From assembly GCA_000818095.1 (NCBI GenBank), contig CP009416.1, forward strand, positions 2,588,501-2,652,500: 64,000 bases of DNA, read 5' to 3'. The translations under genes were made by a program, and so were the position numbers. The notes under the pieces were generated by a model. That model was not told the DNA's origin and ran no database searches. It saw nothing but the letters and a program-made list of their open reading frames with translations. This document shows, piece by piece, positions 1-64,000 of the stretch (its first letter is position 1; each line of letters begins with the position of its first letter). The DNA comes from Jeotgalibacillus malaysiensis. GTDB taxonomy: Bacteria; Bacillota; Bacilli; Bacillales; Jeotgalibacillaceae.

Positions 1-173
1 AAAAAGCTGAGACATTCTATGTACCACGGTTTGACCGCTGTCCTGACATCCCTGCGCTCCCTTTTCAATCTGACAGTTCCTGCAACAATAGCTGCAATCA
101 TGCCGATTAAAAGCACCGGATTTAATAAGCCCAACAGCGCGCCAGGCAATTCACTTATCCATTGATTGAACAT
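1..173 (-). CDS. N-terminus of a membrane protein, probably MinJ/YvjD-like (partial)
   Basis: The gene runs off the left edge, so only the first 57 codons are visible. The ATG at 171-173 follows a G-rich ribosome binding site (six G five bases upstream). The product starts with MFNQWISELPGALLGLLN, has one hydrophobic segment at about residues 10-33, then a basic stretch RLKRERRDV. This hydrophobic start followed by a KRER motif, and the place beside the ftsEX/peptidase genes, resembles the division-topology protein MinJ (YvjD) of Bacillus, which lies near this locus in B. subtilis. The assignment rests mainly on synteny; any multi-pass membrane protein could begin this way. Confidence 0.4.
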   Translation of the reverse strand, partial: MFNQWISELPGALLGLLNPVLLIGMIAAIVAGTVRLKRERRDVRTAVKPWYIECLSF

Positions 174-418
174 ACGATCCCCCCCGGTCGATAACAAATT
201 CTTGTATTTATTGTATCAGACCTGAGGGAATCGCTGTATAGGAATTTCGCCCGGGTCACGCCTTATTTTTAATGCAGTTAGTGCTTTGCGATGAATTCAA
301 TCGCAGACTGAAGCTGGTGGTCATGATTCGGATTCTTTCTATACAGCTCAAGCGTGGACTCAAGCTTTTTCAGCTGGTGACCCTGGAGGTGGATTATGTT
401 TGGGTTTACAATTTTTGT

Positions 419-508
419 GCGGTACACCGGGGACGGAGTTGTGTGTTCCACTTTTAGAATCATTCTAAAAATGACTCACTTAACTCCGTCCCCGGTGTGC
501 CGGTGTAC
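419..508. repeat. Composite inverted repeat with GGGGACGG arms
   Basis: The left arm (419-440) and right arm (482-508) are inverted copies sharing GGTACACCGG..GGACGGAGTT, with a few extra bases in the right arm. Between them lies a second palindrome, TTTTAGAAT-C-ATTCTAAAA, at 452-470. The rest of the 174-515 gap shows no convincing gene; a 61-codon minus-strand reading frame (278-463) crosses the repeat and lacks a ribosome binding site. The element resembles the dispersed GGGAC/GGGTC palindromes elsewhere in this window. Confidence 0.8.
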
Positions 509-517
509 CACCACAAC

Positions 518-547
518 AAAAAAACTCCCAAACCGAAGTCTGGGAGT
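518..547 (-). terminator. Rho-independent terminator of the M23 peptidase gene
   Basis: On the minus strand a 7-bp stem (ACTCCCA with TGGGAGT, loop GACTTCGGTT) is followed by a run of T, nine bases past the stop codon of the peptidase gene. Confidence 0.85.
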
Positions 548-555
548 CTGCTAGA

Positions 556-1962
556 TTAGAATGAGATATATTTACGTGGGTTAACAGCATTTGACTTAGA
601 GCCGTTCCATGCGCCTTCGTGAAGTTCGAAGTGAAGGTGAGACCCAAATGAGAATCCTGTGTTACCCATGCCGCCAATGTATTGGCCTTTTTCGATATAC
701 TGTCCGCCTGATACAGCGATGCTGCTTAGGTGAGCGTATACAGTTGTGAATGTCTGTCCATTTACGCTGTGCGTTAGGATGATCATGTTACCATAACCAC
801 CGTTTTCACCACCAGCTGCTTTAACTACATAACCATCGGCAGCTGCAACGATTGCTGAACCTGTACCGTTAGCAACGTCAATTCCATAGTGGTAACGTGT
901 ATTACCGTTTAGAATATCCCAGCCAAATTCAGTTGTGATTCTTCCGCTTGCAGGTGTTGTCCATGCACCAGCTGATACAGGAGCTGATACTGATGGTGCT
1001 GATGGCTGTGAAGAACTGCTTGAACTGCTTGAGCTGCTGGCACTACTTGAACTGCTAGTCTGGGCTGCTGCTTGTCTCTCAGCTTCAGCTTGTCTTTCAG
1101 CCTCTGCCTGTCTTTCTGCTTCTGCCTGTCTTTGTCTTTCAAGTTCTTTCTGACGCTCAATTTCTCTTTGTCTAGCAAGCTCAGCAAGACGTTCCTGCTC
1201 TGCTACAATTTGATTTTCAACGTCTGCTGCTAATTCTTTAAGTTCACTGTCTTCTTCCTGAAGCTTAGACTTTTCGTCTTCTAGTTCATCCTGTTTTGCT
1301 TCAAGATTTGCCATTAGCGCATCTTTATCAGCTTTTTGAGCATCCAGATCAGCTTTCAATCCATCAAGCTCAGCTTTCTGAGCTTCAAGCTCTTCAAGCT
1401 GCTGCTGAACTTCTGCTTCTTTTTGTTCAAGAGATTCTTTATCCTGACGCTGTTCTTCCATGATTTTACGATCTGCATCTACAAGCGTATTAACTGCTGA
1501 GAAGCGATCGATGAAATCTCCGAAGTTTTCAGCCCCCAGTAATACATCAATGTAGCTTACAGAGCCACCAGTTAACTGAATCGCACGTGCACGTTCTTCT
1601 AATAATGCATTACGCTCTTCGATTTTTCTTTTCAGCTCTTCAATTTCTCCCTGAAGCTTCTCAATCTCTGCATTTGTTTCATCGATTTCTACTGAAACAG
1701 CTTCAATTTGGTTGGTTGTATCTTTAATTTCAGCATCAAGTTTTTTGATCTCATCAGTTACTTTTGCCTGCTCTGCAACAATCTCTTCAATACGGTTATT
1801 AGTTTTACTAATTTCACCGCTGATTTCTTCACGCTGGTTTTCAATTGATGAACGTTCTTCTTTTAAATTGTCTAAAGTTTCAGCAGAGGCTGTGTTGATT
1901 ACCGGAAAACTTCCTGCAACAAGTGCTGCTGCCAATGACAAGCTGACGAATGACTTTTTCAC
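556..1962 (-). CDS. Secreted coiled-coil murein hydrolase or activator with M23 domain (EnvC/CwlO-like)
   Basis: A 468-residue exported protein. Residues 1-27 are a signal peptide ending in ASA. Residues about 28-290 form a long heptad-rich coiled coil, followed by repeats of QAEAER and a serine-rich linker. The C-terminus (about 345-455) is a peptidase M23 (LytM) domain with zinc-ligand motifs HYGIDVA and HLHFELH. The start is GTG with AAGGGAGA eight bases upstream. It lies 55 bp downstream of ftsX. In Bacillus FtsEX activates the coiled-coil hydrolase CwlO and in proteobacteria it activates EnvC, so this is the likely partner of the FtsEX pair here. CwlO itself carries an NlpC/P60 domain, so this is not a CwlO orthologue. 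Since both HxxxD and HxH are present, it may be catalytically active. Confidence 0.85.
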   Translation of the reverse strand: MKKSFVSLSLAAALVAGSFPVINTASAETLDNLKEERSSIENQREEISGEISKTNNRIEEIVAEQAKVTDEIKKLDAEIKDTTNQIEAVSVEIDETNAEIEKLQGEIEELKRKIEERNALLEERARAIQLTGGSVSYIDVLLGAENFGDFIDRFSAVNTLVDADRKIMEEQRQDKESLEQKEAEVQQQLEELEAQKAELDGLKADLDAQKADKDALMANLEAKQDELEDEKSKLQEEDSELKELAADVENQIVAEQERLAELARQREIERQKELERQRQAEAERQAEAERQAEAERQAAAQTSSSSSASSSSSSSSSSQPSAPSVSAPVSAGAWTTPASGRITTEFGWDILNGNTRYHYGIDVANGTGSAIVAAADGYVVKAAGGENGGYGNMIILTHSVNGQTFTTVYAHLSSIAVSGGQYIEKGQYIGGMGNTGFSFGSHLHFELHEGAWNGSKSNAVNPRKYISF

Positions 1963-2017
1963 AAAATTGATCTCCCTTCGAATCTAGCATTTCTTTTTAT
2001 ATTTTTCTTTTTAGTGT

Positions 2018-2902
2018 TTATACACGTAGGAACTTTCTGACGGACATAAAGCTTCCCCATACGCCAATTACGACGCCCATCAGAAGAATTAATGCGTTAA
2101 TCTGATATATAAACGGTGAAAATTCAAGGATCTGAATAAATGAATCTTCTAGCCGTGGCTGCATATATTCATATACGTTGTAATACAGGAATGAAACGGC
2201 TGCAATCGGAAGGGTTGATCCGATAATTCCGAGCCAGATTCCTTCAAGGATGAATGGAATTCTGACAAACCAGTTAGAGGCTCCAACCAGCTTCATAATC
2301 TCAATTTCTGTTCTTCTCGCAACAATTGTGATCTTAATTGTGTTTGAAATCAGGAACATTGCGGTAAACAGTAAACCGAAGATCAAAACGGCACCGACGT
2401 TTCTGCTGACTTCAAGAATGCTGAACAGACGATCAATTTTACCTTCTCCGTATTCGACAGAGTGTGTATTCTCTAATGTGCCGATCTGGGAAGCAAGGCG
2501 TTCAGTCTGCCTCGGGTCAAGAGCTTTAACGACAAATTTATCACGGAGCGGGTTGTTCTGTTCGAATAACGCCATCTCCTCACCGAAGCTGTCAATCAGG
2601 CCGGATAGTTCTTCTTCCTTAGTTGAATACTCGATCGATTCAACACCGGATAATTGTTCTATTTCCTGCTCTAACGATGCAACTGCCTGTTCGTCTGCTT
2701 CAAGTTCAACGTAGACGTTCATTTCAACATCGTTTTCTATATCATCTGCGGCTTTATTCATGTTCAGCATAAGTGCTGTGAATACACCGACAAGTAATAG
2801 CGTAACTGTTACCGCACTGACGGATGCGAATGTCATCCATCCGTTTCTCGCAAGACTCTTAAAGCTTTCTCTGAAGTGTCTTGAAATCGTTCTAGCTTTC
2901 AT
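2018..2902 (-). CDS. ftsX: Cell-division protein FtsX
   Basis: A 294-residue permease-like subunit of the FtsEX complex. The visible layout is one N-terminal membrane helix (about residues 25-45), an extracellular domain with VEMNVYVELEADEQ, and three C-terminal helices (about 165-285), which is the usual FtsX fold. The ATG at 2902 (MKARTISRHF) has a GGGGGG ribosome binding site nine bases upstream and overlaps the end of ftsE by 11 bp, so the two are translationally linked. In Bacillus the complex controls peptidoglycan hydrolysis during elongation. The M23 peptidase directly downstream is the probable effector. Confidence 0.93.
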   Translation of the reverse strand: MKARTISRHFRESFKSLARNGWMTFASVSAVTVTLLLVGVFTALMLNMNKAADDIENDVEMNVYVELEADEQAVASLEQEIEQLSGVESIEYSTKEEELSGLIDSFGEEMALFEQNNPLRDKFVVKALDPRQTERLASQIGTLENTHSVEYGEGKIDRLFSILEVSRNVGAVLIFGLLFTAMFLISNTIKITIVARRTEIEIMKLVGASNWFVRIPFILEGIWLGIIGSTLPIAAVSFLYYNVYEYMQPRLEDSFIQILEFSPFIYQINALILLMGVVIGVWGSFMSVRKFLRV

Positions 2903-3578
2903 AACCGTAATCCCCCCGCTGTTCGTCACGGACAATTACACCATTTTCAATGGCAATGACACGGTGGCGGATCGTGTTAACTATTTCACGGTTATGCGTA
3001 GCCATAATAATTGTAGTGCCGCGTGAATTAATTTCTTCAAACAAGTTCATAATTTCCCATGAAGTCTCCGGATCAAGGTTTCCTGTCGGCTCATCGGCGA
3101 TCACCACTTTTGGTGAATTAACGATTGAACGTGCGATAGAAACTCGTTGCTGTTCCCCTCCGGAAAGCTCATCGGGCATCATGCGGGCTTTGTGCTTCAA
3201 TCCTACAAGATCTAAAACTTCCATAACTCTCTGTCTGATCACCTTTGGCTGTTCCTCGATAACTTCTAAAGCAAAAGCTATATTTTCATAAACGGAAAGC
3301 TTATTCAGGAGTTTAAAATCCTGGAAAACTACTCCGATATTTCTGCGTAAATAAGGCACACGCTTGCGCTTAAGTTTCGCAATATCGATCCCGTTTACCA
3401 TAATCGTACCTTTCGTCGGCTTTTCTTCACGGTACATCATTTTGATAAATGTAGACTTACCAGCTCCACTCGGTCCGACAACATAGACGAACTCTCCGGA
3501 CTGAATCTTCACATCAAAACCGTTTGCAGCCATGATACCATTCGGGTACTTTTTGTATACTTCATTCATTTGTATCAT
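2892..3578 (-). CDS. ftsE: Cell-division ATP-binding protein FtsE
   Basis: A 228-residue ABC ATPase of usual FtsE length. Walker A is GPSGAGKST (about residue 36), the signature is LSGGEQQR, Walker B is VVIADEPTGNLD and the switch histidine is in MATHNRE. It starts the ftsE-ftsX-peptidase set, whose order matches B. subtilis. Its upstream gap (3579-3776) carries no gene; AT-rich promoter-like sequence is present but no single promoter stands out. Confidence 0.95.
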   Translation of the reverse strand: MIQMNEVYKKYPNGIMAANGFDVKIQSGEFVYVVGPSGAGKSTFIKMMYREEKPTKGTIMVNGIDIAKLKRKRVPYLRRNIGVVFQDFKLLNKLSVYENIAFALEVIEEQPKVIRQRVMEVLDLVGLKHKARMMPDELSGGEQQRVSIARSIVNSPKVVIADEPTGNLDPETSWEIMNLFEEINSRGTTIIMATHNREIVNTIRHRVIAIENGVIVRDEQRGDYGYES

Positions 3579-3776
3579 AAAAAATACGCACCTTATCTTT
3601 AAATTTCCATGATGACTGTTTCTGGCTGACTGGTGTACATGCCTTCAACTACCGATATAATAGGAATAAATAACTAATTATATGGGCGTGTCGATTTTTG
3701 GCACAAGAACATTATATCATTCTAGCGAATTTTGTTAACGACAATTATATTACAGTTTCATTTCGCCACTGAAATA

Positions 3777-3812
3777 TAAAAAGCACCTTTCTCCAATTTG
3801 GAAAAAGATGCT
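3777..3812 (-). terminator. Rho-independent terminator after cccB
   Basis: On the minus strand the arms AGCATCTTTTTCCAA and TTGGAGAAAGGTGCT pair with few mismatches and are followed by TTTTT. It lies 15 bp after the cytochrome stop codon. Confidence 0.8.
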
Positions 3813-3826
3813 CAAGCTCTGCTATA

Positions 3827-4147
3827 TTATTGCATTTCTGATAGCCATTCTGCAACGACTTCGGCTTCTTCCCCTTCAATTATACCAGCAGGCATACCAC
3901 CCTGACCGTTTTGGATTACACTCAGAATTTCTTCCTGACTCAGCCTTGATCCTACTTCCTGAAGGTTTGGACCGCTGGCACCCTCGAGGTTGTCACCGTG
4001 ACAGCCTGAGCAGTTTCCAATATAGATCTCTTCAGGATCCATTTCACCTGCTGAAGAACCCGTATCAGTTGCTTCCTCTTCTCCGCCGCCACATGCGCCA
4101 AGCAATACTGCTGATCCCAGTGCAACACCTAACCACCATTTTTTCAT
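3827..4147 (-). CDS. cccB: Lipoprotein cytochrome c-551
   Basis: A 106-residue small c-type cytochrome. The lipobox is LLGAC near residue 19, which anchors it to the outer face of the membrane. It then has an acidic Gly/Glu linker and a single haem site CSGCH (motif CxxCH), with a likely axial methionine in the GGMPAG region. It carries electrons between membrane dehydrogenase or bc complexes and terminal oxidases. The ATG at 4147 is preferred to one two codons upstream because AGGTGG is then correctly spaced. Its position between ftsE and the YitT gene is as in B. subtilis cccB. Confidence 0.9.
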   Translation of the reverse strand: MKKWWLGVALGSAVLLGACGGGEEEATDTGSSAGEMDPEEIYIGNCSGCHGDNLEGASGPNLQEVGSRLSQEEILSVIQNGQGGMPAGIIEGEEAEVVAEWLSEMQ

Positions 4148-4200
4148 CAACATCCACCTCTTCTTTAAATTTCTGTCAAATCTTTTCTTAAAATAACATT

Positions 4201-5070
4201 TTACTCCCGTTTGAACCCTTCGCCCAGCACTTCTGATGCATCATTAACGATTACAAAAGCCTTTGGATCGATCTTTTTTACTACATTTTTCAATTTTGTA
4301 AATTCAGTCTGATCAATGACACACATCAAAATAGGTCGTTCATGATCTGTGTATCCGCCATACGCTGACAGCTTTGTCACACCTCTGTCGACTTCATCAA
4401 AAATCGCCTGGCTAATTTCTTCCTGACGGTTCGTGATAATGTGAACCATTTTCGAGCGTTGCCATCCGACCTGCACAAGATCGATCGTCTTACTTGTTAC
4501 GTAAAGTGCAATCAGTGCATACAACCCGAGCTCAATACTGAACACAACTGCCGAACTGAGAACGATTAACCCGTCAATAATTGCGATACTTGTACCAAGA
4601 CCCAGGCCGCTGTACTTATGTATAATCTGCGCAGCCAAATCTGTACCGCCTGTAGATGCTTTACCTCTAAAAACAATTCCTAAACCAATTCCAACACCAA
4701 TTCCACCAAATAATGCGCCAAGAAGCGGGTCTTCTGTCCATGGTGCCCAATTCTCCGTTAAAAATACCCATCCTGGAAGCGCAAGTGTTCCAACAAACGA
4801 CTTCAGCCCAAAGTTTTTACCAAGCAGAATGACACCTGCTATAAATAACGGGATGTTAAAAGAGTACTGCACGATCGCAGGACGCCATTCAAATAACCCA
4901 TTTAAAATCGTACTGATCCCGCTCGTACCACCTGAAGCTACCGCATTCGGAAGGAGGAATACATTAAAAGAAATCGCGACAAATAATGCCCCGATAATCA
5001 CATAAAAATAGTCAATTGCGCCATGCCAGCGTTTCGGCTCACTCTGACCACGGCGATTTTGCTTACTCAT
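4201..5070 (-). CDS. YitT-family membrane protein (YvjA-like)
   Basis: A 289-residue protein with about five membrane helices (roughly residues 18-200, DUF161/YitT fold with GGTSGISTILNG and GGTDLAAQII) and a soluble C-terminal DUF2179 domain (about 205-285) containing THERPILMC-like sequence DHERPILMCVID. The molecular role of the family is not settled. It occupies the yvjA position between prfB and cccB. The 21-bp repeat array begins about 125 bp upstream of its start. Confidence 0.85.
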   Translation of the reverse strand: MSKQNRRGQSEPKRWHGAIDYFYVIIGALFVAISFNVFLLPNAVASGGTSGISTILNGLFEWRPAIVQYSFNIPLFIAGVILLGKNFGLKSFVGTLALPGWVFLTENWAPWTEDPLLGALFGGIGVGIGLGIVFRGKASTGGTDLAAQIIHKYSGLGLGTSIAIIDGLIVLSSAVVFSIELGLYALIALYVTSKTIDLVQVGWQRSKMVHIITNRQEEISQAIFDEVDRGVTKLSAYGGYTDHERPILMCVIDQTEFTKLKNVVKKIDPKAFVIVNDASEVLGEGFKRE

Positions 5071-5196
5071 TGACAGCCATCCTTTCTCTATTCAAGTCTA
5101 CACCGCTAGAGATTATAGCATGTAGCAACATTTCTGTGAATATTGTCATGCTAGAGCGTTAGTGCGGTGAAGGGTTTAGGTTGGGTGCGGGTGGGC

Positions 5197-5345
5197 TGTT
5201 TGCGGTTGGTGGTGTCACTACCGTCGATACTTGTTTCACTTCGGCCGGTCCGCTTCTCACTACCGTCGATCCGGGCGTATCCTACCGTCGCGTGGCAAAA
5301 TACTACCACCACAGCTTCTTACATTACCGTCACCGAACTTTATGG
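5197..5345 (-). repeat. 21-bp periodic array 1 (GACGGTAG class)
   Basis: On the minus strand, degenerate units tagged CGACGGTAG or similar begin at 5332, 5311, 5290, 5268, 5247 and 5226, i.e. spacings of 21, 21, 22, 21 and 21 bp. A very weak seventh unit would start at 5205. The third unit is the 22-bp one and contains GATACGCCCGG, a variant of the core seen in the other arrays. It fills most of the 336-bp gap between prfB and the YitT gene. Confidence 0.8.
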
Positions 5346-5373
5346 TTTATGGATCAGGATCACTTTTACCCAT

Positions 5374-5399
5374 AAAAAATCCGCTGCACCAGGCAGCGG
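5374..5399 (-). terminator. Rho-independent terminator of prfB
   Basis: On the minus strand the stem CCGCTGC/GCAGCGG with a short loop is followed by ATTTTTT. It begins eight bases past the prfB stop. Confidence 0.9.
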
Positions 5400-5406
5400 A
5401 AAAATA

Positions 5407-6511
5407 TTAGTTATTGATCTTAGAACGCAAATACGCATTAATGAATGGATCCAAGTCGCCATCCATTACACCCTGCACGTTACCTGATTCTGTACTCGTA
5501 CGATGATCTTTTACCATTGAATAAGGGTGGAAGACGTATGAGCGGATCTGGCTTCCCCAGCCGATTTCCTTTTGTTCACCGCGGATATCAGCAAGCTTTT
5601 GCTCCTGCTCTTCAATCTTCAGCTGATACAGCTTAGATTTCAGCATTTTCATTGCTGATTCACGGTTTTTGATCTGTGAACGTTCAGACTGGCATGATAC
5701 GACTGAGCCGGTTGGAATGTGCGTAATACGTACGGCTGAGTCAGTTGTGTTAATGTGCTGACCGCCGGCGCCGCTTGCACGGTACGTATCAATTTTCAGG
5801 TCTTCCGTTCTGATCTCAATTTCAATTTCATCATTGAATTCAGGCATGATGTCACAAGATACAAATGACGTGTGACGGCGGCCTGATGAGTCAAATGGTG
5901 AAATACGGACTAGGCGGTGAACGCCTTTTTCTGCTTTCAAATAGCCATATGCGTTGTGGCCTTTAAATAGAAGTGTTACAGACTTGATTCCCGCTTCATC
6001 TCCAGGTAGGTAATCAAGTGTTTCCACTTTATAGCCGCGCTTTTCACCCCAGCGCTGATACATACGGAGCAGCATTGAGCCCCAGTCCTGAGACTCTGTA
6101 CCACCTGCACCCGGGTGTAATTCAAGAATAGCGTTGTTTTTATCGTACGGCTCGCTTAACAGCAGTTGAAGTTCAAACTCATCCAAAGTTTTTCGGAAAG
6201 TTTCAAGTTCAGCGACCATTTCAGCGTGCATGTCTTCATCTGCTTCTTCTTTTAAAAGCTCGAGTGTGACTTCAAGGTTTTCCTGTGTATCAACCAGGTT
6301 TTGATAGCCGTTTACGACATCTTTCAGTGCGTTTTGCTCGTTAATGATGCCTTGTGCTTTTTGCTGGTCGTCCCAGAAAGTTGGTTCTACCATGATTTCG
6401 TCGATTTCAGCGAGTTTTGCCTCCTTGTTTTCTAAGTCAAAGAGACCCCCTGAAGTCCGCCAAAACCTTGGCTGTTTTTTCGAGCTCGTTTCTTACGTCT
6501 GATAATTCCAT
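5407..6511 (-). CDS. prfB: Peptide chain release factor 2, with programmed +1 frameshift
   Basis: RF2 recognises UGA and UAA stop codons and triggers peptide release. The gene is in two frames. The first starts at the ATG at 6511 ([12 protein letters not shown]...) and ends after 24 codons at an in-frame TGA (6437-6439). The second carries the rest down to 5407. The usual frameshift signal is present: AGGGGG followed by CTT TGA C. In the main frame the peptide anticodon motif SPF (RISPFDSSG) and the catalytic GGQ loop (SGAGGQHIN) are intact. Combined length is about 367 residues, normal for RF2. It follows secA, as in B. subtilis, but here 471 bp of repeats separate them. Confidence 0.95.
6437..6451 (-). 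promoter_or_regulatory. prfB autoregulatory +1 frameshift site
   Basis: On the minus strand the sequence reads AGGGGG TCT CTT TGA C. The internal Shine-Dalgarno-like AGGGGG, the slippery CTT and the UGA stop are the conserved elements by which low RF2 levels promote a +1 shift and so more RF2. Confidence 0.95.
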
Positions 6512-6564
6512 TTGAGTTCCACCTTATTTTAAAGTTGATTTTGTATGTTGTTTAAAAACCGCTT

Positions 6565-6690
6565 GTGAATTCCATAGAGGGCTGCGCTTTCCGCGGCCGG
6601 TCCGGCAAGCCTCCTCGGCTAAAGCCTGCGGGGTCTCGCCTGGCCCTTCCTGCCGCAGGAGTCTCCGCCCTCCACTCCAATCACAAGCTG
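6565..6690. repeat. GC-rich palindromic repeat, copy A
   Basis: An imperfect palindrome of about 125 bp. It shares CGCTTTCCG, GCCTCCTCGGC, GCCTGCGGGGTCTC and CAGGAGTC..CCGCCCTCCACTCC with four other copies in this window. It is of the GC-rich intergenic repeat type common in Bacillaceae chromosomes. The gap between secA and prfB (6512-6982) contains this copy, copy B and AT-rich sequence, with no gene. Confidence 0.8.
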
Positions 6691-6817
6691 GGATTACTTT
6701 GTAAAATAAAAAGTCTCTTACTAAAAATAACTAGTATAAGATATAATTCGAAGCTTAGTTAAATTAAACTAGTAATTCTAACAAAACAGATATTAAATAC
6801 CATTATAATATCTGCAC

Positions 6818-6952
6818 AGCTAATGACTGGAGCGGAAGGTGGGAACTCCGGGGCGATAAAGCGGGATAGCTGAGACCCCGCAAGGCGAAGCCTGAGGAGG
6901 CTCAGCGCCCGCCGCCCGGAAAGCCTCCACCTGGAGCTCCAGTCATTAGCCA
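6818..6952. repeat. GC-rich palindromic repeat, copy B (inverted relative to copy A)
   Basis: Same family as copy A in the opposite orientation. The outer arms CTAATGACTGGAG and CTCCAGTCATTAG pair perfectly, and the inside carries GAGACCCCGCAAGGC and GAGGAGGCTCAGCGCC. It lies 31 bp past the secA stop, so the secA transcript would fold it into a long hairpin. Confidence 0.85.
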
Positions 6953-6982
6953 AACTTTATAATTACATCCTAATTAGTCACA

Positions 6983-9490
6983 TTAAACCCCGTGACAATT
7001 CTTATATTTCTTACCGCTGCCGCATGGGCATGGGTCGTTGCGGCCGACATTGTTTTCTTTACGGACCGGCTGGACTTTTTTCTTTGTCTCGCCGTCTGTT
7101 TTCGGGTTGACTGCCTGTCCTTTTGCAACTTCTTCGCGTTCGATGTTGCTTCGGATTTCAGCTTTCATCACGTATTTAGTGACTTCTTCATTAACCGACT
7201 GCTGCATTGTTTCGAACATTGCGAAGCCTTCGTTCTGGTATTCACGCAGCGGGTCGATCTGACCGTATGCACGCAGGTGGATACCCTGACGCAGCTGGTC
7301 CATCGCATCGATATGGTCGATCCACTTTGTATCAAGTGAGCGCAGAAGCACGACTTTTTCAAATTCGCGCATTCTTTCGCCAAGCTCTGCTTCACGTTCG
7401 TCATAACGCTTTGTGACCTCGTCCATGATAAGAGATTTCATCTGATCATTAGATTTGCCTTCAAGCGTTTCTGCTGTGATCACATTTTCAGGAAGCAGGT
7501 TCGCGAAGATGAAGTGTTCAAGACCTTTCAGATCCCACTTGCTTGTTTCTTCAACCATTGGTGCATGGGCATCCACTGCATTGTACACAGTTGTTTCAAC
7601 CATTTTATCAACGATGTGACGAAGATTTTCTGATTCAAGAATTTCATCGCGGTCAGTATAAATGACTTCACGCTGCTGACGAAGGACATCGTCATATTGC
7701 AGAAGCTGCTTACGTGCGTCAAAGTTGTTACCTTCAACACGTTTTTGTGCAGATTCAACTGCGCGTGACACCATTTTACTCTGGATTGGCTGTGAATCAT
7801 CCATACCAAGTCGTGACATCATATTTTTCATATTGTCAGATCCGAAGCGACGCATCAGATCATCTTCCATTGAAAGATAGAACTGTGTGACACCAGGGTC
7901 TCCCTGACGCCCTGCACGACCACGAAGCTGATTATCGATACGGCGTGATTCATGGCGCTCTGTACCAATTACGGCAAGTCCGCCAAGCTCTTTTACCCCA
8001 TCGCCAAGTTTAATATCTGTACCACGGCCGGCCATGTTTGTCGCAATCGTTACTGCACCGCGTTTACCGGCATCCGTAATGATCTGGGCTTCACTGCCAT
8101 GATTCTTCGCATTCAGTACGTTGTGAGGAATGCCTTTTTTCTTCAGCTCACTTGAGATTAATTCAGATGTTTCGATCGCAACGGTACCAACAAGAACCGG
8201 CTGTCCATTCAGATGACGTTCTGCGATATCTTCAATCGCTGCCATATACTTTCCTTTTACGGAAGCATAGATCAGATCGGCTTTATCATCACGCACGATT
8301 TCACGGTTTGTCGGAATGACAACAACTCTCATGTTATAAATGTTGCGGAATTCCTCTTCCTCAGTTTTCGCTGTACCTGTCATACCGGACAGCTTTTCAT
8401 AACGGCGGAAGTAGTTCTGGAATGTAATCGAAGCCATTGTCATCGACTCATTTTGAATCTCAAGACCTTCTTTTGCTTCAATTGCCTGGTGAAGTCCGTC
8501 ACTGTAACGGCGGCCTTTCATCAGACGACCGGTAAATTGGTCAACGATTACAACCTTTCCTTCTTCGACTACATAATCAAAGTCACGTTTCATTGAAGCA
8601 TGTGCTTTTAATGACTGGTTGATATGGTGGTTCAGTGTCACGTGCGCATAGTCAAACAGGTTATCAATGCGGAAGGCTTTCTCCGCTTTTGTGATTCCGT
8701 CTTCTGTGAGCTGCACACCTTTTGTTTTTTCATCGTAAGTGTAATCCTCATCAATTCTAAGGTTACGCACAAATGCATTTGTCTGGATATAAAGCTGCGT
8801 ATTTTTCTGTGCCTGACCCGAGATAATCAGCGGTGTTCTCGCTTCATCAATTAAAATCGAGTCAACTTCATCAATTACAGCAAAGTGAAGCGGGCGCTGA
8901 ACCTTCTGCTCTTTATAAAGCACCATGTTATCGCGAAGATAGTCAAATCCAAGCTCATTGTTTGTGCTGTAAGTGATATCAGCTAAATAAGCTTCACGCT
9001 TTTCATCTTTGTCCATACTATTTAAATTAAGTCCAACAGTCAGACCAAGGAAATTATAAAGCTGTCCCATCTCCTCAGCATCACGGCTGGCAAGATATTC
9101 GTTGACTGTAACAACGTGCACACCTTTTCCAGTAATCGCATTAAGATAAACAGGCATCGTTGACGTCAGCGTTTTACCTTCACCGGTTTTCATTTCTGCA
9201 ATGTTACCTTCGTGAAGTGCTGCTGCACCCATCATCTGAACGCGGTACGGATCAAGTCCAAGTACACGTTTTGCGCCTTCTTTTACTACGGCAAACGCTT
9301 CAGGCATCATATCATCAAGAGATTCACCCTGCTGATAGCGCTTCTTGAATTCATCAGTTTTTGCACGAAGCTGATCGTCAGAAAGCTGTTCAATGCTTCC
9401 TGCTGTTGCCAGCACCTTGTCGGCTACTTTATCAAAACGTTTCACATCACGCTTATTTCCATCAAAAATTTTATTCAAAATTCCAGACAT
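6983..9490 (-). CDS. secA: Protein translocase ATPase SecA
   Basis: The motor ATPase that drives preproteins through SecYEG. At 835 residues it is the usual Bacillus length. The N-terminus has the DEAD motor with GEGKT (about residue 103), [11 protein letters not shown] and the second nucleotide-binding fold with [10 protein letters not shown]. The C-terminus is the zinc-binding tail with [13 protein letters not shown], which binds SecB-like partners or ribosomes. The order secA then prfB is that of B. subtilis. Confidence 0.98.
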
Positions 9491-9671
9491 GTTAACGCTC
9501 CTTTATATAACGGGCGGAAAAACCGTCCTTGCTATTCATATCGCAAACAGAGTTTATACCCCTGATGCGCTGACTTTAAACCTACGTATACACCTAATTA
9601 TCTTATCACTTACAGGGGGGATATACAAGAAATGGGGGGATGGGGTTTGGTGAGTGTGGCGGTGTAGAGGC

Positions 9672-9718
9672 GGGTCTGTCCCGGGTCTACATTTACCAGG
9701 TAGACCCGGGACAGACCC
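9672..9718. repeat. Perfect 19-bp inverted repeat of the GGGTCTGTCCC family
   Basis: The arms GGGTCTGTCCCGGGTCTAC (9672-9690) and its exact complement (9700-9718) enclose nine bases. The same 19-base arm occurs alone at 52249-52267. It sits between the secA start and the DUF1028 terminator. Confidence 0.9.
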
Positions 9719-9737
9719 CCCTTCTACCCCGCACCCA

Positions 9738-9765
9738 AAACAAAAACCGGGCCTCTGCCCGGTTT
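9738..9765 (-). terminator. Terminator of the GGT-chromate-DUF1028 operon
   Basis: On the minus strand AAACCGGGC and GCCCGGTTT form a 9-bp stem followed by a T-rich tail. It overlaps the last bases of the DUF1028 stop codon. Confidence 0.85.
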
Positions 9766-10594
9766 AAGTACGCTCCATATATTCGACTACTTCCATGTCC
9801 ACATAGCCTTCAGCCTGCTGACGCATTTCGAAGTTTTCAGTATGAAGGTAGTTTTTTAGTGCTTTTTCAATTGACATGCCATCCTTTAGATAGCCGTGAC
9901 GTACGAGCTGGAGTTCGAGTTTCTTCTCCACTTCACCTTCAATTGGCACAATATAATCCTTTTTTGACTCGGCAAAGTATAGCTGGTGTAGCCTGTAGAT
10001 CCGGATCAGTTCATCAACAGGGGTTGTATGATCATCAACTCGCAGGTCAATGTAGCGATCGTTATAGCCGCCGTAGCCACCTTTTTCTTTTACGACTAAA
10101 AGTGCAGCGGATTGCTGACCGCGTGAGTCTCCACCTGCTGCCTGACCCGCTGCCAGTGCTGCAAGCAGTCTGTCTGCAAGCGGCTGTCCTTCTGCATTTT
10201 CATAGGCGCGTGCCATTGATTCGACAGTACCTTCGACAAGAATATTACCCTGCACAGCAAAATGCTTGCCAGTCATGCCGCCTGCCCAGTCATAACACTG
10301 TTCGCCTGTATATGTAGCTGCATTACCCTGATTATCAATGATGCCGACCTGTCTGTACGCACGGTCCTCATCATCTTTTGTTAACAGTTCGATCGTTTCT
10401 TCAGCTGTTTTGCCAGCCATAATAAATGTCATGGCTTCAGGTCCGTACGCTGTATTGGCGTAAGACTGTGTAGCCACGGCTCCGACGCCTGCAACAGCAT
10501 GCGGCACAACAGCGCCTACAGCTAAAAATTTTGACTGCGTTGCAACGCCCCACTCTTTTTCTACAGGATCATAACCCACGATTGAATATGTCAT
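9764..10594 (-). CDS. DUF1028 family Ntn-hydrolase-like protein
   Basis: A 276-residue protein. The N-terminal two thirds match DUF1028, a putative Ntn-hydrolase fold: it opens MTYSIVGYDP, then has GVATQSKFLAVG, GVGAVATQSYAN and a later GKHFAVQGN segment. The C-terminus (about 195-270) looks like the peptidoglycan-binding-like tail seen on many members. The ATG at 10594 is chosen over an upstream GTG because GGGAG is then eight bases away. It is the last gene of an operon with a gamma-glutamyltransferase-like gene and two chromate transporter halves. The substrate is unknown. Confidence 0.8.
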   Translation of the reverse strand: MTYSIVGYDPVEKEWGVATQSKFLAVGAVVPHAVAGVGAVATQSYANTAYGPEAMTFIMAGKTAEETIELLTKDDEDRAYRQVGIIDNQGNAATYTGEQCYDWAGGMTGKHFAVQGNILVEGTVESMARAYENAEGQPLADRLLAALAAGQAAGGDSRGQQSAALLVVKEKGGYGGYNDRYIDLRVDDHTTPVDELIRIYRLHQLYFAESKKDYIVPIEGEVEKKLELQLVRHGYLKDGMSIEKALKNYLHTENFEMRQQAEGYVDMEVVEYMERT

Positions 10595-10627
10595 TTCAAG
10601 CACTCCCTCACATCAAGTTGCTTATAT

Positions 10628-11158
10628 TTACCCTAAGAAAACCGCCCCGTAAACCAGTGCGCCGGCGATCACAAATGCAGGATGCACCTTGAACCGCTCA
10701 AGTAAGACAAAGCTGATTGCTGCAAGTACGACTGTCTGGACAGTCCCCGTCGCTTCAATCGCATCAGCAAAGAATCCCCACGTCATCACGCCTAAAAGCA
10801 CGGCAATTGTCGGACGCACGAGTGTAGACATTTTTTTCACACGCGGTGAGTCCTTGTATTTCATAATGAGCCCAAGAAGGACAATCATCAGAATTAATGA
10901 AGGGGCAATTGTTGCGAAAAGCGCAACCCCCGCTCCTAAAATACCGCCTTCCGCGTAACCGATATAGCCTGCCATTTTTGTTGCGATCGGTCCTGGCAGT
11001 GAGTTACCGAGTGCGAGCACCTCTGAAAATTCCTGAGTGGTCATCCAGCCGTAGCGGTCAACGACTTCATTTTCAACAAGTGGAATCGAAGCCGGCCCGC
11101 CGCCGTAACCGAGAATGCCCGGTATGAAAAACGCTAAAAAGATTTCCCAGTAGATCAT
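10628..11158 (-). CDS. Half-size chromate transporter (CHR domain), second subunit
   Basis: A 176-residue membrane protein with a single CHR domain. The family hallmark GYGGGPASIPLVENEVV is near residue 17 and about five to six hydrophobic helices follow. Short CHR proteins work in pairs. The start overlaps the stop of the other half by 4 bp, so both are made together. It resembles YwrA/YwrB (ChrA/ChrB) of B. subtilis. Chromate export is the known activity; the physiological anion is not certain. Confidence 0.85.
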   Translation of the reverse strand: MIYWEIFLAFFIPGILGYGGGPASIPLVENEVVDRYGWMTTQEFSEVLALGNSLPGPIATKMAGYIGYAEGGILGAGVALFATIAPSLILMIVLLGLIMKYKDSPRVKKMSTLVRPTIAVLLGVMTWGFFADAIEATGTVQTVVLAAISFVLLERFKVHPAFVIAGALVYGAVFLG

Positions 11159-11712
11159 GCTTTAGCACCCCGCTTCCCGCCAAAAATCAGTGCATACAGC
11201 AGAATGCCTAAAATAAGCAGCGCCGGGTGCAGACCTGCCATTTCAAGTAACACAAAACTTCCAAGGATCAGCGCAACTGCACTGCCCCAGCCGAGCGCAC
11301 TTTTAGATTTTTTGACAAAATCCCAAGTGAGTACAGCAAGCATGACGCCAACTACCGGCACAACCGCCTGCGACATCCCGTTTACCCAGGCAACGTCGCG
11401 ATAAGCGTTCAGTGCCATCAGCATCACAATCATCGCAACGACTGATGGAAAAGTTGTTGCGAATACTGCATTAATCATGCCAAGCACGCCGCCGACACGG
11501 TATCCGATATAGCCTGCCATTTTTGTTGCAATCGGCCCAGGCATCGCATTGCCGAGCGCCAGTACATCAGAAAATTCTTCGTCACTCATCCATTTATAAT
11601 GTTCCACTACTTCTTTATGAACGAGTGGAATCGATGACGGTCCGCCACCAAAGCCGAAGATACCGACTCTGAAAAATCCCATGAACAGACCGCCCTGTTT
11701 ATTCTTAGCCAA
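11155..11712 (-). CDS. Half-size chromate transporter (CHR domain), first subunit
   Basis: A 185-residue membrane protein with one CHR domain: GFGGGPSSIPLVHKEVV near the N-terminus and about six helices. It starts seven bases past the stop of the gamma-glutamyltransferase-like gene and ends in a 4-bp overlap with its partner. The two halves share the sequence GNxxPGPIATKMAGYIGY, consistent with an old duplication and an antiparallel dimer. Confidence 0.85.
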   Translation of the reverse strand: MAKNKQGGLFMGFFRVGIFGFGGGPSSIPLVHKEVVEHYKWMSDEEFSDVLALGNAMPGPIATKMAGYIGYRVGGVLGMINAVFATTFPSVVAMIVMLMALNAYRDVAWVNGMSQAVVPVVGVMLAVLTWDFVKKSKSALGWGSAVALILGSFVLLEMAGLHPALLILGILLYALIFGGKRGAKA

Positions 11713-11718
11713 TTTTCA

Positions 11719-13329
11719 TCACCACGCTGCAATTTGTCCGTCTGTACGGGATTCTGTCCCGCCTTTTAACACGCCAGTTTCCGGATCACGCCAGATAATC
11801 TGTCCGCGTCCGAAAGATCCGCCGTCTGTTGTTACCTGAATCGTATGTCCTTTTCGCACAAGTGCCTGCGCTAGATGGTTCGGGAAATGCGGCTCCACAT
11901 GAACCGTCTTCCCATTCATCCACTGCCATCTCGGCGCATCAAGCGCTGCCTGCGGATTCAAATGGAAATCAATCGTATTCACTGCCACCTGAAAATGACC
12001 CTGCGGCTGCATATAACCACCCATCACGCCAAACGGACCAACTGCTTCTCCGTTTTTTGTGAGGAATCCAGGAATAATCGTATGATACGTCCTTTTGCCA
12101 GGCTTCAGTGCATTTGGGTGTTCAGCATCCAGACTGAAATCATGCCCTCTATTCTGGAGACCAATTCCAGTTCCCGGCACAACGACTCCCGAACCAAATC
12201 CCATATAGTTACTCTGGATATAGGAAATCATATTGCCTTCATCATCAGCAGCTGCCAGATAAACCGTCCCGCCTTTAGGAAGCTCCATTGGCTCCGGATC
12301 CATTGCTTGTTCACCGATCACTTCCCGGCGTTTATCCGCATATTCTTTTGACAGGAGCTCTTCAGTTGAAATCGGCATATCCGCTGGTTCAGTGATAAAT
12401 GCTTTTCCATCTGTAAACGCAAGCTTCATCGCTTCAATCTGCTTGTGATATGTATCCGCACTCTGGAATTCATCAAATTCAAACCCCTGTGCAATATTCA
12501 GCGCCATCAGTGCAATCATCCCCTGGCCGTTCGGTGGGATTTCCCACACATCATAGCCCCGGTAATTCACTGACACCGGGTCCACCCATTCAGGCTTGAA
12601 TGCAGCAAGGTCCTCTTTTGATAAATAACCGCCGTGCTCTTTCATATAAGCATCAATTTTATCAGCTAACTGTCCGCTGTAAAAGCTTTCAGACTTCGTT
12701 TCTGCAATATCTTTTAACGTCTCAGCATGTCCTTTTGATGACCACATCTCCCCAATCTCAGGTGCACGGCCATCAGGTGTGAATGTATCGAACCATGATT
12801 TATAAACGTCATCTTTGAAGATTTCCTTAAATTTCTCAGCAGCAGACTTCCAGAACTTCCCGAGAATCGGTGATACCGGGTAGCCCTCTTCAGCTAAACG
12901 GATCGCAGGTGCCATCAGCTTTTCAAAAGGAAGTTTCCCATGCTTTTCAGAAAGCTCTGCCCAGGCAGCAGGCACACCCGGCACAGTCACCGGCTCTACG
13001 CCAAATACAGGCATCTTTTCATAGCCGCGCTTCTTCATTTCTTCTATTGAAATAGACTGTGGTGCAGGTCCACTCGCATTCAGTCCGTGAAGCTTCCCTT
13101 TTGTCCACACAAGTGCGAACGCATCGCCGCCAATCCCATTTGAAGTCGGTTCCACAACCGTCAATGCTGCAGCGGTTGCAATCGCAGCATCAATCGCATT
13201 ACCTCCCTGCTGTAAAATCTCTAAGCCTGCCTGCGCAGCAAGCGGCTGACTCGTCGCCACCATCCCGCGTTTTGCAAAAACCGTATTTCTTTGTGATGAA
13301 AATGGATGATATAAGTAATCTGTTGTCAT
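11719..13329 (-). CDS. Gamma-glutamyltransferase-like proenzyme (YwrD-like)
   Basis: A 536-residue Ntn-hydrolase. The N-terminal part has GNAIDAAIATAAAL and GIGGDAF, typical of gamma-glutamyltranspeptidases. The self-cleavage threonine is likely the T of KGGTVYLAAADDEGN (about residue 356), which would start the small subunit. There is no clear signal peptide, so a cytoplasmic enzyme is likely, as for B. subtilis YwrD. It would hydrolyse or transfer gamma-glutamyl groups such as from glutathione. It is first in an operon with two chromate transporter halves; in B. subtilis ywrD also lies near ywrA and ywrB. Confidence 0.88.
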   Translation of the reverse strand: MTTDYLYHPFSSQRNTVFAKRGMVATSQPLAAQAGLEILQQGGNAIDAAIATAAALTVVEPTSNGIGGDAFALVWTKGKLHGLNASGPAPQSISIEEMKKRGYEKMPVFGVEPVTVPGVPAAWAELSEKHGKLPFEKLMAPAIRLAEEGYPVSPILGKFWKSAAEKFKEIFKDDVYKSWFDTFTPDGRAPEIGEMWSSKGHAETLKDIAETKSESFYSGQLADKIDAYMKEHGGYLSKEDLAAFKPEWVDPVSVNYRGYDVWEIPPNGQGMIALMALNIAQGFEFDEFQSADTYHKQIEAMKLAFTDGKAFITEPADMPISTEELLSKEYADKRREVIGEQAMDPEPMELPKGGTVYLAAADDEGNMISYIQSNYMGFGSGVVVPGTGIGLQNRGHDFSLDAEHPNALKPGKRTYHTIIPGFLTKNGEAVGPFGVMGGYMQPQGHFQVAVNTIDFHLNPQAALDAPRWQWMNGKTVHVEPHFPNHLAQALVRKGHTIQVTTDGGSFGRGQIIWRDPETGVLKGGTESRTDGQIAAW

Positions 13330-13455
13330 CTATGTACACTCCTTTTATTTCGAAATACGAATCAATGCGTTTTATTATAGTCTAAATTGAGGGAAAATTC
13401 TACTTTTGTTGCGAAAAATGTAGAAGTAAGCCCATAATGTTGAGCTTAGAACGGT

Positions 13456-13562
13456 GACGGTAGTATTGTGAGTCGCGACGGTAGGATACACCCGGGTTGA
13501 TGGTAGTGACAACCGCCACGATCGCAGTGACGGCAAAATCGACGGTAGTGACGGTCTCTCAC
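13456..13562 (+). repeat. 21-bp periodic array 2 (GACGGTAG class)
   Basis: Units tagged GACGGTAG or a variant start at 13456, 13477, 13499, 13520 and 13541 (spacings 21, 22, 21, 21). The 22-bp unit at 13477 holds GATACACCCGG. A very weak unit may precede at 13435. It lies upstream of the gamma-glutamyltransferase-like gene and next to the terminator of the SEC-C gene. Confidence 0.8.
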
Positions 13563-13580
13563 CACACAAAACGCCACAAT

Positions 13581-13616
13581 AAAAAAAAGCCGGATGCTCA
13601 ATTCAATGCATCCGGC
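13581..13616 (-). terminator. Terminator of the SEC-C protein gene
   Basis: On the minus strand GCCGGATGC and GCATCCGGC form a perfect 9-bp stem followed by eight T. Confidence 0.92.
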
Positions 13617-13624
13617 GTCTCTAA

Positions 13625-14659
13625 TCAAGACTGCTTCTTCAATTCCTCAAGCTCTCCAACAAACCACTCTTCAACCTTACGCGCTGCTGACGATACACTT
13701 GAAGCCGTTACGTCAAACGCTTCGCCAGCTTCTTTCTGGGTCATTGGCGTTTCTGTTGCGTGCTGCGCCATCAGGTATGAGAAGGTTGCAAGGTATGTTG
13801 CAGGCTTTCTCACTTTAGCCCCATGCTCTGCAAAGTATGCTGAGGCAATATGGCAGGCAAATAATGAAAGGTCTTCATCACGCTGATCCCAGAATGCTTT
13901 CAGCTCGTGAAGCGCTTCTTTTTGCTGGTCAGATGAAAGTGATTCTGTCATCTGGTCAATCCATTCACTGTTTTCTTCAGCCTGTTCACGGCCAACAAGT
14001 GCGCGGATCACTTCAACCACACCTTCAGTCGAAATCCACTCACTGCGGTCATCAGCCAGCTTTTTCACGCGTGATTCAAGCGCAGCTGCTTCACTTTTCG
14101 TATAAACAGACGGGAACATAAATCCGTATGGCACCCACTTGTCTTCAAATGGAAGAAGAAGTGTGAATAAGTAATCGATTGGTGCCCATGAATGGAATTC
14201 CGGGATCGTCACTTCATATGATTCACCGGACACAAGATCCTTCATCGTCACTTTCCGCGTCAGCTCTTCCATGTCAGTTACTTCAGCAACGACAGGCTCT
14301 GGCTGCTGCCAGTTCTCAAGCAATTCCTTCAGGCGCGGGCGTTCCACTGAAGGCGTGCGCTCATCTAAGAACTGCTCCCAGCTTGACGGCTTTCCGTGCA
14401 GTCCGAAAATATATGTTAAAAATACAGTCAGGAATTGAGGTTCATTAAAGACCTCCTGCACTTCCTGAAGTACATACTCATAATCCTTTTTAAATGAAGA
14501 CTGCTTTGGCGCCATCGCTTCGTTTAAGAAACCAAGCTGAAGGTCCATCTGCTCCTTCACTAAAATGGTTTCGATGTTTATCACTTTATTTGCACAGCAT
14601 TTTTTATATTTCTTACCACTGCCACATGGGCATGGTTCGTTACGTCCAATTTCCTGCAT
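13625..14659 (-). CDS. SEC-C motif protein of unknown function
   Basis: A 344-residue soluble protein. It begins with a zinc-binding SEC-C motif ([13 protein letters not shown], residues 9-21) like the tail of SecA. The middle is not recognised. The C-terminus (about 290-335) has a helix-turn-helix-like segment, MTQKEAGEAFDVTASSVSSA, that may bind DNA. The gene stands alone with its own terminator. SEC-C motifs often mediate protein or ribosome contacts, so a regulatory or quality-control role is possible but not shown. Confidence 0.7.
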   Translation of the reverse strand: MQEIGRNEPCPCGSGKKYKKCCANKVINIETILVKEQMDLQLGFLNEAMAPKQSSFKKDYEYVLQEVQEVFNEPQFLTVFLTYIFGLHGKPSSWEQFLDERTPSVERPRLKELLENWQQPEPVVAEVTDMEELTRKVTMKDLVSGESYEVTIPEFHSWAPIDYLFTLLLPFEDKWVPYGFMFPSVYTKSEAAALESRVKKLADDRSEWISTEGVVEVIRALVGREQAEENSEWIDQMTESLSSDQQKEALHELKAFWDQRDEDLSLFACHIASAYFAEHGAKVRKPATYLATFSYLMAQHATETPMTQKEAGEAFDVTASSVSSAARKVEEWFVGELEELKKQS

Positions 14660-14767
14660 TTCGGCACTTCCTTTTTAAAATAATCACCCATTATTGTAAC
14701 ACGGGCGCGCCAGAACGCAAAAAGGAGGCGATTTTATAGAGAAAATCACCTGTGTTTTTAGAGAGAA

Positions 14768-14896
14768 ATGTCGATATACTTGCAGAATTTGTTGCGATAC
14801 ACCCGGGCGTTTGTCGATGTTCCAGCTGGAAATGTCTCGATACGCCCGGACGTTTGTCTCAATCCGCAGCCGGTTTGTCGCAATCAAACCTCACCA
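14768..14896 (+). repeat. 21-bp periodic array 3 (TTGTC class, two core units)
   Basis: Units tagged TTGT or ATGT start at 14768, 14789, 14811, 14832, 14854 and 14875 (spacings 21, 22, 21, 22, 21). The 22-bp units at 14789 and 14832 contain GATACACCCGG and GATACGCCCGG. It lies about 110 bp upstream of the SEC-C gene. Confidence 0.85.
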
Positions 14897-14931
14897 GATA
14901 TTCTACCCTCATACACACTTGTAACACCAAA

Positions 14932-14987
14932 CCCCCTTCATGCCTTTAAGAAACTAAAAGACTGTTACTCAAGTGCATGAAGCGGGG
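14932..14987. repeat. 50-nt hairpin element, copy 1, abutting array 4
   Basis: CCCC-CTTCATGC (14932-14943) pairs with GCATGAAG-C-GGGG (14975-14987) around TTTAAGAAACTAAAAGAC. A close copy is at 16121-16172 and a diverged one at 60915-60977. Both good copies sit immediately before a 21-bp array. Confidence 0.75.
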
Positions 14988-14994
14988 TGGCTGC

Positions 14995-15118
14995 TTGTCT
15001 GTATTTTCAGCCAGTTTGTAGCATTTCCACCTGGGCTTGTTGCGATACACGAGGCTGATTGTCACGATTCCTACCCAGTTTGTGTCAATCACCGCTAAAT
15101 TTGTCGCCTTCCCCCTCA
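14995..15118 (+). repeat. 21-bp periodic array 4 (TTGTC class)
   Basis: TTGT tags fall at 14995, 15016, 15037, 15059, 15080 and 15101 (21, 21, 22, 21, 21). The third, 22-bp unit contains GATACACGAGG, a degraded core. The last unit overlaps the stop codon of the dehydrogenase gene. Between array 3 and the hairpin element there is nothing recognisable. Confidence 0.85.
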
Positions 15119-15865
15119 AACCCCAAACGTCTTACCGCCATTCACATTGATATTCTGTCCCGTCACAAAGCTTGCTTCTTCACTCGCTAAAAACCGGACC
15201 ATATTTGCAATCTCATCAGGTGTACCCAGTCTGTTTAATGGCACATCCCGCAGGTACCCGCTCGCACTTTCTTCAGTAACTTCACCATGGCGTTCAACTG
15301 GTATAAAGCCGGGGTGAACAGTGTTAACAGTAATATTGTGCTTACCGAGTTCTTTTGCCCATGAACGTGTCATGCCGATAACTGCTGATTTTGCTGTCAC
15401 GTAATTCGAGAATTCAGGGTTGCCGATCTCAACAACTTCACTGCCAATATTGATAACACGTCCCCATTTGTTTTCTTTCATCGCAGGCATGACTTCTTTT
15501 AAAAGAAGCAGCGGTGCTTTTGCGGTAAAGTGCAGCTGATCGAGATAGTCATCCCATGTGACTTCTTCAAGTGAGAGTTCAGGCTGCGGGCCGGTTGCGT
15601 TATTCACAATGATTTCAACCGACTGGCCGAAAGCTTCCTGGGCGTCAGCCACAAGCTTTTTAACTGCCTCTTCGTTGGTTATATCAGCTGAAATCGCGAC
15701 AGCCTCTCCTCCTCCATTTCGGATATGCTGAACGATTGATTCAGCCTTTTCATGATTACTATTGTAATTGATGACGACCTTAAAGCCTGCTTCAGCAAGC
15801 TTGATCGCCATACTTTCCCCAAGGCCTCTTGAAGCGCCTGTTACGAGTGCAACTTTGTTTGTCAT
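15116..15865 (-). CDS. Short-chain dehydrogenase/reductase (FabG-like)
   Basis: A 249-residue classical SDR. The NAD(P)-binding motif is TGASRGLG (residues 9-16), the NNAT structural motif is present, and the catalytic set is S in INIGSEV with YVTAK. The C-terminus FVTGQNINVNGG is typical of 3-oxoacyl-ACP reductase-like enzymes. The preference for NADPH is suggested by the SRG motif. It stands alone between repeat-rich gaps, so the substrate cannot be inferred from neighbours. Confidence 0.88.
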   Translation of the reverse strand: MTNKVALVTGASRGLGESMAIKLAEAGFKVVINYNSNHEKAESIVQHIRNGGGEAVAISADITNEEAVKKLVADAQEAFGQSVEIIVNNATGPQPELSLEEVTWDDYLDQLHFTAKAPLLLLKEVMPAMKENKWGRVINIGSEVVEIGNPEFSNYVTAKSAVIGMTRSWAKELGKHNITVNTVHPGFIPVERHGEVTEESASGYLRDVPLNRLGTPDEIANMVRFLASEEASFVTGQNINVNGGKTFGV

Positions 15866-15954
15866 GTGAATCCTCCTGTCGATTTTATGTAATTATTTTC
15901 GGGTTTGCAGTGCATCCTTTTTATGACTTTGGCTTTGTTAAAGTGGGCTGTTGA

Positions 15955-16090
15955 TTTCCGCTTCAGGGGGACGCTTTCCGCAGGTGCGCCGTTTTGTGGC
16001 GCCATCCCTGCCTCCTCGACGCTACGCGTCTGCGGGGTCTCACCTGTCACGCTTCTCCTGCAGGAGTCGCCCCCTTCCACTCCAATCACC
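15955..16090. repeat. GC-rich palindromic repeat, copy C
   Basis: It shares ACGCTTTCCG, GCCTCCTCG, CTGCGGGGTCTCACC, GCAGGAGTCGCCCCC and TTCCACTCC with copies A, B, D and E. The 509-bp gap 15866-16374 is filled in order by this palindrome, hairpin element copy 2, array 5 and the hpf terminator. Confidence 0.8.
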
Positions 16091-16120
16091 AGCTGTGCAA
16101 AAACAACATTAATCTTTAAA

Positions 16121-16172
16121 CATAGCTATGCCTTTAAGAACTGTACAGCTTGTTACCTAAGTGCATGAAGAG
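16121..16172. repeat. 50-nt hairpin element, copy 2, just before array 5
   Basis: The sequence ATGCCTTTAAGAA...GTTACCTAAGTGCATGAAG matches copy 1 at 14932-14987. It ends 14 bp before the first unit of array 5, the same arrangement as copy 1 and array 4. Confidence 0.7.
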
Positions 16173-16185
16173 GAATATACTTTAA

Positions 16186-16312
16186 TTGTTTGTGTTTTCG
16201 TTGTAAATGTAGCAATTGTGGCCGGAGTTGTTGCGATACACCCGGAAACTTGTCGCTTTCCGGCCCAGATTTGTCTCATTTCCCGCTTAATTTGTCCGAA
16301 TCACACTCGTGT
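16186..16312 (+). repeat. 21-bp periodic array 5 (TTGTC class)
   Basis: Unit tags (TTGT or ATGT) are at 16186, 16207, 16228, 16250, 16271 and 16292 (21, 21, 22, 21, 21). The third unit holds the core GATACACCCGG. Confidence 0.88.
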
Positions 16313-16340
16313 CCACGCACGCCCAGCCTCACTCCGAACC

Positions 16341-16366
16341 AAAAAAGACGCCCCGCAGGACGCCTC
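16341..16366 (-). terminator. Terminator of hpf
   Basis: On the minus strand AGGCGTCC and GGGGCGTCT pair (with two G-T pairs) around TGC and are followed by TTTTT. Confidence 0.8.
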
Positions 16367-16374
16367 TTATTTAA

Positions 16375-16965
16375 TCAAGCTTCAGTTTCAATCAATCCAT
16401 ACTTCCCGTCTTTACGCTTGTATACGATATTTGTACCGTTAGAGTCAGCGTCAGTGAAGACGTAGAAGCTGTGGCCGAGCATATTCATCTGAAGAACAGC
16501 TTCTTCGCTGTCCATTGGCTTCAGGTTGAATGTTTTTGTACGTACGATATCGAATTCGCTTTCGTCACCGTCATCTGCGCCGACAGACACCGGCTCCAGT
16601 TCTTCGATGCCATTTTCCGCGTCAACCGTTGTTGCGAAAAACTCTGGCTCATTTGTTTTTTCACGGAATTTACGATTTACTTTTGTTTTGTGCTTACGAA
16701 TCTGACGCTCAAGCTTGTCTAGGATTAAGTCAACAGCAGCGTACAGATCTTCATGACGCTCTTCTGCACGAAGAGTCAGTCTCGGCATCGGGATTGTGAC
16801 CTCTGCCTTCGTCTGCTTATCGTTATACACCTTTAGATTAACATGCACGTTCGCATCAGGTGTATCGTTGAAATAGCGCTCTAGCTTATCGATTTTTTTC
16901 TCCACGTATTCGCGGATTGCTGGAGTTACCTCAATATTCTCGCCTCTGATATTATAATTCAACAT
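16375..16965 (-). CDS. hpf: Long-form ribosome hibernation promoting factor
   Basis: At 196 residues this is the long form, which dimerises 70S ribosomes into 100S particles in stationary phase. The N-terminal domain (1-100; MLNYNIRGENIEVTPAI, then a basic RKHKTKVNRK stretch) binds the decoding centre. An acidic linker follows, then the C-terminal dimerisation domain (about 135-190; FNLKPMDSEEAVLQMNMLGH). The RBS is AGGAGG. In B. subtilis the orthologue yvyD lies between fliT and secA; here about 16 kb of xylan and chemotaxis genes separate it from fliT. Confidence 0.95.
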   Translation of the reverse strand: MLNYNIRGENIEVTPAIREYVEKKIDKLERYFNDTPDANVHVNLKVYNDKQTKAEVTIPMPRLTLRAEERHEDLYAAVDLILDKLERQIRKHKTKVNRKFREKTNEPEFFATTVDAENGIEELEPVSVGADDGDESEFDIVRTKTFNLKPMDSEEAVLQMNMLGHSFYVFTDADSNGTNIVYKRKDGKYGLIETEA

Positions 16966-17110
16966 GTGAACTCCTCCTTTGAATCTTAAAAGCTATACTA
17001 CCTATTTCTCCTCTACCCTTGCTTTCTCCTTCTTAATCGTAAAAGATTTTTTAATTTTTTGTCGAATTTGTTGCGGTAAAAACTGGGTTGTGCCACAATC
17101 AGATGTTTCT

Positions 17111-18094
17111 TTAATATGCCCCGCGGATATGCGGATGAACCTCTTTTACATAAAAATCATGGAGCTGATTTAATTCATGCTTTGAAAATGAAGGTGTATT
17201 CAGCGCCTGAAGATTTTCCTGAATCTGCGACTGATTTTTAAAGCCCGGAATCGCACACGTTACTTCTTCCTGATCCAAAATAAAGCGGAGTGCTGCTCGT
17301 GCCATATTTTCTCTTCCTTCAATGATCCACTCAAGCTCTTTTGTCAGCTCAACACCCTTTTTAAAACCAAGCCCGGCAAATGTTTCACCCACATTAAACT
17401 GCTCGCCATTCTCATTAAATCTGCGGTGATCATCCTCTTCAAATTCATGATCCAGACTGAATTTATTGGTCAGCAGTCCACTTGCTAGCGGAAGGCGCGT
17501 GATGATGCCGACACCCTTTCGTTTTGCTTCTACAAACAGCTCTTCTAAAGGCTTTTGACGGAAAAGATTAAAAATCACCTGAAGACTTTTCACATTCGGA
17601 TTCTGAAGACAGATCAGCCCTTCTTCAACTGTTTCCACACTTACGCCGTAATGACGGATTTTACCCTTATCCTGCAGCTGATCCAGCACGCCAAACACGC
17701 TGCCATCCTCTAAAATTTCTTTAGGCGGACAGTGAATCTGATACAGATCAACACGCTCACGCTCTAGACGCTTCAGACTGCCGTCCAAATATGCTTCAAC
17801 CTGTGGCATTTCATATGTTTTTGGATCATGAATATCACCTGCACGGCAAAATTTTGTCGCAATATGAATACTTGACTCCTGGCCTTTTGTCGCTTTTGCT
17901 AATAGTTCTTCACTATGGCCATCACCGTACACATCTGCCGTATCAAAAAAATTCACCCCGCGGTCAATCGCATAATGCAGTGAACGCAGCGCTTCCTGAT
18001 CATCTGACTTCCCCCATGCGCCACCAATGGCCCACGTTCCGAAACTGATCTCACTCAGACTGAGTTCTGTATTGCCTAATTGACGGTATTTCAT
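17111..18094 (-). CDS. Aldo/keto reductase in the xylose operon
   Basis: A 327-residue TIM-barrel oxidoreductase. The catalytic tetrad is visible: D and Y in FFDTADVYG (about residues 50-57), K in IATKF and H in YQIHCPP. It uses NADPH to reduce aldehydes or sugars. The start overlaps the xylB stop by 4 bp (ATGA), so it is part of the xyl operon and may act on a pentose or a side product. The family is closest to the YajO/YghZ type by general sequence pattern; substrate is not known. A worn 20-21-nt TTGT repeat pair lies just downstream (17059-17091). Confidence 0.85.
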   Translation of the reverse strand: MKYRQLGNTELSLSEISFGTWAIGGAWGKSDDQEALRSLHYAIDRGVNFFDTADVYGDGHSEELLAKATKGQESSIHIATKFCRAGDIHDPKTYEMPQVEAYLDGSLKRLERERVDLYQIHCPPKEILEDGSVFGVLDQLQDKGKIRHYGVSVETVEEGLICLQNPNVKSLQVIFNLFRQKPLEELFVEAKRKGVGIITRLPLASGLLTNKFSLDHEFEEDDHRRFNENGEQFNVGETFAGLGFKKGVELTKELEWIIEGRENMARAALRFILDQEEVTCAIPGFKNQSQIQENLQALNTPSFSKHELNQLHDFYVKEVHPHIRGAY

Positions 18095-19599
18095 TTCACA
18101 ACACGCTCCTTACAGTCATTCAGCATTCGACTTAATTCTTTAGTTTGATTGTACACCTGTTTATAGATAGAAAACAAACTTTTGTAAAATTCTTTATTTT
18201 CCATATTTGGTTTCACAACTGTACCTACAGCGAGAAAACGTTCTGCGCATTCAGTAAAATCATTGAACCAGTCTGACCCTACAGCAGCAATCATCGCAGC
18301 GCCCATTCCCGGTCCCTGTTCAGAATTTAATTTCACAACTTCCGCATCAAAAATATCAGCCTGCAGCTGAAGCCAGAAGTCACTTTTTGCTCCGCCACCA
18401 ATTGAAACAATTTGATCAATGACCTTACCTCCATCTCTGAAGATATTGAGTGACTCATTTAATGAAAAGGTAATGCCTTCAAGGACGGCACGCGTAAAAT
18501 GACCTCTTGTGTGTCTTTTGTCCATACCAATAAAGCTGCCGCGTATGATTGCATCCGCAAGAGGTGTACGTTCCCCTGATATGTAAGGAGTAAACACCAG
18601 GCCTTCAGCACCCGCGGGAGTCAATGACGCTTCGCGAACGAGCTCATCAAATGATAGTTCCTGAGCAAAGTTTTTTCTGTACCATGACAGACTGTCTCCT
18701 GCAGCAAGCGTCACACCCATTGTATAATAAGCACCCGGCACGCCGTGGTTAAAGTAATGTACTTTCCCATCAAAATCCAGGTCCCCTCTTTTTTCGTAAG
18801 ACAGAACAACACCCGAAGTTCCGATACTGCACATACTGAGCCCTTCTTTTAAAACGCCTGCACCAATGGCTCCGCACGCATTATCAGCTCCGCCAGCAAA
18901 TACTTTTACAGAAGCGTCCAGACCTGTTTCACTGATCACATCGGGCAGCAGCCCACCTGCCTGATCAGTTGAAAACATCAGCTTCGGACACCGGCTTTCT
19001 TCTATATGAAATGCCTCAAGCACATCACTGCTCCATTCGCCTTTTTCCACATTTAATAAAAGCGTGCCGGCAGCATCTGACAGGTCCATCGCAATCTCAC
19101 CCGTCATGCGGTATCTGACGTAATCCTTTGGCAGCATAAACTGATGAAGCCTCTGCCAGTTGTCAGGCTCATGTTTTTTTACCCAAATCATTTTAGGCAA
19201 AGTAAAGCCCTCAAGTGCAGGATTTTTTGTCAGTTCAAATAGCCGTTGCTCTCCAAGCGTACTGACAATCTCCTGGCATTCCAACGTTGTACGTGTATCA
19301 TTCCATAAAATTGCCGGACGGATCACTTCGCCCTGTGCGTCCACCATGACAAGTCCATGCATCTGCCCTGCAAAGCTGATCCCATCAATCTGCTCACCTG
19401 ACTCAAGTGATGAAGTGATTTCCCTTAACGCCTGAAAGGTTCCGCTCACCCAATCTTCCGGATGCTGCTCAATGTAGCCTGATTGCGTATTGATTACAGG
19501 GTATTCTCTTGATGCTTCCTTTACAACATTTCCTTCACGGTTTACCAAAAGTACTTTCACAGCACTTGTACCCAAGTCGACGCCAACAACGTAATTCAT
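18091..19599 (-). CDS. xylB: Xylulokinase
   Basis: It phosphorylates D-xylulose to xylulose 5-phosphate. At 502 residues it is a normal FGGY-family kinase: N-terminal GVDLGTSAVKVLLV, substrate loop ISFAGQMHGLVMVD with the MHG motif of xylulokinases, and C-terminal ATP site IGGGAKSDFW. It lies 66 bp downstream of xylA behind a G/C hairpin. It overlaps the aldo/keto reductase gene by 4 bp. Confidence 0.95.
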   Translation of the reverse strand: MNYVVGVDLGTSAVKVLLVNREGNVVKEASREYPVINTQSGYIEQHPEDWVSGTFQALREITSSLESGEQIDGISFAGQMHGLVMVDAQGEVIRPAILWNDTRTTLECQEIVSTLGEQRLFELTKNPALEGFTLPKMIWVKKHEPDNWQRLHQFMLPKDYVRYRMTGEIAMDLSDAAGTLLLNVEKGEWSSDVLEAFHIEESRCPKLMFSTDQAGGLLPDVISETGLDASVKVFAGGADNACGAIGAGVLKEGLSMCSIGTSGVVLSYEKRGDLDFDGKVHYFNHGVPGAYYTMGVTLAAGDSLSWYRKNFAQELSFDELVREASLTPAGAEGLVFTPYISGERTPLADAIIRGSFIGMDKRHTRGHFTRAVLEGITFSLNESLNIFRDGGKVIDQIVSIGGGAKSDFWLQLQADIFDAEVVKLNSEQGPGMGAAMIAAVGSDWFNDFTECAERFLAVGTVVKPNMENKEFYKSLFSIYKQVYNQTKELSRMLNDCKERVVK

Positions 19600-19633
19600 C
19601 CTGTTTCCTCCTCTAAATGTAGTTAATATGTAA

Positions 19634-19661
19634 ATCCCCCGGACGAATCTGCCCGGGGGAT
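19634..19661 (-). promoter_or_regulatory. Strong hairpin between xylA and xylB without a T run
   Basis: ATCCCCCGG and CCGGGGGAT form a perfect 9-bp stem around ten bases. On the minus strand only TT and then mixed sequence follows, so it is more likely an mRNA stabiliser or partial attenuator than a full terminator. Confidence 0.6.
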
Positions 19662-19665
19662 CATG

Positions 19666-20994
19666 TTACACGCGTACTTCTGACAGCGTTTCAAGCAGAT
19701 ATTGATTCAGCAGTCCTTTCAGACGCTCCTGTCTGCCTGATTCATTTTGTATTTCACCCAGTGACAGCGCGTATTGCTCAAGTGATTTCAGATCAGCCTT
19801 TCCATTTACAATATCGAGCCCGATGCCTTCTGTAAATGATTTATAGCGGTTTTCGATCACGTTTTCAAACACGCGATCCTCAATCAGTTTAGCAGCAACC
19901 TTTGCACCAATCGCAAAGCTGTCCATGCCGGCAATATGTGCTTCAAGCAGATCCTCCTGTGCAAATGACGCACGTCTCACTTTCGCATCAAAGTTCAGAC
20001 CGCCTGTACCAAGTCCGCCATTCTGGAATATTTCGACCATTGCAAGCGTTGCAGCATACATGTCAGTCGGGAACTCATCCGTATCCCAGCCAAGCAGCGT
20101 GTCCCCCTGGTTCGCATCCACTGAACCGAGCATCCCGTTAATTCTTGCAAGGCGCAGCTCATGTTCAAATGTGTGACCGGCAAGCGTTGCGTGATTGGCT
20201 TCAATATTAAACTTGAAGTGATCAGCCAGGTCATATTTCTGCAGGAATGACAGGCTCGTTGCCACATCAAAGTCATACTGATGCTTGGTCGGTTCTTTTG
20301 GCTTTGGCTCAATCAGGAACTGTCCTGTATAGCCGATCTCTTTTGCATAATCGACTGCTAAATGAAAGAAGCGCGCCATGTTTTCCATTTCAAGTTTCAT
20401 GTCAGTATTCAGGAGCGTTTCATACCCCTCACGTCCGCCCCAGAATACATAATTCTCAGCACCAAGCTTCTTCGCTGTATCAAGCCCCTTTTTCACCTGA
20501 GCAGCCGCATAAGCAAAAACGTCTGCGTTATTCGTTGTTGCACCGCCGTGCACGTAGCGCGGGTGAGTAAACAGGTTGGCAGTATTCCATAAAAGTTTTG
20601 TATCAGATGTTTTCATATAAGACTCGATCATTTCAGCAATTTCATCAAAGTTTTTAAATGACTCCTTCAGCGAACTGCCTTCCGGTGCAACGTCCACATC
20701 ATGGAAGCAGAAGTAAGGGACACCAAGCTTTTCAAAAAACTCGAATGCTGCTTCCACACGCGCTTTTGCAAGGTCCATCCCGCTGAAGCGGTCCCATGAA
20801 CGGATCATGGTCGGTGCGCCGAATGGATCCGTTCCGTCTGCTGTAAACGTATGCCAGTAGGCCACTGAAAAGCGCATCCACTCAGCCATTGTCTTCCCGT
20901 TTACCGTTTCATCCGCTTTATAATATTTAAACGCTTGCGGATTTTTTGAACCCGCTCCCTCGAATTGAATCTTTCCTTCATTAAAATGTGTCAT
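19666..20994 (-). CDS. xylA: Xylose isomerase
   Basis: It interconverts D-xylose and D-xylulose. The 442-residue length fits the long class II enzymes. Catalytic and metal-binding motifs are intact: [12 protein letters not shown] (catalytic His), [36 protein letters not shown] and [12 protein letters not shown]. The start overlaps the mutarotase stop by 4 bp. It feeds xylB directly downstream. Confidence 0.97.
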
Positions 20995-21893
20995 TTGACT
21001 TCCTCCTCTAATGGTCTGATTTCGATTGTTGCTTCAACGCTCAGCGTATTTCCCGGCGCGATCGCCTGAAAACCCGAAGCAGGATCGTTTTGTAAATGTG
21101 GTGCATTTGTAATCCAAGTATATGGCTCTGGACAGATAAATCCTTTTCCTTCGTGGAAGATTACCCAATTTGTAAAAGCGTCAGACACTTGATAATCAAT
21201 CCTGATGTTCTCATCCGGTCTGATGATAGAAACTTTCCGTTCACCGTTATCTGTAAACGCATCATCCAGCATCACATTTTTAAGAGATGATGGAATATGA
21301 GCAGTACTTCTCTTTCCGGTCGGAAGATTTCTCTCATTTAGCTCCCACTGCTGTTCAACAGAAGCTTGAAAAATATCAGTTGATGCATCAAAAACAAAGC
21401 TTGTATGCCAGCCAAATCCTGCAGGCATCTCACTTTCACTCAGATTTTTGATCCGGCAGCGTTTTATCAGCAAGTCACCTGTCAGTTCAAAATCAAGTTC
21501 CACTTTAAAATGATGTGAAAATCCTTCTGAAATTTCAGGATGATCTGCACTGTCAAAAACAGCTGTCAGCGCAGACTTTGACTGACTTTTAATTTGAAAC
21601 GGACGGTCGCTCACAAACCCATGAATATGGTTATTCAGTTCTGGTTCATTTATAGGCAGATGATAGTAAATGCCGTTAAAGCTGAACTGCCCGTCCTCGA
21701 TTCTGTTTGGCGGAAACAGCACCGGAGTACCGTATAAGATCTTTCTTTTTAAGTATGATTCCTGATCTGTTGGAGCCCTTAGAATTTCAGCTGATCCTCT
21801 CTTTAAAGACATCAGATTGGCACCTTCAGATGGAATAATGACAGCTGTTAACTGTCCATTTTTCAGTTCGATTGCATCATGAAACCACTCCAG
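20991..21893 (-). CDS. Aldose 1-epimerase (mutarotase), probable CTG start
   Basis: A galactose-mutarotase-like beta-sandwich that interconverts sugar anomers, presumably xylose or xylo-oligosaccharides here. The first ATG in frame (21812) would leave out the usual first strands. In the same frame an upstream stretch reads [20 protein letters not shown], which is the conserved N-terminus of the family. No ATG, GTG or TTG lies there, but a CTG at 21893 has AAAGGAGG nine bases upstream. From CTG the protein is 300 residues. It keeps the active-site pattern NNHIHGF and a C-terminal Glu region (CPEPYTW). It overlaps the DUF624 gene by 17 bp and xylA by 4 bp. Confidence 0.75.
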
Positions 21894-22509
21894 TTTGAAG
21901 CGCCTCCTTTTTCCTGCTGATCTGGATAAAACGGTGGTAGGCCGGCACCATAAATGCGACTGCGAATGTCACGAGTCCGAAAAACGGGAACAGTGCCGGC
22001 ATGGCCGCAAACACCAGGACGAGTGCTGCTGCACTGAACGCCATCAGTAACGTGTGGAGCGGACTGATGAGTGCAATGAGCGCTGCATGTTTCACCATTT
22101 GCATAAAACTGAGCTCATAGTGAACCCATACCGGAAACAGATACAGCGTGATGCCACCGATTACTGTGATAAAAAGGACTGTTGCTGCAAGCTGTACCGG
22201 ATGAGCGCCGCCGTTAATCATAAAAAACGCTGCTTGTGTCATTAGCAAAATGAGTATGCCCGTGAACAGTATCACCGGCTTCCATGACCTGGTGCAGGCT
22301 GTCATAAATGCTGTGTGAAACGTCCGCCAGATTTTCAGGTCCGTTTCTCCACGCAGCCATGTTCTGATGACTGTGAATGCAGCAATCGCTGTTGGTACAG
22401 CGGTTAAACCGAGGCCTGCGATCAGATAGCCGAGCCAGATCAGATTCAGTAACGCCCCTTTTGAGATCCATTCACATAGTGTGTAAAGCCCGTTCATGGT
22501 CTTTTCCAT
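21877..22509 (-). CDS. DUF624 (YesL-family) membrane protein
   Basis: A 210-residue membrane protein with about five hydrophobic helices and the family start GLYTLCEWISKGALLNLIW. YesL-type proteins usually sit next to carbohydrate ABC transporters, as here, but have no proven function. The ATG at 22509 is preferred because AGGAG is nine bases upstream; this overlaps the end of the xylosidase gene by 38 bp. Confidence 0.8.
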   Translation of the reverse strand: MEKTMNGLYTLCEWISKGALLNLIWLGYLIAGLGLTAVPTAIAAFTVIRTWLRGETDLKIWRTFHTAFMTACTRSWKPVILFTGILILLMTQAAFFMINGGAHPVQLAATVLFITVIGGITLYLFPVWVHYELSFMQMVKHAALIALISPLHTLLMAFSAAALVLVFAAMPALFPFFGLVTFAVAFMVPAYHRFIQISRKKEALQTGVVS

Positions 22510-24619
22510 GAACCTCATCTCCTTTGGATTCTTCAAGCCATAAAATACTTGTCACGCCGCGCGGATAATATTTACTGCCCGCAATTTCTCCGTTAATAAT
22601 CTGATCACTCCAGCTCCAGAATGACAGTTCAGGATGCGTCAGCCACTGCACGTGCGCAGCATCTGCTGATGAATCGACGTTTTTCCCCATAATTTCCCGG
22701 GCAATAAACTGACACAGATAAATTTTGCTGAGCCATGAGTTGCCGCTTGTTGAAGAAAGCTTCCAGCCGTTGTCATCAAAGAGGCAGATGCCTTTTTTCA
22801 GAACTGCATCATAGTGAGTATGAAGTGCTTCTAAATAAGTTTTGAATGGGCCGTTTTCATCCAGTGCTTTTTCAATCCCAAGTACGTAAGGGAAAATGAG
22901 GCCTTCAATGGCCGGGATGATTTTCGAGTCGTTGTTTTCACCCATGACTGCCGGAATGTAACCTTCTGAAGTTGCAAAGGAAACCATTGTTTCAGCTGCT
23001 TTTTCAGCCTGACTGTAAGCCTGTTTTGCGAAATCAGATTCGCCAAGATCATTCAGCAATTGTTCAAGTGCCAAATAAGATGCCCACGTTTTACCTGCAA
23101 GATACAGATTATTTCTCGCCTGGCCGAGTGAAACATCGAGACTGTCATACGTTGTAATCTCAGCCCCGCCCATCGTTCTTGATGAATCTAGCGCCATAAT
23201 ACCGTTGCGTTTAGACGGCTCCGGATGATCACGGTTCACAAGACTTTCCAGACAGTCTTTTACAACCTGCGCATTTTGCTTAAGCCAATTCTGATCACCT
23301 GATTGCTTTACATACACAGCCGCCGTCAGAATCCAGTTCACCAGCTGCTCATGCGTCATATGTGAGAAACAGCCATCAATGCCGTACAACTCATACGATG
23401 AGTAACCCGGTCTAGAAAATGTATTGGCAACGCCCATGTCATGCGTAAAACTGATCCCGCCCGGATACGTTTTTTCTTCGCCCGGAAATCTCACTTCATC
23501 ACGATAGCTGTAACGCTCAATAAATAAATCAAGCTCATTTTTCACCGTCCATGGATTCATCTTCATTTCATAAAACAGCTGATCCACTGTCAGGTCAAAC
23601 GTATTCATCATTCGGTATTCACCTTCATTCACAACCCATAAAGGCTTGCCGTCCTGCTCTAAAAACTGAGTGGAACCGTAATAGCTTCTGATCGCATGAT
23701 TCATCATAAAGCGCTGATCGTCTGTCAGGTGCGCTGAGTCAGTAAGCTGATTCGCTGCGACTGAGCGCTCTTTCAGTTCTTCAAAGTGCTTATGTGAATA
23801 AGCGGCTACTTCTTCAATCGAGTCAAACAGTTTTATGTAGTAGTAGCTGCTTTTCATACCTGCCGTAATATTGCCGTCTCTGTAAAAGCTGATCACAATA
23901 TCAAGCGTCTTCTTCTCACCTGCAGGCACATCAATAATGAGCGTCCCTACAGTCCCTAATCCAAACGCCCAGTTTTCCTTGTGTGGATCAGTCAGGATAT
24001 TTTCAAGGCTGAAATGCATTGCGGAATATGCATCAGGATCCTGCGTCGTGACTGCAGTAAATGTCCCCTGCCCAAATCCTTTTGCATCCATCGTGTCATC
24101 AAGCTTTCTGACAGATGTATAAGCGTCAGTTCCCTGGTAGCCGAAAAATGCTCTTCGTGTGCGGCTGCCTTTTGTATTATCGATTGTCAGTGTGGCAAGA
24201 ACGCTTGGTATAATGACTTTTTTCATCTCTTCGTCACTTGCCTGATCAGGATCCGGAACGCTTTCTGCTTTTGAATAGATCGTGAGTGTTAGATCGCCTG
24301 CTGTAAAAGTGTCAGTTCCTACGTTGAAATCACGCTTGATTTTATCCTGAGCATACCGGTGCAGGATTTTTGGTTTATCAGGATCTGGGTCCATATTTTC
24401 AATGTCGTAACGCTTGCTTTCTTCTTCAGTCAGCTGGTGGAAAAACGGGAATGCATCAAACTGACCTTCCTGCTCAGCAGATTCGAGTCCGATATAAACG
24501 TTTTGCGCAGGTGAACGTCCAAGTTCTACATCCAGACCGCCTCCAGCACCCGGAAAGCCAAGTGTGAAGCTCGAAAATGCTCCGATTGGTGAATGATGTG
24601 CGTTGAAAAATTGATTCAT
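22472..24619 (-). CDS. Intracellular GH52 beta-xylosidase
   Basis: It releases xylose from xylo-oligosaccharides. The 715-residue protein has no signal peptide and matches the GH52 family over its length: FFNAHHSPIGAFSSFTLGFP at the N-terminus, the nucleophile region WVVNEGEYRMMNTFDLTVDQ, the proton-donor region DSSRTMGGAEITTYDSLD and SKYYPRGVTSILWLEE near the end. In Geobacillus enzymes the catalytic pair is a Glu in the first region and an Asp in the second. Both are present. The ATG at 24619 fits AAAGGA eight bases upstream. Between it and the permease lies 21-bp array 6. Confidence 0.95.
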   Translation of the reverse strand: MNQFFNAHHSPIGAFSSFTLGFPGAGGGLDVELGRSPAQNVYIGLESAEQEGQFDAFPFFHQLTEEESKRYDIENMDPDPDKPKILHRYAQDKIKRDFNVGTDTFTAGDLTLTIYSKAESVPDPDQASDEEMKKVIIPSVLATLTIDNTKGSRTRRAFFGYQGTDAYTSVRKLDDTMDAKGFGQGTFTAVTTQDPDAYSAMHFSLENILTDPHKENWAFGLGTVGTLIIDVPAGEKKTLDIVISFYRDGNITAGMKSSYYYIKLFDSIEEVAAYSHKHFEELKERSVAANQLTDSAHLTDDQRFMMNHAIRSYYGSTQFLEQDGKPLWVVNEGEYRMMNTFDLTVDQLFYEMKMNPWTVKNELDLFIERYSYRDEVRFPGEEKTYPGGISFTHDMGVANTFSRPGYSSYELYGIDGCFSHMTHEQLVNWILTAAVYVKQSGDQNWLKQNAQVVKDCLESLVNRDHPEPSKRNGIMALDSSRTMGGAEITTYDSLDVSLGQARNNLYLAGKTWASYLALEQLLNDLGESDFAKQAYSQAEKAAETMVSFATSEGYIPAVMGENNDSKIIPAIEGLIFPYVLGIEKALDENGPFKTYLEALHTHYDAVLKKGICLFDDNGWKLSSTSGNSWLSKIYLCQFIAREIMGKNVDSSADAAHVQWLTHPELSFWSWSDQIINGEIAGSKYYPRGVTSILWLEESKGDEVHGKDHERALHTM

Positions 24620-24693
24620 GCGGGTCATCCTTTCTTGTTATGTAATTTGGTTGTATGGATTGGTGGCTGGGCGGGTGGAGCCTGGTGGCGGAA

Positions 24694-24822
24694 TTGTCGC
24701 AATTATGGCCGGGTTTGTCTGAGTTTCTCCGCCGTTTGTAGTGATACACCCGGCCATTTGTCCGAATCGCCCGCCAGTTTGTCGCATTCCGCCCCGGATT
24801 ATGTCATATCCGCCGGACTACG
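24694..24822 (+). repeat. 21-bp periodic array 6 (TTGTC class), inside the xylan operon
   Basis: TTGT tags are at 24694, 24715, 24736, 24758 and 24779, with ATGT at 24801 (spacings 21, 21, 22, 21, 22). The third unit contains GATACACCCGG. It separates the permease stop (24835) from the GH52 start (24619), within what would otherwise be one operon. Confidence 0.87.
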
Positions 24823-24834
24823 GGCCATCTCACC

Positions 24835-25737
24835 TCACCCTTTAACTGAACCAGCCGAAATCCCCTCAACAATCCGGTCACTCAGGAAAATAAATGCGAT
24901 TAAAATCGGCAGAATACTGATCACAAGCGTTGCACCGATCGCACCCCAGTCTGTTGAGTACTGGCCGATAAAGTTCTGAATACCGACTGTCAGCGTTTTG
25001 AACTGATCAGCACTGATAAACGTGTTAATAAATACAAATTCGTTCCAGTTATAGATCATGTTGATGATGGCAGCTGTTGCAATAACAGGTGCTGTCATCG
25101 GCAGTGTGATCTGGAAAAAGATTCTATGAACAGAAGCCCCATCTATCACAGCGGCCTCTTCCACTTCTCGCGGCAGCACCTGATAAAATCCGTATAGAAT
25201 CATAATCGTGATTGGCAGGTTAAACGCCGTGTATGTCAGGATAATTGATAACGGATGATTGATCAGGTCCAGATTTGAAAATGTGTTAAACAACGGAATC
25301 AGTGTTGAGTGAACCGGAATCATTAATCCAACCATGAACAGTCCGAGAAACAGGCTGCTCTTTTTCCACTTCATTCTCGTCAGTGCAAATGTGGCCATAC
25401 TTGCAAAAAGAATAGTCAGTAGCACGGCTGAACCTGTATAAAGCACGCTGTTAAAGAAGTACTGACTGATGTTGCCTTCTGTCCAGACTCTGATATAGTT
25501 CTCCCATCTTGGTGTGGCAGGGAGTGCAAATGGTGAGAGTTCAAATACTTCCTGATTATTTTTCAGTGAAAATAAAACGAGCCATACGAGCGGGAATATC
25601 TGGAACACGCCGACAATCGCAAGCACGATATATAAAAGCGTCATGCTGATTGTATGTCTGATCTTCCCCTTACTTTGTTCCGCAGCTTTCTGGCGTGCTA
25701 ATGCGGATTGTTTTTCAGTCAATGCTTCATTTCGCAT
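24835..25737 (-). CDS. ABC sugar permease, MalG/XynG type
   Basis: A 300-residue inner-membrane permease with six helices. The EAA loop that contacts the ATPase is EEAAVIDGASVHRIFFQITL (about residues 195-215). It pairs with the other permease 12 bp upstream. No ATPase gene is in the window, which is normal for these importers because a shared MsmX-type ATPase serves them. The C-terminus SAGSVKG is typical of the MalG subfamily. Confidence 0.92.
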   Translation of the reverse strand: MRNEALTEKQSALARQKAAEQSKGKIRHTISMTLLYIVLAIVGVFQIFPLVWLVLFSLKNNQEVFELSPFALPATPRWENYIRVWTEGNISQYFFNSVLYTGSAVLLTILFASMATFALTRMKWKKSSLFLGLFMVGLMIPVHSTLIPLFNTFSNLDLINHPLSIILTYTAFNLPITIMILYGFYQVLPREVEEAAVIDGASVHRIFFQITLPMTAPVIATAAIINMIYNWNEFVFINTFISADQFKTLTVGIQNFIGQYSTDWGAIGATLVISILPILIAFIFLSDRIVEGISAGSVKG

Positions 25738-25749
25738 AAAGCAGCCTCC

Positions 25750-26628
25750 TTAATATTGAATATCTTCATCTGACACAGTCACTTTTCTAATCAGCCAAGT
25801 AATTAACAGACAGATCACGAGCAGGAAGAATCCGATGGCACTTGCATAACCGAAGTCAAATCGGCTGAATGCCTGACCGTACATATACGATGCCATTACT
25901 TCACTCGCACCGTTTGGCCCACCGTTTGTCATGACATAAATGAGGTCAAAGTATTTCAGTGAACCGACCACTGCGAGTACGATCGTAACTTTAATTACGT
26001 TCATGATCAGCGGAACTTTGATTTTCCAGGCAATATCCCAGGCACTTGCACCGTCGATCTTTGCTGACTCGACAAGTGATTCCGGAATATTTTTCAGTGC
26101 TGCGTAATAGATCAGAATATAAAAGCCTGCGTACTGCCAAATGATCGGGATAAAGATCGCAAACAAAGCGAGTGATGGTTCAGCAAGCCACGCCGGCGGA
26201 TTTTCGATTCCAATTGAAATTAACAGTGTGTTTAAAATCCCGTTTGTCGGGTGGTAAATTTTCATCCAGAGCTGCGCAATTGCCACTGAAGCGAGCAGCA
26301 TAGGGACGAGATATATTTTTCTGAGAAAATTCGCCCCTTTAATTTTTCCTGCAAGGACAAGCGAGATCAGCAGATAGCCAATCAGGCTCAGTGCTGAAAA
26401 AACAGCCAGCAGCAGTGAGTGCCAGGCACTGTCCCAAAACGCTGCATCCCTGATCAGTAATGTGTAATTTTCAAGTCCAATAAAGGTCATCTCCCCAATC
26501 CCGTTCCAGTCCATCAAGCCGAAATAGCCGGTCTGGAATATTGGGATGTAAACCAGCGCAAGGAGTAAAAGCAGGCCCGGCGCCAGATAAAGGGCAATCA
26601 TTTTCTTACTTGATAAAGCCTGATCCAT
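25750..26628 (-). CDS. ABC sugar permease, MalF/XynF type
   Basis: A 292-residue permease with six helices and the EAA loop ESAKIDGASAWDIAWKIKVP. The ATG at 26628 (MDQALSSKK) has AAAGGA nine bases upstream; an earlier ATG is too close to that site. It is 377 bp downstream of the binding-protein gene, and that gap holds a terminator-like hairpin and a GC-rich palindrome. Confidence 0.92.
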   Translation of the reverse strand: MDQALSSKKMIALYLAPGLLLLLALVYIPIFQTGYFGLMDWNGIGEMTFIGLENYTLLIRDAAFWDSAWHSLLLAVFSALSLIGYLLISLVLAGKIKGANFLRKIYLVPMLLASVAIAQLWMKIYHPTNGILNTLLISIGIENPPAWLAEPSLALFAIFIPIIWQYAGFYILIYYAALKNIPESLVESAKIDGASAWDIAWKIKVPLIMNVIKVTIVLAVVGSLKYFDLIYVMTNGGPNGASEVMASYMYGQAFSRFDFGYASAIGFFLLVICLLITWLIRKVTVSDEDIQY

Positions 26629-26689
26629 CTGAATCATTCCTTTCATGGTGTCGAGCGGTGTATAGCATTTTAAAAATGTGCGGCAGATC

Positions 26690-26815
26690 TCCGTTTCAGG
26701 CGGAGGCTTTCCGGGCGGCGGGCGCTGAGCCTCCTCGGCTTTGCCTGCGGGGTCTCAGCTTCCCCGCTTTATCGCCCCGGAGTCCCCGCCTTCCACTGCG
26801 ATCTTTCGCTGCAAT
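26690..26815. repeat. GC-rich palindromic repeat, copy D, inside the ABC operon
   Basis: It shares GGAGGCTTTCCGGGCGGCG, GAGCCTCCTCGGC, GCCTGCGGGGTCTCAGC and CGCTTTATCGCCCCGGAGT with copy B almost word for word. The rest of the 26629-27005 gap is AT-rich without a gene. Confidence 0.85.
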
Positions 26816-26949
26816 CATACTGAACATTTTGCATGTAAGTAGAAAGTTAATTAGATTGCACAGCTGAGGCTAAAGCAGAAACCGTCCGCCTGTAGCGAAA
26901 ACCTCAACCAATTGGCATTAAACGAGCTTTCTTCCCCAAATTTTGCGTA

Positions 26950-26986
26950 AAAGAAAAGACATACCCAAACTGGTGATATGCCTCTT
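26950..26986 (-). terminator. Partial terminator after the sugar-binding protein gene
   Basis: On the minus strand GGCATATCACC and GGGTATGTC form an imperfect stem followed by TTTTCTTTT. Partial termination here would give more binding protein than permease, a usual arrangement. Confidence 0.6.
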
Positions 26987-27005
26987 CTTATGGTCAGCAG
27001 GAAGC

Positions 27006-28307
27006 TTACTCGGCGGCGAGTGCTTCTTCGTGCTGTTTGACAAAGTCTGCAGGTGTTACTTCTTTACCGTAAAGTGACTGGATCAGGTTCAGGTGCGTTT
27101 CCGCTACGCCTGCACTCATCTGCACATCTGCAAACAGCGTCAGGTTGCTTGAATTACCCAGCTCATCTAATACGTCAATGTACATTTCAGGTAAGTCAAC
27201 TGATTCTGTATCAACTACAGTTGCAGGAATGACGCCCGCATCCGTTACAGAACGCTCACCCCATTTTTCAACGAAGAATTTAACGAATTCTTTTGCTTCA
27301 TCCTCCACCTCAGAGTTTTCAGAGACGAATAATCCTACGCCTGGTCCGCCAACCCAGCTGTCGATATCGCCTGCTCCGCCGTCTACTTCAGGGAACTTGA
27401 AGAACCCGATGCTGTCGCGGAATTCCTGAGGTACATCTTCATTCGTTGTATAGTTTGGCAGCTCCCATGTTCCCATCAGATACATGCCGGCGTTGCCATT
27501 CATGAATTCAGATTTACCTTCATCATTTGAAAGCCCATTGAATCCTTTGTTAAATGCATTTGCATCGACAAGCCACTGAATTTCTTCTGCAGCCTGCTCC
27601 AGTGCAGGATCTTCAAATGAGCCTTCGCGGTTAATCGCCTGTGTCAGCACTTCCGGACCACCGAAGCGGTCAGCTAAGTACATGTACCACAGCGAGCCTG
27701 TCCAGCGATCCTTATTACCAAGTGCGATTGGTGCAACGCCTGCTGCTTCAAGCTTTTCAACGACTTCTTTAAATTCGTCATATGTTTCAGGTACTTCAAT
27801 ACCGTGCTCTTCGAAAATCGCTTTGTTGTAATAAACAGGTGCGATATTGAGTTCAAGCGGCAGCCCGTATGTCTGGTTATCAATTGCATATGCTTCAGTT
27901 GTACCTGCTACGAATTGATCCTGCAGTCCGTCACCAAGTACATCATCAAGCGGTGCAAACAATTCACCTTCCACAAACGGCTGCAGATAGCCTGCTGCCC
28001 ATGTTACCCCTACATCCGGCAGATCATTTGATGATGAAAGAACTTTGATTTTATTTTTATACTGCTCATTTTCAAGTACTTCAGTTTCAATTGTGACGCC
28101 AGGATTTGCTTCTTCATATTCAGCGATGATATCTGAAGCAATCATATTGTGCTGCTTAGAGCTGCCTGATGGCCAAAGGTGCATGAATTTTACGACCTTC
28201 TCGCTCTCCCCTGCTGTACCGCTTGCTTCTTCCCCCGATGAACAACCAGCCATGATCAGTGCTGCTGTCATTGCAGCTACAGAAAATGATAACGCTTTCT
28301 TTTTCAT
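27006..28307 (-). CDS. Xylo-oligosaccharide-binding lipoprotein (ABC importer)
   Basis: A 433-residue extracellular solute-binding protein of family 1. The lipoprotein signal peptide ends in LIMAGC (Cys at about residue 21), followed by a Ser/Gly/Glu linker. The mature part shows the family pattern KFMHLWPSGSS, NDLPDVGVTW and GLPLELNIAPVYYNK. With two permeases, a GH52 xylosidase and a two-component system it matches the XynE-type system of Geobacillus. The substrate is inferred from context. Confidence 0.88.
   Translation of the reverse strand: MKKKALSFSVAAMTAALIMAGCSSGEEASGTAGESEKVVKFMHLWPSGSSKQHNMIASDIIAEYEEANPGVTIETEVLENEQYKNKIKVLSSSNDLPDVGVTWAAGYLQPFVEGELFAPLDDVLGDGLQDQFVAGTTEAYAIDNQTYGLPLELNIAPVYYNKAIFEEHGIEVPETYDEFKEVVEKLEAAGVAPIALGNKDRWTGSLWYMYLADRFGGPEVLTQAINREGSFEDPALEQAAEEIQWLVDANAFNKGFNGLSNDEGKSEFMNGNAGMYLMGTWELPNYTTNEDVPQEFRDSIGFFKFPEVDGGAGDIDSWVGGPGVGLFVSENSEVEDEAKEFVKFFVEKWGERSVTDAGVIPATVVDTESVDLPEMYIDVLDELGNSSNLTLFADVQMSAGVAETHLNLIQSLYGKEVTPADFVKQHEEALAAE
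28286..28301 (-). promoter_or_regulatory. Candidate cre site within the start of the binding-protein gene
   Basis: On the minus strand AAGAAAGCGTTATCAT matches the CcpA box WTGNAANCGNWNNCAW at every fixed position but one. It covers codons 3-8. A cre inside the coding start would let CcpA block transcription when glucose is present. Confidence 0.5.
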
Positions 28308-28424
28308 GTAATGTGTTCCCCCTTTTGTTTGTTTGAAGCTGACTTTAGTGTAGCACCGGAAAAATCATGCCGGTAGGTCACATTGATTGGGGAAAATTCC
28401 ACTTTGATTAGATCAAATTTTCAG

Positions 28425-29201
28425 TTATTTATGATTTCGTCTGAACTGTCCCGGTGTCAGCCCCTCATACTCTTTAAAAATCTTATTAAAATATTTTGCT
28501 GTCTGATAGCCAGCCGTTTCTGCTATCTCAGCAACTGGTATTGTTGTGGTTAAAAGCAGCTGTTTCGCTTTTTGAATTCTCTTTCTCGTGACGTATTCAC
28601 TAAATGTGAGTCCTGTCTGATCTTTAAAAATGACGCTGAAATAGCTTGGATTCAGGTGTACATGCTCTGCGACTTCCTTTAGTGTCATCTGTCTGTCCAT
28701 ATGCAGATCAATATAATCTTTGCCTGCCTGAACAGGTGAAGTCATCTGCTTATGATCCTGCTCAAGATCCGCCAGTGAGTGATCAGCTGCTTTTTGCATA
28801 ATCCCTGCCCGTTCCTGTGTAAACTCTTTTTCAAGTGCCTCTTCCACAGACTGAATCAGCTTTTTCTTCTGCACCGGCTTCACGAGATAATTGAGTACAC
28901 CAAGCCGGATTGCAGTCTGGGCAAATTCAAATTCTGAATGCCCCGACAGAATGAGTGACACGGGCTGCTGCCCCATCTGCTGCATTTCTTCAATGAGTTC
29001 AAGTCCGGTCATTTCAGGCATGCAGATATCAGTAACCAGCACATGAACTTTTTCAGCCTGCGCCGTCTGAAGCGCTTCACCGGCTGATGCAGCTGCACGA
29101 ATTCTGAATCTGCCATCCGCCCATACTTCAAGTGATTTTGTCAGTCCTCTCAGCGTTGTCTCCTCATCATCCACAATTAAAATTGTTCTCTCTTTATCCA
29201 A
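28425..29201 (-). CDS. Response regulator with AraC-type DNA-binding domain (YesN/XynC type)
   Basis: A 258-residue regulator. The receiver domain (1-120) has DDEE, the phosphorylated Asp in LVTDICMP and Lys in VKPVQKK. The C-terminus (about 160-255) has two helix-turn-helix motifs of AraC type, ending GYQTAKYFNKIFKEYEGLTP. The TTG at 29201 (MDKERTILIV) with AAAGGG eight to nine bases upstream is preferred to earlier frames; it overlaps the kinase gene by 8 bp. It probably activates the transport genes just downstream. Confidence 0.9.
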   Translation of the reverse strand: MDKERTILIVDDEETTLRGLTKSLEVWADGRFRIRAAASAGEALQTAQAEKVHVLVTDICMPEMTGLELIEEMQQMGQQPVSLILSGHSEFEFAQTAIRLGVLNYLVKPVQKKKLIQSVEEALEKEFTQERAGIMQKAADHSLADLEQDHKQMTSPVQAGKDYIDLHMDRQMTLKEVAEHVHLNPSYFSVIFKDQTGLTFSEYVTRKRIQKAKQLLLTTTIPVAEIAETAGYQTAKYFNKIFKEYEGLTPGQFRRNHK

Positions 29202-30948
29202 AACGCTCACCCTTTGATTCGTAATAAGGCAATTCGAAATACACCATGGTGCCTTTTCCTTCCACACTATCAATCTTTAATCCACCTGTTTCATGTCCGG
29301 CAAAATGAAGCAACAGTCTGTGATGCACATTGGCAAGTGCGACGCCATTTCCTTTTTTAGAGGAAATGCCTTCTGCCTTCATCGCTTCTGTCACCTGATT
29401 CAGCAATTCATCCGACATACCCGGTCCATCATCACTGACCATGACCATCACGCGGTCCGTCTCAGTCTCCGCTACTTCAATCTTGATTTCCCCAGGCTTT
29501 ACTTTACCTTCAATGCCATGCATAATTGCATTCTCAACGAGCGGCTGAATCATCAGTTTTGGAATCTGAATGGTTTTCGTCTGATCAGGCAGGATAATCT
29601 TCCACTTCAGACGTTCACCAAATCTCATTTTCATCACAGAAATATATCGTTCCGCGTGCTCAAGCTCATCCTGAAGCGTCACCCACTCGTTTTTGCGCTT
29701 GCCGTTTGCAATCGTATACCTGAAGAGTTCTGACATTGTGATCACATGCTCAGCCAGCTCACTCTCCTCTTTTTCCTCTAACAGCCAGTACAGTGCATTC
29801 AGCGTATTAAAAAGAAAATGCGGATTAATCTGCGCCTGAAGCGCTTTCAATTCTGCCCGGTTCTGAATCAGTTCCTTTTCATAAACGACCTGGATCAAAT
29901 GATTCGTCTGTTCAACCATCTGATTATAGGTCTGGTTCAACTCATTGATCTCAATGCTTGAAGACCTGATTTTATTTTTCTGCAGATGACCTTCTCGTGC
30001 TTTTTTCATCGTTTCAGTCAGTTTGAAAATTGGCTTTGTGATCACCGTTGAAAAACCATATGAGGCCGCTCCAAAAATAATCATGCCAAGCACAGCCGAC
30101 AGTAAAATAATCAGCCCGAGCACACTCGCTCCTGAAGCAAGTGCTGTCATTGGCGTTGCAATATACGTCGTCCATCCTGTCACCGGCGACGTCTCCTGAA
30201 CGAGAATATGTTCCTCCCCGTTCAGCGTAATCCGCTGCTCTCCCTCCTGATCAAGCAGTGCTTCAGCAAAATCAGAATTTGTCGTAATGACATTATCGTT
30301 CGAATCAGCAAGCACCTTTGCATCCTGATCCTCCGTCCGTTCACCGTCAGAGAACCTGAAATAATTCGGATCAATCCTGATCACCAGATACCCGCCGCTC
30401 GCAAAGCTCCGCTCAATCAGACTGATCCGCCTGATCGCAAGCAGTGAATTCGGATACTGGGGATCCTGTCCAACCCAGATCTGACGCCCCTGCTCATAAT
30501 CAGCCCGCACCACCCAGTACGGCGCAACCCGATCAAATAAATATGTATCATCGAGCGGAAACAGCCTTTCATTTTCAGCACTGTACATTTCAAAAGACTG
30601 AATACCGTCAGAATACGCCTGAAATGTATTCCCGATTGTTAAAAGAGACTGCCGCTGCTGAAACGTTGCTTCCTCCCCATCATATAAACGTGTCAATAAC
30701 TGCTGCACCGACTGATTCGTGGCCACCTGAGTCGTCAGCAGATCAATCTGACCATACAGTGTATCCGTCTTCCCCGACGCCTGCACCGCTGTCTGCTTCA
30801 ACTGCCGCTCCGCATTATCCCGCAAAATCTGACCGCCAAAATGATAAGTCGAAACCGCAACAAACGCCAGTACTATCACCATCACAATCAGAAACACAAT
30901 TGAAATCTGATTGCGCAGCGTATTATACTTCTTCAACCGCTGGACCAA
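29194..30948 (-). CDS. Sensor histidine kinase (YesM/XynD type)
   Basis: A 584-residue membrane kinase. A first helix lies at about residues 14-36, then a large extracellular Cache-like sensor (40-270), a second helix (about 275-300), a HAMP linker, the His_kinase core ALQAQINPHFLFNTLNALYW with the phosphorylated His, and an ATPase domain with LVENAIMHGIEG and SDDGPGM. The TTG at 30948 (VQRLKKYN) has GGGGG eight bases upstream. With the AraC-type regulator it forms a typical sugar-sensing pair for the xylo-oligosaccharide genes. Confidence 0.9.
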   Translation of the reverse strand: MVQRLKKYNTLRNQISIVFLIVMVIVLAFVAVSTYHFGGQILRDNAERQLKQTAVQASGKTDTLYGQIDLLTTQVATNQSVQQLLTRLYDGEEATFQQRQSLLTIGNTFQAYSDGIQSFEMYSAENERLFPLDDTYLFDRVAPYWVVRADYEQGRQIWVGQDPQYPNSLLAIRRISLIERSFASGGYLVIRIDPNYFRFSDGERTEDQDAKVLADSNDNVITTNSDFAEALLDQEGEQRITLNGEEHILVQETSPVTGWTTYIATPMTALASGASVLGLIILLSAVLGMIIFGAASYGFSTVITKPIFKLTETMKKAREGHLQKNKIRSSSIEINELNQTYNQMVEQTNHLIQVVYEKELIQNRAELKALQAQINPHFLFNTLNALYWLLEEKEESELAEHVITMSELFRYTIANGKRKNEWVTLQDELEHAERYISVMKMRFGERLKWKIILPDQTKTIQIPKLMIQPLVENAIMHGIEGKVKPGEIKIEVAETETDRVMVMVSDDGPGMSDELLNQVTEAMKAEGISSKKGNGVALANVHHRLLLHFAGHETGGLKIDSVEGKGTMVYFELPYYESKGERFG

Positions 30949-31078
30949 AACACCCACCCCCTAAGCATTTTTCATTTACTTTACCAGACTATTTCGAATT
31001 GCGGAATAGGAGGGGGATGGAAAATGGTGTTGAGGAATAGTGAAGTAGGACTGTGAACTTTTACTTTTGGGTAAAGGA

Positions 31079-31213
31079 GCTATCGATTTTACGGATACAG
31101 CACTCAAATGGGAAAATACAACCTTCGTGGACGATCTAACTGCATTCACCCCGGGTGTATCGCTACCTCAATTCAGTTTATACCTACCTCAAAATCTATT
31201 TGACTTCATTCAG
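31079..31213 (-). repeat. 21-bp periodic array 7 (TTGAG class)
   Basis: On the minus strand unit tags (TTGAGGTAG, TTGAGTGC and variants) start at 31213, 31192, 31171, 31149, 31128, 31107 and 31086 (spacings 21, 21, 22, 21, 21, 21). The third unit contains GATACACCCGG. It lies between the kinase start and the chemoreceptor terminator. Confidence 0.8.
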
Positions 31214-31225
31214 TGTTCTTAATAA

Positions 31226-31256
31226 ACAAAACCCGGAGCTTCCCAAGCCCCGGGTT
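31226..31256 (-). terminator. Terminator of the chemoreceptor gene
   Basis: On the minus strand AACCCGG and CCGGGTT form the outer stem, with an inner GCTTGGGAAGC, followed by TTGTTT. Confidence 0.85.
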
Positions 31257-31261
31257 CCAAA

Positions 31262-32950
31262 TCAAGCATTCAATTTAAACTTACGAACCTCACCAGCAAG
31301 CTCCTCAGCAAGCCCTGCAAGTTCATCTGCACTCGCAGAAATCGTCTCCATCGTGCTGAGTGACTGCTCGCTTGATGCGGCTGTTTCTTCAACTCCTGCT
31401 GCTGATTCCTGTGAAATGGAGGCAATTTCCTGGACGGATGCATTCATAGACTGACTGCCTTCAGAGATATCCTTCAGATTATCAGCGATCTGGTCTACCA
31501 TTTGAATCATGTCGCGGATAGAGCCATTGATTTCGTTAAATTTTTCACCTGTTACAGCGATCTGTCTCGTGCCCTCATTTACTTCTTCATAGCCCTGTTC
31601 GAGTGAACCAACGACACTGCGAGATTCGGTCTGGATCCCATTTACAAATCCGGTGATATCATTCACTGAGTTTGCCACCTGTTCTGCAAGTTTCCGGACT
31701 TCATCAGCGACCACCGCAAATCCTTTCCCCTGTTCACCTGCACGTGCAGCTTCAATCGCTGCATTTAACGCTAAAAGGTTAGTCTGCTCAGCAATTTCGC
31801 GGATCACACCGACAAGCTTTGAAATTTCATTTGTCTGATGATCAAGACCGCGTACTTTGCCAACGGCCTCCGTCATTACCTGATCAATCACCATCATCTG
31901 CTGGATGGATGACTCCATCATTTGTGAGCCTTCTTCAGCACTCGTCATAACGTCACGGGATCGGTTCGAAATGTCTTCACTACGCTGCGTTGTATCCTGA
32001 ATCTTACCTGAGAATTCTTCCATCGTTTCAGAAAGCGTGCCGGCATTTGTCGCCTGCGCTTCAGAGCCGGATGCAAGCTCCTGCATCGTCACAGCAATCT
32101 GCTCGCTGCCTTCACGGACTTCATTTGCAGACTGGGTCAGTTCTTCACTTTGCGCAGATACGTTTTCAGTCGCAACAGCTATTTTACTCACAACTGTTTT
32201 CAGATCTTCCTGCATTTTGTTCGTTGCGGCAACAAGCGTACCGATTTCATCTTTTCGCTTAGAAACAAGTGGTTCAAGGGTGAGGTCGCCGTTAGATACA
32301 CGTTCCATTCGGGATGCAACGCGCTGGAGCGGAACGCCAATTGCACGACCCATTGTAATACCAATTGCAATTGCAGCTAAAAGCGCGACAACACCAATTG
32401 TAAAAATCATCGTTCTGCTGTTATTAAATGTTGAATTACTCTGCTGATTCAATTGATCTGCCACTTCCACAGCACGCGCCTTCAGATCCGCAAGATCACC
32501 CTGTGCCATGGCAAACAGCGTTCCAGCAGTACCAATACCACCAGCCGCCTCTTCATAATCACCTGCCTGAACCAGTTCCACATTATTTCTCAGTGAATCT
32601 GTAAACACTGACCAGTTCTCTTCAAAATTCGTCATATATTCAGCACTTTCAGGACCAGGATTCGTTGCCCAAAACTGCTCAATTAAAGAATCAATCTCCT
32701 CAATATTATTCAACGCAGCTTCAGTTAATCTCGGGCTCTCCTGAATCACCGCGCTCGTCATCTGCACGCGCGTATTCTCAGACAGCCTGATCATATCAGT
32801 CAGAATCGACAGCCCAACTACCCGATCCTCATACATCGCCTTCCCATTATCATTCACATTTCCAATCGCCACCAGACTCGAATAACCCAGCGCCACCAAA
32901 AGACCCGCAATAATCAAATAAGAAACGATCAACTTCCCTCTAATCTTCAA
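31262..32950 (-). CDS. Methyl-accepting chemotaxis protein
   Basis: A 562-residue chemoreceptor. Helix 1 (about residues 5-27), a four-helix-bundle sensor outside (30-185), helix 2 (about 186-208), a HAMP domain ([20 protein letters not shown]) and a long signalling coil whose tip reads [20 protein letters not shown]. The TTG at 32950 ([10 protein letters not shown]) is chosen because GGAGG is eight bases upstream; the earlier GTG lies on that site. It is flanked by inverted 21-bp arrays 7 and 8. The ligand is unknown; the place between the xylan genes and the flagellar genes may hint at a sugar. Confidence 0.93.
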
Positions 32951-33052
32951 ACCCCTTACCTCCACCAGAATTTATATGTATAGTCTTATTATCGGGTATA
33001 AGGGCTTAGTTGTGAATGTTTTTTAGTAGGAAAGTTTGATATTTGTGAAGAT

Positions 33053-33091
33053 GAGAGCGAAGTGCGGGGTCAGACCCTGCACTTCGCTCTC
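33053..33091. repeat. 13-bp perfect inverted repeat around GGGGTCAGACCCT
   Basis: GAGAGCGAAGTGC (33053-33065) pairs exactly with GCACTTCGCTCTC (33079-33091). The centre is itself a GGGTCAGACCC near-palindrome. An inverted relative, GGGTCTGACCCC, is at 33258-33269, so array 8 is framed by the two. Confidence 0.9.
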
Positions 33092-33099
33092 AAAAAACG

Positions 33100-33248
33100 T
33101 CGAATGTCATAGAGTAGACAATCGACGTATGTATCTTCCAGTTTGAAGTAGCAATACACCCGGATTGAGTGCGGTAAGATGGCGACTGAGTGTTGTATCA
33201 CGCCAGTTGACTGCAGTATCGCTACAATCGACAGCTCTCTTCCTCTAC
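33100..33248 (+). repeat. 21-bp periodic array 8 (TTGAG class)
   Basis: Tags TCGA, TTGA or CTGA are at 33100, 33122, 33143, 33165, 33186, 33207 and 33228 (22, 21, 22, 21, 21, 21; the first unit is weak). The unit at 33143 carries AATACACCCGG. With array 7 it encloses the chemoreceptor gene, in opposite orientation. The 32951-33335 gap holds this array, the framing repeats and the YjfB terminator, and no gene. Confidence 0.82.
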
Positions 33249-33299
33249 CGAAGGCCAGGGTCTGACCCCTACTCCCCCTACTCCGCTCCCCCGTCCCAA

Positions 33300-33330
33300 C
33301 AAAAAAAGACACCTCCCAAAGAGATGCCTC
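33300..33330 (-). terminator. Terminator after the YjfB-like gene
   Basis: On the minus strand AGGCATCTC and GGGAGGTGTCT pair around a TTT loop and are followed by seven T. Confidence 0.88.
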
Positions 33331-33335
33331 CTCAC

Positions 33336-33536
33336 TCAACCACTAATATCAACGTTCCCACCCAAATGAGGCTGTGCCACATGCTGAACCGCCTTCACCT
33401 GAGAACTATTCAGCATCTGAATCATCGACGCTGCATTCTGTTCTGCATGATTCATCGTTTTCTTCATCATCGCAAGCGACGCATCCTGCTTCACCTTGCC
33501 ATGACTCAAGCCAATTGATAAAGCTGCAATATCCAC
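33336..33536 (-). CDS. Small YjfB-family putative motility protein
   Basis: A 66-residue protein that starts MDIAALSIGLSHGKVKQDAS and contains MMKKTMNHAEQNAASMIQML, the pattern of the YjfB family. The family is small and found in flagellated Firmicutes and proteobacteria; its function is not known. It is the last gene of the fliD-side cluster and ends at a strong terminator. Confidence 0.75.
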   Translation of the reverse strand: MDIAALSIGLSHGKVKQDASLAMMKKTMNHAEQNAASMIQMLNSSQVKAVQHVAQPHLGGNVDISG

Positions 33537-33548
33537 CTAAACCCCTCC

Positions 33549-33908
33549 TTACTGCGTTAAGTAATCCTTGTACGTCTCTACAATCGCCTGATCCAGCTTC
33601 TTAAATGCTGGAATCATTGACACCTGCAGCATCTCTTTCGCCTGCTCAAACTCCTGCTCCGAATAAGCAGCAACGATCTGATTCGCCACTTTCACTACCT
33701 GATCAAAATGAACAACAAGTTCTGCCGGCGCAGTTGGCTTAATCGCAGCTTCAATCTGCGCATAACCCTTCATCGCCTCTTCAAACATATATACAGACTG
33801 CTCAAACTGTCCTTCATTGATCAACCGCTGTGTGTGCTCAAGTGCCTCTAAAACCGTCTCACCCAACTCTTTCGTTCTAACGACAACTTCTCTGAATCTC
33901 TCATCCAT
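33549..33908 (-). CDS. Helical protein of unknown function beside fliT
   Basis: A 119-residue protein, almost wholly alpha-helical by composition, with no membrane segment or known motif. It is rich in Glu, Gln and Ala (for example EALEHTQRLINEGQFEQSV). It lies between the fliT terminator and the YjfB gene, 12 bp upstream of the latter. The size and helical nature would suit a flagellar export chaperone, but that is only inference from context. Confidence 0.6.
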   Translation of the reverse strand: MDERFREVVVRTKELGETVLEALEHTQRLINEGQFEQSVYMFEEAMKGYAQIEAAIKPTAPAELVVHFDQVVKVANQIVAAYSEQEFEQAKEMLQVSMIPAFKKLDQAIVETYKDYLTQ

Positions 33909-33925
33909 ACAAACCGCTCCTGACA

Positions 33926-33952
33926 GAAAAAGCCTGAGGGATCATCCTCAGA
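33926..33952 (-). terminator. Terminator after fliT
   Basis: On the minus strand CTGAGG and CCTCAG pair around a short loop, followed by GCTTTTT. It separates fliT from the downstream helical gene. Confidence 0.8.
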
Positions 33953-33957
33953 CTCAT

Positions 33958-34299
33958 TTAATTTCTCTTATCGTAAAATACACCATCTGTAGACTCGGAC
34001 TCTGCATATGGATTGTTATACTTCGACGCAGATTTTTTCTTATGGCCCGTATCTTTAATATCCTTCTGGATCTCTAAACGCAATTCCTGCATACATGCGT
34101 CGATTTTCTGATTCCAGGCCATGATATCCCCAGCCAGCTTCTTTTCATCAGCTGTCTCAGGAACCTTCACATCTTTCAGTATGCTCTCCCGTTTAGCTAA
34201 AAGCTTTTCAACCTGATCAATTTTCGTATCCCGATCCTGATCAGACTGTACAACTGTATAAAGTGCCTTCGTTAATTCATAACACATTTCAAGACTCAT
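33958..34299 (-). CDS. fliT: Flagellar protein FliT
   Basis: A 113-residue helical protein following fliS with a TAATG overlap at 34299. FliT-type proteins act as chaperones for the cap protein FliD. Sequence conservation is low, so the name rests on size, helices (YELTKALYTVVQSDQDRDTK) and the order fliD-fliS-fliT, which is that of B. subtilis. The C-terminus is basic. Confidence 0.75.
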   Translation of the reverse strand: MSLEMCYELTKALYTVVQSDQDRDTKIDQVEKLLAKRESILKDVKVPETADEKKLAGDIMAWNQKIDACMQELRLEIQKDIKDTGHKKKSASKYNNPYAESESTDGVFYDKRN

Positions 34300-34700
34300 T
34301 AAACCGTTCCGCCTGCTCCAACCTGCTGCAGTTTGCGATTTTCTTGGATCACCTGTTTCCAGACATCGCGGAATTCCGTTACAAAGCCTGAAACTTCATC
34401 TAAAATTTCCGTGCTGCCCTTCACGTTCGCTTCCATCAGACGGCTGATTAAAAAGTCATATAGCGCCAGCATATTTTTTGCCACTTCCTGCTCTGTCTTA
34501 AGCGTCACAGATAGCTCGCGTAAAATGGCCTGTGCCTTTTGGATATTGATATTTTTCTGTTCAATGTTATTCTGCTCGATCGCCATTTGCCCCTGTTTAA
34601 TAAACTTCAGACAACCGTTATAAAGCATTAGCGTCAGTTCCCCGGGGGAAGCTGTATTCACCTGATTATTTGCATATGCCTGCTGTGGATTTCTTACCAT
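34299..34700 (-). CDS. fliS: Flagellin export chaperone FliS (first copy)
   Basis: A 133-residue chaperone that binds flagellin C-termini and keeps them unfolded before export. It has the family motif YANNQVNTASPGELTLMLYN at residues 9-28 and an all-helical body. It lies between fliD and fliT. A second FliS is encoded at 53682-54134 next to the third flagellin. Confidence 0.93.
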   Translation of the reverse strand: MVRNPQQAYANNQVNTASPGELTLMLYNGCLKFIKQGQMAIEQNNIEQKNINIQKAQAILRELSVTLKTEQEVAKNMLALYDFLISRLMEANVKGSTEILDEVSGFVTEFRDVWKQVIQENRKLQQVGAGGTV

Positions 34701-34718
34701 GCTGCCACTCCTCTATGT

Positions 34719-36743
34719 TTAAAATCCTGAACTAAATTGTTGCATCAAATAAGCTGATTGGTTGTTCGCTTGCTGAATTGCTTTCTCCATCGCTGTGAAC
34801 TGTCTCCAATAGCGATCTTCCACTTGAATCATTCGGTCTTCAAAGCGTTTGATTCTGTCATCCACATCATTCAGGTTCCGTCCGATTGAAAATTGCTGAT
34901 TTGTTGAAAACTGATTACCTGCTTTTCGACGCAATTCATCCATCGTGGTATTGACGGTATCCGTCAATCTGTGTAGAATACCCTTTGCTCCATCTTCTCC
35001 AGCATTCGATCCGCTTTTAAAAAGATTTTCTACTGCTTCTGGATCATTACTTAACGCTTCCTTCAGTTTTGCTTCATTTATCACTAGCTTACCGCCTTCT
35101 CTAAAATTGGAAGTGGTTGTAATTCCGATGGACGCCAGTTGGCTGAATAAAAGATTAGTTTCGTTATTTGAAACAGGTGTGTAGAAGTCCATTCTCATAG
35201 CTGAAAGTGTACCTGTTAAAATTGAGTCTCTTCTAAGTAGACCACTTCTTGCTTTTTCTTCAAATTGCTCCTGTTGTTTATCCGTCAATGCTTCACGCTC
35301 TTCATCAGAAAGTGGATTAAAATCACGAAAGCGTTCTTCATTCACTTTTTCATTTATCGCAGCAATCATCGTATTGTATTTTTCAACAAACCCTTTTATA
35401 TTATCAAATACTTTTCCAGTATCATTGTTTACATTCATAGTTACAGCCGGTCCAGTTGTAAACTCATTCTTAAGTGTAAATGTGATACCATTCATCGAAA
35501 AGGTGTTTGTCGGTCTTTCCGTTTCAAGCCCATTCACCGTAAACTTTGCATTCTGTGCTGCTACTTTCCGTTCACCATTTGCACCCAGCTGCAAAATATC
35601 CGTTGCGAACCCATTTTCAAATGAGAGATTTGCTGCACCACTGTTAAAATCTCCGGTTTCAGTTCTCATGACAGATATTTTATTTGTAAAAGAATCCATG
35701 AACATAGATACACCCAGATTGCTAGTATTAACCATATTAAAAATCTGATTCATTGTCTGAGAAGAATCAAAAAGAAAGCTTTCTCTTACTTCACCTTTAC
35801 TTGTATGTGAAGTCATCGCCATACTGGAATAATTTTGCTGAAAGGTTGCTTTGACATCTGTTTCAGCAGTCACAGCTGTATTCAGTTTTACTTCACCAGT
35901 ATTGAGGTTAACACTACCAACAGCCGTACCACCGTCCATTAATGACACGTTTGTTCTATCTGATACATCTGCATTCAGCTGATAGTTACTTGTCCCAACC
36001 TGTAGATTAAACCCGTTCTCATTGATCATTTTTTTTCCGACATTAAAAATAGTGGCACCTGAAGCAAGCTTTAGATCTCGGTTATGCTCATTCGCAATAT
36101 AATCAACTCTAACATTCACATCTTTATCTAATGCTTTGCTAAAAGTTAATTCTCCAGTTGATGAAATTGCTACTTCATTTTTTCCAGCAGTAAAATTCGC
36201 AGGGTCACTAATTACTTCAAATACTTCGTTGTTTACCTTCACCCTCATTTTACTAAGTTCAGCCGTATTTATCTCGCTGCCGTTCAAGGTAAGCTGCAGT
36301 GTATCAGTATCATCTCCTTTTAACGTCTGGCTGCCGATCGCACCTGAAGACCAGGTTATACCTGTTGAATCCTGTTCGCCCATAGGTTTTGTCGGATCAA
36401 AATCAGTTACAGTACCTGAAACCCACGTTTCCGCCTTCGCCATCTGATCCACCCTGCTGATTGAATAAGAACCTTGCTGAGCAGCTGAAGAAGCCGTTGC
36501 AGTAATCAAAGCATCGTTTGAGGAACTGACTGAATTTGCTCTGAATGAAGTCGACAGCTTCATTTGAGTCAGCGTACTTCTGAAATCCATCATTAACGTA
36601 TTAATCGTTCGATAATCATCACGCTGCCACTCAAGGCGCTGTTTATCCTGTTGTAGCTTCTGTAGAGGCATACGCTCTGCCTGCATTAAGTTTTTAACAA
36701 TTGAATCAATATCCATACCACTTGCTAATCCACCAATACGCAT
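34719..36743 (-). CDS. fliD: Flagellar filament cap protein FliD (HAP2)
   Basis: It forms the cap under which flagellin polymerises. The N-terminus MRIGGLASGMDIDSIVKNLM is diagnostic and the C-terminus is a coiled-coil with RFEDRMIQVEDRYWRQFTAM. At 674 residues it is longer than the roughly 500-residue B. subtilis FliD; the extra length lies in the middle, surface-exposed domains (about 100-420). It is transcribed with flaG upstream and fliS downstream. Confidence 0.95.
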   Translation of the reverse strand: MRIGGLASGMDIDSIVKNLMQAERMPLQKLQQDKQRLEWQRDDYRTINTLMMDFRSTLTQMKLSTSFRANSVSSSNDALITATASSAAQQGSYSISRVDQMAKAETWVSGTVTDFDPTKPMGEQDSTGITWSSGAIGSQTLKGDDTDTLQLTLNGSEINTAELSKMRVKVNNEVFEVISDPANFTAGKNEVAISSTGELTFSKALDKDVNVRVDYIANEHNRDLKLASGATIFNVGKKMINENGFNLQVGTSNYQLNADVSDRTNVSLMDGGTAVGSVNLNTGEVKLNTAVTAETDVKATFQQNYSSMAMTSHTSKGEVRESFLFDSSQTMNQIFNMVNTSNLGVSMFMDSFTNKISVMRTETGDFNSGAANLSFENGFATDILQLGANGERKVAAQNAKFTVNGLETERPTNTFSMNGITFTLKNEFTTGPAVTMNVNNDTGKVFDNIKGFVEKYNTMIAAINEKVNEERFRDFNPLSDEEREALTDKQQEQFEEKARSGLLRRDSILTGTLSAMRMDFYTPVSNNETNLLFSQLASIGITTTSNFREGGKLVINEAKLKEALSNDPEAVENLFKSGSNAGEDGAKGILHRLTDTVNTTMDELRRKAGNQFSTNQQFSIGRNLNDVDDRIKRFEDRMIQVEDRYWRQFTAMEKAIQQANNQSAYLMQQFSSGF

Positions 36744-36756
36744 CTCAATTCACTCC

Positions 36757-37116
36757 TTACACTTTTTGATCCACCATCAGTCCGATAAATTCAGTCATTG
36801 CCGCATAAGAGTCTAGCAGTCTTTTAGATGGAATTTCTTTAATGACTTCCTTTGTCATTTCATCCACAACCGTTACATAATACTCGCCAAGATCCTCATG
36901 AAACTCAAACTTCAAATGAGAGTTCGTCGGCTTCAAAAAATCATTCAACCCCTGAACAGCCTTTAAAATCTCAGTTTGACTTAAAGACTCTTCACGATGA
37001 ATCCTTTGCTGAATCGGAGTTACCTCCGGTTCATGCGATCCCTTTAGTACTTTTGAAGAATTTAACTTATTTTCTTGAATAGATGTATTGCCCGCTGCCT
37101 CTCCCACCTTATTCAT
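36757..37116 (-). CDS. flaG: FlaG family flagellar protein
   Basis: A 119-residue protein. The conserved C-terminal half reads LKFEFHEDLGEYYVTVVDE and KEVIKEIPSKRLLD, typical of FlaG/YvyC. It influences filament length or FliD function in other species. It is the first gene of the flaG-fliD-fliS-fliT operon, with a sigma-D-like promoter 31 bp upstream. Confidence 0.88.
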   Translation of the reverse strand: MNKVGEAAGNTSIQENKLNSSKVLKGSHEPEVTPIQQRIHREESLSQTEILKAVQGLNDFLKPTNSHLKFEFHEDLGEYYVTVVDEMTKEVIKEIPSKRLLDSYAAMTEFIGLMVDQKV

Positions 37117-37146
37117 AGATTTTCAGCTCCTGTGGTTTTAGTTTTT

Positions 37147-37173
37147 ATATCGGATTGGATCAATATATCTTTA
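37147..37173 (-). promoter_or_regulatory. Sigma-D-like promoter of flaG-fliD
   Basis: On the minus strand TAAA - 15 bases - TCCGATAT, against the B. subtilis consensus TAAA-N15-GCCGATAT: one mismatch. Confidence 0.75.
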
Positions 37174-37322
37174 CGTAAAAAGCTAATATATATACTTTAA
37201 TCGAAGAAATAACAACAATATAAGATTTAAAGTAATTCAATTGATCATGTTTATGGTGAACAGAACATATTTAGTTATATTATAGGAACTAAAAAATTTT
37301 AATTACTTAAACACCTAAAAAA

Positions 37323-38378
37323 TCAATTCTCCTTGTTATAAAGTTTCTTAACATGTTCCCATTTAACCGGAGTGCCTTTATTTATGTCCATATACGCGGT
37401 TGAACCCATTACTTCATATAAATGTTTAGGTTTAATTCCATATCCAGGTCGAATTGACTTTACATTTTCTTTGGTAAAAATTTCTCCTTTCTTAATATCC
37501 TTCACCACAAACAACGAACGGGAAAATTCCCTACTCTTTTTCTTCTTATCAGTCATCTCATAATCGACTGAACCTATTGCTTTTTCAGCCTCTCTCACTG
37601 ATTCGACAAGCTGCTTAAACTCAGATGGGTCCAGTGAAAAACTCGCATCCGGACCACCAATCTTTTTATCTAGTATAAAATGCTTTTCAATCACTCTTGC
37701 ACCAAGTGCGACAGATACAACCGGTACCGTGATCCCAATGGTATGATCTGACAATCCTACTTCAACATTAAAAGTCTCTTTTAAATTCTGCATCGTCTTG
37801 AGATTGGCATCTTCTATTTTCGCAGGATAAGCTGACGTACACTTCAGTAAAATAATCTGATCATTTCCAGCTTTTCTACATGTCTCTACCGCCTCATCAA
37901 TTTCACTCATTGTGGCAATCCCTGTTGAAAGTATAATTGGCTTTTGTTTGGAAGCCACATACTCAATTAAAGGCAGATCTGTGATTTCAAAAGAAGCGAT
38001 TTTATAGGCAGGCACATTTAAACCTTCTAACAGGTCAACTGCGGTTGGATCAAATGGGCTTGAAAAGCAGATGATATTTAATTCCTTCGCATAATTCATT
38101 AGTTCTTCATGCCATTCCCATGGTGTATAGGCTTCACGATATAAATCATATAGCGTTCTGCCATCCCAAATGGTGCCCTGCTTCACCTGAAAATACTCAT
38201 TATCACAATCAATTGTGATTGTGTCTGGCGTGTATGTCTGCATTTTAATCGCATCTGCGCCTGCTTCTTTAGCTGCTTTCATCGTTTCTTTGGCAATATT
38301 TATATCATGGCCATGATTCGCAGACATTTCAGCAATGATAAATACTTTGTTGCGTAGATCAAATTGGTCAATCAACAT
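37323..38378 (-). CDS. pseI: Pseudaminic acid synthase
   Basis: It condenses the 6-deoxy sugar released by PseG with phosphoenolpyruvate to form pseudaminic acid. The 351-residue protein has a NeuB TIM barrel (FIIAEMSANHGHD, GADAIKMQTYTPDT) and a C-terminal SAF antifreeze-like domain (about 290-345). The active-site segment GGPDASFSLDP is of PseI type, unlike the GPDHKAS of sialic-acid synthases. It is the last gene of the pse operon, 15 bp after the PseG-PseH gene. Confidence 0.92.
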   Translation of the reverse strand: MLIDQFDLRNKVFIIAEMSANHGHDINIAKETMKAAKEAGADAIKMQTYTPDTITIDCDNEYFQVKQGTIWDGRTLYDLYREAYTPWEWHEELMNYAKELNIICFSSPFDPTAVDLLEGLNVPAYKIASFEITDLPLIEYVASKQKPIILSTGIATMSEIDEAVETCRKAGNDQIILLKCTSAYPAKIEDANLKTMQNLKETFNVEVGLSDHTIGITVPVVSVALGARVIEKHFILDKKIGGPDASFSLDPSEFKQLVESVREAEKAIGSVDYEMTDKKKKSREFSRSLFVVKDIKKGEIFTKENVKSIRPGYGIKPKHLYEVMGSTAYMDINKGTPVKWEHVKKLYNKEN

Positions 38379-38393
38379 CTTTTTATAACTCCT

Positions 38394-39845
38394 TTAGTCA
38401 CATGGATAAATAAATTGTAATAACCCATGATTATTTTCTTTTAATCTAAAATGCAATCGTTCAAATAGTTTCTTTGATAGAAGATTATCCTCTGATACAT
38501 AGGCAATGATTTGTGTTATCTCTTTTTTCTCTCTTTGGAGTTTACTGATACTTTCACTCATCAGCTTTCCGCTCATGCCTTTTCCTGCAAGTGCTCTGCC
38601 TAGACTGATACTTACCGTGGCAGAAGAACCTTCCAGCTGATATCTGATCTGTCCTAAAAACTGACCTGTCTCATCAGTGACCACATAAAAAACGTGGTCC
38701 TCTGATTGAATCATCTGCTTAAACCAGTTTTTATGATCAGACCACTCAATTTTTGATTGGTTAATCGAATGCTTCCGGACATAGTCTTCATTGGATAACT
38801 CAAAAACAGGTTTCATATCTTCATTCGTGACATTTCTCAGAAAATATCTTTTAGTTTGTGCCGCTGGATTTAAAATGGCGTCCACGATCCTTTTACTCCC
38901 CTGTCCGTCAACGACTCCAGCTAACTTTTCATACAACCGTAATCTGACATTGTTTAAAAGCATATCATCAAAGGCAGTTTTCAATTTTTGATCAAATTCA
39001 GGTTCATTGTGAAACAGACTATGTTTCACTAACTTTTGATCTATTAGCGCTTTCATATTTTGATGTTGATTTTCAATGACTTGTACCGGAATAAAAGGCG
39101 TTCGTGTTGCGGCACACTCAAAAATGGTTTGACCCGCAGCTGTAATGGCCAGGTCAGATGTAAGCATCAGACCTTTCATTTCTTCAGCGTTCACCTGTTC
39201 AAAAAAGCTGATATTTGGTGACGTCAATTGCTTAATCTGTTGCGTTTGATGAAAAGCACTGCCAATCACAACGTTAAAATGAATCGATGGGTGATCTCCT
39301 GTGAGCAGTTTTAAAATATCTGGTGTCAGATTGTGAAGATCTGACCCACCCATTGTGACCAACACTTCTTTGACATCTGACTGAATCGATTCTCTTACTG
39401 CTTTTGTAAATGGAGGTCTCAGAATACTGTACTTTGGTCCAATTAAATAGCAGTTACGATCGGTTTCAGGATACGTAACTGCTTTAGGATGAAGAGATGG
39501 ATTGACAATGATCCCGTCCGGGTATTCAATCCGCCCATTATCATCAATAAATAATACTTTTCTGGCGCGATTAGAAATCACTTCACAAATATCTTTACTC
39601 GCAAGATAAGAATCTACTATACAATCATCATCAGCTGTCAGAAAATCGATTAAAAACGCTTCAGATAACCAGTTTACAACCTGATATTGTCGCCCCTCTA
39701 GAATATCAATTTGATCAGATTCGCTGTGCACGATCAGTTCAACTGTAATACCTCTACTATACAATTCATCATAAAGAGAACTACACCTAGAGATATGGCC
39801 AAGACCTGACCGGTTTCCACCTTCAGTAAAAATATATACAGTCAT
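38394..39845 (-). CDS. PseG-PseH fusion: UDP-sugar hydrolase and N-acetyltransferase
   Basis: Two steps of pseudaminic acid synthesis in one 483-residue chain. The N-terminal part (1 to about 325) is a PseG-type GT-B fold that removes UDP, with EGGNRSGLGHISRCSSLYDE and VTMGGSDLHN. The C-terminal part (about 328-480) is a GNAT acetyltransferase like PseH, with YFLRNVTNEDMKPVFELSNE and SISLGRALAGKGMSGKLM. The ATG at 39845 (MTVYIFTEGG) has AGGGTG five bases upstream. The pathway order would be PseH before PseG, so the fusion would let the acetylated sugar pass directly to the hydrolase. Confidence 0.88.
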   Translation of the reverse strand: MTVYIFTEGGNRSGLGHISRCSSLYDELYSRGITVELIVHSESDQIDILEGRQYQVVNWLSEAFLIDFLTADDDCIVDSYLASKDICEVISNRARKVLFIDDNGRIEYPDGIIVNPSLHPKAVTYPETDRNCYLIGPKYSILRPPFTKAVRESIQSDVKEVLVTMGGSDLHNLTPDILKLLTGDHPSIHFNVVIGSAFHQTQQIKQLTSPNISFFEQVNAEEMKGLMLTSDLAITAAGQTIFECAATRTPFIPVQVIENQHQNMKALIDQKLVKHSLFHNEPEFDQKLKTAFDDMLLNNVRLRLYEKLAGVVDGQGSKRIVDAILNPAAQTKRYFLRNVTNEDMKPVFELSNEDYVRKHSINQSKIEWSDHKNWFKQMIQSEDHVFYVVTDETGQFLGQIRYQLEGSSATVSISLGRALAGKGMSGKLMSESISKLQREKKEITQIIAYVSEDNLLSKKLFERLHFRLKENNHGLLQFIYPCD

Positions 39846-39861
39846 CGTCGACACCCTAACC

Positions 39862-40596
39862 TTATTTGACTTTCTTCTGTTCAATATGTGCATTGATTTG
39901 AGCTAGTGATGGTTCCTGTTCAAATAGCTGTAACAGCTCACGTAGATAAAAATCGTGTGTTCCCTGAAATAATCTGTCGTAGATTTCAACCATTAAAGCC
40001 AAATCTTCCTCTGTATCAAGCGTCCACCGATGCCTTGACTCATCTTTTCCAGCCTGAACGTAATGAATATGATCACTGTGTTCATAAATATACGGGGTGA
40101 CATGTTCACGCTGATATGTTTCTTTTGCATTGAGAAATGCCTCTTCAAGCATTTGAAATGAAAATACCTCTGTGTCCAGTCCTCTTGGAAACGTACGTTG
40201 ACTTGCATCTGGACCCGCGTTTGTCACTACTTCGTTAGACCCTTTTTCAAACTGACTTACGAGGTCATCAATCACATGCGGGTCAATGACCGGACAATCA
40301 GAGGTCACTCGGACAATGATATCAATTTGATATTCTTTTGCCGCTAAATAATAGCGGCTCAGTACGTCATGTTCACTTCCGCGAAAGACTAATGCATTAT
40401 TTTTCTTTGCTTCCTCTTCAATCACATCATCCCGGTCAAGCGTCGTCGTAGCGATGATCACTTCATCCACTAATGCCGCCTGCCTGACTCTTGTAATAAC
40501 GTGAGATAACACAGAAGCACCTTTCAGTTCTTTCATAACTTTGCCGGACAATCTGGTTGAACCCATTCTAGCCTGAATAATGACAGCTGTTTTCAT
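39862..40596 (-). CDS. pseF: Pseudaminic acid cytidylyltransferase
   Basis: It activates pseudaminic acid as CMP-Pse. The 244-residue protein has the nucleotidyltransferase start TAVIIQARMGSTRLSGKVM and RVTSDCPVIDPHVID, of the SpsF/PseF group used by Bacillus-type pathways. The ATG at 40596 has AGGTG six to seven bases upstream, and is 9 bp past pseC. Confidence 0.88.
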   Translation of the reverse strand: MKTAVIIQARMGSTRLSGKVMKELKGASVLSHVITRVRQAALVDEVIIATTTLDRDDVIEEEAKKNNALVFRGSEHDVLSRYYLAAKEYQIDIIVRVTSDCPVIDPHVIDDLVSQFEKGSNEVVTNAGPDASQRTFPRGLDTEVFSFQMLEEAFLNAKETYQREHVTPYIYEHSDHIHYVQAGKDESRHRWTLDTEEDLALMVEIYDRLFQGTHDFYLRELLQLFEQEPSLAQINAHIEQKKVK

Positions 40597-40605
40597 GTTA
40601 AACAC

Positions 40606-41789
40606 CTACCTTCGGTACTGATCAATGACGCGATTTACTGCAGTAATGACATCATTTACATCATCCTCTGTCATCGCAGGGAAAAGTGGTAATGTGATGA
40701 TTTCTTCATACAGTTTTTCAGCCTGCGGACAGATTCCTTTTTGATAACCGAGACCTGAATAATAAGGGAGTAAATGAACCGGAATATAATGTACATTCAC
40801 ACCGATATTTTCTTTTATAAGTGCTTCAAACACTTCTTTTCTGTCTACTGTTAACTTCTCTAAATCCAACCGGATCACATATAAGTGCCAGCTTGATTCA
40901 CCGCTCTCATTTTGAACAGGTGTCTGAATGATATCATGACCTTGAAACGCTTCATTGTAGGTTGAGGTATACTTTCTTCTTCTAGCCACAAAATGATCCA
41001 GTTTTTTCAGCTGACTCGTCCCAAGTGCTGCCTGGATATCTGTCATCCGGTAATTAAACCCTAAAAATTGCATTTCATAATACCACGGGCCGTGATCTTC
41101 AATCATTTTATCTGCATCTCTGGTAATGCCATGAGACCTGAACTGAATGAGCTTTTCATAGAGCGCTTTACTGTCAGTCGTAATCATACCACCTTCCCCG
41201 GAGGTGATATGTTTCACAGGGTGAAAGCTGAACATCGTCATATCACTGATGGAACCGATTTTTTGATCACGATAAGTCGCTCCAAGTGCATGAGCAGCAT
41301 CTTCAATGACTAGGAGATCGTAGTCTTTTGCGATTTGTTGAATGACATCCATTTCTGCTGGTTGACCCGTGAAATGGACAGGGATGATTGCTTTTGTTTT
41401 TTCTGTAATTAATGACCGGATGTTTTCAGGATCAATGTTATAAGTTTCCGGATTAATATCAGCAAACACCGGTTTCCCACGCTGGTAAAGCACACAATTT
41501 GCACTCGCAGCAAATGTCATGGGGGTAGTGATGACTTCATCTCCATCAGCAATCCCTGCAGCAAAACAAGCACCATGTAATGCGGCTGTGCCATTTGAGA
41601 ATGCCACAGCATAGGTTGAGCCGACATAATCTGCCACAGCCCTTTCAAATTCCGCTACAGCTGGTCCTGTGGTTAAATAATCACTTGTTAATACTTGAAT
41701 AACCGATTCAATATCTTCATCGTCAATATTTTGACGAGCATATGGCAGGTATTCTTTTCTAACAATATTGTTATTTTTATTTAGAGTCA

Positions 41790-41790
<1 letters not shown>
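40606..41790 (-). CDS. pseC: UDP-4-amino-4,6-dideoxy-N-acetyl-beta-L-altrosamine transaminase
   Basis: A 394-residue PLP-dependent aminotransferase of the DegT/DnrJ/EryC1 family. The PLP lysine is in FHPVKHITSGEGG and the PLP-contacting Asp in VIEDAAHALGA. It carries out the second step of the pse pathway, after PseB. It starts in a TAATG overlap with pseB. Confidence 0.92.
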
Positions 41791-42755
<965 letters not shown>

Positions 42756-42775
42756 CTATTTCACCTTGTTTTCTG

Positions 42776-43120
42776 TTATAATGTTTCTTTTATCCATTTT
42801 TCTAGCATTGGATTCAATTCATATTCTAATACATCTGCTAAAAGCACATTATCATCATTCTCTAAACCTTCTAACGCTTCTTTTAAAATACTTGTTAGTA
42901 ATGCTTTATCAATTACAATATTGTAACCATTTTTTTCAATACCCTCAACAGCTGAAAGAAGCCATGATAGGGCATCAATCAATTCTGGGAGTAAATTCAT
43001 CGCTTTATATTCATTACCCTGTCTAAGGTAACTGTTTACTAATTCTGAATTATAATGAAGACTTGGTAATAATTCATTTATTGATTGTTTAGTTTCACCA
43101 ACTAGATTCTCTACATTCAT
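42776..43120 (-). CDS. Small helical protein of unknown function in the glycosylation cluster
   Basis: A 114-residue acidic, helical protein without membrane segments or a known motif (MNVENLVGETKQSINELLPS..., and EALEGLENDDNVLLADVLEY). Its start overlaps the end of the larger Maf gene by 4 bp, so it is co-translated with it, and pseB follows 20 bp later. This placement suggests an accessory role for Maf or for flagellin glycosylation. No function can be assigned from sequence alone. Confidence 0.7.
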   Translation of the reverse strand: MNVENLVGETKQSINELLPSLHYNSELVNSYLRQGNEYKAMNLLPELIDALSWLLSAVEGIEKNGYNIVIDKALLTSILKEALEGLENDDNVLLADVLEYELNPMLEKWIKETL

Positions 43121-44859
43121 TCCGGAAACTCCTTGTTATTTATTTTATTAATTAAAACCTCTAACCACCTTACCATTTTACTTACAGAGTGCTCTATATC
43201 TGTGTACAAAACAGTTGACTTCCTTACTAGCCTACCTTCTACCTCCTGATCATTTTCTTGATCTCTTTTTAAATCTAAGTGGTTAACTTTATAGATTACT
43301 GGACTAACAATATAAAATAAAAATTGATCATTTAAATACGTCTTGATAGTATTGTCAGATTGAATCAAATCTTCTGATAGGTTGTGAAAAGAGTAATCGT
43401 TATTTTCATGATATTGTTCAAAAAGTTTTAGTGTTTTTTCAAGAACTTCTAACAGTTCCTTGTAATCTAAAATTTTCTTGTTAATTTTATTAATAAATTC
43501 AGATGGTATTTCTTTTACAATTAGATCATTATTCTCTATAAGAAAATTTTCATTTGCCTTATCATCAATGGAATCATTTAAAAATTTACTAAAAGCTATT
43601 TGCTTAAATCCTTTTATTTTCACACCACCTTCTGTACAATTAAACACTTCATTTGAATAAGTTTCATTTTCAATTATTTGTTCGAAGCTTTTTCTCATTC
43701 CCTCAAAAACGTAGTCAGTTAGAACATCTTCTCCATAATAACCTTCAGTATAGAAAGCTTTTCTATTATTTATAAATTCTTCATCGATTTTTTTCATGTT
43801 TTTGTTTCCTAAAGAATGTGTGTAGTGATTTGTATATGCTAAGTCCTGACCAATTAGACAGATAGGTAGTGATGTTAACTTTAAAGCTATATTCAAACTA
43901 AAGTTTGCAACCGACTGCCCTGACTGGATATTAGATATTTCAGCATTTAACAAATCATTTGTTATATTGTTCATTACAACATGATCATGTATCGAAAAAA
44001 TATATTTTTGCCCCGTATTTTTCTCAAGGATTTTATGATGTAATATTAAAGGAAAAGCAATAGGTATTTCTTCTAAGTTTATATCTTTAAAATGATTAAA
44101 GTTATTTATACCACCATCCACTGTAACTAATAAGTCTGGCTTAATATTATTAATTAAAAGTGTATTGAGTGTTGATCCAGCACATATGAGAAATATGTCT
44201 TTTCTAAATTTTTTTAGCAATTCTAGCTGCTTCTCAAGTGAAGGTCCCCCCGAAGCAATAACGATTGGTTGGTGAATTTTATTAAATAAAACTGAAATGT
44301 CCTCAGATTGATAAAAGTGTCTTAAATTTAATATATGATTTTTTTGCCATTCATTTGCGAACATATTCCTTGTATTATTATTGACAATATTATGTATTAA
44401 AACATCTTTAATATCTTTATAAACTGATAGTAGAATTTCTGCATACAGTTTATCATAATTTGGAGTCACAATGATTTCCACTCGCCCCATGAATTTATCT
44501 ATATATGTTGATAAAATTATTTTAAGTTTATCTAAATCATGCCCATCAAAATTAATTAATTCTACATTATCCTTATGAATCATGTTTTTGAACGTATCAT
44601 CATCCCTTAAGTTATCTACAACAACACTATTTGGCTCAATTATTAACAATGCTTCGTCTTCTGTAAGTCTAGTAGCTATCTCATTAGCAACATGACTTGC
44701 CCCCAAACCGAACAACACATGTAAATGATTTAGTTTGAAATTTGCTGATACAATATTTTTTGCTTCATTGATAGGATCATACTTGCTATGTACGTAAAGG
44801 TTATTAATTTTCATCGTTAAAGCATTATTTCTCTTCGCTTCTATGTATAATATTTCCAT
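43117..44859 (-). CDS. Maf-type motility-associated glycosyltransferase (large)
   Basis: A 580-residue protein of the Maf (DUF115) family, which transfers nonulosonic acids such as pseudaminic acid to flagellin Ser/Thr. The N-terminus has LYVHSKYDPINEAKN, the centre PIVIASGGPSLEKQLEL and VTVDGG, and the signature region PICLIGQDLAYTNHYTHS. The ATG at 44859 has AAAGGTGA five bases upstream. It lies directly behind hag1 and ahead of the pse genes. It is much longer than the second Maf in the window. Confidence 0.88.
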   Translation of the reverse strand: MEILYIEAKRNNALTMKINNLYVHSKYDPINEAKNIVSANFKLNHLHVLFGLGASHVANEIATRLTEDEALLIIEPNSVVVDNLRDDDTFKNMIHKDNVELINFDGHDLDKLKIILSTYIDKFMGRVEIIVTPNYDKLYAEILLSVYKDIKDVLIHNIVNNNTRNMFANEWQKNHILNLRHFYQSEDISVLFNKIHQPIVIASGGPSLEKQLELLKKFRKDIFLICAGSTLNTLLINNIKPDLLVTVDGGINNFNHFKDINLEEIPIAFPLILHHKILEKNTGQKYIFSIHDHVVMNNITNDLLNAEISNIQSGQSVANFSLNIALKLTSLPICLIGQDLAYTNHYTHSLGNKNMKKIDEEFINNRKAFYTEGYYGEDVLTDYVFEGMRKSFEQIIENETYSNEVFNCTEGGVKIKGFKQIAFSKFLNDSIDDKANENFLIENNDLIVKEIPSEFINKINKKILDYKELLEVLEKTLKLFEQYHENNDYSFHNLSEDLIQSDNTIKTYLNDQFLFYIVSPVIYKVNHLDLKRDQENDQEVEGRLVRKSTVLYTDIEHSVSKMVRWLEVLINKINNKEFPE

Positions 44860-44871
44860 ATAAATCACCTT

Positions 44872-44910
44872 TTTAAAAAGGCAACCTGTACAATTGTACG
44901 GTTGCCTTAA
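44872..44910 (-). terminator. Terminator of the hag2-hag1 transcript
   Basis: On the minus strand AAGGCAACC and GGTTGCCTT pair, with an inner GTACAATTGTAC palindrome, followed by TTTTT. It separates the strongly expressed flagellins from the Maf gene. Confidence 0.92.
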
Positions 44911-44913
44911 GTT

Positions 44914-45729
44914 TTATCTAAGTAGCTGTAATACACCTTGTGGTTGTTGGTTAGCCTGTGCCAGCATTGCCTGCGCCGCTTGAGAAAGGATAGAGTTCTT
45001 AGTCTGCTCCATCATCTCCTTAGCCATATCTACATCACGAACTCGTGACTCGGCTGCCGTAAGGTTTTCTGCACCTGTATTCAGGTTATTAATTGTATGC
45101 TCCAAGCGGTTTTGTACTGCACCAAACTTTGAACGCATTTCTGATACAGTTTCAATCGCGCTGTTAATATCACTAATAGCCGAGTTTGCATTAGCTCTGC
45201 TATCAACAGTAATTGCCGCTAAGCTTAAACCAAGAGCTGTTGCAGTCATTTTCGAAATTGTCATTGCAATAACCTGACCTGAATTTGCTCCAACCTGGAA
45301 TTCATAAGTACCTGCAGTACTGATTAATTTCTGTGTATTAAATTCAGTTTCATTAGCAATACGAGTAACCTCGCTCTTTAATTGCTTTAACTCATCTCCA
45401 ATTGCAGTACGGTCATCTGTAACGTTAGTATCGTTCGAGGCTTGTACTGCTAGCTCTCTCATACGCTGAAGAATCGAATGAGTTTCATTCAATGCACCTT
45501 CAGCCGTTTGAATTAGAGAAATACCATCTTGTGCATTTCTTGATGCCTGCTCTAAACCGCGGATCTGTCCACGCATTTTTTCAGAAATTGAAAGACCAGC
45601 TGCATCATCACCTGCTCGGTTAATTCGCAGTCCAGAAGATAGCTTTTCCATAGACTTTGATTGATCCAAATTCGCCGCACCAAATTGACGGTGTGTGTTA
45701 AGAGCTGCAATATTGTGATTAATAATCAT
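44914..45729 (-). CDS. hag: Flagellin, copy 1
   Basis: A 271-residue flagellin made of the conserved D0/D1 parts and a very short central region. The N-terminus [20 protein letters not shown] and C-terminus [20 protein letters not shown] polymerise; only residues about 115-205 differ from copy 2. The ATG at 45729 follows AAGGAGGAG. A CsrA-type hairpin lies in the leader. It is probably glycosylated by the Maf proteins next door. No promoter is seen in the 57 bp after copy 2, so the two are likely bicistronic. Confidence 0.96.
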
Positions 45730-45753
45730 TTTTTCTCCTCCTTGAATGTATGT

Positions 45754-45771
45754 GTTCACTTCCTTGTGAAC
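45754..45771 (-). promoter_or_regulatory. CsrA-type hairpin in the hag1 leader
   Basis: On the minus strand GTTCAC-AAGGAA-GTGAAC: a perfect 6-bp stem with a GGA in the loop, about 25 bases ahead of the start. A second GGA is in the Shine-Dalgarno sequence (45735-45743). This two-site design is how CsrA represses hag in B. subtilis. Confidence 0.75.
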
Positions 45772-45786
45772 TAAATATAACTAGTA

Positions 45787-46602
45787 TTATCTAAGTAGCT
45801 GAAGTACCCCTTGTGGTTGCTGGTTAGCCTGCGCCAACATTGCCTGAGCTGCTTGAGAAAGAATAGAATTTTTAGTCTGCTCCATCATTTCTTTAGCCAT
45901 ATCTACATCGCGTACTCGTGATTCGGCTGCCGTAAGGTTCTCTGCACCCGTGTTCAGGTTATTAATCGTATGCTCTAGTCGGTTTTGGACTGCACCAAAC
46001 TTTGAACGCATTTCCGAAACAGATTTGAGCGCGTCATTAATATTTGTGATTGCTGCATTAGCATTTGTTCTAGTCGTAACTGTAATAGCACCTGCTGTTA
46101 ACCCTAATGCATCAGCTGACATAGTAGTAATCGAAAGAGCAATAACCTGACCTGAGTTTGCTCCAACCTGGAATTCATAAGTACCTGAAGCACTGATTAA
46201 TTTCTGTGTATTAAACTCAGTTTCATCAGCAATTCGAGTGATCTCACTTCTTAGTTGAGTAAGTTCATTGCTAATTGCAGTACGGTCATCTGTAACGTTA
46301 GTATCGTTCGAGGCTTGTACTGCTAGCTCTCTCATACGCTGAAGAATCGAATGAGTTTCATTCAATGCACCTTCAGCCGTTTGAATTAGAGAAATACCAT
46401 CTTGTGCATTTCTTGATGCCTGCTCTAAACCGCGGATCTGTCCACGCATTTTTTCAGAAATTGAAAGACCAGCTGCATCATCACCTGCTCGGTTAATTCG
46501 CAGTCCAGAAGATAGCTTTTCCATAGACTTTGATTGATCCAAATTCGCCGCACCAAATTGACGGTGTGTGTTAAGAGCTGCAATATTGTGATTAATAATC
46601 AT
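45787..46602 (-). CDS. hag: Flagellin, copy 2
   Basis: A 271-residue flagellin nearly identical to copy 1. Its first half and leader match copy 1 base for base (46273-46644 with 45400-45771). The last third encodes the same residues but with many synonymous differences. The variable part is residues about 115-205. It is first after a sigma-D-like promoter and carries its own CsrA-type hairpin and AAGGAGGAG ribosome binding site. Confidence 0.96.
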   Translation of the reverse strand: MIINHNIAALNTHRQFGAANLDQSKSMEKLSSGLRINRAGDDAAGLSISEKMRGQIRGLEQASRNAQDGISLIQTAEGALNETHSILQRMRELAVQASNDTNVTDDRTAISNELTQLRSEITRIADETEFNTQKLISASGTYEFQVGANSGQVIALSITTMSADALGLTAGAITVTTRTNANAAITNINDALKSVSEMRSKFGAVQNRLEHTINNLNTGAENLTAAESRVRDVDMAKEMMEQTKNSILSQAAQAMLAQANQQPQGVLQLLR

Positions 46603-46626
46603 TTTTTCTCCTCCTTGAATGTATGT

Positions 46627-46644
46627 GTTCACTTCCTTGTGAAC
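46627..46644 (-). promoter_or_regulatory. CsrA-type hairpin in the hag2 leader
   Basis: The same GTTCAC-AAGGAA-GTGAAC hairpin as before hag1, at the same distance from the start codon. The sequence identity between the two leaders ends exactly at its 5' base. Confidence 0.75.
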
Positions 46645-46693
46645 AATAATGATAACTCCCTAGTTGGCCAATTCCAGAGTGGTTACAATATTT

Positions 46694-46720
46694 ATATCGA
46701 ACAACTCTATAAATTATTTA
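46694..46720 (-). promoter_or_regulatory. Sigma-D-like promoter of hag2-hag1
   Basis: On the minus strand TAAA - 15 bases - TTCGATAT, six of eight matches in the -10 and a full -35. The promoter overlaps the last codons of the upstream Maf gene. Confidence 0.7.
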
Positions 46721-47961
46721 GTCTTTGTAATACTTTTTAAATATTTTTCAAATGAAATATGTTCCCAGCCCTTTATATAAGCTCCGCCCTCAGTACAATT
46801 AAACAATAAGAGTTCTGGATTTCGTGCTTTATAGTGTTCGAACCATTTTCTGTAGGAGTTTAGGTTTAAAGAAGTTGGTATATATGAATCTCTATTGTAA
46901 GATAGTACTTTCAAATCCTCTCGTTTCTCAGTTCTTATACTTGTTTGAACTGCATATGTACTATGGGTTTGTAAATTTGAAAAAGCAAGATCTTGCCCTA
47001 TCAAAGCAATTGACTTAGGCTTCATTTTCACCATTAAATCCAATAGGGTCGTTGCAACAGATCCACCAGTTTTAATTAAAGGTAATTTTTCTTTATTAGC
47101 AAATAATTCCGCCCGATTATAGTCTTCTTGAAACAACAATTCTTTCTCTCCGCTGAATTCTTTTACTGTTAAGTGATAAGCTGTGCTTAAAAAAAACATT
47201 TTGAAGTGATCAGGCAGTCCCTCAAGGTGACCTTTTGTTGAATGATTTGGATCAGTAATTATTCCGAAGTTCAAACGAACTCCATTATTAATCAAGGGTT
47301 TTATTGCCCTTCCAACCGCTCCAACGACAACTTCAGAATCATTTACCTTCTTTTTCAAAATATCGTAGTGTAGATCGAGTGAAGGACCTGCAGAAACAAG
47401 TACCATATGTTTTCCTTTATAATCAGAATTTAAATTAAAAAAAGGGATACCCAGTTTTAAGTTTTCGACAAAATTTTTGTTCAATTGCTGTGAATGATTT
47501 TCAATGGATGACAATTGAATATATATCGTATTAAGGATTTCTTTCAATTCGGAATATCTTTTTGGGATGAGATCTATTGACTGTTTATAAAGTAATAGAT
47601 TTGATTGTTTAATTGAAGACAGCATGATTTTCAGTTCATTCAAACTTAATTTTTCTATATTACTGAGTTTAACGTTTTTGTGAAGGTCAGTTTTTCTGAA
47701 CCAGTTGATATACTCCTCATCTGCCTCAAAATAAACTATATGATTTTCAGGAAGCCTCTTTGCTAGTAAGTTTATGTGATATCCTCCAGCTAACCCTATA
47801 ACCAAAATTGGGTTTTCTGGATCTATACTTTCCATTTGCTTTTCAACCCACATTTCAGCTTCGTTCATGGGGTCATATTTACTATGAAAATATAATTTCC
47901 TTTGGTTTATATTAACTGCAACAGTAGGAACAGTTTTGGTTTCAATAATTTCAAACTTCAT
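46714..47961 (-). CDS. Maf-type motility-associated glycosyltransferase (short)
   Basis: A 415-residue second member of the Maf/DUF115 family. It shares with the large one KLYFHSKYDPMNEAE, a central MVLVSAGPSLDLHYDIL and the signature SIALIGQDLAFSNLQTHS. It lies between csrA and hag2, so two different transferases bracket the two flagellin genes. It may use a different acceptor site or sugar. The start has AAAGGTG upstream. Confidence 0.87.
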   Translation of the reverse strand: MKFEIIETKTVPTVAVNINQRKLYFHSKYDPMNEAEMWVEKQMESIDPENPILVIGLAGGYHINLLAKRLPENHIVYFEADEEYINWFRKTDLHKNVKLSNIEKLSLNELKIMLSSIKQSNLLLYKQSIDLIPKRYSELKEILNTIYIQLSSIENHSQQLNKNFVENLKLGIPFFNLNSDYKGKHMVLVSAGPSLDLHYDILKKKVNDSEVVVGAVGRAIKPLINNGVRLNFGIITDPNHSTKGHLEGLPDHFKMFFLSTAYHLTVKEFSGEKELLFQEDYNRAELFANKEKLPLIKTGGSVATTLLDLMVKMKPKSIALIGQDLAFSNLQTHSTYAVQTSIRTEKREDLKVLSYNRDSYIPTSLNLNSYRKWFEHYKARNPELLLFNCTEGGAYIKGWEHISFEKYLKSITKTK

Positions 47962-48004
47962 GTTTTCACCTTTCAGAACAATAGTGATTACTAATATCGA
48001 AAAG

Positions 48005-48220
48005 TTATCCTCTCAAAAACTTTTCAATATCCTCGATTCCATTGGCTGCAACTTTATTTTCCTCCTGAATTTCTAAAAATACCTCTTTCCTATGTATATC
48101 CACATGTTTAGGAGCGTCGATCCCAAGCTTCACCTGATCACCATTTACTGAAAGTACAGTAATCTCAATATCATCACCAATTCTAATTGCTTCACCGGTT
48201 TTTCTTGTCAGCACTAACAT
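48005..48220 (-). CDS. csrA: Translational regulator CsrA
   Basis: A 71-residue RNA-binding dimer. Both RNA-contact strands are present: [12 protein letters not shown] and [12 protein letters not shown] (with the key Arg). It represses hag translation by binding GGA sites at the leader; two such hairpins are found here. FliW, encoded 4 bp upstream, antagonises it. Confidence 0.96.
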
Positions 48221-48224
48221 CGGA

Positions 48225-48656
48225 TCACTCCTTTGCTTCAGCCGCTGCCACAGGCTGTTTTCTGGAGTAGTCGTTAAGAATGATTTGTTTAGCCTTTTTG
48301 TTTTTCACATTAAAAACAAGTGGTGCCTGAAGATTAGCAGTTGATTGATTGAATGGTTCTCTCACAGTCAGGATGACATAGACCATTGAATCTTCAATCT
48401 TTACAAGGTCCAAAGCATGAGTAACTGCATCGTCAAGGTTAATTTGATATTCTTTAAAAAATGAAAATGGATTACTGATAATAAAACCCAGCGTCGGCGT
48501 ACTAACTGATTGAAGGACATAAAACACTTCATTCCCATTAAATGAAAGAACCGTAAACTCCTTTTCATCTTCAAACCCCGGAATGCCTTTTTCAAAATGC
48601 CATACGTCTTTTTCATTCAATTCGATTTCACCATGGTACTTTGTTTCGATCTTCAT
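48225..48656 (-). CDS. fliW: Flagellar assembly factor FliW
   Basis: A 143-residue protein with the family patterns [17 protein letters not shown] and [11 protein letters not shown]. FliW binds CsrA and flagellin, and so links hag translation to flagellin export. The order fliW-csrA-hag region is as in B. subtilis. Confidence 0.95.
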
Positions 48657-48675
48657 GGAACGAACAGCTCCTTAC

Positions 48676-49239
48676 TTAGATTTCCTGATTCACAACGCTG
48701 AAGCTGATGGAGTTCAGCTGCTGCATGTGAATCTTTACTTCTTGTGGTGTATAGCTGATTCTCGGTTTCTGCGCACGCGTATTATTTTCGACGCCGCCTT
48801 CAGTAAACTGGATATCAGTCGTGCCGGGGCGATAATTCATTTTTACACTAAATGGTGGTGGAATAAAACCAATGTTAAAGGATGGTGGCGGGCCTTCATA
48901 GTTTCTTTTGGCAATTGACTTAATTGGGTCGCCGCCATTTTCAATTTTCATTAGTTCATCGCCTTCTGCAGAAACACGCTGCATGCCTTTTAACACCTCC
49001 TGGTTCCCTTCAGCAACCCATTCACGGATGCGGCGGGAAATCGGTTTGATATCCATTGACGCCCAGGCTTCTGTCTGATCAATTGTCAGCCAGCCTTTTG
49101 TCGTTGTGATACTCATTTTAGAAGGAGTCTGGGTCAGATCAAGCACTGCCTGTGGCTGCGCAATCTGCTGCTGCCCTCTGGGTGATTCCATCCCGATTTT
49201 AGCCTGGGTCTGATTAATTTGTATTTGAGGAATGTTCAT
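48676..49239 (-). CDS. YviE-like protein (DUF6470)
   Basis: A 187-residue protein between flgL and fliW, the yviE position. It has an N-terminal IPQIQINQTQAKIGMES, typical of the family, and a conserved middle ISRRIREWVAEGNQEV. It has no signal peptide or membrane segment. Its function is unknown. Confidence 0.8.
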   Translation of the reverse strand: MNIPQIQINQTQAKIGMESPRGQQQIAQPQAVLDLTQTPSKMSITTTKGWLTIDQTEAWASMDIKPISRRIREWVAEGNQEVLKGMQRVSAEGDELMKIENGGDPIKSIAKRNYEGPPPSFNIGFIPPPFSVKMNYRPGTTDIQFTEGGVENNTRAQKPRISYTPQEVKIHMQQLNSISFSVVNQEI

Positions 49240-49255
49240 TGGTTATTCCCCTTTC

Positions 49256-50134
49256 TTATCTAAGAAAATCCATCAGTGAAGGCTGAATAATCCGCGACCC
49301 TACACTCAACGCTGCTCGATGCACACTCTCCTGCACCTTCATATCTGTAATAACCTTTTCAAAATCGATATCTTCATTATCAGACATGACGCGTGTTGCA
49401 ATCACTTCTTGTTCACTCACACGTGAATCCATCAGTTCGATCCGGTTATATCTTGCACCGAGTGATGAACGTTCATTGGACAGGTTTGTCATATGTGTAT
49501 CCATATTCGTTAAAAAGTTATTGATATCGTCACCCGTTGTATTCTCATCTTCAAGTGTCGCAATAATGTTATCGATATCATCAAACATTTCCTGTGAAAA
49601 TACTGAAGTGCCATCAATGTTCACTTTAATATGGACGCCTTTAGAGAGTTCAATCTCAACGGATTCATTGTTTTCCGGATAGACTCCATTTGCTACATCC
49701 AGCGGTTTGTTCGTTGTATCAGTTCCGTTAAATAAATATTTGTCACCGAACTTTGTGTTACCGATTTCTTCAAGGTGCTCTTTTAACTGTTCGACTTCAG
49801 CACGTGTCGCTTTTCTCTGTTCGGCATCATACGTATCATTTGAAGTCTGCACAAGCAGTTCACGCAGCCGCTGCATGGCCTGATTCGCTTTATCAAGTGA
49901 TGAATCAGCGTTTTCGACCCAGTTATAGGCTTCTGAGAAGTTGCGTTTGTATTGCTCAACTTCAGTCAGATTACGGCGGTAAAGTACACCTTTCATTGCG
50001 ACAACGGGATCATCAGATGGACGTGAAATCTTTTTCTGCGTTGCGATCTGCTCCTGCTGTTTACCCATTTTTTCATAGCTCTGCGTCAGGTTGCGCAGCA
50101 TGTTACTTGATAGCATTGATTGTGTTACGCGCAT
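49256..50134 (-). CDS. flgL: Flagellar hook-filament junction protein FlgL
   Basis: It is HAP3, the last junction ring before the filament. The 292-residue protein begins MRVTQSMLSSNMLRNLTQSY and keeps the flagellin-like D0 coils at both ends (ISRPSDDPV near residue 37). It lies 12 bp downstream of flgK. Confidence 0.95.
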   Translation of the reverse strand: MRVTQSMLSSNMLRNLTQSYEKMGKQQEQIATQKKISRPSDDPVVAMKGVLYRRNLTEVEQYKRNFSEAYNWVENADSSLDKANQAMQRLRELLVQTSNDTYDAEQRKATRAEVEQLKEHLEEIGNTKFGDKYLFNGTDTTNKPLDVANGVYPENNESVEIELSKGVHIKVNIDGTSVFSQEMFDDIDNIIATLEDENTTGDDINNFLTNMDTHMTNLSNERSSLGARYNRIELMDSRVSEQEVIATRVMSDNEDIDFEKVITDMKVQESVHRAALSVGSRIIQPSLMDFLR

Positions 50135-50146
50135 TTATTTCACTCC

Positions 50147-51784
50147 TTATCTGCCGACTAAGCCCATGCCGTTAATGATTTTATCAAGCATTTCATCGAC
50201 CATCGTAATGTTTCTTGCAGCTGCATTGTATGCATGCTGGAACTGAATCATATTTGTCATTTCTTCATCTAAAGAAACTGAGCTGACTGACATTCGCTTC
50301 TCTTCAACGGACTGTTTAAGAATCTCACTGTTTCCAGCAAGACGGTTTGCCTGAAGGCCCTGAACACCAAGCTTACCGATGACCCCTTCATAAAAAGAGT
50401 TCATAGAAGCTGTTTCAAGGCGATTATAGTCATTCAGATTGATTGACTCTGCTCCGTCAAAGCCGTCCAGTGTGACCGTTTCGTTCATGAGCCAGTTTTG
50501 AATGTTTGATAAGTTGACTGCATTTTTACCATCTCCTGCATTTACATCCCCATCAGCATTCGTTGTAGTTGAAGCTGCGACTTCTTTTGAAGTGATATCA
50601 CTCATTGAAATCCGTTTTGACGCATTCTCATGATCTGTGCCCAGGTCTCCAAAAAATGACTGACCCGTGTTGCCCTGAAGATCAATTCCTTTTTCGTGAA
50701 CAGCATTAAAAGTCTGTGAAAATGAATAAGCTAGCCGGTCAAGATTATCAAGCATTTCCGGATATGTTCCTTTTACCTGAGTAGTGCCAGTACTATCCTG
50801 ATAGCTGTAACCATAAGACTCTATCAACCCTCTGACTCTCCCCTGAGAAAAAAGCAGATTTCCGTTTTCATCTGAGAGTGGAAGTTTTTTCGATGCAATT
50901 TCTTTTCCATCACTTGAGAAAATAGTGATTTGATTCACATCATCTGGTGTGGAAGTCGTTAGTTTTCCACTCCCATTCGAAAAGCCCAGCTGATTGTAAT
51001 CTTTGTTGGCCACAAGTATCTCTTCTTTACCATTCGCTCCCACAATACTGATATTATAAAGGCCCTCCGCTTCATCAGCAGGATCCCCTTCAGATTTTAT
51101 TGAAGTCACACGGATATCGATGTATCCAGATAGTTCGTCAACGAGAGTATCTCGGCGGTCGTAAAGGTCATTTGGAATGTTGCCATGAGGTTCTACATCA
51201 CTGATCTGACTGTTCACGCTCGCGATTTGCTGTAGCAGTGAATTCACACTATCCAGTGATACACTGATTTCATTACCAATATTATCTTTGATTTGATTCA
51301 GTGAGTCATTCAGATAATGGAATGTATCGACAACTGACTGTCCGCGCTCAAGCACAACGTTTCGCGCGCCATCGTTTTCAGGATAAACTGAAAGGTCCTG
51401 AAGCGACTGCCAGAATTCGCCCATTACAGCTCCGAGTCCGTTTGTTGTCGGTTCATTCACGATGTTTTCCATCTCGCTGATTGCACTTGATTTCGAATCC
51501 CAGTAGCCAAGTTTATTTGACTCCTGACGATACTGAATATCAAGGAATGAATCCCTCACACGCTGAATCGAGTTCGCTTCAACACCAGTACCCATTTGAC
51601 CCGGAAGCTGTGGTCTGTTCATCGCTGCAGGCGCAAAAGGAGTTGTTGTACCAAAATTCACGCGCTGTCTTGAATATCCCGGCGTATTCGCATTAGCGAT
51701 ATTATGACCGGTCGTATGTAATGCACTTTGCTGTGTGAAAAGCGCACGTTTTGCTGTTTCAAGTCCCATAAATGTAGAACGCAT
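50147..51784 (-). CDS. flgK: Flagellar hook-associated protein FlgK
   Basis: HAP1, the first hook-filament junction protein. At 545 residues it is usual in length. N-terminus MRSTFMGLETAKRALFTQQS and HTTGHNIANANTPGYSRQRV are diagnostic. The C-terminus ends in the conserved coiled coil VSLDEEMTNMIQFQHAYNAA. It lies between flgN and flgL. Confidence 0.96.
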   Translation of the reverse strand: MRSTFMGLETAKRALFTQQSALHTTGHNIANANTPGYSRQRVNFGTTTPFAPAAMNRPQLPGQMGTGVEANSIQRVRDSFLDIQYRQESNKLGYWDSKSSAISEMENIVNEPTTNGLGAVMGEFWQSLQDLSVYPENDGARNVVLERGQSVVDTFHYLNDSLNQIKDNIGNEISVSLDSVNSLLQQIASVNSQISDVEPHGNIPNDLYDRRDTLVDELSGYIDIRVTSIKSEGDPADEAEGLYNISIVGANGKEEILVANKDYNQLGFSNGSGKLTTSTPDDVNQITIFSSDGKEIASKKLPLSDENGNLLFSQGRVRGLIESYGYSYQDSTGTTQVKGTYPEMLDNLDRLAYSFSQTFNAVHEKGIDLQGNTGQSFFGDLGTDHENASKRISMSDITSKEVAASTTTNADGDVNAGDGKNAVNLSNIQNWLMNETVTLDGFDGAESINLNDYNRLETASMNSFYEGVIGKLGVQGLQANRLAGNSEILKQSVEEKRMSVSSVSLDEEMTNMIQFQHAYNAAARNITMVDEMLDKIINGMGLVGR

Positions 51785-51802
51785 CGTTGTTCCTCCCTAA
51801 CG

Positions 51803-52210
51803 TTAGGCCTGTGAGTCAAACATTGACCTGACAGGCTGGTCGTCTTCACTTTCCTTTGAATAGTTGATTGAATCAGGCTGAGGCATCAGAAGATCCAGGT
51901 TGAGTGAAACCAACTGCATAGATTGTGTTAGTAAATCCTGGTTCAGTTCGTTTACTGATTTCAGTTCAATAATGACCTGAAGCAGTTCTTCTTTTTCTGA
52001 TTGAAAATCTTCATTTGCTTGCAATTGCTGACGCTTTGTCTCCAAAGCGCCAATCGCCTGAATATGTTTTTGTTCATCTTTGATTAACTGATTTAACTGT
52101 TCAATATCATTTTCTTTAATCACAGCAGTCTTTCGCTTTGCCAGTTCTAGCAGGCTTTTATGCAGCTTGATCTGCTGTTGGAGAATCGTTTTAATTGATT
52201 GTTGAGTCAT
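51803..52210 (-). CDS. flgN: Flagellar export chaperone FlgN
   Basis: A 135-residue helical chaperone for FlgK and FlgL. It has the FlgN pattern of alternating long helices (KSLLELAKRKTAVIKENDIE, then EELLQVIIELKSVNELNQDL). It lies 18 bp upstream of flgK, the usual place. Confidence 0.85.
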   Translation of the reverse strand: MTQQSIKTILQQQIKLHKSLLELAKRKTAVIKENDIEQLNQLIKDEQKHIQAIGALETKRQQLQANEDFQSEKEELLQVIIELKSVNELNQDLLTQSMQLVSLNLDLLMPQPDSINYSKESEDDQPVRSMFDSQA

Positions 52211-52240
52211 TTTAGTCCTCCTGTTTGAAGGCTTTGAGTT

Positions 52241-52268
52241 AAGTAGAAGCGGGTCTGTCCCGGGTCTA
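52241..52268. repeat. GGGTCTGTCCCGGGTCTAC repeat
   Basis: It carries the same 19 bases as one arm of the repeat at 9672-9718, and can fold with a short GTAGA arm at 52240. It lies in the 109-bp gap between flgN and the YaaR gene; the rest of that gap is AT-rich. Confidence 0.75.
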
Positions 52269-52319
52269 CAGAAATAACTGTCATGTTATATATCGGATGC
52301 TATCTACATTTATCAAGAC

Positions 52320-52760
52320 TTATGAGTACACATTTATAATCAGACCCTGAATTTCCCCTATTGTACTGAGGATATCGAGCCCCTTTTTTTCTTTATCGAG
52401 CACTTGATTTGTCAGGTCGATCAGTTTCGTATCGATTTCTTTTACAATCTTATAAACTTTTGTACGTCCTCTCCGGTTAAAACCGCGCTGATCTTCAAGC
52501 TGGAGGCCGTTGTTGACCGCTTCCTCCATAAACTTTTTTACAAGGCCTTTATATTTACGCAGATCTTCTACCGTTCTGGAATCAGCCAGTTTCTTGCCCT
52601 GGTCTTCAATTTCTGCGCTCATAGCTGTAAGTTTATCCAGCAGTGTCGTTGTACGTTTTTTTGACATAACGTCCTGAAATGAAACTGATTCTTTAGCGAT
52701 TTGTTCTTTCTTTTGGGTTTTATTTGTTTCTGTTGTACGACCTACGCGTTGTACATCCAT
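52320..52760 (-). CDS. YaaR family protein (DUF327)
   Basis: A 146-residue protein with the family pattern VSFQDVMSKK and LRKYKGLVKKFMEEAVNNGL followed by FNRRGRTKVYKIVKEID. In many Bacillales a YaaR-type gene is close to flagellar chaperones or at other loci; function is unclear. Here it lies between hag3 and flgN. GGAGGG is seven bases upstream of the ATG. Confidence 0.82.
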   Translation of the reverse strand: MDVQRVGRTTETNKTQKKEQIAKESVSFQDVMSKKRTTTLLDKLTAMSAEIEDQGKKLADSRTVEDLRKYKGLVKKFMEEAVNNGLQLEDQRGFNRRGRTKVYKIVKEIDTKLIDLTNQVLDKEKKGLDILSTIGEIQGLIINVYS

Positions 52761-52786
52761 TGTGATCCCTCCACTGGGGTAATAGC

Positions 52787-52814
52787 GAAGGATAGGGTCA
52801 GACCCCTGCCTTCA
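52787..52814. repeat. GGGTCAGACCCC repeat in the YaaR-hag3 gap
   Basis: GAAGG..AGGGTCAGACCCC..CCTTC forms an imperfect hairpin. It is of the same family as those at 33053-33091 and 33258-33269. Confidence 0.7.
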
Positions 52815-52821
52815 AAGATTT

Positions 52822-52852
52822 AAAAATGGAGAAGCAAAACTTCTGCTCCTCC
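52822..52852 (-). terminator. Terminator of hag3
   Basis: On the minus strand GGAGGAGCA pairs with TGCTTCTCC (one G-T) around seven bases, followed by ATTTTT. It lies 13 bp past the stop. Confidence 0.85.
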
Positions 52853-52865
52853 ACTGATTGTAACA

Positions 52866-53678
52866 TTATTGAAGCAGTTGCAGAATGCCCTGTGGCAGCT
52901 GGTTTGCCTGCGCAAGCATTGCCTGTCCTGCCTGGTTAAGAATATTGTTTCTTGTGAACTGTGACATTTCTTTTGCCATGTCAAGGTCACGGATACGTGA
53001 TTCTGCTGCAGTCAGGTTTTCGTTAGCTGACTGGAGGTTAGTGACTGTATGCTCGAGGCGGTTTTGGAATGCGCCAAGTTTGCTGCGTTGTTCAGAGACT
53101 CTTTCGATTGCTGTGTCAATAGTAGTAATTGCACCTGAAGGAGTTGCACTATCAAGCGCTAAACCTGAAATTCCAAGACTTCCTGCGTCCATGTTTTCCA
53201 ATGTGAGTGTAATATCTTCTCCTTGATTAGCACCAATTTGAAATAGAAATCCACTTGCTGCTGTTCCATCCATTAAAACTTTATTGTTAAACTGAGTCGT
53301 TTCAGCAATTCGATCAATTTCTTCAGTCAAAGCATCTGCTTCAGCCTGAATCGCTTCACGATCTTCCGGTTCAAGTGTTCCGTTTGAAGATTGAACGGCA
53401 AGCTCACGCATTCTCTGTAAGATATCATGTGTAGAAGCCAATGCACCTTCTGCAGTCTGGATCAATGAAATACCGTCAAGCGCATTACGCTCGGCCATCT
53501 CAAGACCACGGATCTGTGAACGCATCTTCTCTGAAATCGCAAGACCTGCTGCATCATCTGCCGCACGGTTAATACGAAGACCTGAAGAAAGTTTCTCAAG
53601 ACTCTTTGATGTATCATTCATTGTTTGATTTAAGTTTCTGTATGCATTTAACGCCTGGATATTATGGTTAATTCTCAT
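52866..53678 (-). CDS. Third flagellin
   Basis: A 270-residue flagellin that differs from copies 1 and 2 throughout ([40 protein letters not shown]). Like them it has almost no D2/D3 domain. It starts three bases after the stop of a second fliS, so its ribosome binding site (GGAAGCGGGG) is inside the fliS end and the two are coupled. No CsrA-type hairpin is seen in front of it. It could be a minor or alternative filament subunit. Confidence 0.94.
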   Translation of the reverse strand: MRINHNIQALNAYRNLNQTMNDTSKSLEKLSSGLRINRAADDAAGLAISEKMRSQIRGLEMAERNALDGISLIQTAEGALASTHDILQRMRELAVQSSNGTLEPEDREAIQAEADALTEEIDRIAETTQFNNKVLMDGTAASGFLFQIGANQGEDITLTLENMDAGSLGISGLALDSATPSGAITTIDTAIERVSEQRSKLGAFQNRLEHTVTNLQSANENLTAAESRIRDLDMAKEMSQFTRNNILNQAGQAMLAQANQLPQGILQLLQ

Positions 53679-53681
53679 TGA

Positions 53682-54134
53682 TTATTTCCCCGCTTCCATT
53701 TTGTTTGGTGACTGGTCATGATCTTCTACTTTTACATGCTGCTCATATGGGTTCGCTTTAGCCGGACGTGGTTTAGCTGCTGGACTTGCTTTTGCTGCCT
53801 GATTCCATGAGTCAGCGATTTCTTTTAAAAGAATAAGCACTTCCTCTGCGCGTGCTGTATCTTTTTTAAGGTTCGCCATCACGATCTCCTGTGCCATAAA
53901 GTTGTACACAGCATCCAGTTGATCAGCAATAATCCCGCTTTCATAATTTAAGCCTGCACCGAGTCGATGCAAAATATCATTTACACGCTGAAATGACTGA
54001 TTTGCTTCTATATAGTTTTGTTCTCTTGTATCTTGAATTGCTTTTTCCAATTTTGTAATCGCTGCTTCATATAAAAGAGAAGTCAGCTCCTGAGGTGATT
54101 TTTGATATAAAAGTTCTTTCGATAAAAAGTCCAT
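53682..54134 (-). CDS. Flagellin export chaperone FliS (second copy)
   Basis: A 150-residue FliS homologue with the pattern LLYQKSPQELTSLLYEAAIT and an all-helical core, followed by a longer, Pro/Lys-rich tail (PAAKPRPAKANPYEQ). It differs clearly from the copy beside fliD. Its coupling with the third flagellin suggests that it is the dedicated chaperone for that protein. Confidence 0.88.
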   Translation of the reverse strand: MDFLSKELLYQKSPQELTSLLYEAAITKLEKAIQDTREQNYIEANQSFQRVNDILHRLGAGLNYESGIIADQLDAVYNFMAQEIVMANLKKDTARAEEVLILLKEIADSWNQAAKASPAAKPRPAKANPYEQHVKVEDHDQSPNKMEAGK

Positions 54135-54157
54135 CTCTTCCCCTCCTGCTACTTTCT

Positions 54158-54184
54158 TTATCGGGAAAAATGGAGAATGATTAA
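54158..54184 (-). promoter_or_regulatory. Possible sigma-D-like promoter of fliS2-hag3
   Basis: On the minus strand TTAA - 15 bases - CCCGATAA, matching three of four and six of eight consensus bases, 24 bp upstream of the fliS2 start. It follows a terminator, so a promoter is needed here. Confidence 0.45.
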
Positions 54185-54206
54185 TAGGTAATTATTCATT
54201 TATATA

Positions 54207-54237
54207 AAAAAGTAGACCCAGGTCTGTCCTGGATCTA
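54207..54237 (-). terminator. Terminator made from a GGGTCTAC-family repeat
   Basis: On the minus strand GTAGATCCAGG and CCTGGGTCTAC pair (11 bp, one G-T) around ACAGA and are followed by TTTTTT, right after the FlhB-like stop. The arms belong to the dispersed repeat family found at 9672-9718 and 52241-52268. Confidence 0.8.
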
Positions 54238-54238
54238 C

Positions 54239-54532
54239 CTAATATGTTTTCTCCATCTCTTCAATTAACAATAAAATCTCTGCAATCACTGCATACAGCT
54301 GAGGCGGAATTGTATCCCCCAGATCGATGTCCAGCAGATCAGCTAGAAGACTGTTGTCTTCTTCTAAGTGAATATTATGCTCTTTTGCAAGCTCTAGTAT
54401 TTTTTCAGCAAGCGCACCGCTTCCCTGAGCAATGACATGAGGCGAATCATCTTTTTCATCATACCGGATTACTGCAGCCGTCGGACCATTGATTTTTCTT
54501 TTAGCACCAGGATTGAAATAATGTGGTCTCAT
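54239..54532 (-). CDS. Small FlhB C-terminal-like protein (YlqH type)
   Basis: A 97-residue protein resembling only the cytoplasmic domain of the export switch protein FlhB: AAVIRYDEKDDSPHVIAQGS, followed by EDNSLLADLLDIDLGDTIPP. It lacks the NPTH self-cleavage site. B. subtilis has a similar YlqH beside YlqG. It overlaps the FliK-like gene by 4 bp. A role in export substrate switching is likely but unproved. Confidence 0.85.
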   Translation of the reverse strand: MRPHYFNPGAKRKINGPTAAVIRYDEKDDSPHVIAQGSGALAEKILELAKEHNIHLEEDNSLLADLLDIDLGDTIPPQLYAVIAEILLLIEEMEKTY

Positions 54533-56736
54533 ATTGAAAAATCATATCCTTTCTCAGTCATAATCGGTACTGCTTGCTTAGGTTGTTCAGATACTTCTTC
54601 AGTGTCTTCGATCGACAGCTTGTCAAACTGAAGCTGCTGAACGCTATATCCTATTTTTTCAAGACGATCCTTTGCAAGGCTTGTAATCGGCTCCATCTTT
54701 TTTTCGAAATCCGGCTGGTCATTTTTCATTTTAATAGACAGATTACGCTCTGAGACATTTAATGACACACCAATTTCCCCAAGCTTCTTAGTATCAAACA
54801 AGAAATACAGGTTGCAGTTCTCCCAGTCTACCTTCTGACTGCCGTTTTTAGACTGCATATAGACTTTGAAGCTTTCCACTTTTTCCTGCAAAATAAATGG
54901 CAGTGTCATGACCATGCTCTGCAGCCCGTTTGAATCCGTTTTGCTGAGCAGTTGCTGGCCGGTAAGCTGTGAAAGTGTCTGATCGGCTTTTCCCTCACCA
55001 GCCATTTTCATAAGCATTGCTTTTAGTGACGCTGCCTGTTCCTGATTTTTATTCAGCAATGAGTGCGCCTGTTCATTTTCAAATGTCATGCCCATTGTCC
55101 GTACGTGTTCAAATGCATGACGTGCGGATGGCTCGTTTCTTAAGTTCTGCATTGACTGTTGAAGGTTGTGGGCAGTCATTTTCTGAATAGAAGGCTGCTC
55201 AAGCTGCATGACTTCCTTCGATACGAAGTGCTGTACTTTTACATCAGACGGTTTAAATTCAATCTTTTCCATCATCGCTTTTACTTCAGAAGTGATTCTT
55301 GCAGCCTGCGCAACTTCACCTTTTGCCAAAAGCTTTGATGCTTCCGCGAGCTGACCGCTTGCCTTCAGTAAGTTTTTCTCTGTTTCCATATTTGTATAAA
55401 GCATAAAATCGCCTTTTAAAATGGCTTTATCCAGCATTCTGATGGTTGCTTCAAGCAATGGCTTGGATTGCTGCACCTGCTGCCGGTTTGCTGCAAGTTC
55501 AATCTGACTTAAGTTTCTCGTCATGTCTTTTTGGATATTTTTAAAATCAATAGCCGCCTGCGACATCTTTTCAGTGATCCGTGTCACGATCACGTCCCTT
55601 GAGTGCATCGGAATCTGGGAAGTCAGTTCATCAGAAAGCGTGTACTGCTCTGATGCAGCTTTTAGCGGATAGGCTGCCGTTGCCTGCTCTATGCCCTGCA
55701 TCATCGTCTGTCTCGCCTGAAGCTCCTGACCGTTTTGAACGAGCTTTTCGGCTTTCGCAGCAGATTGTTGAAGTGATTGTCTTATATCAGCACTTATCGC
55801 GTCATTGTTCGCTAAAGCCGAAAATTGCTCAGTCGCCTTTGTCACATCAGGCATTTTTTGTATAGCGGTTTTCACATCCTGAACGAGCAGTGCTTTTGAC
55901 TGATCAACCGTTTGTGACTGCACCACAGGTTGTACAAGAGAATCCAGCTTCAGCGCATTCTGAATTAACTTTGCAGCATCAGAATTCTTTTCAAGTAAAG
56001 AACTGAATACCTTTTGTGCTTCTGCAGCGACCGACTTCACGTCTCCCGTCGCTTCAAGCTGCTTTAACATTCTATTTGCTTCTGGCGCATCTTTTGCAAG
56101 CATCTGCAGTGCCTGAATCAGCTGCTGTCTTGCAGCCTGATAAATCTGGCTTGCAGAATGCTTTTGGCCGGATGTGATGTCCACACCGGCAGATTTAAGC
56201 AGCTCCGTCACTGCTTTACTGATTGGAGGTCCGTGCAGTGCTGAGTGGATCGCAGTCAGTTTGTTTGCAGTCAGGTCTAGATTTTTAGAGACAGCTGCCT
56301 GTATGGTTTCAAGCTTTTGATTAAGGCTTCCATCCGTTTTAGTAAGGAATTGATTTAACTCTTTTACTAATGCGGGATCCACTTGAACACCTTTAGCTGA
56401 TAACTGTTGTAAAGCAGTCTTCAGTTCACCTGACACAGGCTTTCCATCATTCATCTTCACAAAATCAGGCGCCTGGGCAGATGTCTGCTGCTGAGCCTGT
56501 CTAACAACCGGCTGTCCATCCTTCGTTCCGGTAACCTCAAGCTGAACACGTCCTGAGTCGGGCAGTTTTCCATCCGTTTTTACTTTGACTTCCTGTCCTC
56601 TGACCTGAAGCGTTGCCCCATTACCATTTTTACTTTTTACTGTAGCTGAAAACAAATCCCCCTGCTTCAGCGAAACTTCCTTTTGACCCTGCGACTGACT
56701 GCTGACTGATGGATCCATTTTAATCTGCACGTTCAC
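54529..56736 (-). CDS. FliK-like hook-length control related protein (YlqG type)
   Basis: A long helical, Gln/Ala/Lys-rich protein (735 residues) with a C-terminal domain (about 585-700; YFLFDTKKLGEIGVSLNVSE) of the FliK type. The rest is low-complexity coiled coil. No ATG fits. A GTG at 56736 or one two codons later (56730) follows GGAGG, and the upstream part of the frame lies inside the flgM terminator. It pairs with the FlhB-like protein, as FliK pairs with FlhB in substrate switching. It may be the YlqG equivalent. Confidence 0.78.
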   Translation of the reverse strand: MNVQIKMDPSVSSQSQGQKEVSLKQGDLFSATVKSKNGNGATLQVRGQEVKVKTDGKLPDSGRVQLEVTGTKDGQPVVRQAQQQTSAQAPDFVKMNDGKPVSGELKTALQQLSAKGVQVDPALVKELNQFLTKTDGSLNQKLETIQAAVSKNLDLTANKLTAIHSALHGPPISKAVTELLKSAGVDITSGQKHSASQIYQAARQQLIQALQMLAKDAPEANRMLKQLEATGDVKSVAAEAQKVFSSLLEKNSDAAKLIQNALKLDSLVQPVVQSQTVDQSKALLVQDVKTAIQKMPDVTKATEQFSALANNDAISADIRQSLQQSAAKAEKLVQNGQELQARQTMMQGIEQATAAYPLKAASEQYTLSDELTSQIPMHSRDVIVTRITEKMSQAAIDFKNIQKDMTRNLSQIELAANRQQVQQSKPLLEATIRMLDKAILKGDFMLYTNMETEKNLLKASGQLAEASKLLAKGEVAQAARITSEVKAMMEKIEFKPSDVKVQHFVSKEVMQLEQPSIQKMTAHNLQQSMQNLRNEPSARHAFEHVRTMGMTFENEQAHSLLNKNQEQAASLKAMLMKMAGEGKADQTLSQLTGQQLLSKTDSNGLQSMVMTLPFILQEKVESFKVYMQSKNGSQKVDWENCNLYFLFDTKKLGEIGVSLNVSERNLSIKMKNDQPDFEKKMEPITSLAKDRLEKIGYSVQQLQFDKLSIEDTEEVSEQPKQAVPIMTEKGYDFSI

Positions 56737-56754
56737 TGCACCTCCGTTTATACA

Positions 56755-56786
56755 CAAAAAATTGCCCATCGAATGAGCAATTTTTT
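56755..56786 (-). terminator. Terminator of flgM
   Basis: On the minus strand AAAAATTGCTCAT and ATGGGCAATTTTT pair around TCG and continue into T. It starts one base after the flgM stop. The FliK-like gene begins 19 bp later, so it depends on read-through or an unseen promoter. Confidence 0.82.
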
Positions 56787-56787
56787 A

Positions 56788-57054
56788 TCAGGACTGACGA
56801 TAGAATTTTAAAAGATTTTCAGCTGTTTTGTTCGCATCCGGTTTGTATGTTCCGTTCTCAACCGCTGCCTTCAGCTGATCGATCCGCTCCTGACGGCCTT
56901 CCTGCAATTTATTCAAGCTTTGCATTTCCTTTGCTTCTGCTGAAATCTCTACCTTATCCGCCTTTTTCTGCTTCTGAAGCTCCGCCTGCTCCACTTTTGC
57001 TTCCTGACGTTTATAAGGATTCACTGGATTATGATTGAAAGGATTAATTTTCAA
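56788..57054 (-). CDS. flgM: Anti-sigma-D factor FlgM
   Basis: An 88-residue inhibitor of sigma-D. The TTG at 57054 (KINPFNHNPVNPYKR) with AGGTGAGA upstream gives the usual N-terminus; a GTG three codons earlier lies on the ribosome binding site. The C-terminal sigma-binding half has VEISAEAKEMQSL and VENGTYKPDANKTAENLLKF. It is exported through the hook to release sigma-D. A near-perfect sigma-D promoter lies upstream. Confidence 0.93.
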   Translation of the reverse strand: MKINPFNHNPVNPYKRQEAKVEQAELQKQKKADKVEISAEAKEMQSLNKLQEGRQERIDQLKAAVENGTYKPDANKTAENLLKFYRQS

Positions 57055-57099
57055 AGCTCTCACCTGCTTTCTATATTCGATATTGTTGTGTTACCCATT

Positions 57100-57125
57100 A
57101 TATCGGCAGGCCGAACAAAAATTAA
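57100..57125 (-). promoter_or_regulatory. Sigma-D promoter of flgM
   Basis: On the minus strand TTAA - 14 bases - GCCGATAT. The -10 is a perfect match; the -35 sits in the T-rich tail of the yvyF terminator. Confidence 0.75.
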
Positions 57126-57164
57126 AGGCACACGGGAAAATTAGAATAAAAGTCCCATGCGCCT
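57114..57164 (-). terminator. Terminator of yvyF, overlapping the flgM promoter
   Basis: On the minus strand AGGCGCATGGGA pairs with TCCCGTGTGCCT (12 bp with two G-T) around a loop, followed by TTAATTTTT. Confidence 0.75.
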
Positions 57165-57169
57165 GGTTA

Positions 57170-57583
57170 TTATTTATTGCGGTTTGATAAATAAGTCTTC
57201 TTGTTGTTATTTGTCACAGCTTCCCGAAATTCCATATTGGATTCATGTTGCTTCAGGTCCGTCTTAATTTTATCCGTACAGCTTCTGCAAATCTTCCCCT
57301 GAATAATCAACGTCCCGCAATTATCACATGGATAGCCAAGCCCCGGAAACTGCGCCGGGTGGAGCCTGCGCTTGCGGACCCATTTGTGCAACAGGCTTTC
57401 TGAAGCACCTGTCACCTCAGTAATTCGTTCAATTGAAGCAGCTCTGTTCTCACGCTGGCGTAGAAAACGATACACTGTTTCAAATAATTCTTCCTCTTCT
57501 TTAAAACACTTCGGGCACACATCACGCAGCCCGTTATAATTAAAAATGGCATTGCACTTTGGACAGTTTTTAATCTCCGCCAT
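57170..57583 (-). CDS. yvyF: YvyF-like flagellar operon protein (TIGR03826)
   Basis: A 137-residue protein with an N-terminal CPKCNAIFNYNGLRDVCPKC zinc site, a helix-turn-helix-like middle (EVTGASESLLHKWVRKRRLH) and a second zinc cluster CDNCGTLIIQGKICRSC. This is the YvyF pattern; it is thought to be a regulator. The ATG at 57583 is preferred because GAGGGGG is eight bases upstream. It lies between comFC and flgM, as in B. subtilis. Confidence 0.9.
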   Translation of the reverse strand: MAEIKNCPKCNAIFNYNGLRDVCPKCFKEEEELFETVYRFLRQRENRAASIERITEVTGASESLLHKWVRKRRLHPAQFPGLGYPCDNCGTLIIQGKICRSCTDKIKTDLKQHESNMEFREAVTNNNKKTYLSNRNK

Positions 57584-57685
57584 CTGCAAATCCCCCTCAA
57601 GTCATTTTCTTTTAGTATAAAACGAACGAGGGATAAATGGAAGCTTATATATAGGTCTTTATATTTATCATTCACAACTTTATCA

Positions 57686-58363
57686 CTATCTGCCTACCGT
57701 GATCGACCTGACTTCACCCGCACCCGCCTGCTTTAAAACTTGCGCAACCCTCCGTAAAGTCGTCCCGGTTGTATATAAATCATCTACTAAAATAATCTTT
57801 TCACCATTCAATTCTTTTATCGACTTAAAAGGGTTATCTCCCTTGTGCCGTTCCGATTTCAGCTTTTTTGCCTGAGAGGTTTCAGTATTTATTCTGGTCA
57901 AAAGAATCTCGTACTTTATCTTCGCACAATCCAACAAAGCCTCCGTCTGATTAAACCCTCTCTCCTTCAAACGTTCATCACTCACTGGTAACGGTGTAAT
58001 AATGAAAGATTTCCTATAAGGCTTAAGCAGTTCAATCAGTTCCTTCTGAAAACACCCCGCCAGTGCATAATCACCGCTGTATTTAAACCTCTTCAGCAAA
58101 TCCTTCAGCGCCGGGTTATACTGATAAATAGACTGATTTGAAGTCAGCACGTCTTTGTATTCCGGATGCTTTAACCAAATCTCACAATCCCCGCAAATAC
58201 CAGCTTCCTTCATGGCTCTTGAACAAACCTCGCATTTTACACCCTCAATCTTCACCAGCGTAGCTCTGCACTCTCCGCAAAAAGGATCCTCCATTCTTTT
58301 CAAAAACAAATCACTCCAGCCAATCTCCTCAAACATGCGGGCGTGACAATTCAGGCATCTCAT
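57686..58363 (-). CDS. comFC: Competence protein ComFC (phosphoribosyltransferase fold)
   Basis: A 225-residue protein with N-terminal zinc-finger cysteines (MRCLNCHARM; CEVCSRAMKEAGICGDC) and a C-terminal PRPP-binding signature KIILVDDLYTTGTTL. It is needed for DNA transformation in Bacillus along with ComFA. The start overlaps comFA by 4 bp. comFB, which lies between them in B. subtilis, is absent. Confidence 0.93.
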   Translation of the reverse strand: MRCLNCHARMFEEIGWSDLFLKRMEDPFCGECRATLVKIEGVKCEVCSRAMKEAGICGDCEIWLKHPEYKDVLTSNQSIYQYNPALKDLLKRFKYSGDYALAGCFQKELIELLKPYRKSFIITPLPVSDERLKERGFNQTEALLDCAKIKYEILLTRINTETSQAKKLKSERHKGDNPFKSIKELNGEKIILVDDLYTTGTTLRRVAQVLKQAGAGEVRSITVGR

Positions 58364-59676
58364 ACAATAAACCCCTTCACATACCCAAGCTTCACCGCTT
58401 CCTTATTCATTAGCACAATATGCCGCTGCGCTTTTACCATTGCATCCGTCAGCCCATTATGAAAAAACGTCACATCACCGGCAGGCTTCAGCGGATCACG
58501 CCCAACCCGTCCCGCAATCTGAACCAGAGCCGCTTCCGTAAAAACAGGATCCCCTGCACCAACCACAGCCACTTCCACACCTGAAAACGTCACGCCTCTT
58601 TCTAAAATCGTTGTCGTGAGCAGCACCTGTGACCTCCCTTCTCTAAACGCCATAACCTTCTCACTACGATTCGGATCAGCAGAATGAACGCTTGGTACAT
58701 GTAGCAATTCTGAATAAACCTGCATCGATTCAATATCAGGCATAAAAACCAGCGCTTTCGGATGATCTGCCAGCCATTTCAACAAAACCGGATCCACTTT
58801 ATTCTTATGTAGACTTTTCCGCCAATTCCCAAGCCACTTCGTTTCAGGTGCAGGTAAAGGATGACCGTGAAATCTCGCAGGAATTTTAACAATTTCATCT
58901 GTTTTTATCTTTTTAGAAGGCGTTGCACTGAGGTAAATTAACGTAGAGGATTTCTGGCGGGCTAACTGCGAGGTCTTTTGAAGCGCATCGTCCGCTGAAA
59001 ACGGAAATGCATCCACCTCATCAATCACCATCACATCAAATGCCTCCCGAAACCGGATCAGCTGGTGCGTCGTCGCAATCGTCAGGTGCGCATGCGGCAG
59101 CCTGTCTTCACTGCCGCCATAAAGTGACTCAATCTTAGTCGTTGGAAAAGCCCGCTTCAACCGTGGAGCCAGCTCCTGCACCACATCACGTCTAGGAGTA
59201 GCAATACAAACTCGGAGACCTTTACGAAGTGCTTCTTCAATCGCATAAAACAAAATTTCTGTCTTACCTGCACCACAAACTGCATGGACAAGGATTGAGT
59301 TTTTCTTTTCTATAGAATTGAGTAAAGTATCAGAAGCTCTCTGCTGCGGCCGCGACAGCTCCCCCTCCCACTGTAAAATCTGTTCAGCCGGAGGCACATC
59401 TTTAAAAAGCGTACCCTTCCAAAGCACAACCCGCTCACACTCAGACGCCTTACCCATCTGAATGCAATTACGGCAATACACACACTCCTTTTCACACCTA
59501 CCGCAAAAATGAGACGCAAACAAATACCGCTTCCGATTGCCACAGCGGTTGCAGTTGAATCTTTCAACAGCTGGAACAAAATCAACCTGACTTTCAAATT
59601 CAGATAAAGGAAAAACCTTGAGGACTTCAGAAAGAAGAAACTGTCTACCAGAGAGGAATTGTTGTGGAGTAGTCAT
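58360..59676 (-). CDS. comFA: Competence helicase ComFA
   Basis: A 438-residue DEAD-box ATPase that helps pull transforming DNA into the cell. The N-terminus holds a four-cysteine zinc motif (CNRCGNRKRYLF, CGRCEKECVYCRNC). Walker A is VCGAGKTE, the DEAD motif is VIDEVDAFPF, then YLSATPS, and the C-terminal helicase motif is IAGRVGRD. It starts the comFA-comFC operon. Confidence 0.96.
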   Translation of the reverse strand: MTTPQQFLSGRQFLLSEVLKVFPLSEFESQVDFVPAVERFNCNRCGNRKRYLFASHFCGRCEKECVYCRNCIQMGKASECERVVLWKGTLFKDVPPAEQILQWEGELSRPQQRASDTLLNSIEKKNSILVHAVCGAGKTEILFYAIEEALRKGLRVCIATPRRDVVQELAPRLKRAFPTTKIESLYGGSEDRLPHAHLTIATTHQLIRFREAFDVMVIDEVDAFPFSADDALQKTSQLARQKSSTLIYLSATPSKKIKTDEIVKIPARFHGHPLPAPETKWLGNWRKSLHKNKVDPVLLKWLADHPKALVFMPDIESMQVYSELLHVPSVHSADPNRSEKVMAFREGRSQVLLTTTILERGVTFSGVEVAVVGAGDPVFTEAALVQIAGRVGRDPLKPAGDVTFFHNGLTDAMVKAQRHIVLMNKEAVKLGYVKGFIV

Positions 59677-59761
59677 GTAGGGGCTCCTTTTAGGGGTTAT
59701 TTTATTGTGAGAAGATTTTCAGAGTGATTAGAAAAATTAGAGGAAATCATGAAATATTAAG

Positions 59762-59888
59762 TGCAGCGGAGCGTAGGGCGGCGACTTCGGGACGATTAGA
59801 GGGAAGCTGAGACCCCGCAACCGAAGGTGAGGAGGCTCAGCAACCTCCGTCCGGAAAGCGTCCGCCCGAAGCGCAGCGAAACGCTTCA
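59762..59888. repeat. GC-rich palindromic repeat, copy E
   Basis: Inverted relative to copies A, C and D: GCAGCGGAGCG..GAGACCCCGCAACC..GAGGAGGCTCAGCAACC..GGAAAGCGTCCGCCCGAAGCGCAGCG. It fills most of the gap between comFA and degV, with AT-rich sequence on the comFA side. Confidence 0.8.
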
Positions 59889-59902
59889 GGTAGTACAACT
59901 TT

Positions 59903-60745
59903 CTATTTTTTCATCCACCCAAGACCCATCGAGCCCTCACCAAGATGAGTCCCGATCACCGGTCCAAAATGACTGATTCTAAACGACACATTCGGCAGTT
60001 CACTGCTGATCTCATTCTTCCACTGAATCGCTTCTTCCTCCCGATTCGCATGAATAATAACAGCCTGAACCTCATCAAACTTTTCAGCGTCTTCTTTTAA
60101 CAAATCAACAATCCGTTTCATCGCTTTCTTACGCGTGCGGATCTTTTCAAAAGGCTCAATCTTCGTATCGACAAAATGTAATAATGGTTTTACCTGCAGC
60201 ATACTGCCAATAATTGCCTGTGCATTAGAAAGACGGCCTCCGCGCTGAAGATGACCTAAATTATCAACCATAAAATAAGCGCGCGTTGTTTCCTTCAGGT
60301 CATTTAAGCGGGCAAGAATGTCATCAGCACTAGCACCATCCTTTGCCATCACTGCTGCTTCAAGCACAAACATTCCCTGTACCATGCAGGAGATTTCCGA
60401 ATCAAAAGCATGCACTTTTATACCATCAACCATTTCTCCAGCCTGCACCGCACCAGCGTATGTACCGCTGATCCCGCTCGATAAATGGATGGTTACCACT
60501 TCATCATACTCACTGCTCAGTTCTTCAAAAAGCGAAGCAAATGTACCAACCGCCGGCTGAGACGTTTTCGGAAGTGCGCCGCCTTTACGGACCTCATCAT
60601 AAAACTCGTCCGTCGTCAGGTCGACCTCTTCCTCATAAGTCTTCCCATTCATAATGACACAAAGCGGCACCATGCGAATATCGTACATCTCACGCAGTTC
60701 CTCCGGCAAATACGCCGTACTATCAGTTACCACAGCCGTTCTCAT
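59903..60745 (-). CDS. DegV family fatty-acid-binding protein
   Basis: A 280-residue DegV protein with the N-terminal VVTDSTAYLPEELRE, the ligand-site THLSSGISGTYAGA-type segment (HLSSGISGTYAGA at about 90) and the C-terminal GPVIGTHLGEGS. Such proteins bind fatty acids and present them to fatty-acid kinase FakA for phosphorylation. In B. subtilis degV/yviA lies close to comFA, as here. Confidence 0.92.
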   Translation of the reverse strand: MRTAVVTDSTAYLPEELREMYDIRMVPLCVIMNGKTYEEEVDLTTDEFYDEVRKGGALPKTSQPAVGTFASLFEELSSEYDEVVTIHLSSGISGTYAGAVQAGEMVDGIKVHAFDSEISCMVQGMFVLEAAVMAKDGASADDILARLNDLKETTRAYFMVDNLGHLQRGGRLSNAQAIIGSMLQVKPLLHFVDTKIEPFEKIRTRKKAMKRIVDLLKEDAEKFDEVQAVIIHANREEEAIQWKNEISSELPNVSFRISHFGPVIGTHLGEGSMGLGWMKK

Positions 60746-60914
60746 TGAATCATCCTATCTATCTGCATTTCCATCAACATGGATACGTATATGACACTTG
60801 TCATACTCTATTTTATCTTAATCCGTGAGTGAGTGCATCTTATTTGGGAATCTTTTTTGAGGAGCCATTGGGAGAATTGCAATCAATATAGTTTTTGCAC
60901 TTGTTAATTTAGGA

Positions 60915-60977
60915 GCTGTAAACCCTCTTGATGGGTTTGAGAAACTAAAGGCCTGTTTCTTAAGGTCATTAAGAGGA
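60915..60977. repeat. Diverged copy of the 50-nt hairpin element
   Basis: GAGAAACTAAAGGCCTGTTTCTTAAG..CATTAAGAGGA resembles the centre and right arm of the element at 14932-14987. No 21-bp array follows. The 267-bp gap around it shows no gene. Confidence 0.5.
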
Positions 60978-61000
60978 CGGGTGCTAATATTGTGTAATAC

Positions 61001-61028
61001 AAAAAGAGCACCCTATTCAGGCACTCTC
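61001..61028 (-). terminator. Probable terminator of the GGDEF/EAL gene
   Basis: On the minus strand AGAGTGCC and GGGTGCTCT pair imperfectly, with the stop codon in the loop, followed by TTTTT. Confidence 0.65.
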
Positions 61029-62986
61029 TGCTTCAACACTCTTTCATGATAGAACTCCTTACACTCTTCCAGCGTCATGGGCTTAAAAAAGTGATAACCT
61101 TGCATATCATCGCAGCCGTTCATCAATAGGAAATCCCGTTGTTCTGATGTTTCCACACCTTCAGCTAATACATCCAGATTTAGACTGTTTGCGAGCTTCA
61201 CGATGGAAACTAAAATCGCTTCACCTTTTTCATCAACCATGATCTGATCAGTAAAATGCTTATCAATTTTAATTTTATCGACCGGAAATTGGTTCAGGTA
61301 GGATAATGTTGAATACCCCGTACCGAAATCATCAATGGCGACCCGCATGCCCATCTCACGAAGACGCTCAAGCGTTTGTACACTCTCTCTGTGAGAAAAC
61401 AGCTGTATGTTTTCTGTAATTTCAAGCTCAATTTGATTAAATGGAATCTGGTATTCAAAAACAGCCTCTTCTAAAAAAGCAATAAAGTTTTTATTTCTAA
61501 ATAATCCTGAAGAAATGTTAAACGCTATAACTCCCTCAAAACTGTATTGCTGTTTCCATTCTGAAAATTTCCTGAGACACCATTCAAGCTGATACCGGGT
61601 CAGCTTTTCCATCATGCCTGAAGTCTCAGCAATAGGTATAAATTCAGCGGGTGATACCCTTCCAAGTACAGGATGGGTCCAACGAGTTAAAACTTCGACC
61701 CCTGTTATCCAATTCCGTGTTGCATCAATTTGAGGCTGATAAACAAATTCCAACTCCCCCCGTTCAATGACTCTCTTTAGCTCCTGCTGAATAATCAGAT
61801 CACGCGAAACACTTTCATGCATGACAGGATCGTATAAAACTGCCTTGGCAGATTGCTTCTTTTTTGCTTCATACATCGCAATATCAGCTTTATCTATGAG
61901 TGTATCAACCAGGTTTCCATCCTTAGGAAACTGACTTACTCCAACACTGGGATCGATATGGATCTCTGGACGGTCTTGCAGAATAAATGACTGACTGAAC
62001 ATTGCAATCACGCGATTACCGAATTCATGCACTTCACTTTTTCCAAGCTCTTCAGGAACTATAATTAGATACTCGTCCCCACCAAGTCTCGAAATAGTTA
62101 GCTCATCAGGAAGATTTTTCTGAAGACGAAGTCCAATTTTTCTAATTAACCTATCTCCCACATCATGACCATATAAATCATTAATGATTTTGAACTGATT
62201 TAAATCCAGGAAAAAGATTGTAAATGCCTGTTGATTATCAATATAATTTTGCATACTTTCGTAAGCAAAGCGCCGGTTAGGCAAACCTGTCAGATGATCT
62301 GAGTTAGCAGACTTCCATAAGGAATGTTCAAGCTCCTTCTGTTCATTGATATTTCTAAAATAGACTGATAATCCGCCCTTACTATTTGGATAAGCATGTA
62401 CACTGAACCAACTCTTATTTGGTGCATAATACTCTTCAAACTGCGTCGGGACTTGTTCATTCATTGTTTTAAAATAATGCTCCTCAAAATTTGTTCCCCA
62501 TGCATCGGGAAACATCATCCACATGTTTTGGCCAATTAACTCTTCTCTTTTTTTAAATAAAACTTTTTCTGCTTCATGATTTACATATGTAAAGCACCAA
62601 TTCTCATCGAGTGAAAAAAACGCTTCAATCATACTTTCCAGTACATCTACTGCATTTTCAGTAATAACCCCGGAATCAATAGAAGGAAGGATTTGAAAAA
62701 GCATACGTTGATCACTGCACTTTGAAATCGTCAACTGACAGTAACTGCGGGATAACGTACGGAAATCATATTCAAAGGAGCCCTTTTTTCCCCTCCAAAT
62801 TTTCTGACATTCTTTTTTGATTTGTGGTGAAAGTATAAATTTATTTAGTTCATTAAATTCTTTTCCCCCATGATCGACCATGGGCCCGAATTGCTCCCAC
62901 GCCGGGTTAGTTAAACGGATATTTCCGTTCTCATCCAAAATTGCAGCAGGAAGTCGCAACAGTTTAATTAAATTTTTTTCATCCAT
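61013..62986 (-). CDS. PAS-GGDEF-EAL cyclic-di-GMP protein
   Basis: A 657-residue cytoplasmic protein. Two PAS-like domains (about 1-100 and 110-230) are followed by a GGDEF domain (about 245-400) and an EAL domain (about 410-650). The cyclase signature is RLGGDEYLI, i.e. GGDEY in place of GGDEF. The phosphodiesterase keeps the key residues: EVLTRW for EALLRW, LEITEN, DDFGTGYSTLSYL and LAEGVE. So degradation of c-di-GMP is likely; synthesis is doubtful. The ATG at 62986 has GGGGGG six bases upstream. No transmembrane segment is seen. It could link c-di-GMP to motility. Confidence 0.93.
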   Translation of the reverse strand: MDEKNLIKLLRLPAAILDENGNIRLTNPAWEQFGPMVDHGGKEFNELNKFILSPQIKKECQKIWRGKKGSFEYDFRTLSRSYCQLTISKCSDQRMLFQILPSIDSGVITENAVDVLESMIEAFFSLDENWCFTYVNHEAEKVLFKKREELIGQNMWMMFPDAWGTNFEEHYFKTMNEQVPTQFEEYYAPNKSWFSVHAYPNSKGGLSVYFRNINEQKELEHSLWKSANSDHLTGLPNRRFAYESMQNYIDNQQAFTIFFLDLNQFKIINDLYGHDVGDRLIRKIGLRLQKNLPDELTISRLGGDEYLIIVPEELGKSEVHEFGNRVIAMFSQSFILQDRPEIHIDPSVGVSQFPKDGNLVDTLIDKADIAMYEAKKKQSAKAVLYDPVMHESVSRDLIIQQELKRVIERGELEFVYQPQIDATRNWITGVEVLTRWTHPVLGRVSPAEFIPIAETSGMMEKLTRYQLEWCLRKFSEWKQQYSFEGVIAFNISSGLFRNKNFIAFLEEAVFEYQIPFNQIELEITENIQLFSHRESVQTLERLREMGMRVAIDDFGTGYSTLSYLNQFPVDKIKIDKHFTDQIMVDEKGEAILVSIVKLANSLNLDVLAEGVETSEQRDFLLMNGCDDMQGYHFFKPMTLEECKEFYHERVLKQRVPE

Positions 62987-63296
62987 GGTCATCCCCCCAA
63001 ACACTTTCATAAAAACAATCTCACATTTGCTATATCGTCCTTTATATCCAAATCTGAAACAATATTTTGAAAATTATCACCTATTCACTCAATTATTTGA
63101 TCATATGAAACCAAATACATCTTATTCTAAAATGTTTATTTAAAAATTGATGATTATAGTGACTTTATATTCATGACTAAAGTATGTTTAATGAATTTTA
63201 TTTTAACCTCTGCATTTTCATAAACACAATTTTTACATTTTCATTCTGAAAAACTTTATGTAATTCTACTTTACAGATCTATAAAAAACTTCTTAA

Positions 63297-63326
63297 TTGA
63301 CAACTTGTATATACACGTTATAGGAT
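63297..63326 (+). promoter_or_regulatory. Promoter of the trehalose operon with TreR-like operator
   Basis: A perfect -35 TTGACA (63297-63302) is followed, after 16-18 bases, by a weak -10 (TATAGG or TAGGAT). Between them TTGTATATACAC (63305-63316) matches 11 of 12 bases of the TreR palindrome TTGTATATACAA. The operator lies where a repressor would block RNA polymerase. The rest of the 672-bp gap to the left is AT-rich with no gene. Confidence 0.65.
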
Positions 63327-63338
63327 AGGAATTGCTAA

Positions 63339-63354
63339 ATGAAAGCGCTGTTTA
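63339..63354 (+). promoter_or_regulatory. Weak cre-like site after the tre promoter
   Basis: ATGAAAGCGCTGTTTA fits the CcpA box WTGNAANCGNWNNCAW except at two fixed positions. It is just downstream of the promoter, a usual place for CcpA repression. Confidence 0.35.
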
Positions 63355-63396
63355 TTGAGAGCGTTGTTGATTTGAGGTAGTTCGGGCGAGGGTCAG

Positions 63397-63528
63397 GACA
63401 GACAACCTGGGGATTGCGACATTTCAGGCGCGGATACAGACATACTGCGCGGCAATTGCAACAAATCGCCGGGTGTATCGCGACATCCCAGAAGAAAAAA
63501 GATACAACTCGAGCGACGACCGCTGCAA
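63397..63528 (-). repeat. 21-bp periodic array 9 (TTGTC class) in the treP leader
   Basis: On the minus strand five-base tags (ATGTC, TTGTC or variants) occupy 63524-63528, 63503-63507, 63482-63486, 63460-63464, 63439-63443, 63418-63422 and 63397-63401 (spacings 21, 21, 22, 21, 21, 21). The third unit has GATACACCCGG. It lies between the tre promoter and the treP start. Confidence 0.83.
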
Positions 63529-63626
63529 ACCAGCCTGATGCCAGACACAATATACTTCACAAACCCTCTCATTCCCAGTGTTTTTTCCTGAATACGGGGA
63601 ATAGATACAATGTCAGAGTCACGGAA

Positions 63627-63642
63627 ATGAAAACGGTTTCGA
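63627..63642 (+). promoter_or_regulatory. Strong cre site ahead of treP
   Basis: ATGAAAACGGTTTCGA matches the CcpA consensus at all fixed positions but one. It abuts the ribosome binding site AAAGGGAGG (63642-63650), so it could act as a roadblock for transcription from the upstream promoter. Confidence 0.65.
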
Positions 63643-63658
63643 AAGGGAGGTTTCATAG

Positions 63659-64000
63659 ATGAGCGATGTGAATCGTGAACAGGTGCGCCAGATTGTCGAA
63701 GCAATCGGCGGACAGGAAAACATCGACACAGCTACTCACTGTGTCACACGTCTCCGCTTCGTCCTTCACGACGACAGCAAGGTAGACAAAAAGAAACTTG
63801 AGTCAATTGATCTGGTAAAAGGGTCATTTCTCAACAGCGGACAGTATCAGGTAGTAATCGGACAGGGACTTGTAGATAAGGTCTATAAAGTTTTGGCAGA
63901 GGAAACAGGCATTCAGGAAGTATCAAAGGATGATGTAAAAACAGCAGCGACTAAAAAAATGAATCCGCTGCAGCGAGCAATCAAGCTTTTAGCTGATATC
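63659..64000 (+). CDS. treP: Trehalose-specific PTS EIIBC component (partial)
   Basis: It imports and phosphorylates trehalose. Only the first 114 codons are in the window. The EIIB domain has the phospho-cysteine in ATHCVTRLRF (about residue 28) and VKGSFLNSGQYQVVIGQG; the linker MNPLQRAIKLLADI leads into the EIIC part. The sequence closely follows B. subtilis TreP. The ATG at 63659 has AAAGGGAGG eight bases upstream. It is the only plus-strand gene. Confidence 0.93.
   Translation, partial: MSDVNREQVRQIVEAIGGQENIDTATHCVTRLRFVLHDDSKVDKKKLESIDLVKGSFLNSGQYQVVIGQGLVDKVYKVLAEETGIQEVSKDDVKTAATKKMNPLQRAIKLLADI

Follow-up and report, generated by a model that had tools for sequence, protein, structure and literature searches.

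Phased intergenic repeat arrays in Jeotgalibacillus suggest an undescribed DNA-wrapping, chromosome-organising site

The REP/BIME elements of enterobacteria are dispersed, extragenic repeats that form composites with hairpins and that are restricted to particular lineages. In the Bacillales, bcr1 (of the Bacillus cereus group) and other MITEs are lineage-specific intergenic repeats of 70-300 bp that carry terminal inverted repeats. Iterons and type II par centromeres consist of 20-22-bp direct repeats that are bound by protein on one face of the DNA. Still other sites are characterised by where on the chromosome they occur: nucleoid-occlusion sites, for example, are rare near dif. To our knowledge, families of bacterial sites that mark one chromosomal region while avoiding another are few, those for Noc, SlmA, MatP and RacA being examples.

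A study of Escherichia coli (PMC6379681) describes a DNA gyrase motif of 130 bp with a 10.75-bp GC periodicity, and reports that gyrase sites show an enrichment downstream of transcription units; they are also over-represented within BIME-2--an intergenic element that holds gyrase sites--and under-represented in Ter. Another study (PMC3733652) describes RAYT-mobilised, GTAG/CGTC-tagged REPs that lie mostly behind coding regions and that bear a short tag, such as GTAG; it also assigns GTAG repeats to other phyla and names bcr1 as a MITE.

The arrays described here, which occur between genes of Jeotgalibacillus malaysiensis and certain congeners, are BIME-like in lifestyle and different in anatomy. 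Like REP/BIME elements, they are dispersed and extragenic and lie mostly outside of divergent promoter regions; BIMEs, however, are short palindromes, whereas the units of an array are direct, are phased at 21 bp and share no consensus fold, each array has one core unit together with array-specific tags, and only the separator between arrays is hairpin-like. Many of these tags contain GTAG or GTCG and in this respect recall the GTAG/CGTC REPs, which, however, are palindromes of 20-40 bp with the tag at one end, whereas the arrays lack a consensus stem. In common with the gyrase motif and the Mu site, the arrays span about 130 bp, show a roughly 10.5-bp GC/AT phasing, often lie behind transcription units and are fewer in Ter; a 26-bit core, tags at 21-bp intervals and a hairpin partner belong to the arrays alone. 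As is the case for Noc sites, they are scarce in the terminus region (two model matches occur on the dif-bearing contig of one species). They share with bcr1 and other MITEs a lineage-specific, intergenic occurrence in a Bacillales genome, but are direct repeats whose associated inverted repeat is internal. Finally, their direct repeats are short and are spaced by two helical turns, as are those of iterons and par centromeres, from which they differ in forming about 70 chromosomal arrays, in having no match on the megaplasmid and in the diversity of the neighbouring genes.

The window (that is, the whole stretch of DNA that was analysed) comprises 64,000 nucleotides of the J. malaysiensis genome (termed here G000; contig CP009416.1, positions 2,588,501 to 2,652,500); the other array-bearing genomes are those of four congeners, termed G006, G007, G008 and G011. 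The original prediction was of nine intergenic arrays, and all nine are present near the positions predicted for them when the sequence is laid out on the core. A single array extends over about 127 bp and consists of two 21-bp units, followed by a 22-bp core unit containing GATACACCCGG, followed by three more 21-bp units; among the nine window arrays, this 11-bp core is matched at 11 of 11 positions in six, at 10 in two and at 9 in one.

The leftmost array (5207..5312, minus strand; tag GACGGTAG, assigned by eye to tag class B) scores too low to belong to the 189-array set defined below. Both it and the second array (13443..13551, plus strand; class B) are oriented opposite to the array in the corresponding G008 gap. 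The third array (14756..14887, plus strand; class A, with the tag motif TTGTC) and the fourth (14996..15116, plus strand; class A), the latter ending at the stop codon of the next gene, had been taken as two separate items starting at 14768 and 14995: both are indeed present, but as the left and right members of one composite joined by a hairpin separator (14940..14979, plus strand; found by pattern scan). The left member, moreover, has two core units, 43 bp apart, which corrects the earlier description of it. The fifth array (16187..16308, plus strand; class A) scores highest within the window, at 78.2 bits, and is preceded by a hairpin-like separator (16126..16172, plus strand) that was recognised by eye and is absent from the pattern-scan matches. 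The remaining arrays are at 24695..24815 (plus strand; class A), 31088..31200 (minus strand; class C, with TTGAG), 33122..33225 (plus strand; class C) and 63408..63524 (minus strand; class A). A lone hairpin separator without arrays (60931..60970, plus strand; pattern scan) corresponds to a G008 gap containing three array matches.

Several lines of evidence establish that these arrays constitute a real family. First, and independently of any model, the self-identity of the nine arrays at a lag of 21 is 0.441, as compared with 0.216-0.289 at lags 15-20 and 22-29 and with a maximum of 0.367 among 500 sets of random window segments. Second, a profile built solely from other species (138 kept arrays from four species) matches all nine window arrays, with scores of 20.6 to 57.1 bits; those 138 arrays were themselves found using a G000-derived model, from which the profile is therefore not fully independent, whereas the exact-core counts given below are. 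Third, no profile match occurs within 20 dinucleotide-shuffled windows. Fourth, the family recurs outside of the window. Thus neither of the outcomes named at the outset as speaking against the family--failure to recur elsewhere, or a control that is equally periodic--was found.

In order to characterise the units, 210 profile matches within fetched DNA from the five genomes were reduced to 189 kept arrays by leaving out 21 that scored below 22, that matched the core at fewer than 9 of 11 positions or that lay near the edge of a locus; the four species other than J. malaysiensis were sampled at listed arrays only, and hence their array sets are incomplete. Over these 189 arrays, the information per unit is 9.1 bits at unit -2, 9.3 at unit -1, 26.1 at the core and 9.1, 7.2 and 5.4 at units +1, +2 and +3, while the units flanking these six hold 1.0-2.6 bits. 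Because the signal is thus confined to six units, -2 through +3, the core occupies the third place among them, which bears out the position that had been proposed for it. The period, which had been called exact, is better described as the usual register than as an absolute rule: 115 of 171 long matches show no net insertion or deletion and 53 are off by one.

Within a unit, columns 20-21 together with columns 1-8 form a 10-nt tag, the positions of which covary among the units of an array; columns 9-10 are an A-T shared by most units, and columns 11-18 covary little. That tags are alike within an array was confirmed in each of the five genomes, where within-array identity exceeds that of all 1000 permutations (for J. 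malaysiensis it is 0.579, the permutations averaging 0.450 and reaching at most 0.488). The difference of tags from one array to another likewise stands, but the three classes first proposed give way, over the clade, to five (A to E), which are defined by similarity to consensus tags of the authors' choosing and which overlap. In J. malaysiensis 37 arrays are of class A, 8 of C, 5 of B and 1 of D; in G007 24 are of class D, 3 of E and 3 of A, with 1 unclassed; and the remaining array-bearing species are mixed. The tag class at one locus can differ between distant species: at 2564108 it is A in J. malaysiensis and D in G007. An apparent concerted switch of tags between the sister species G007 (C2:218262) and G011 (C28:1426) was withdrawn, inasmuch as a second G007 array (at 218477, class E) provides the match. 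The presence of different tags among the arrays of a single genome speaks against a single reader protein.

The exact core occurs 42 times in J. malaysiensis and 35, 50, 22 and 36 times in the other four species, as compared with 0-2 times in seven other congeners; the reversed pattern occurs 0-1 times in all 12 genomes (0 in J. malaysiensis). A profile scan of the genome and its relatives, as originally called for, accordingly recovers the family in five of the 12 Jeotgalibacillus genomes. These five species are mutually closest in the single protein that was compared (the others share 75-81% identity with that of G008, versus at most 63% for the remaining congeners) and, on this basis, probably form one clade. 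More broadly, among 101 relatives the model matches the family in 5, and among 397 genomes of the order in these same five; it was thus not found in the 385 genomes outside the genus (strict filters were used, and eight candidates per genome were scored). In the seven species without the family, some partly overlapping loci totalling about 130 kb, two of them at positions where arrays are known, contain nothing above 6.1 bits. Within a collection of 84,980 species (which may omit records near the window) a pattern fitting tag class A only has, outside of the clade, 3 exact matches, which score 12.6-13.7 bits and involve the core part only. An origin from phages or plasmids was rejected, one composite having no match in phage and plasmid collections and two exact pattern matches within viral contigs giving no array-profile match up to an E value of 10.

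Arrays are distributed unevenly along the chromosome. In J. malaysiensis, dnaA lies at C1:856 and an exact match to the dif-type consensus at C1:1725813; C1 is therefore taken for the chromosome, opened at its origin. All 42 exact cores are chromosomal, at 322-896 kb and 2344-3493 kb, with none within 0.90-2.34 Mb and hence none within 0.6 Mb of dif (1726 kb). When 150 of 485 candidates were scored, the model gave 78 matches at E values up to 1, which correspond to about 70 arrays (some of them split) at about 55 loci, all chromosomal, within 27-950 kb and 2326-3508 kb. Neither an exact core nor a model match occurs on the megaplasmid contig (603070 bases); a megaplasmid of J. malaysiensis, pJeoMA, is described in PMC5027565. 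Arrays do not simply thin out along a gradient: they are most closely packed at about 2.42-2.66 Mb, near the edge of the array-free zone. In G008, none of 50 exact cores is on the dif contig (C2, 985,906 bp), although two model matches are listed there, one of 47.2 bits at 933 kb and one at 476 kb that scores 30.6 bits and is 146 kb away from dif; the scarcity around dif is therefore shared but not absolute. This scarcity could be historical rather than functional.

Such a distribution invites the explanation that the arrays are sites for Noc, ParB or other known segregation proteins of the partition type. Their scarcity near dif matches that of nucleoid-occlusion sites, the four exact Noc sites listed for J. 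malaysiensis are also origin-side and, in three genomes, an array sits between the two ParB-family genes. Canonical Noc sites (with at most one mismatch), however, number 7-23 in all 12 species whether or not arrays are present, each of the 12 genomes has exactly two ParB-family matches, and the core GATACACCCGG differs from the Noc palindrome ATTTCCCGGGAAAT. Noc as the known system is excluded, given its separate sites in all 12 species and the lack of an extra ParB-family protein in those with arrays, and the explanation as a whole is highly improbable. A search for a clade-specific member of the ParB/Noc family as a candidate binder (the one family tested) found none.

Arrays lie between genes and on either strand. 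For the 156 arrays having both flanks (33 of 189 lack one, genes being defined here as ORFs with cross-species support), 118 are between tandem, 23 between convergent and 15 between divergent genes. Within long segments that were chosen for their arrays, gaps of 150-1500 bp contain an array in 25 of 69 cases where the genes are tandem, in 6 of 9 where they are convergent and in 2 of 10 where they are divergent. Of the 118 in tandem gaps, 55 start 35-90 bp past the stop codon and 39 start 200-334 bp past it; the latter are, as a rule, the second arrays of pairs. More than 60 bp of overlap with a cross-species-supported ORF was seen for 27 of the 189 arrays, and such ORFs are taken as reading frames running through the array; a coding function was set aside, the 22-bp core unit breaking the seven-codon frame.

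The tendency to begin shortly behind a stop codon, together with a separator able to form a hairpin and one array, of ten examined, whose folding surpasses that of most shuffled versions (z = -2.4), would fit arrays that act as RNA--as a 3' untranslated structure or a small RNA--or as operators of neighbouring genes. Against this, the two strands are used about equally (relative to tandem genes, 53 arrays are on the same strand and 65 on the opposite one), 31 arrays yield no consensus structure, the folding of ten arrays (z from -2.4 to +1.2) is not unusual as a set, the window has no Rfam match at the gathering score, the flanking genes have no common theme discernible by eye, and divergent promoter regions account for few of the arrays (15 of 156). 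A role as RNA or operator thus appears very unlikely.

At the level of the DNA, by comparison, the arrays show a helical phase. The mean power of A+T content per array at a period of 10.5 bp is 1.375, and 1.007 when the 11-bp core is removed, as against 0.241 for 3605 random genome segments; at 21 bp the corresponding values are 0.515 with and 0.166 without the core, the background being 0.264. The 10.5-bp phase is continuous: 9.84 to the left of the core, 9.96 within it and 9.69 to the right. Such a signal, as read from base composition, is of the kind that would be expected of DNA bent around a protein. It is in part a consequence of the tags themselves. In addition, the composition of the array strand drifts from G/T-rich at the left to C/A-rich at the right, with a G-over-C skew of +0.34 at unit -3, +0.10 at unit -2, -0.22 at unit -1 and -0.33 to -0.56 at units +1 to +4.

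DNA gyrase is the strongest rival as regards the identity of such a protein: if the arrays are strong gyrase sites, of the E. coli BIME-2 or Mu site type, then no clade-specific protein is needed. Both the length of about 127 bp and the 10.5-bp phasing of A+T resemble the E. coli motif, and arrays are often behind genes and rare near dif. The gyrase motif is degenerate, however, and a 26-bit core with covarying tags exceeds it by far in specificity; the array's phase passes through its core, whereas the gyrase motif has a separate central part; and the seven array-less congeners presumably have gyrase too. On balance, it is unlikely that the arrays are gyrase sites.

Pairs of direct arrays around a hairpin are a frequent arrangement. 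A pattern scan found 43 hairpin-like separators, of which 28 are between two arrays, 9 have an array on one side and 6 have none; some of these last look like chance. The hairpin usually starts 105-109 bp past the start of the left core unit. Folding 14 of the 43 gave a consensus with a mismatched stem and a conserved loop, in which a compensatory change occurs in one of 12 predicted pairs, so that the hairpin may act as either DNA or RNA. Array-hairpin-array composites from different loci of one genome align with each other at 67-82% identity over about 200-390 bp (array rows among the 70 longest of 650 self-matches), and some of these are 7-20 kb apart. Since the alignments run from the first array through the hairpin to the second, the element evidently spread, or was copied, as a whole, which agrees with an early suggestion to that effect. 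The members of a pair are more alike in their scaffolds than are other arrays (0.49 versus 0.35) and at 537 kb in J. malaysiensis are nearly identical. In eight aligned composites no terminal inverted repeat is evident by eye; the copies are too diverged to show target-site duplications.

These properties raise the question of whether the arrays are simply a MITE- or BIME-like mobile repeat, non-autonomous and with no function for the host, whose spread accounts for their number and whose decay accounts for their degeneracy. The whole-composite alignments and the likeness of pair members fit this explanation, as does the lone hairpin in J. malaysiensis where G008 carries arrays. At a cobalamin-gene locus, furthermore, an array pair is present in J. 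malaysiensis and G008 and absent in G007 and G011 (G006 has a weak match of 16.8 bits), so that losses or gains of arrays do occur.

What neutral decay fits poorly is the retention of arrays between species. Comparing 2.577-2.6525 Mb of J. malaysiensis with 0.945-1.023 Mb of G008 contig C1, an array is kept in eight of nine array-bearing gaps (this is a single region of about 75 kb in one species pair, chosen partly for its arrays and covered on the J. malaysiensis side but for about 4.6 kb). Among these eight, one is a 13-kb stretch in which J. malaysiensis has two arrays, and in two of the eight the array is flipped; two further gaps have arrays in G008 only, J. malaysiensis retaining a lone hairpin in one of these. 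More generally, orientation is kept in 213 of 215 between-species pairings of arrays with flanking orthologues (matches of at least 24 bits, which are not mutually independent, at loci chosen for their arrays).

Between J. malaysiensis and G008, the scaffolds of orthologous arrays are 0.45 identical, versus 0.34 for random pairs, and sequence outside of the array is 0.32-0.34 identical, versus 0.27. Judging from the sequences, an 11-bp core would hardly survive such divergence without selection or repair; orthologous arrays were, on the other hand, detected by a model that rewards the core, and therefore core conservation reflects in part the selection of matches. Repair from other copies is unlikely to be the sole cause of retention, given that scaffolds at different loci of one genome are only 0.35 alike. 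In five of six species pairs orthologous scaffold identity is 0.35-0.45 (random array pairs, 0.33-0.36); within the sister pair G007/G011 it is 0.70 versus 0.38 at random, and there shared descent alone could explain retention. Period, core and, for the most part, orientation are kept in eight of nine gaps while the rest is near saturation. Two other points count against a mobile repeat, namely that among the 70 longest of 650 self-matches no between-locus array row exceeds 82%, so that no recent transposition is seen, and that the family was not found outside the clade. An explanation in terms of mobility alone is considered unlikely.

Strand independence, helical phase, lack of RNA structure and retention together argue for a protein site at the level of DNA. 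The reading preferred here, to which a probability of roughly 0.5 is assigned, is that the arrays are dispersed binding and wrapping sites for a putative nucleoid-structuring protein and are kept by selection. According to this model, a sequence-specific protein would nucleate at the 22-bp core unit and would make contact, on one face of the DNA, with the 10-nt tags that recur at intervals of two helical turns; alternating A+T and G+C at 10.5 bp would let the approximately 127 bp bend around it. The sites, dispersed behind genes as array-hairpin-array composites, would have increased in number in an ancestor shared by one Jeotgalibacillus clade, and the arrays would now be selected for, mostly on the origin side, where they would most likely serve nucleoid or supercoil organisation; it is position alone that points to such a chromosomal function. 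The original prediction had likewise considered an array of sites for an architectural protein: the two-turn repeat of tag and core, the 10.5-bp phase, retention in orthologous gaps and strand independence all favour that suggestion, in which the protein itself is a putative component.

A more specific version of this reading is put forward as a tentative possibility, and a doubtful one: that some 55 intergenic loci on the origin side each have about 127 bp wrapped by a protein peculiar to the clade, that in J. malaysiensis a domain around dif of over 1.3 Mb stays free, so as to form a macrodomain-like boundary, and that the tags co-evolve with readers of drifting specificity. The latter notion comes from the idea that the tags of one array would have to agree with each other and may shift together from one species to another.

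No published description of such arrays was found by title or start of abstract within the literature on Jeotgalibacillus, 21-bp, dispersed and bcr1-type repeats, gyrase and BIMEs, and nucleoid occlusion (most subscription literature falling outside this search), and in the main text of the J. malaysiensis paper (PMC5027565) the words repeat, intergenic and tandem are absent. The family is thus genuine and, as far as searched, previously unrecognised. That five related salt-loving species have dozens of phased arrays, conserved at many shared positions and rare near the end of replication, suggests an undescribed DNA-wrapping, chromosome-organising site. With their six-unit geometry, phase, matching tags and nearly array-free zone around dif, and with five species that have them and seven congeners that do not, the arrays would offer a natural experiment on the co-evolution of a DNA-organising protein with its sites. 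More generally, it becomes possible to test outside of the enterobacteria an old question, namely whether intergenic repeats of the BIME-like kind have a function or are selfish.

In three species an array sits between both ParB-family genes: in the window's own genome (G000:C1:3507537-3507659), where a soj-like gene adjoins, and in two of the relatives compared (G008:C1:23102-23223 and G011:C30:168855-168975).

A second kind of palindromic repeat, built around GGGTCAGACCC / GGGACTGTCCCGGGTCTTC, occurs at window 33060-33300 and in several array flanks, for example at the array loci L002, L008 and L100. This palindrome adjoins arrays repeatedly, in several species; judged by eye, it is separate from, and bears no relation to, the 21-bp array units.

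Within the window, a 13-kb stretch (18094-31262) carries genes for sugar use and transport--namely, those for an FGGY kinase, a GH52 protein, ABC permeases with a solute-binding protein, and an AraC-type two-component regulator; its counterpart in the relative G008, flanked by the same neighbours, spans just 2.8 kb. Further along lies a tandem pair of flagellin genes (44910-46657; each 281 aa, by Pfam), which in a self-match comparison share 88% identity across 875 bp, and which an additional stretch at about 53381-53610 resembles.

In another relative, a chemoreceptor-like gene and its adjoining array have apparently undergone tandem duplication (G006:C1:202531-205883; copies 78% identical across 1266 bp by self-match comparison); thus one array seems to have been copied together with its gene.
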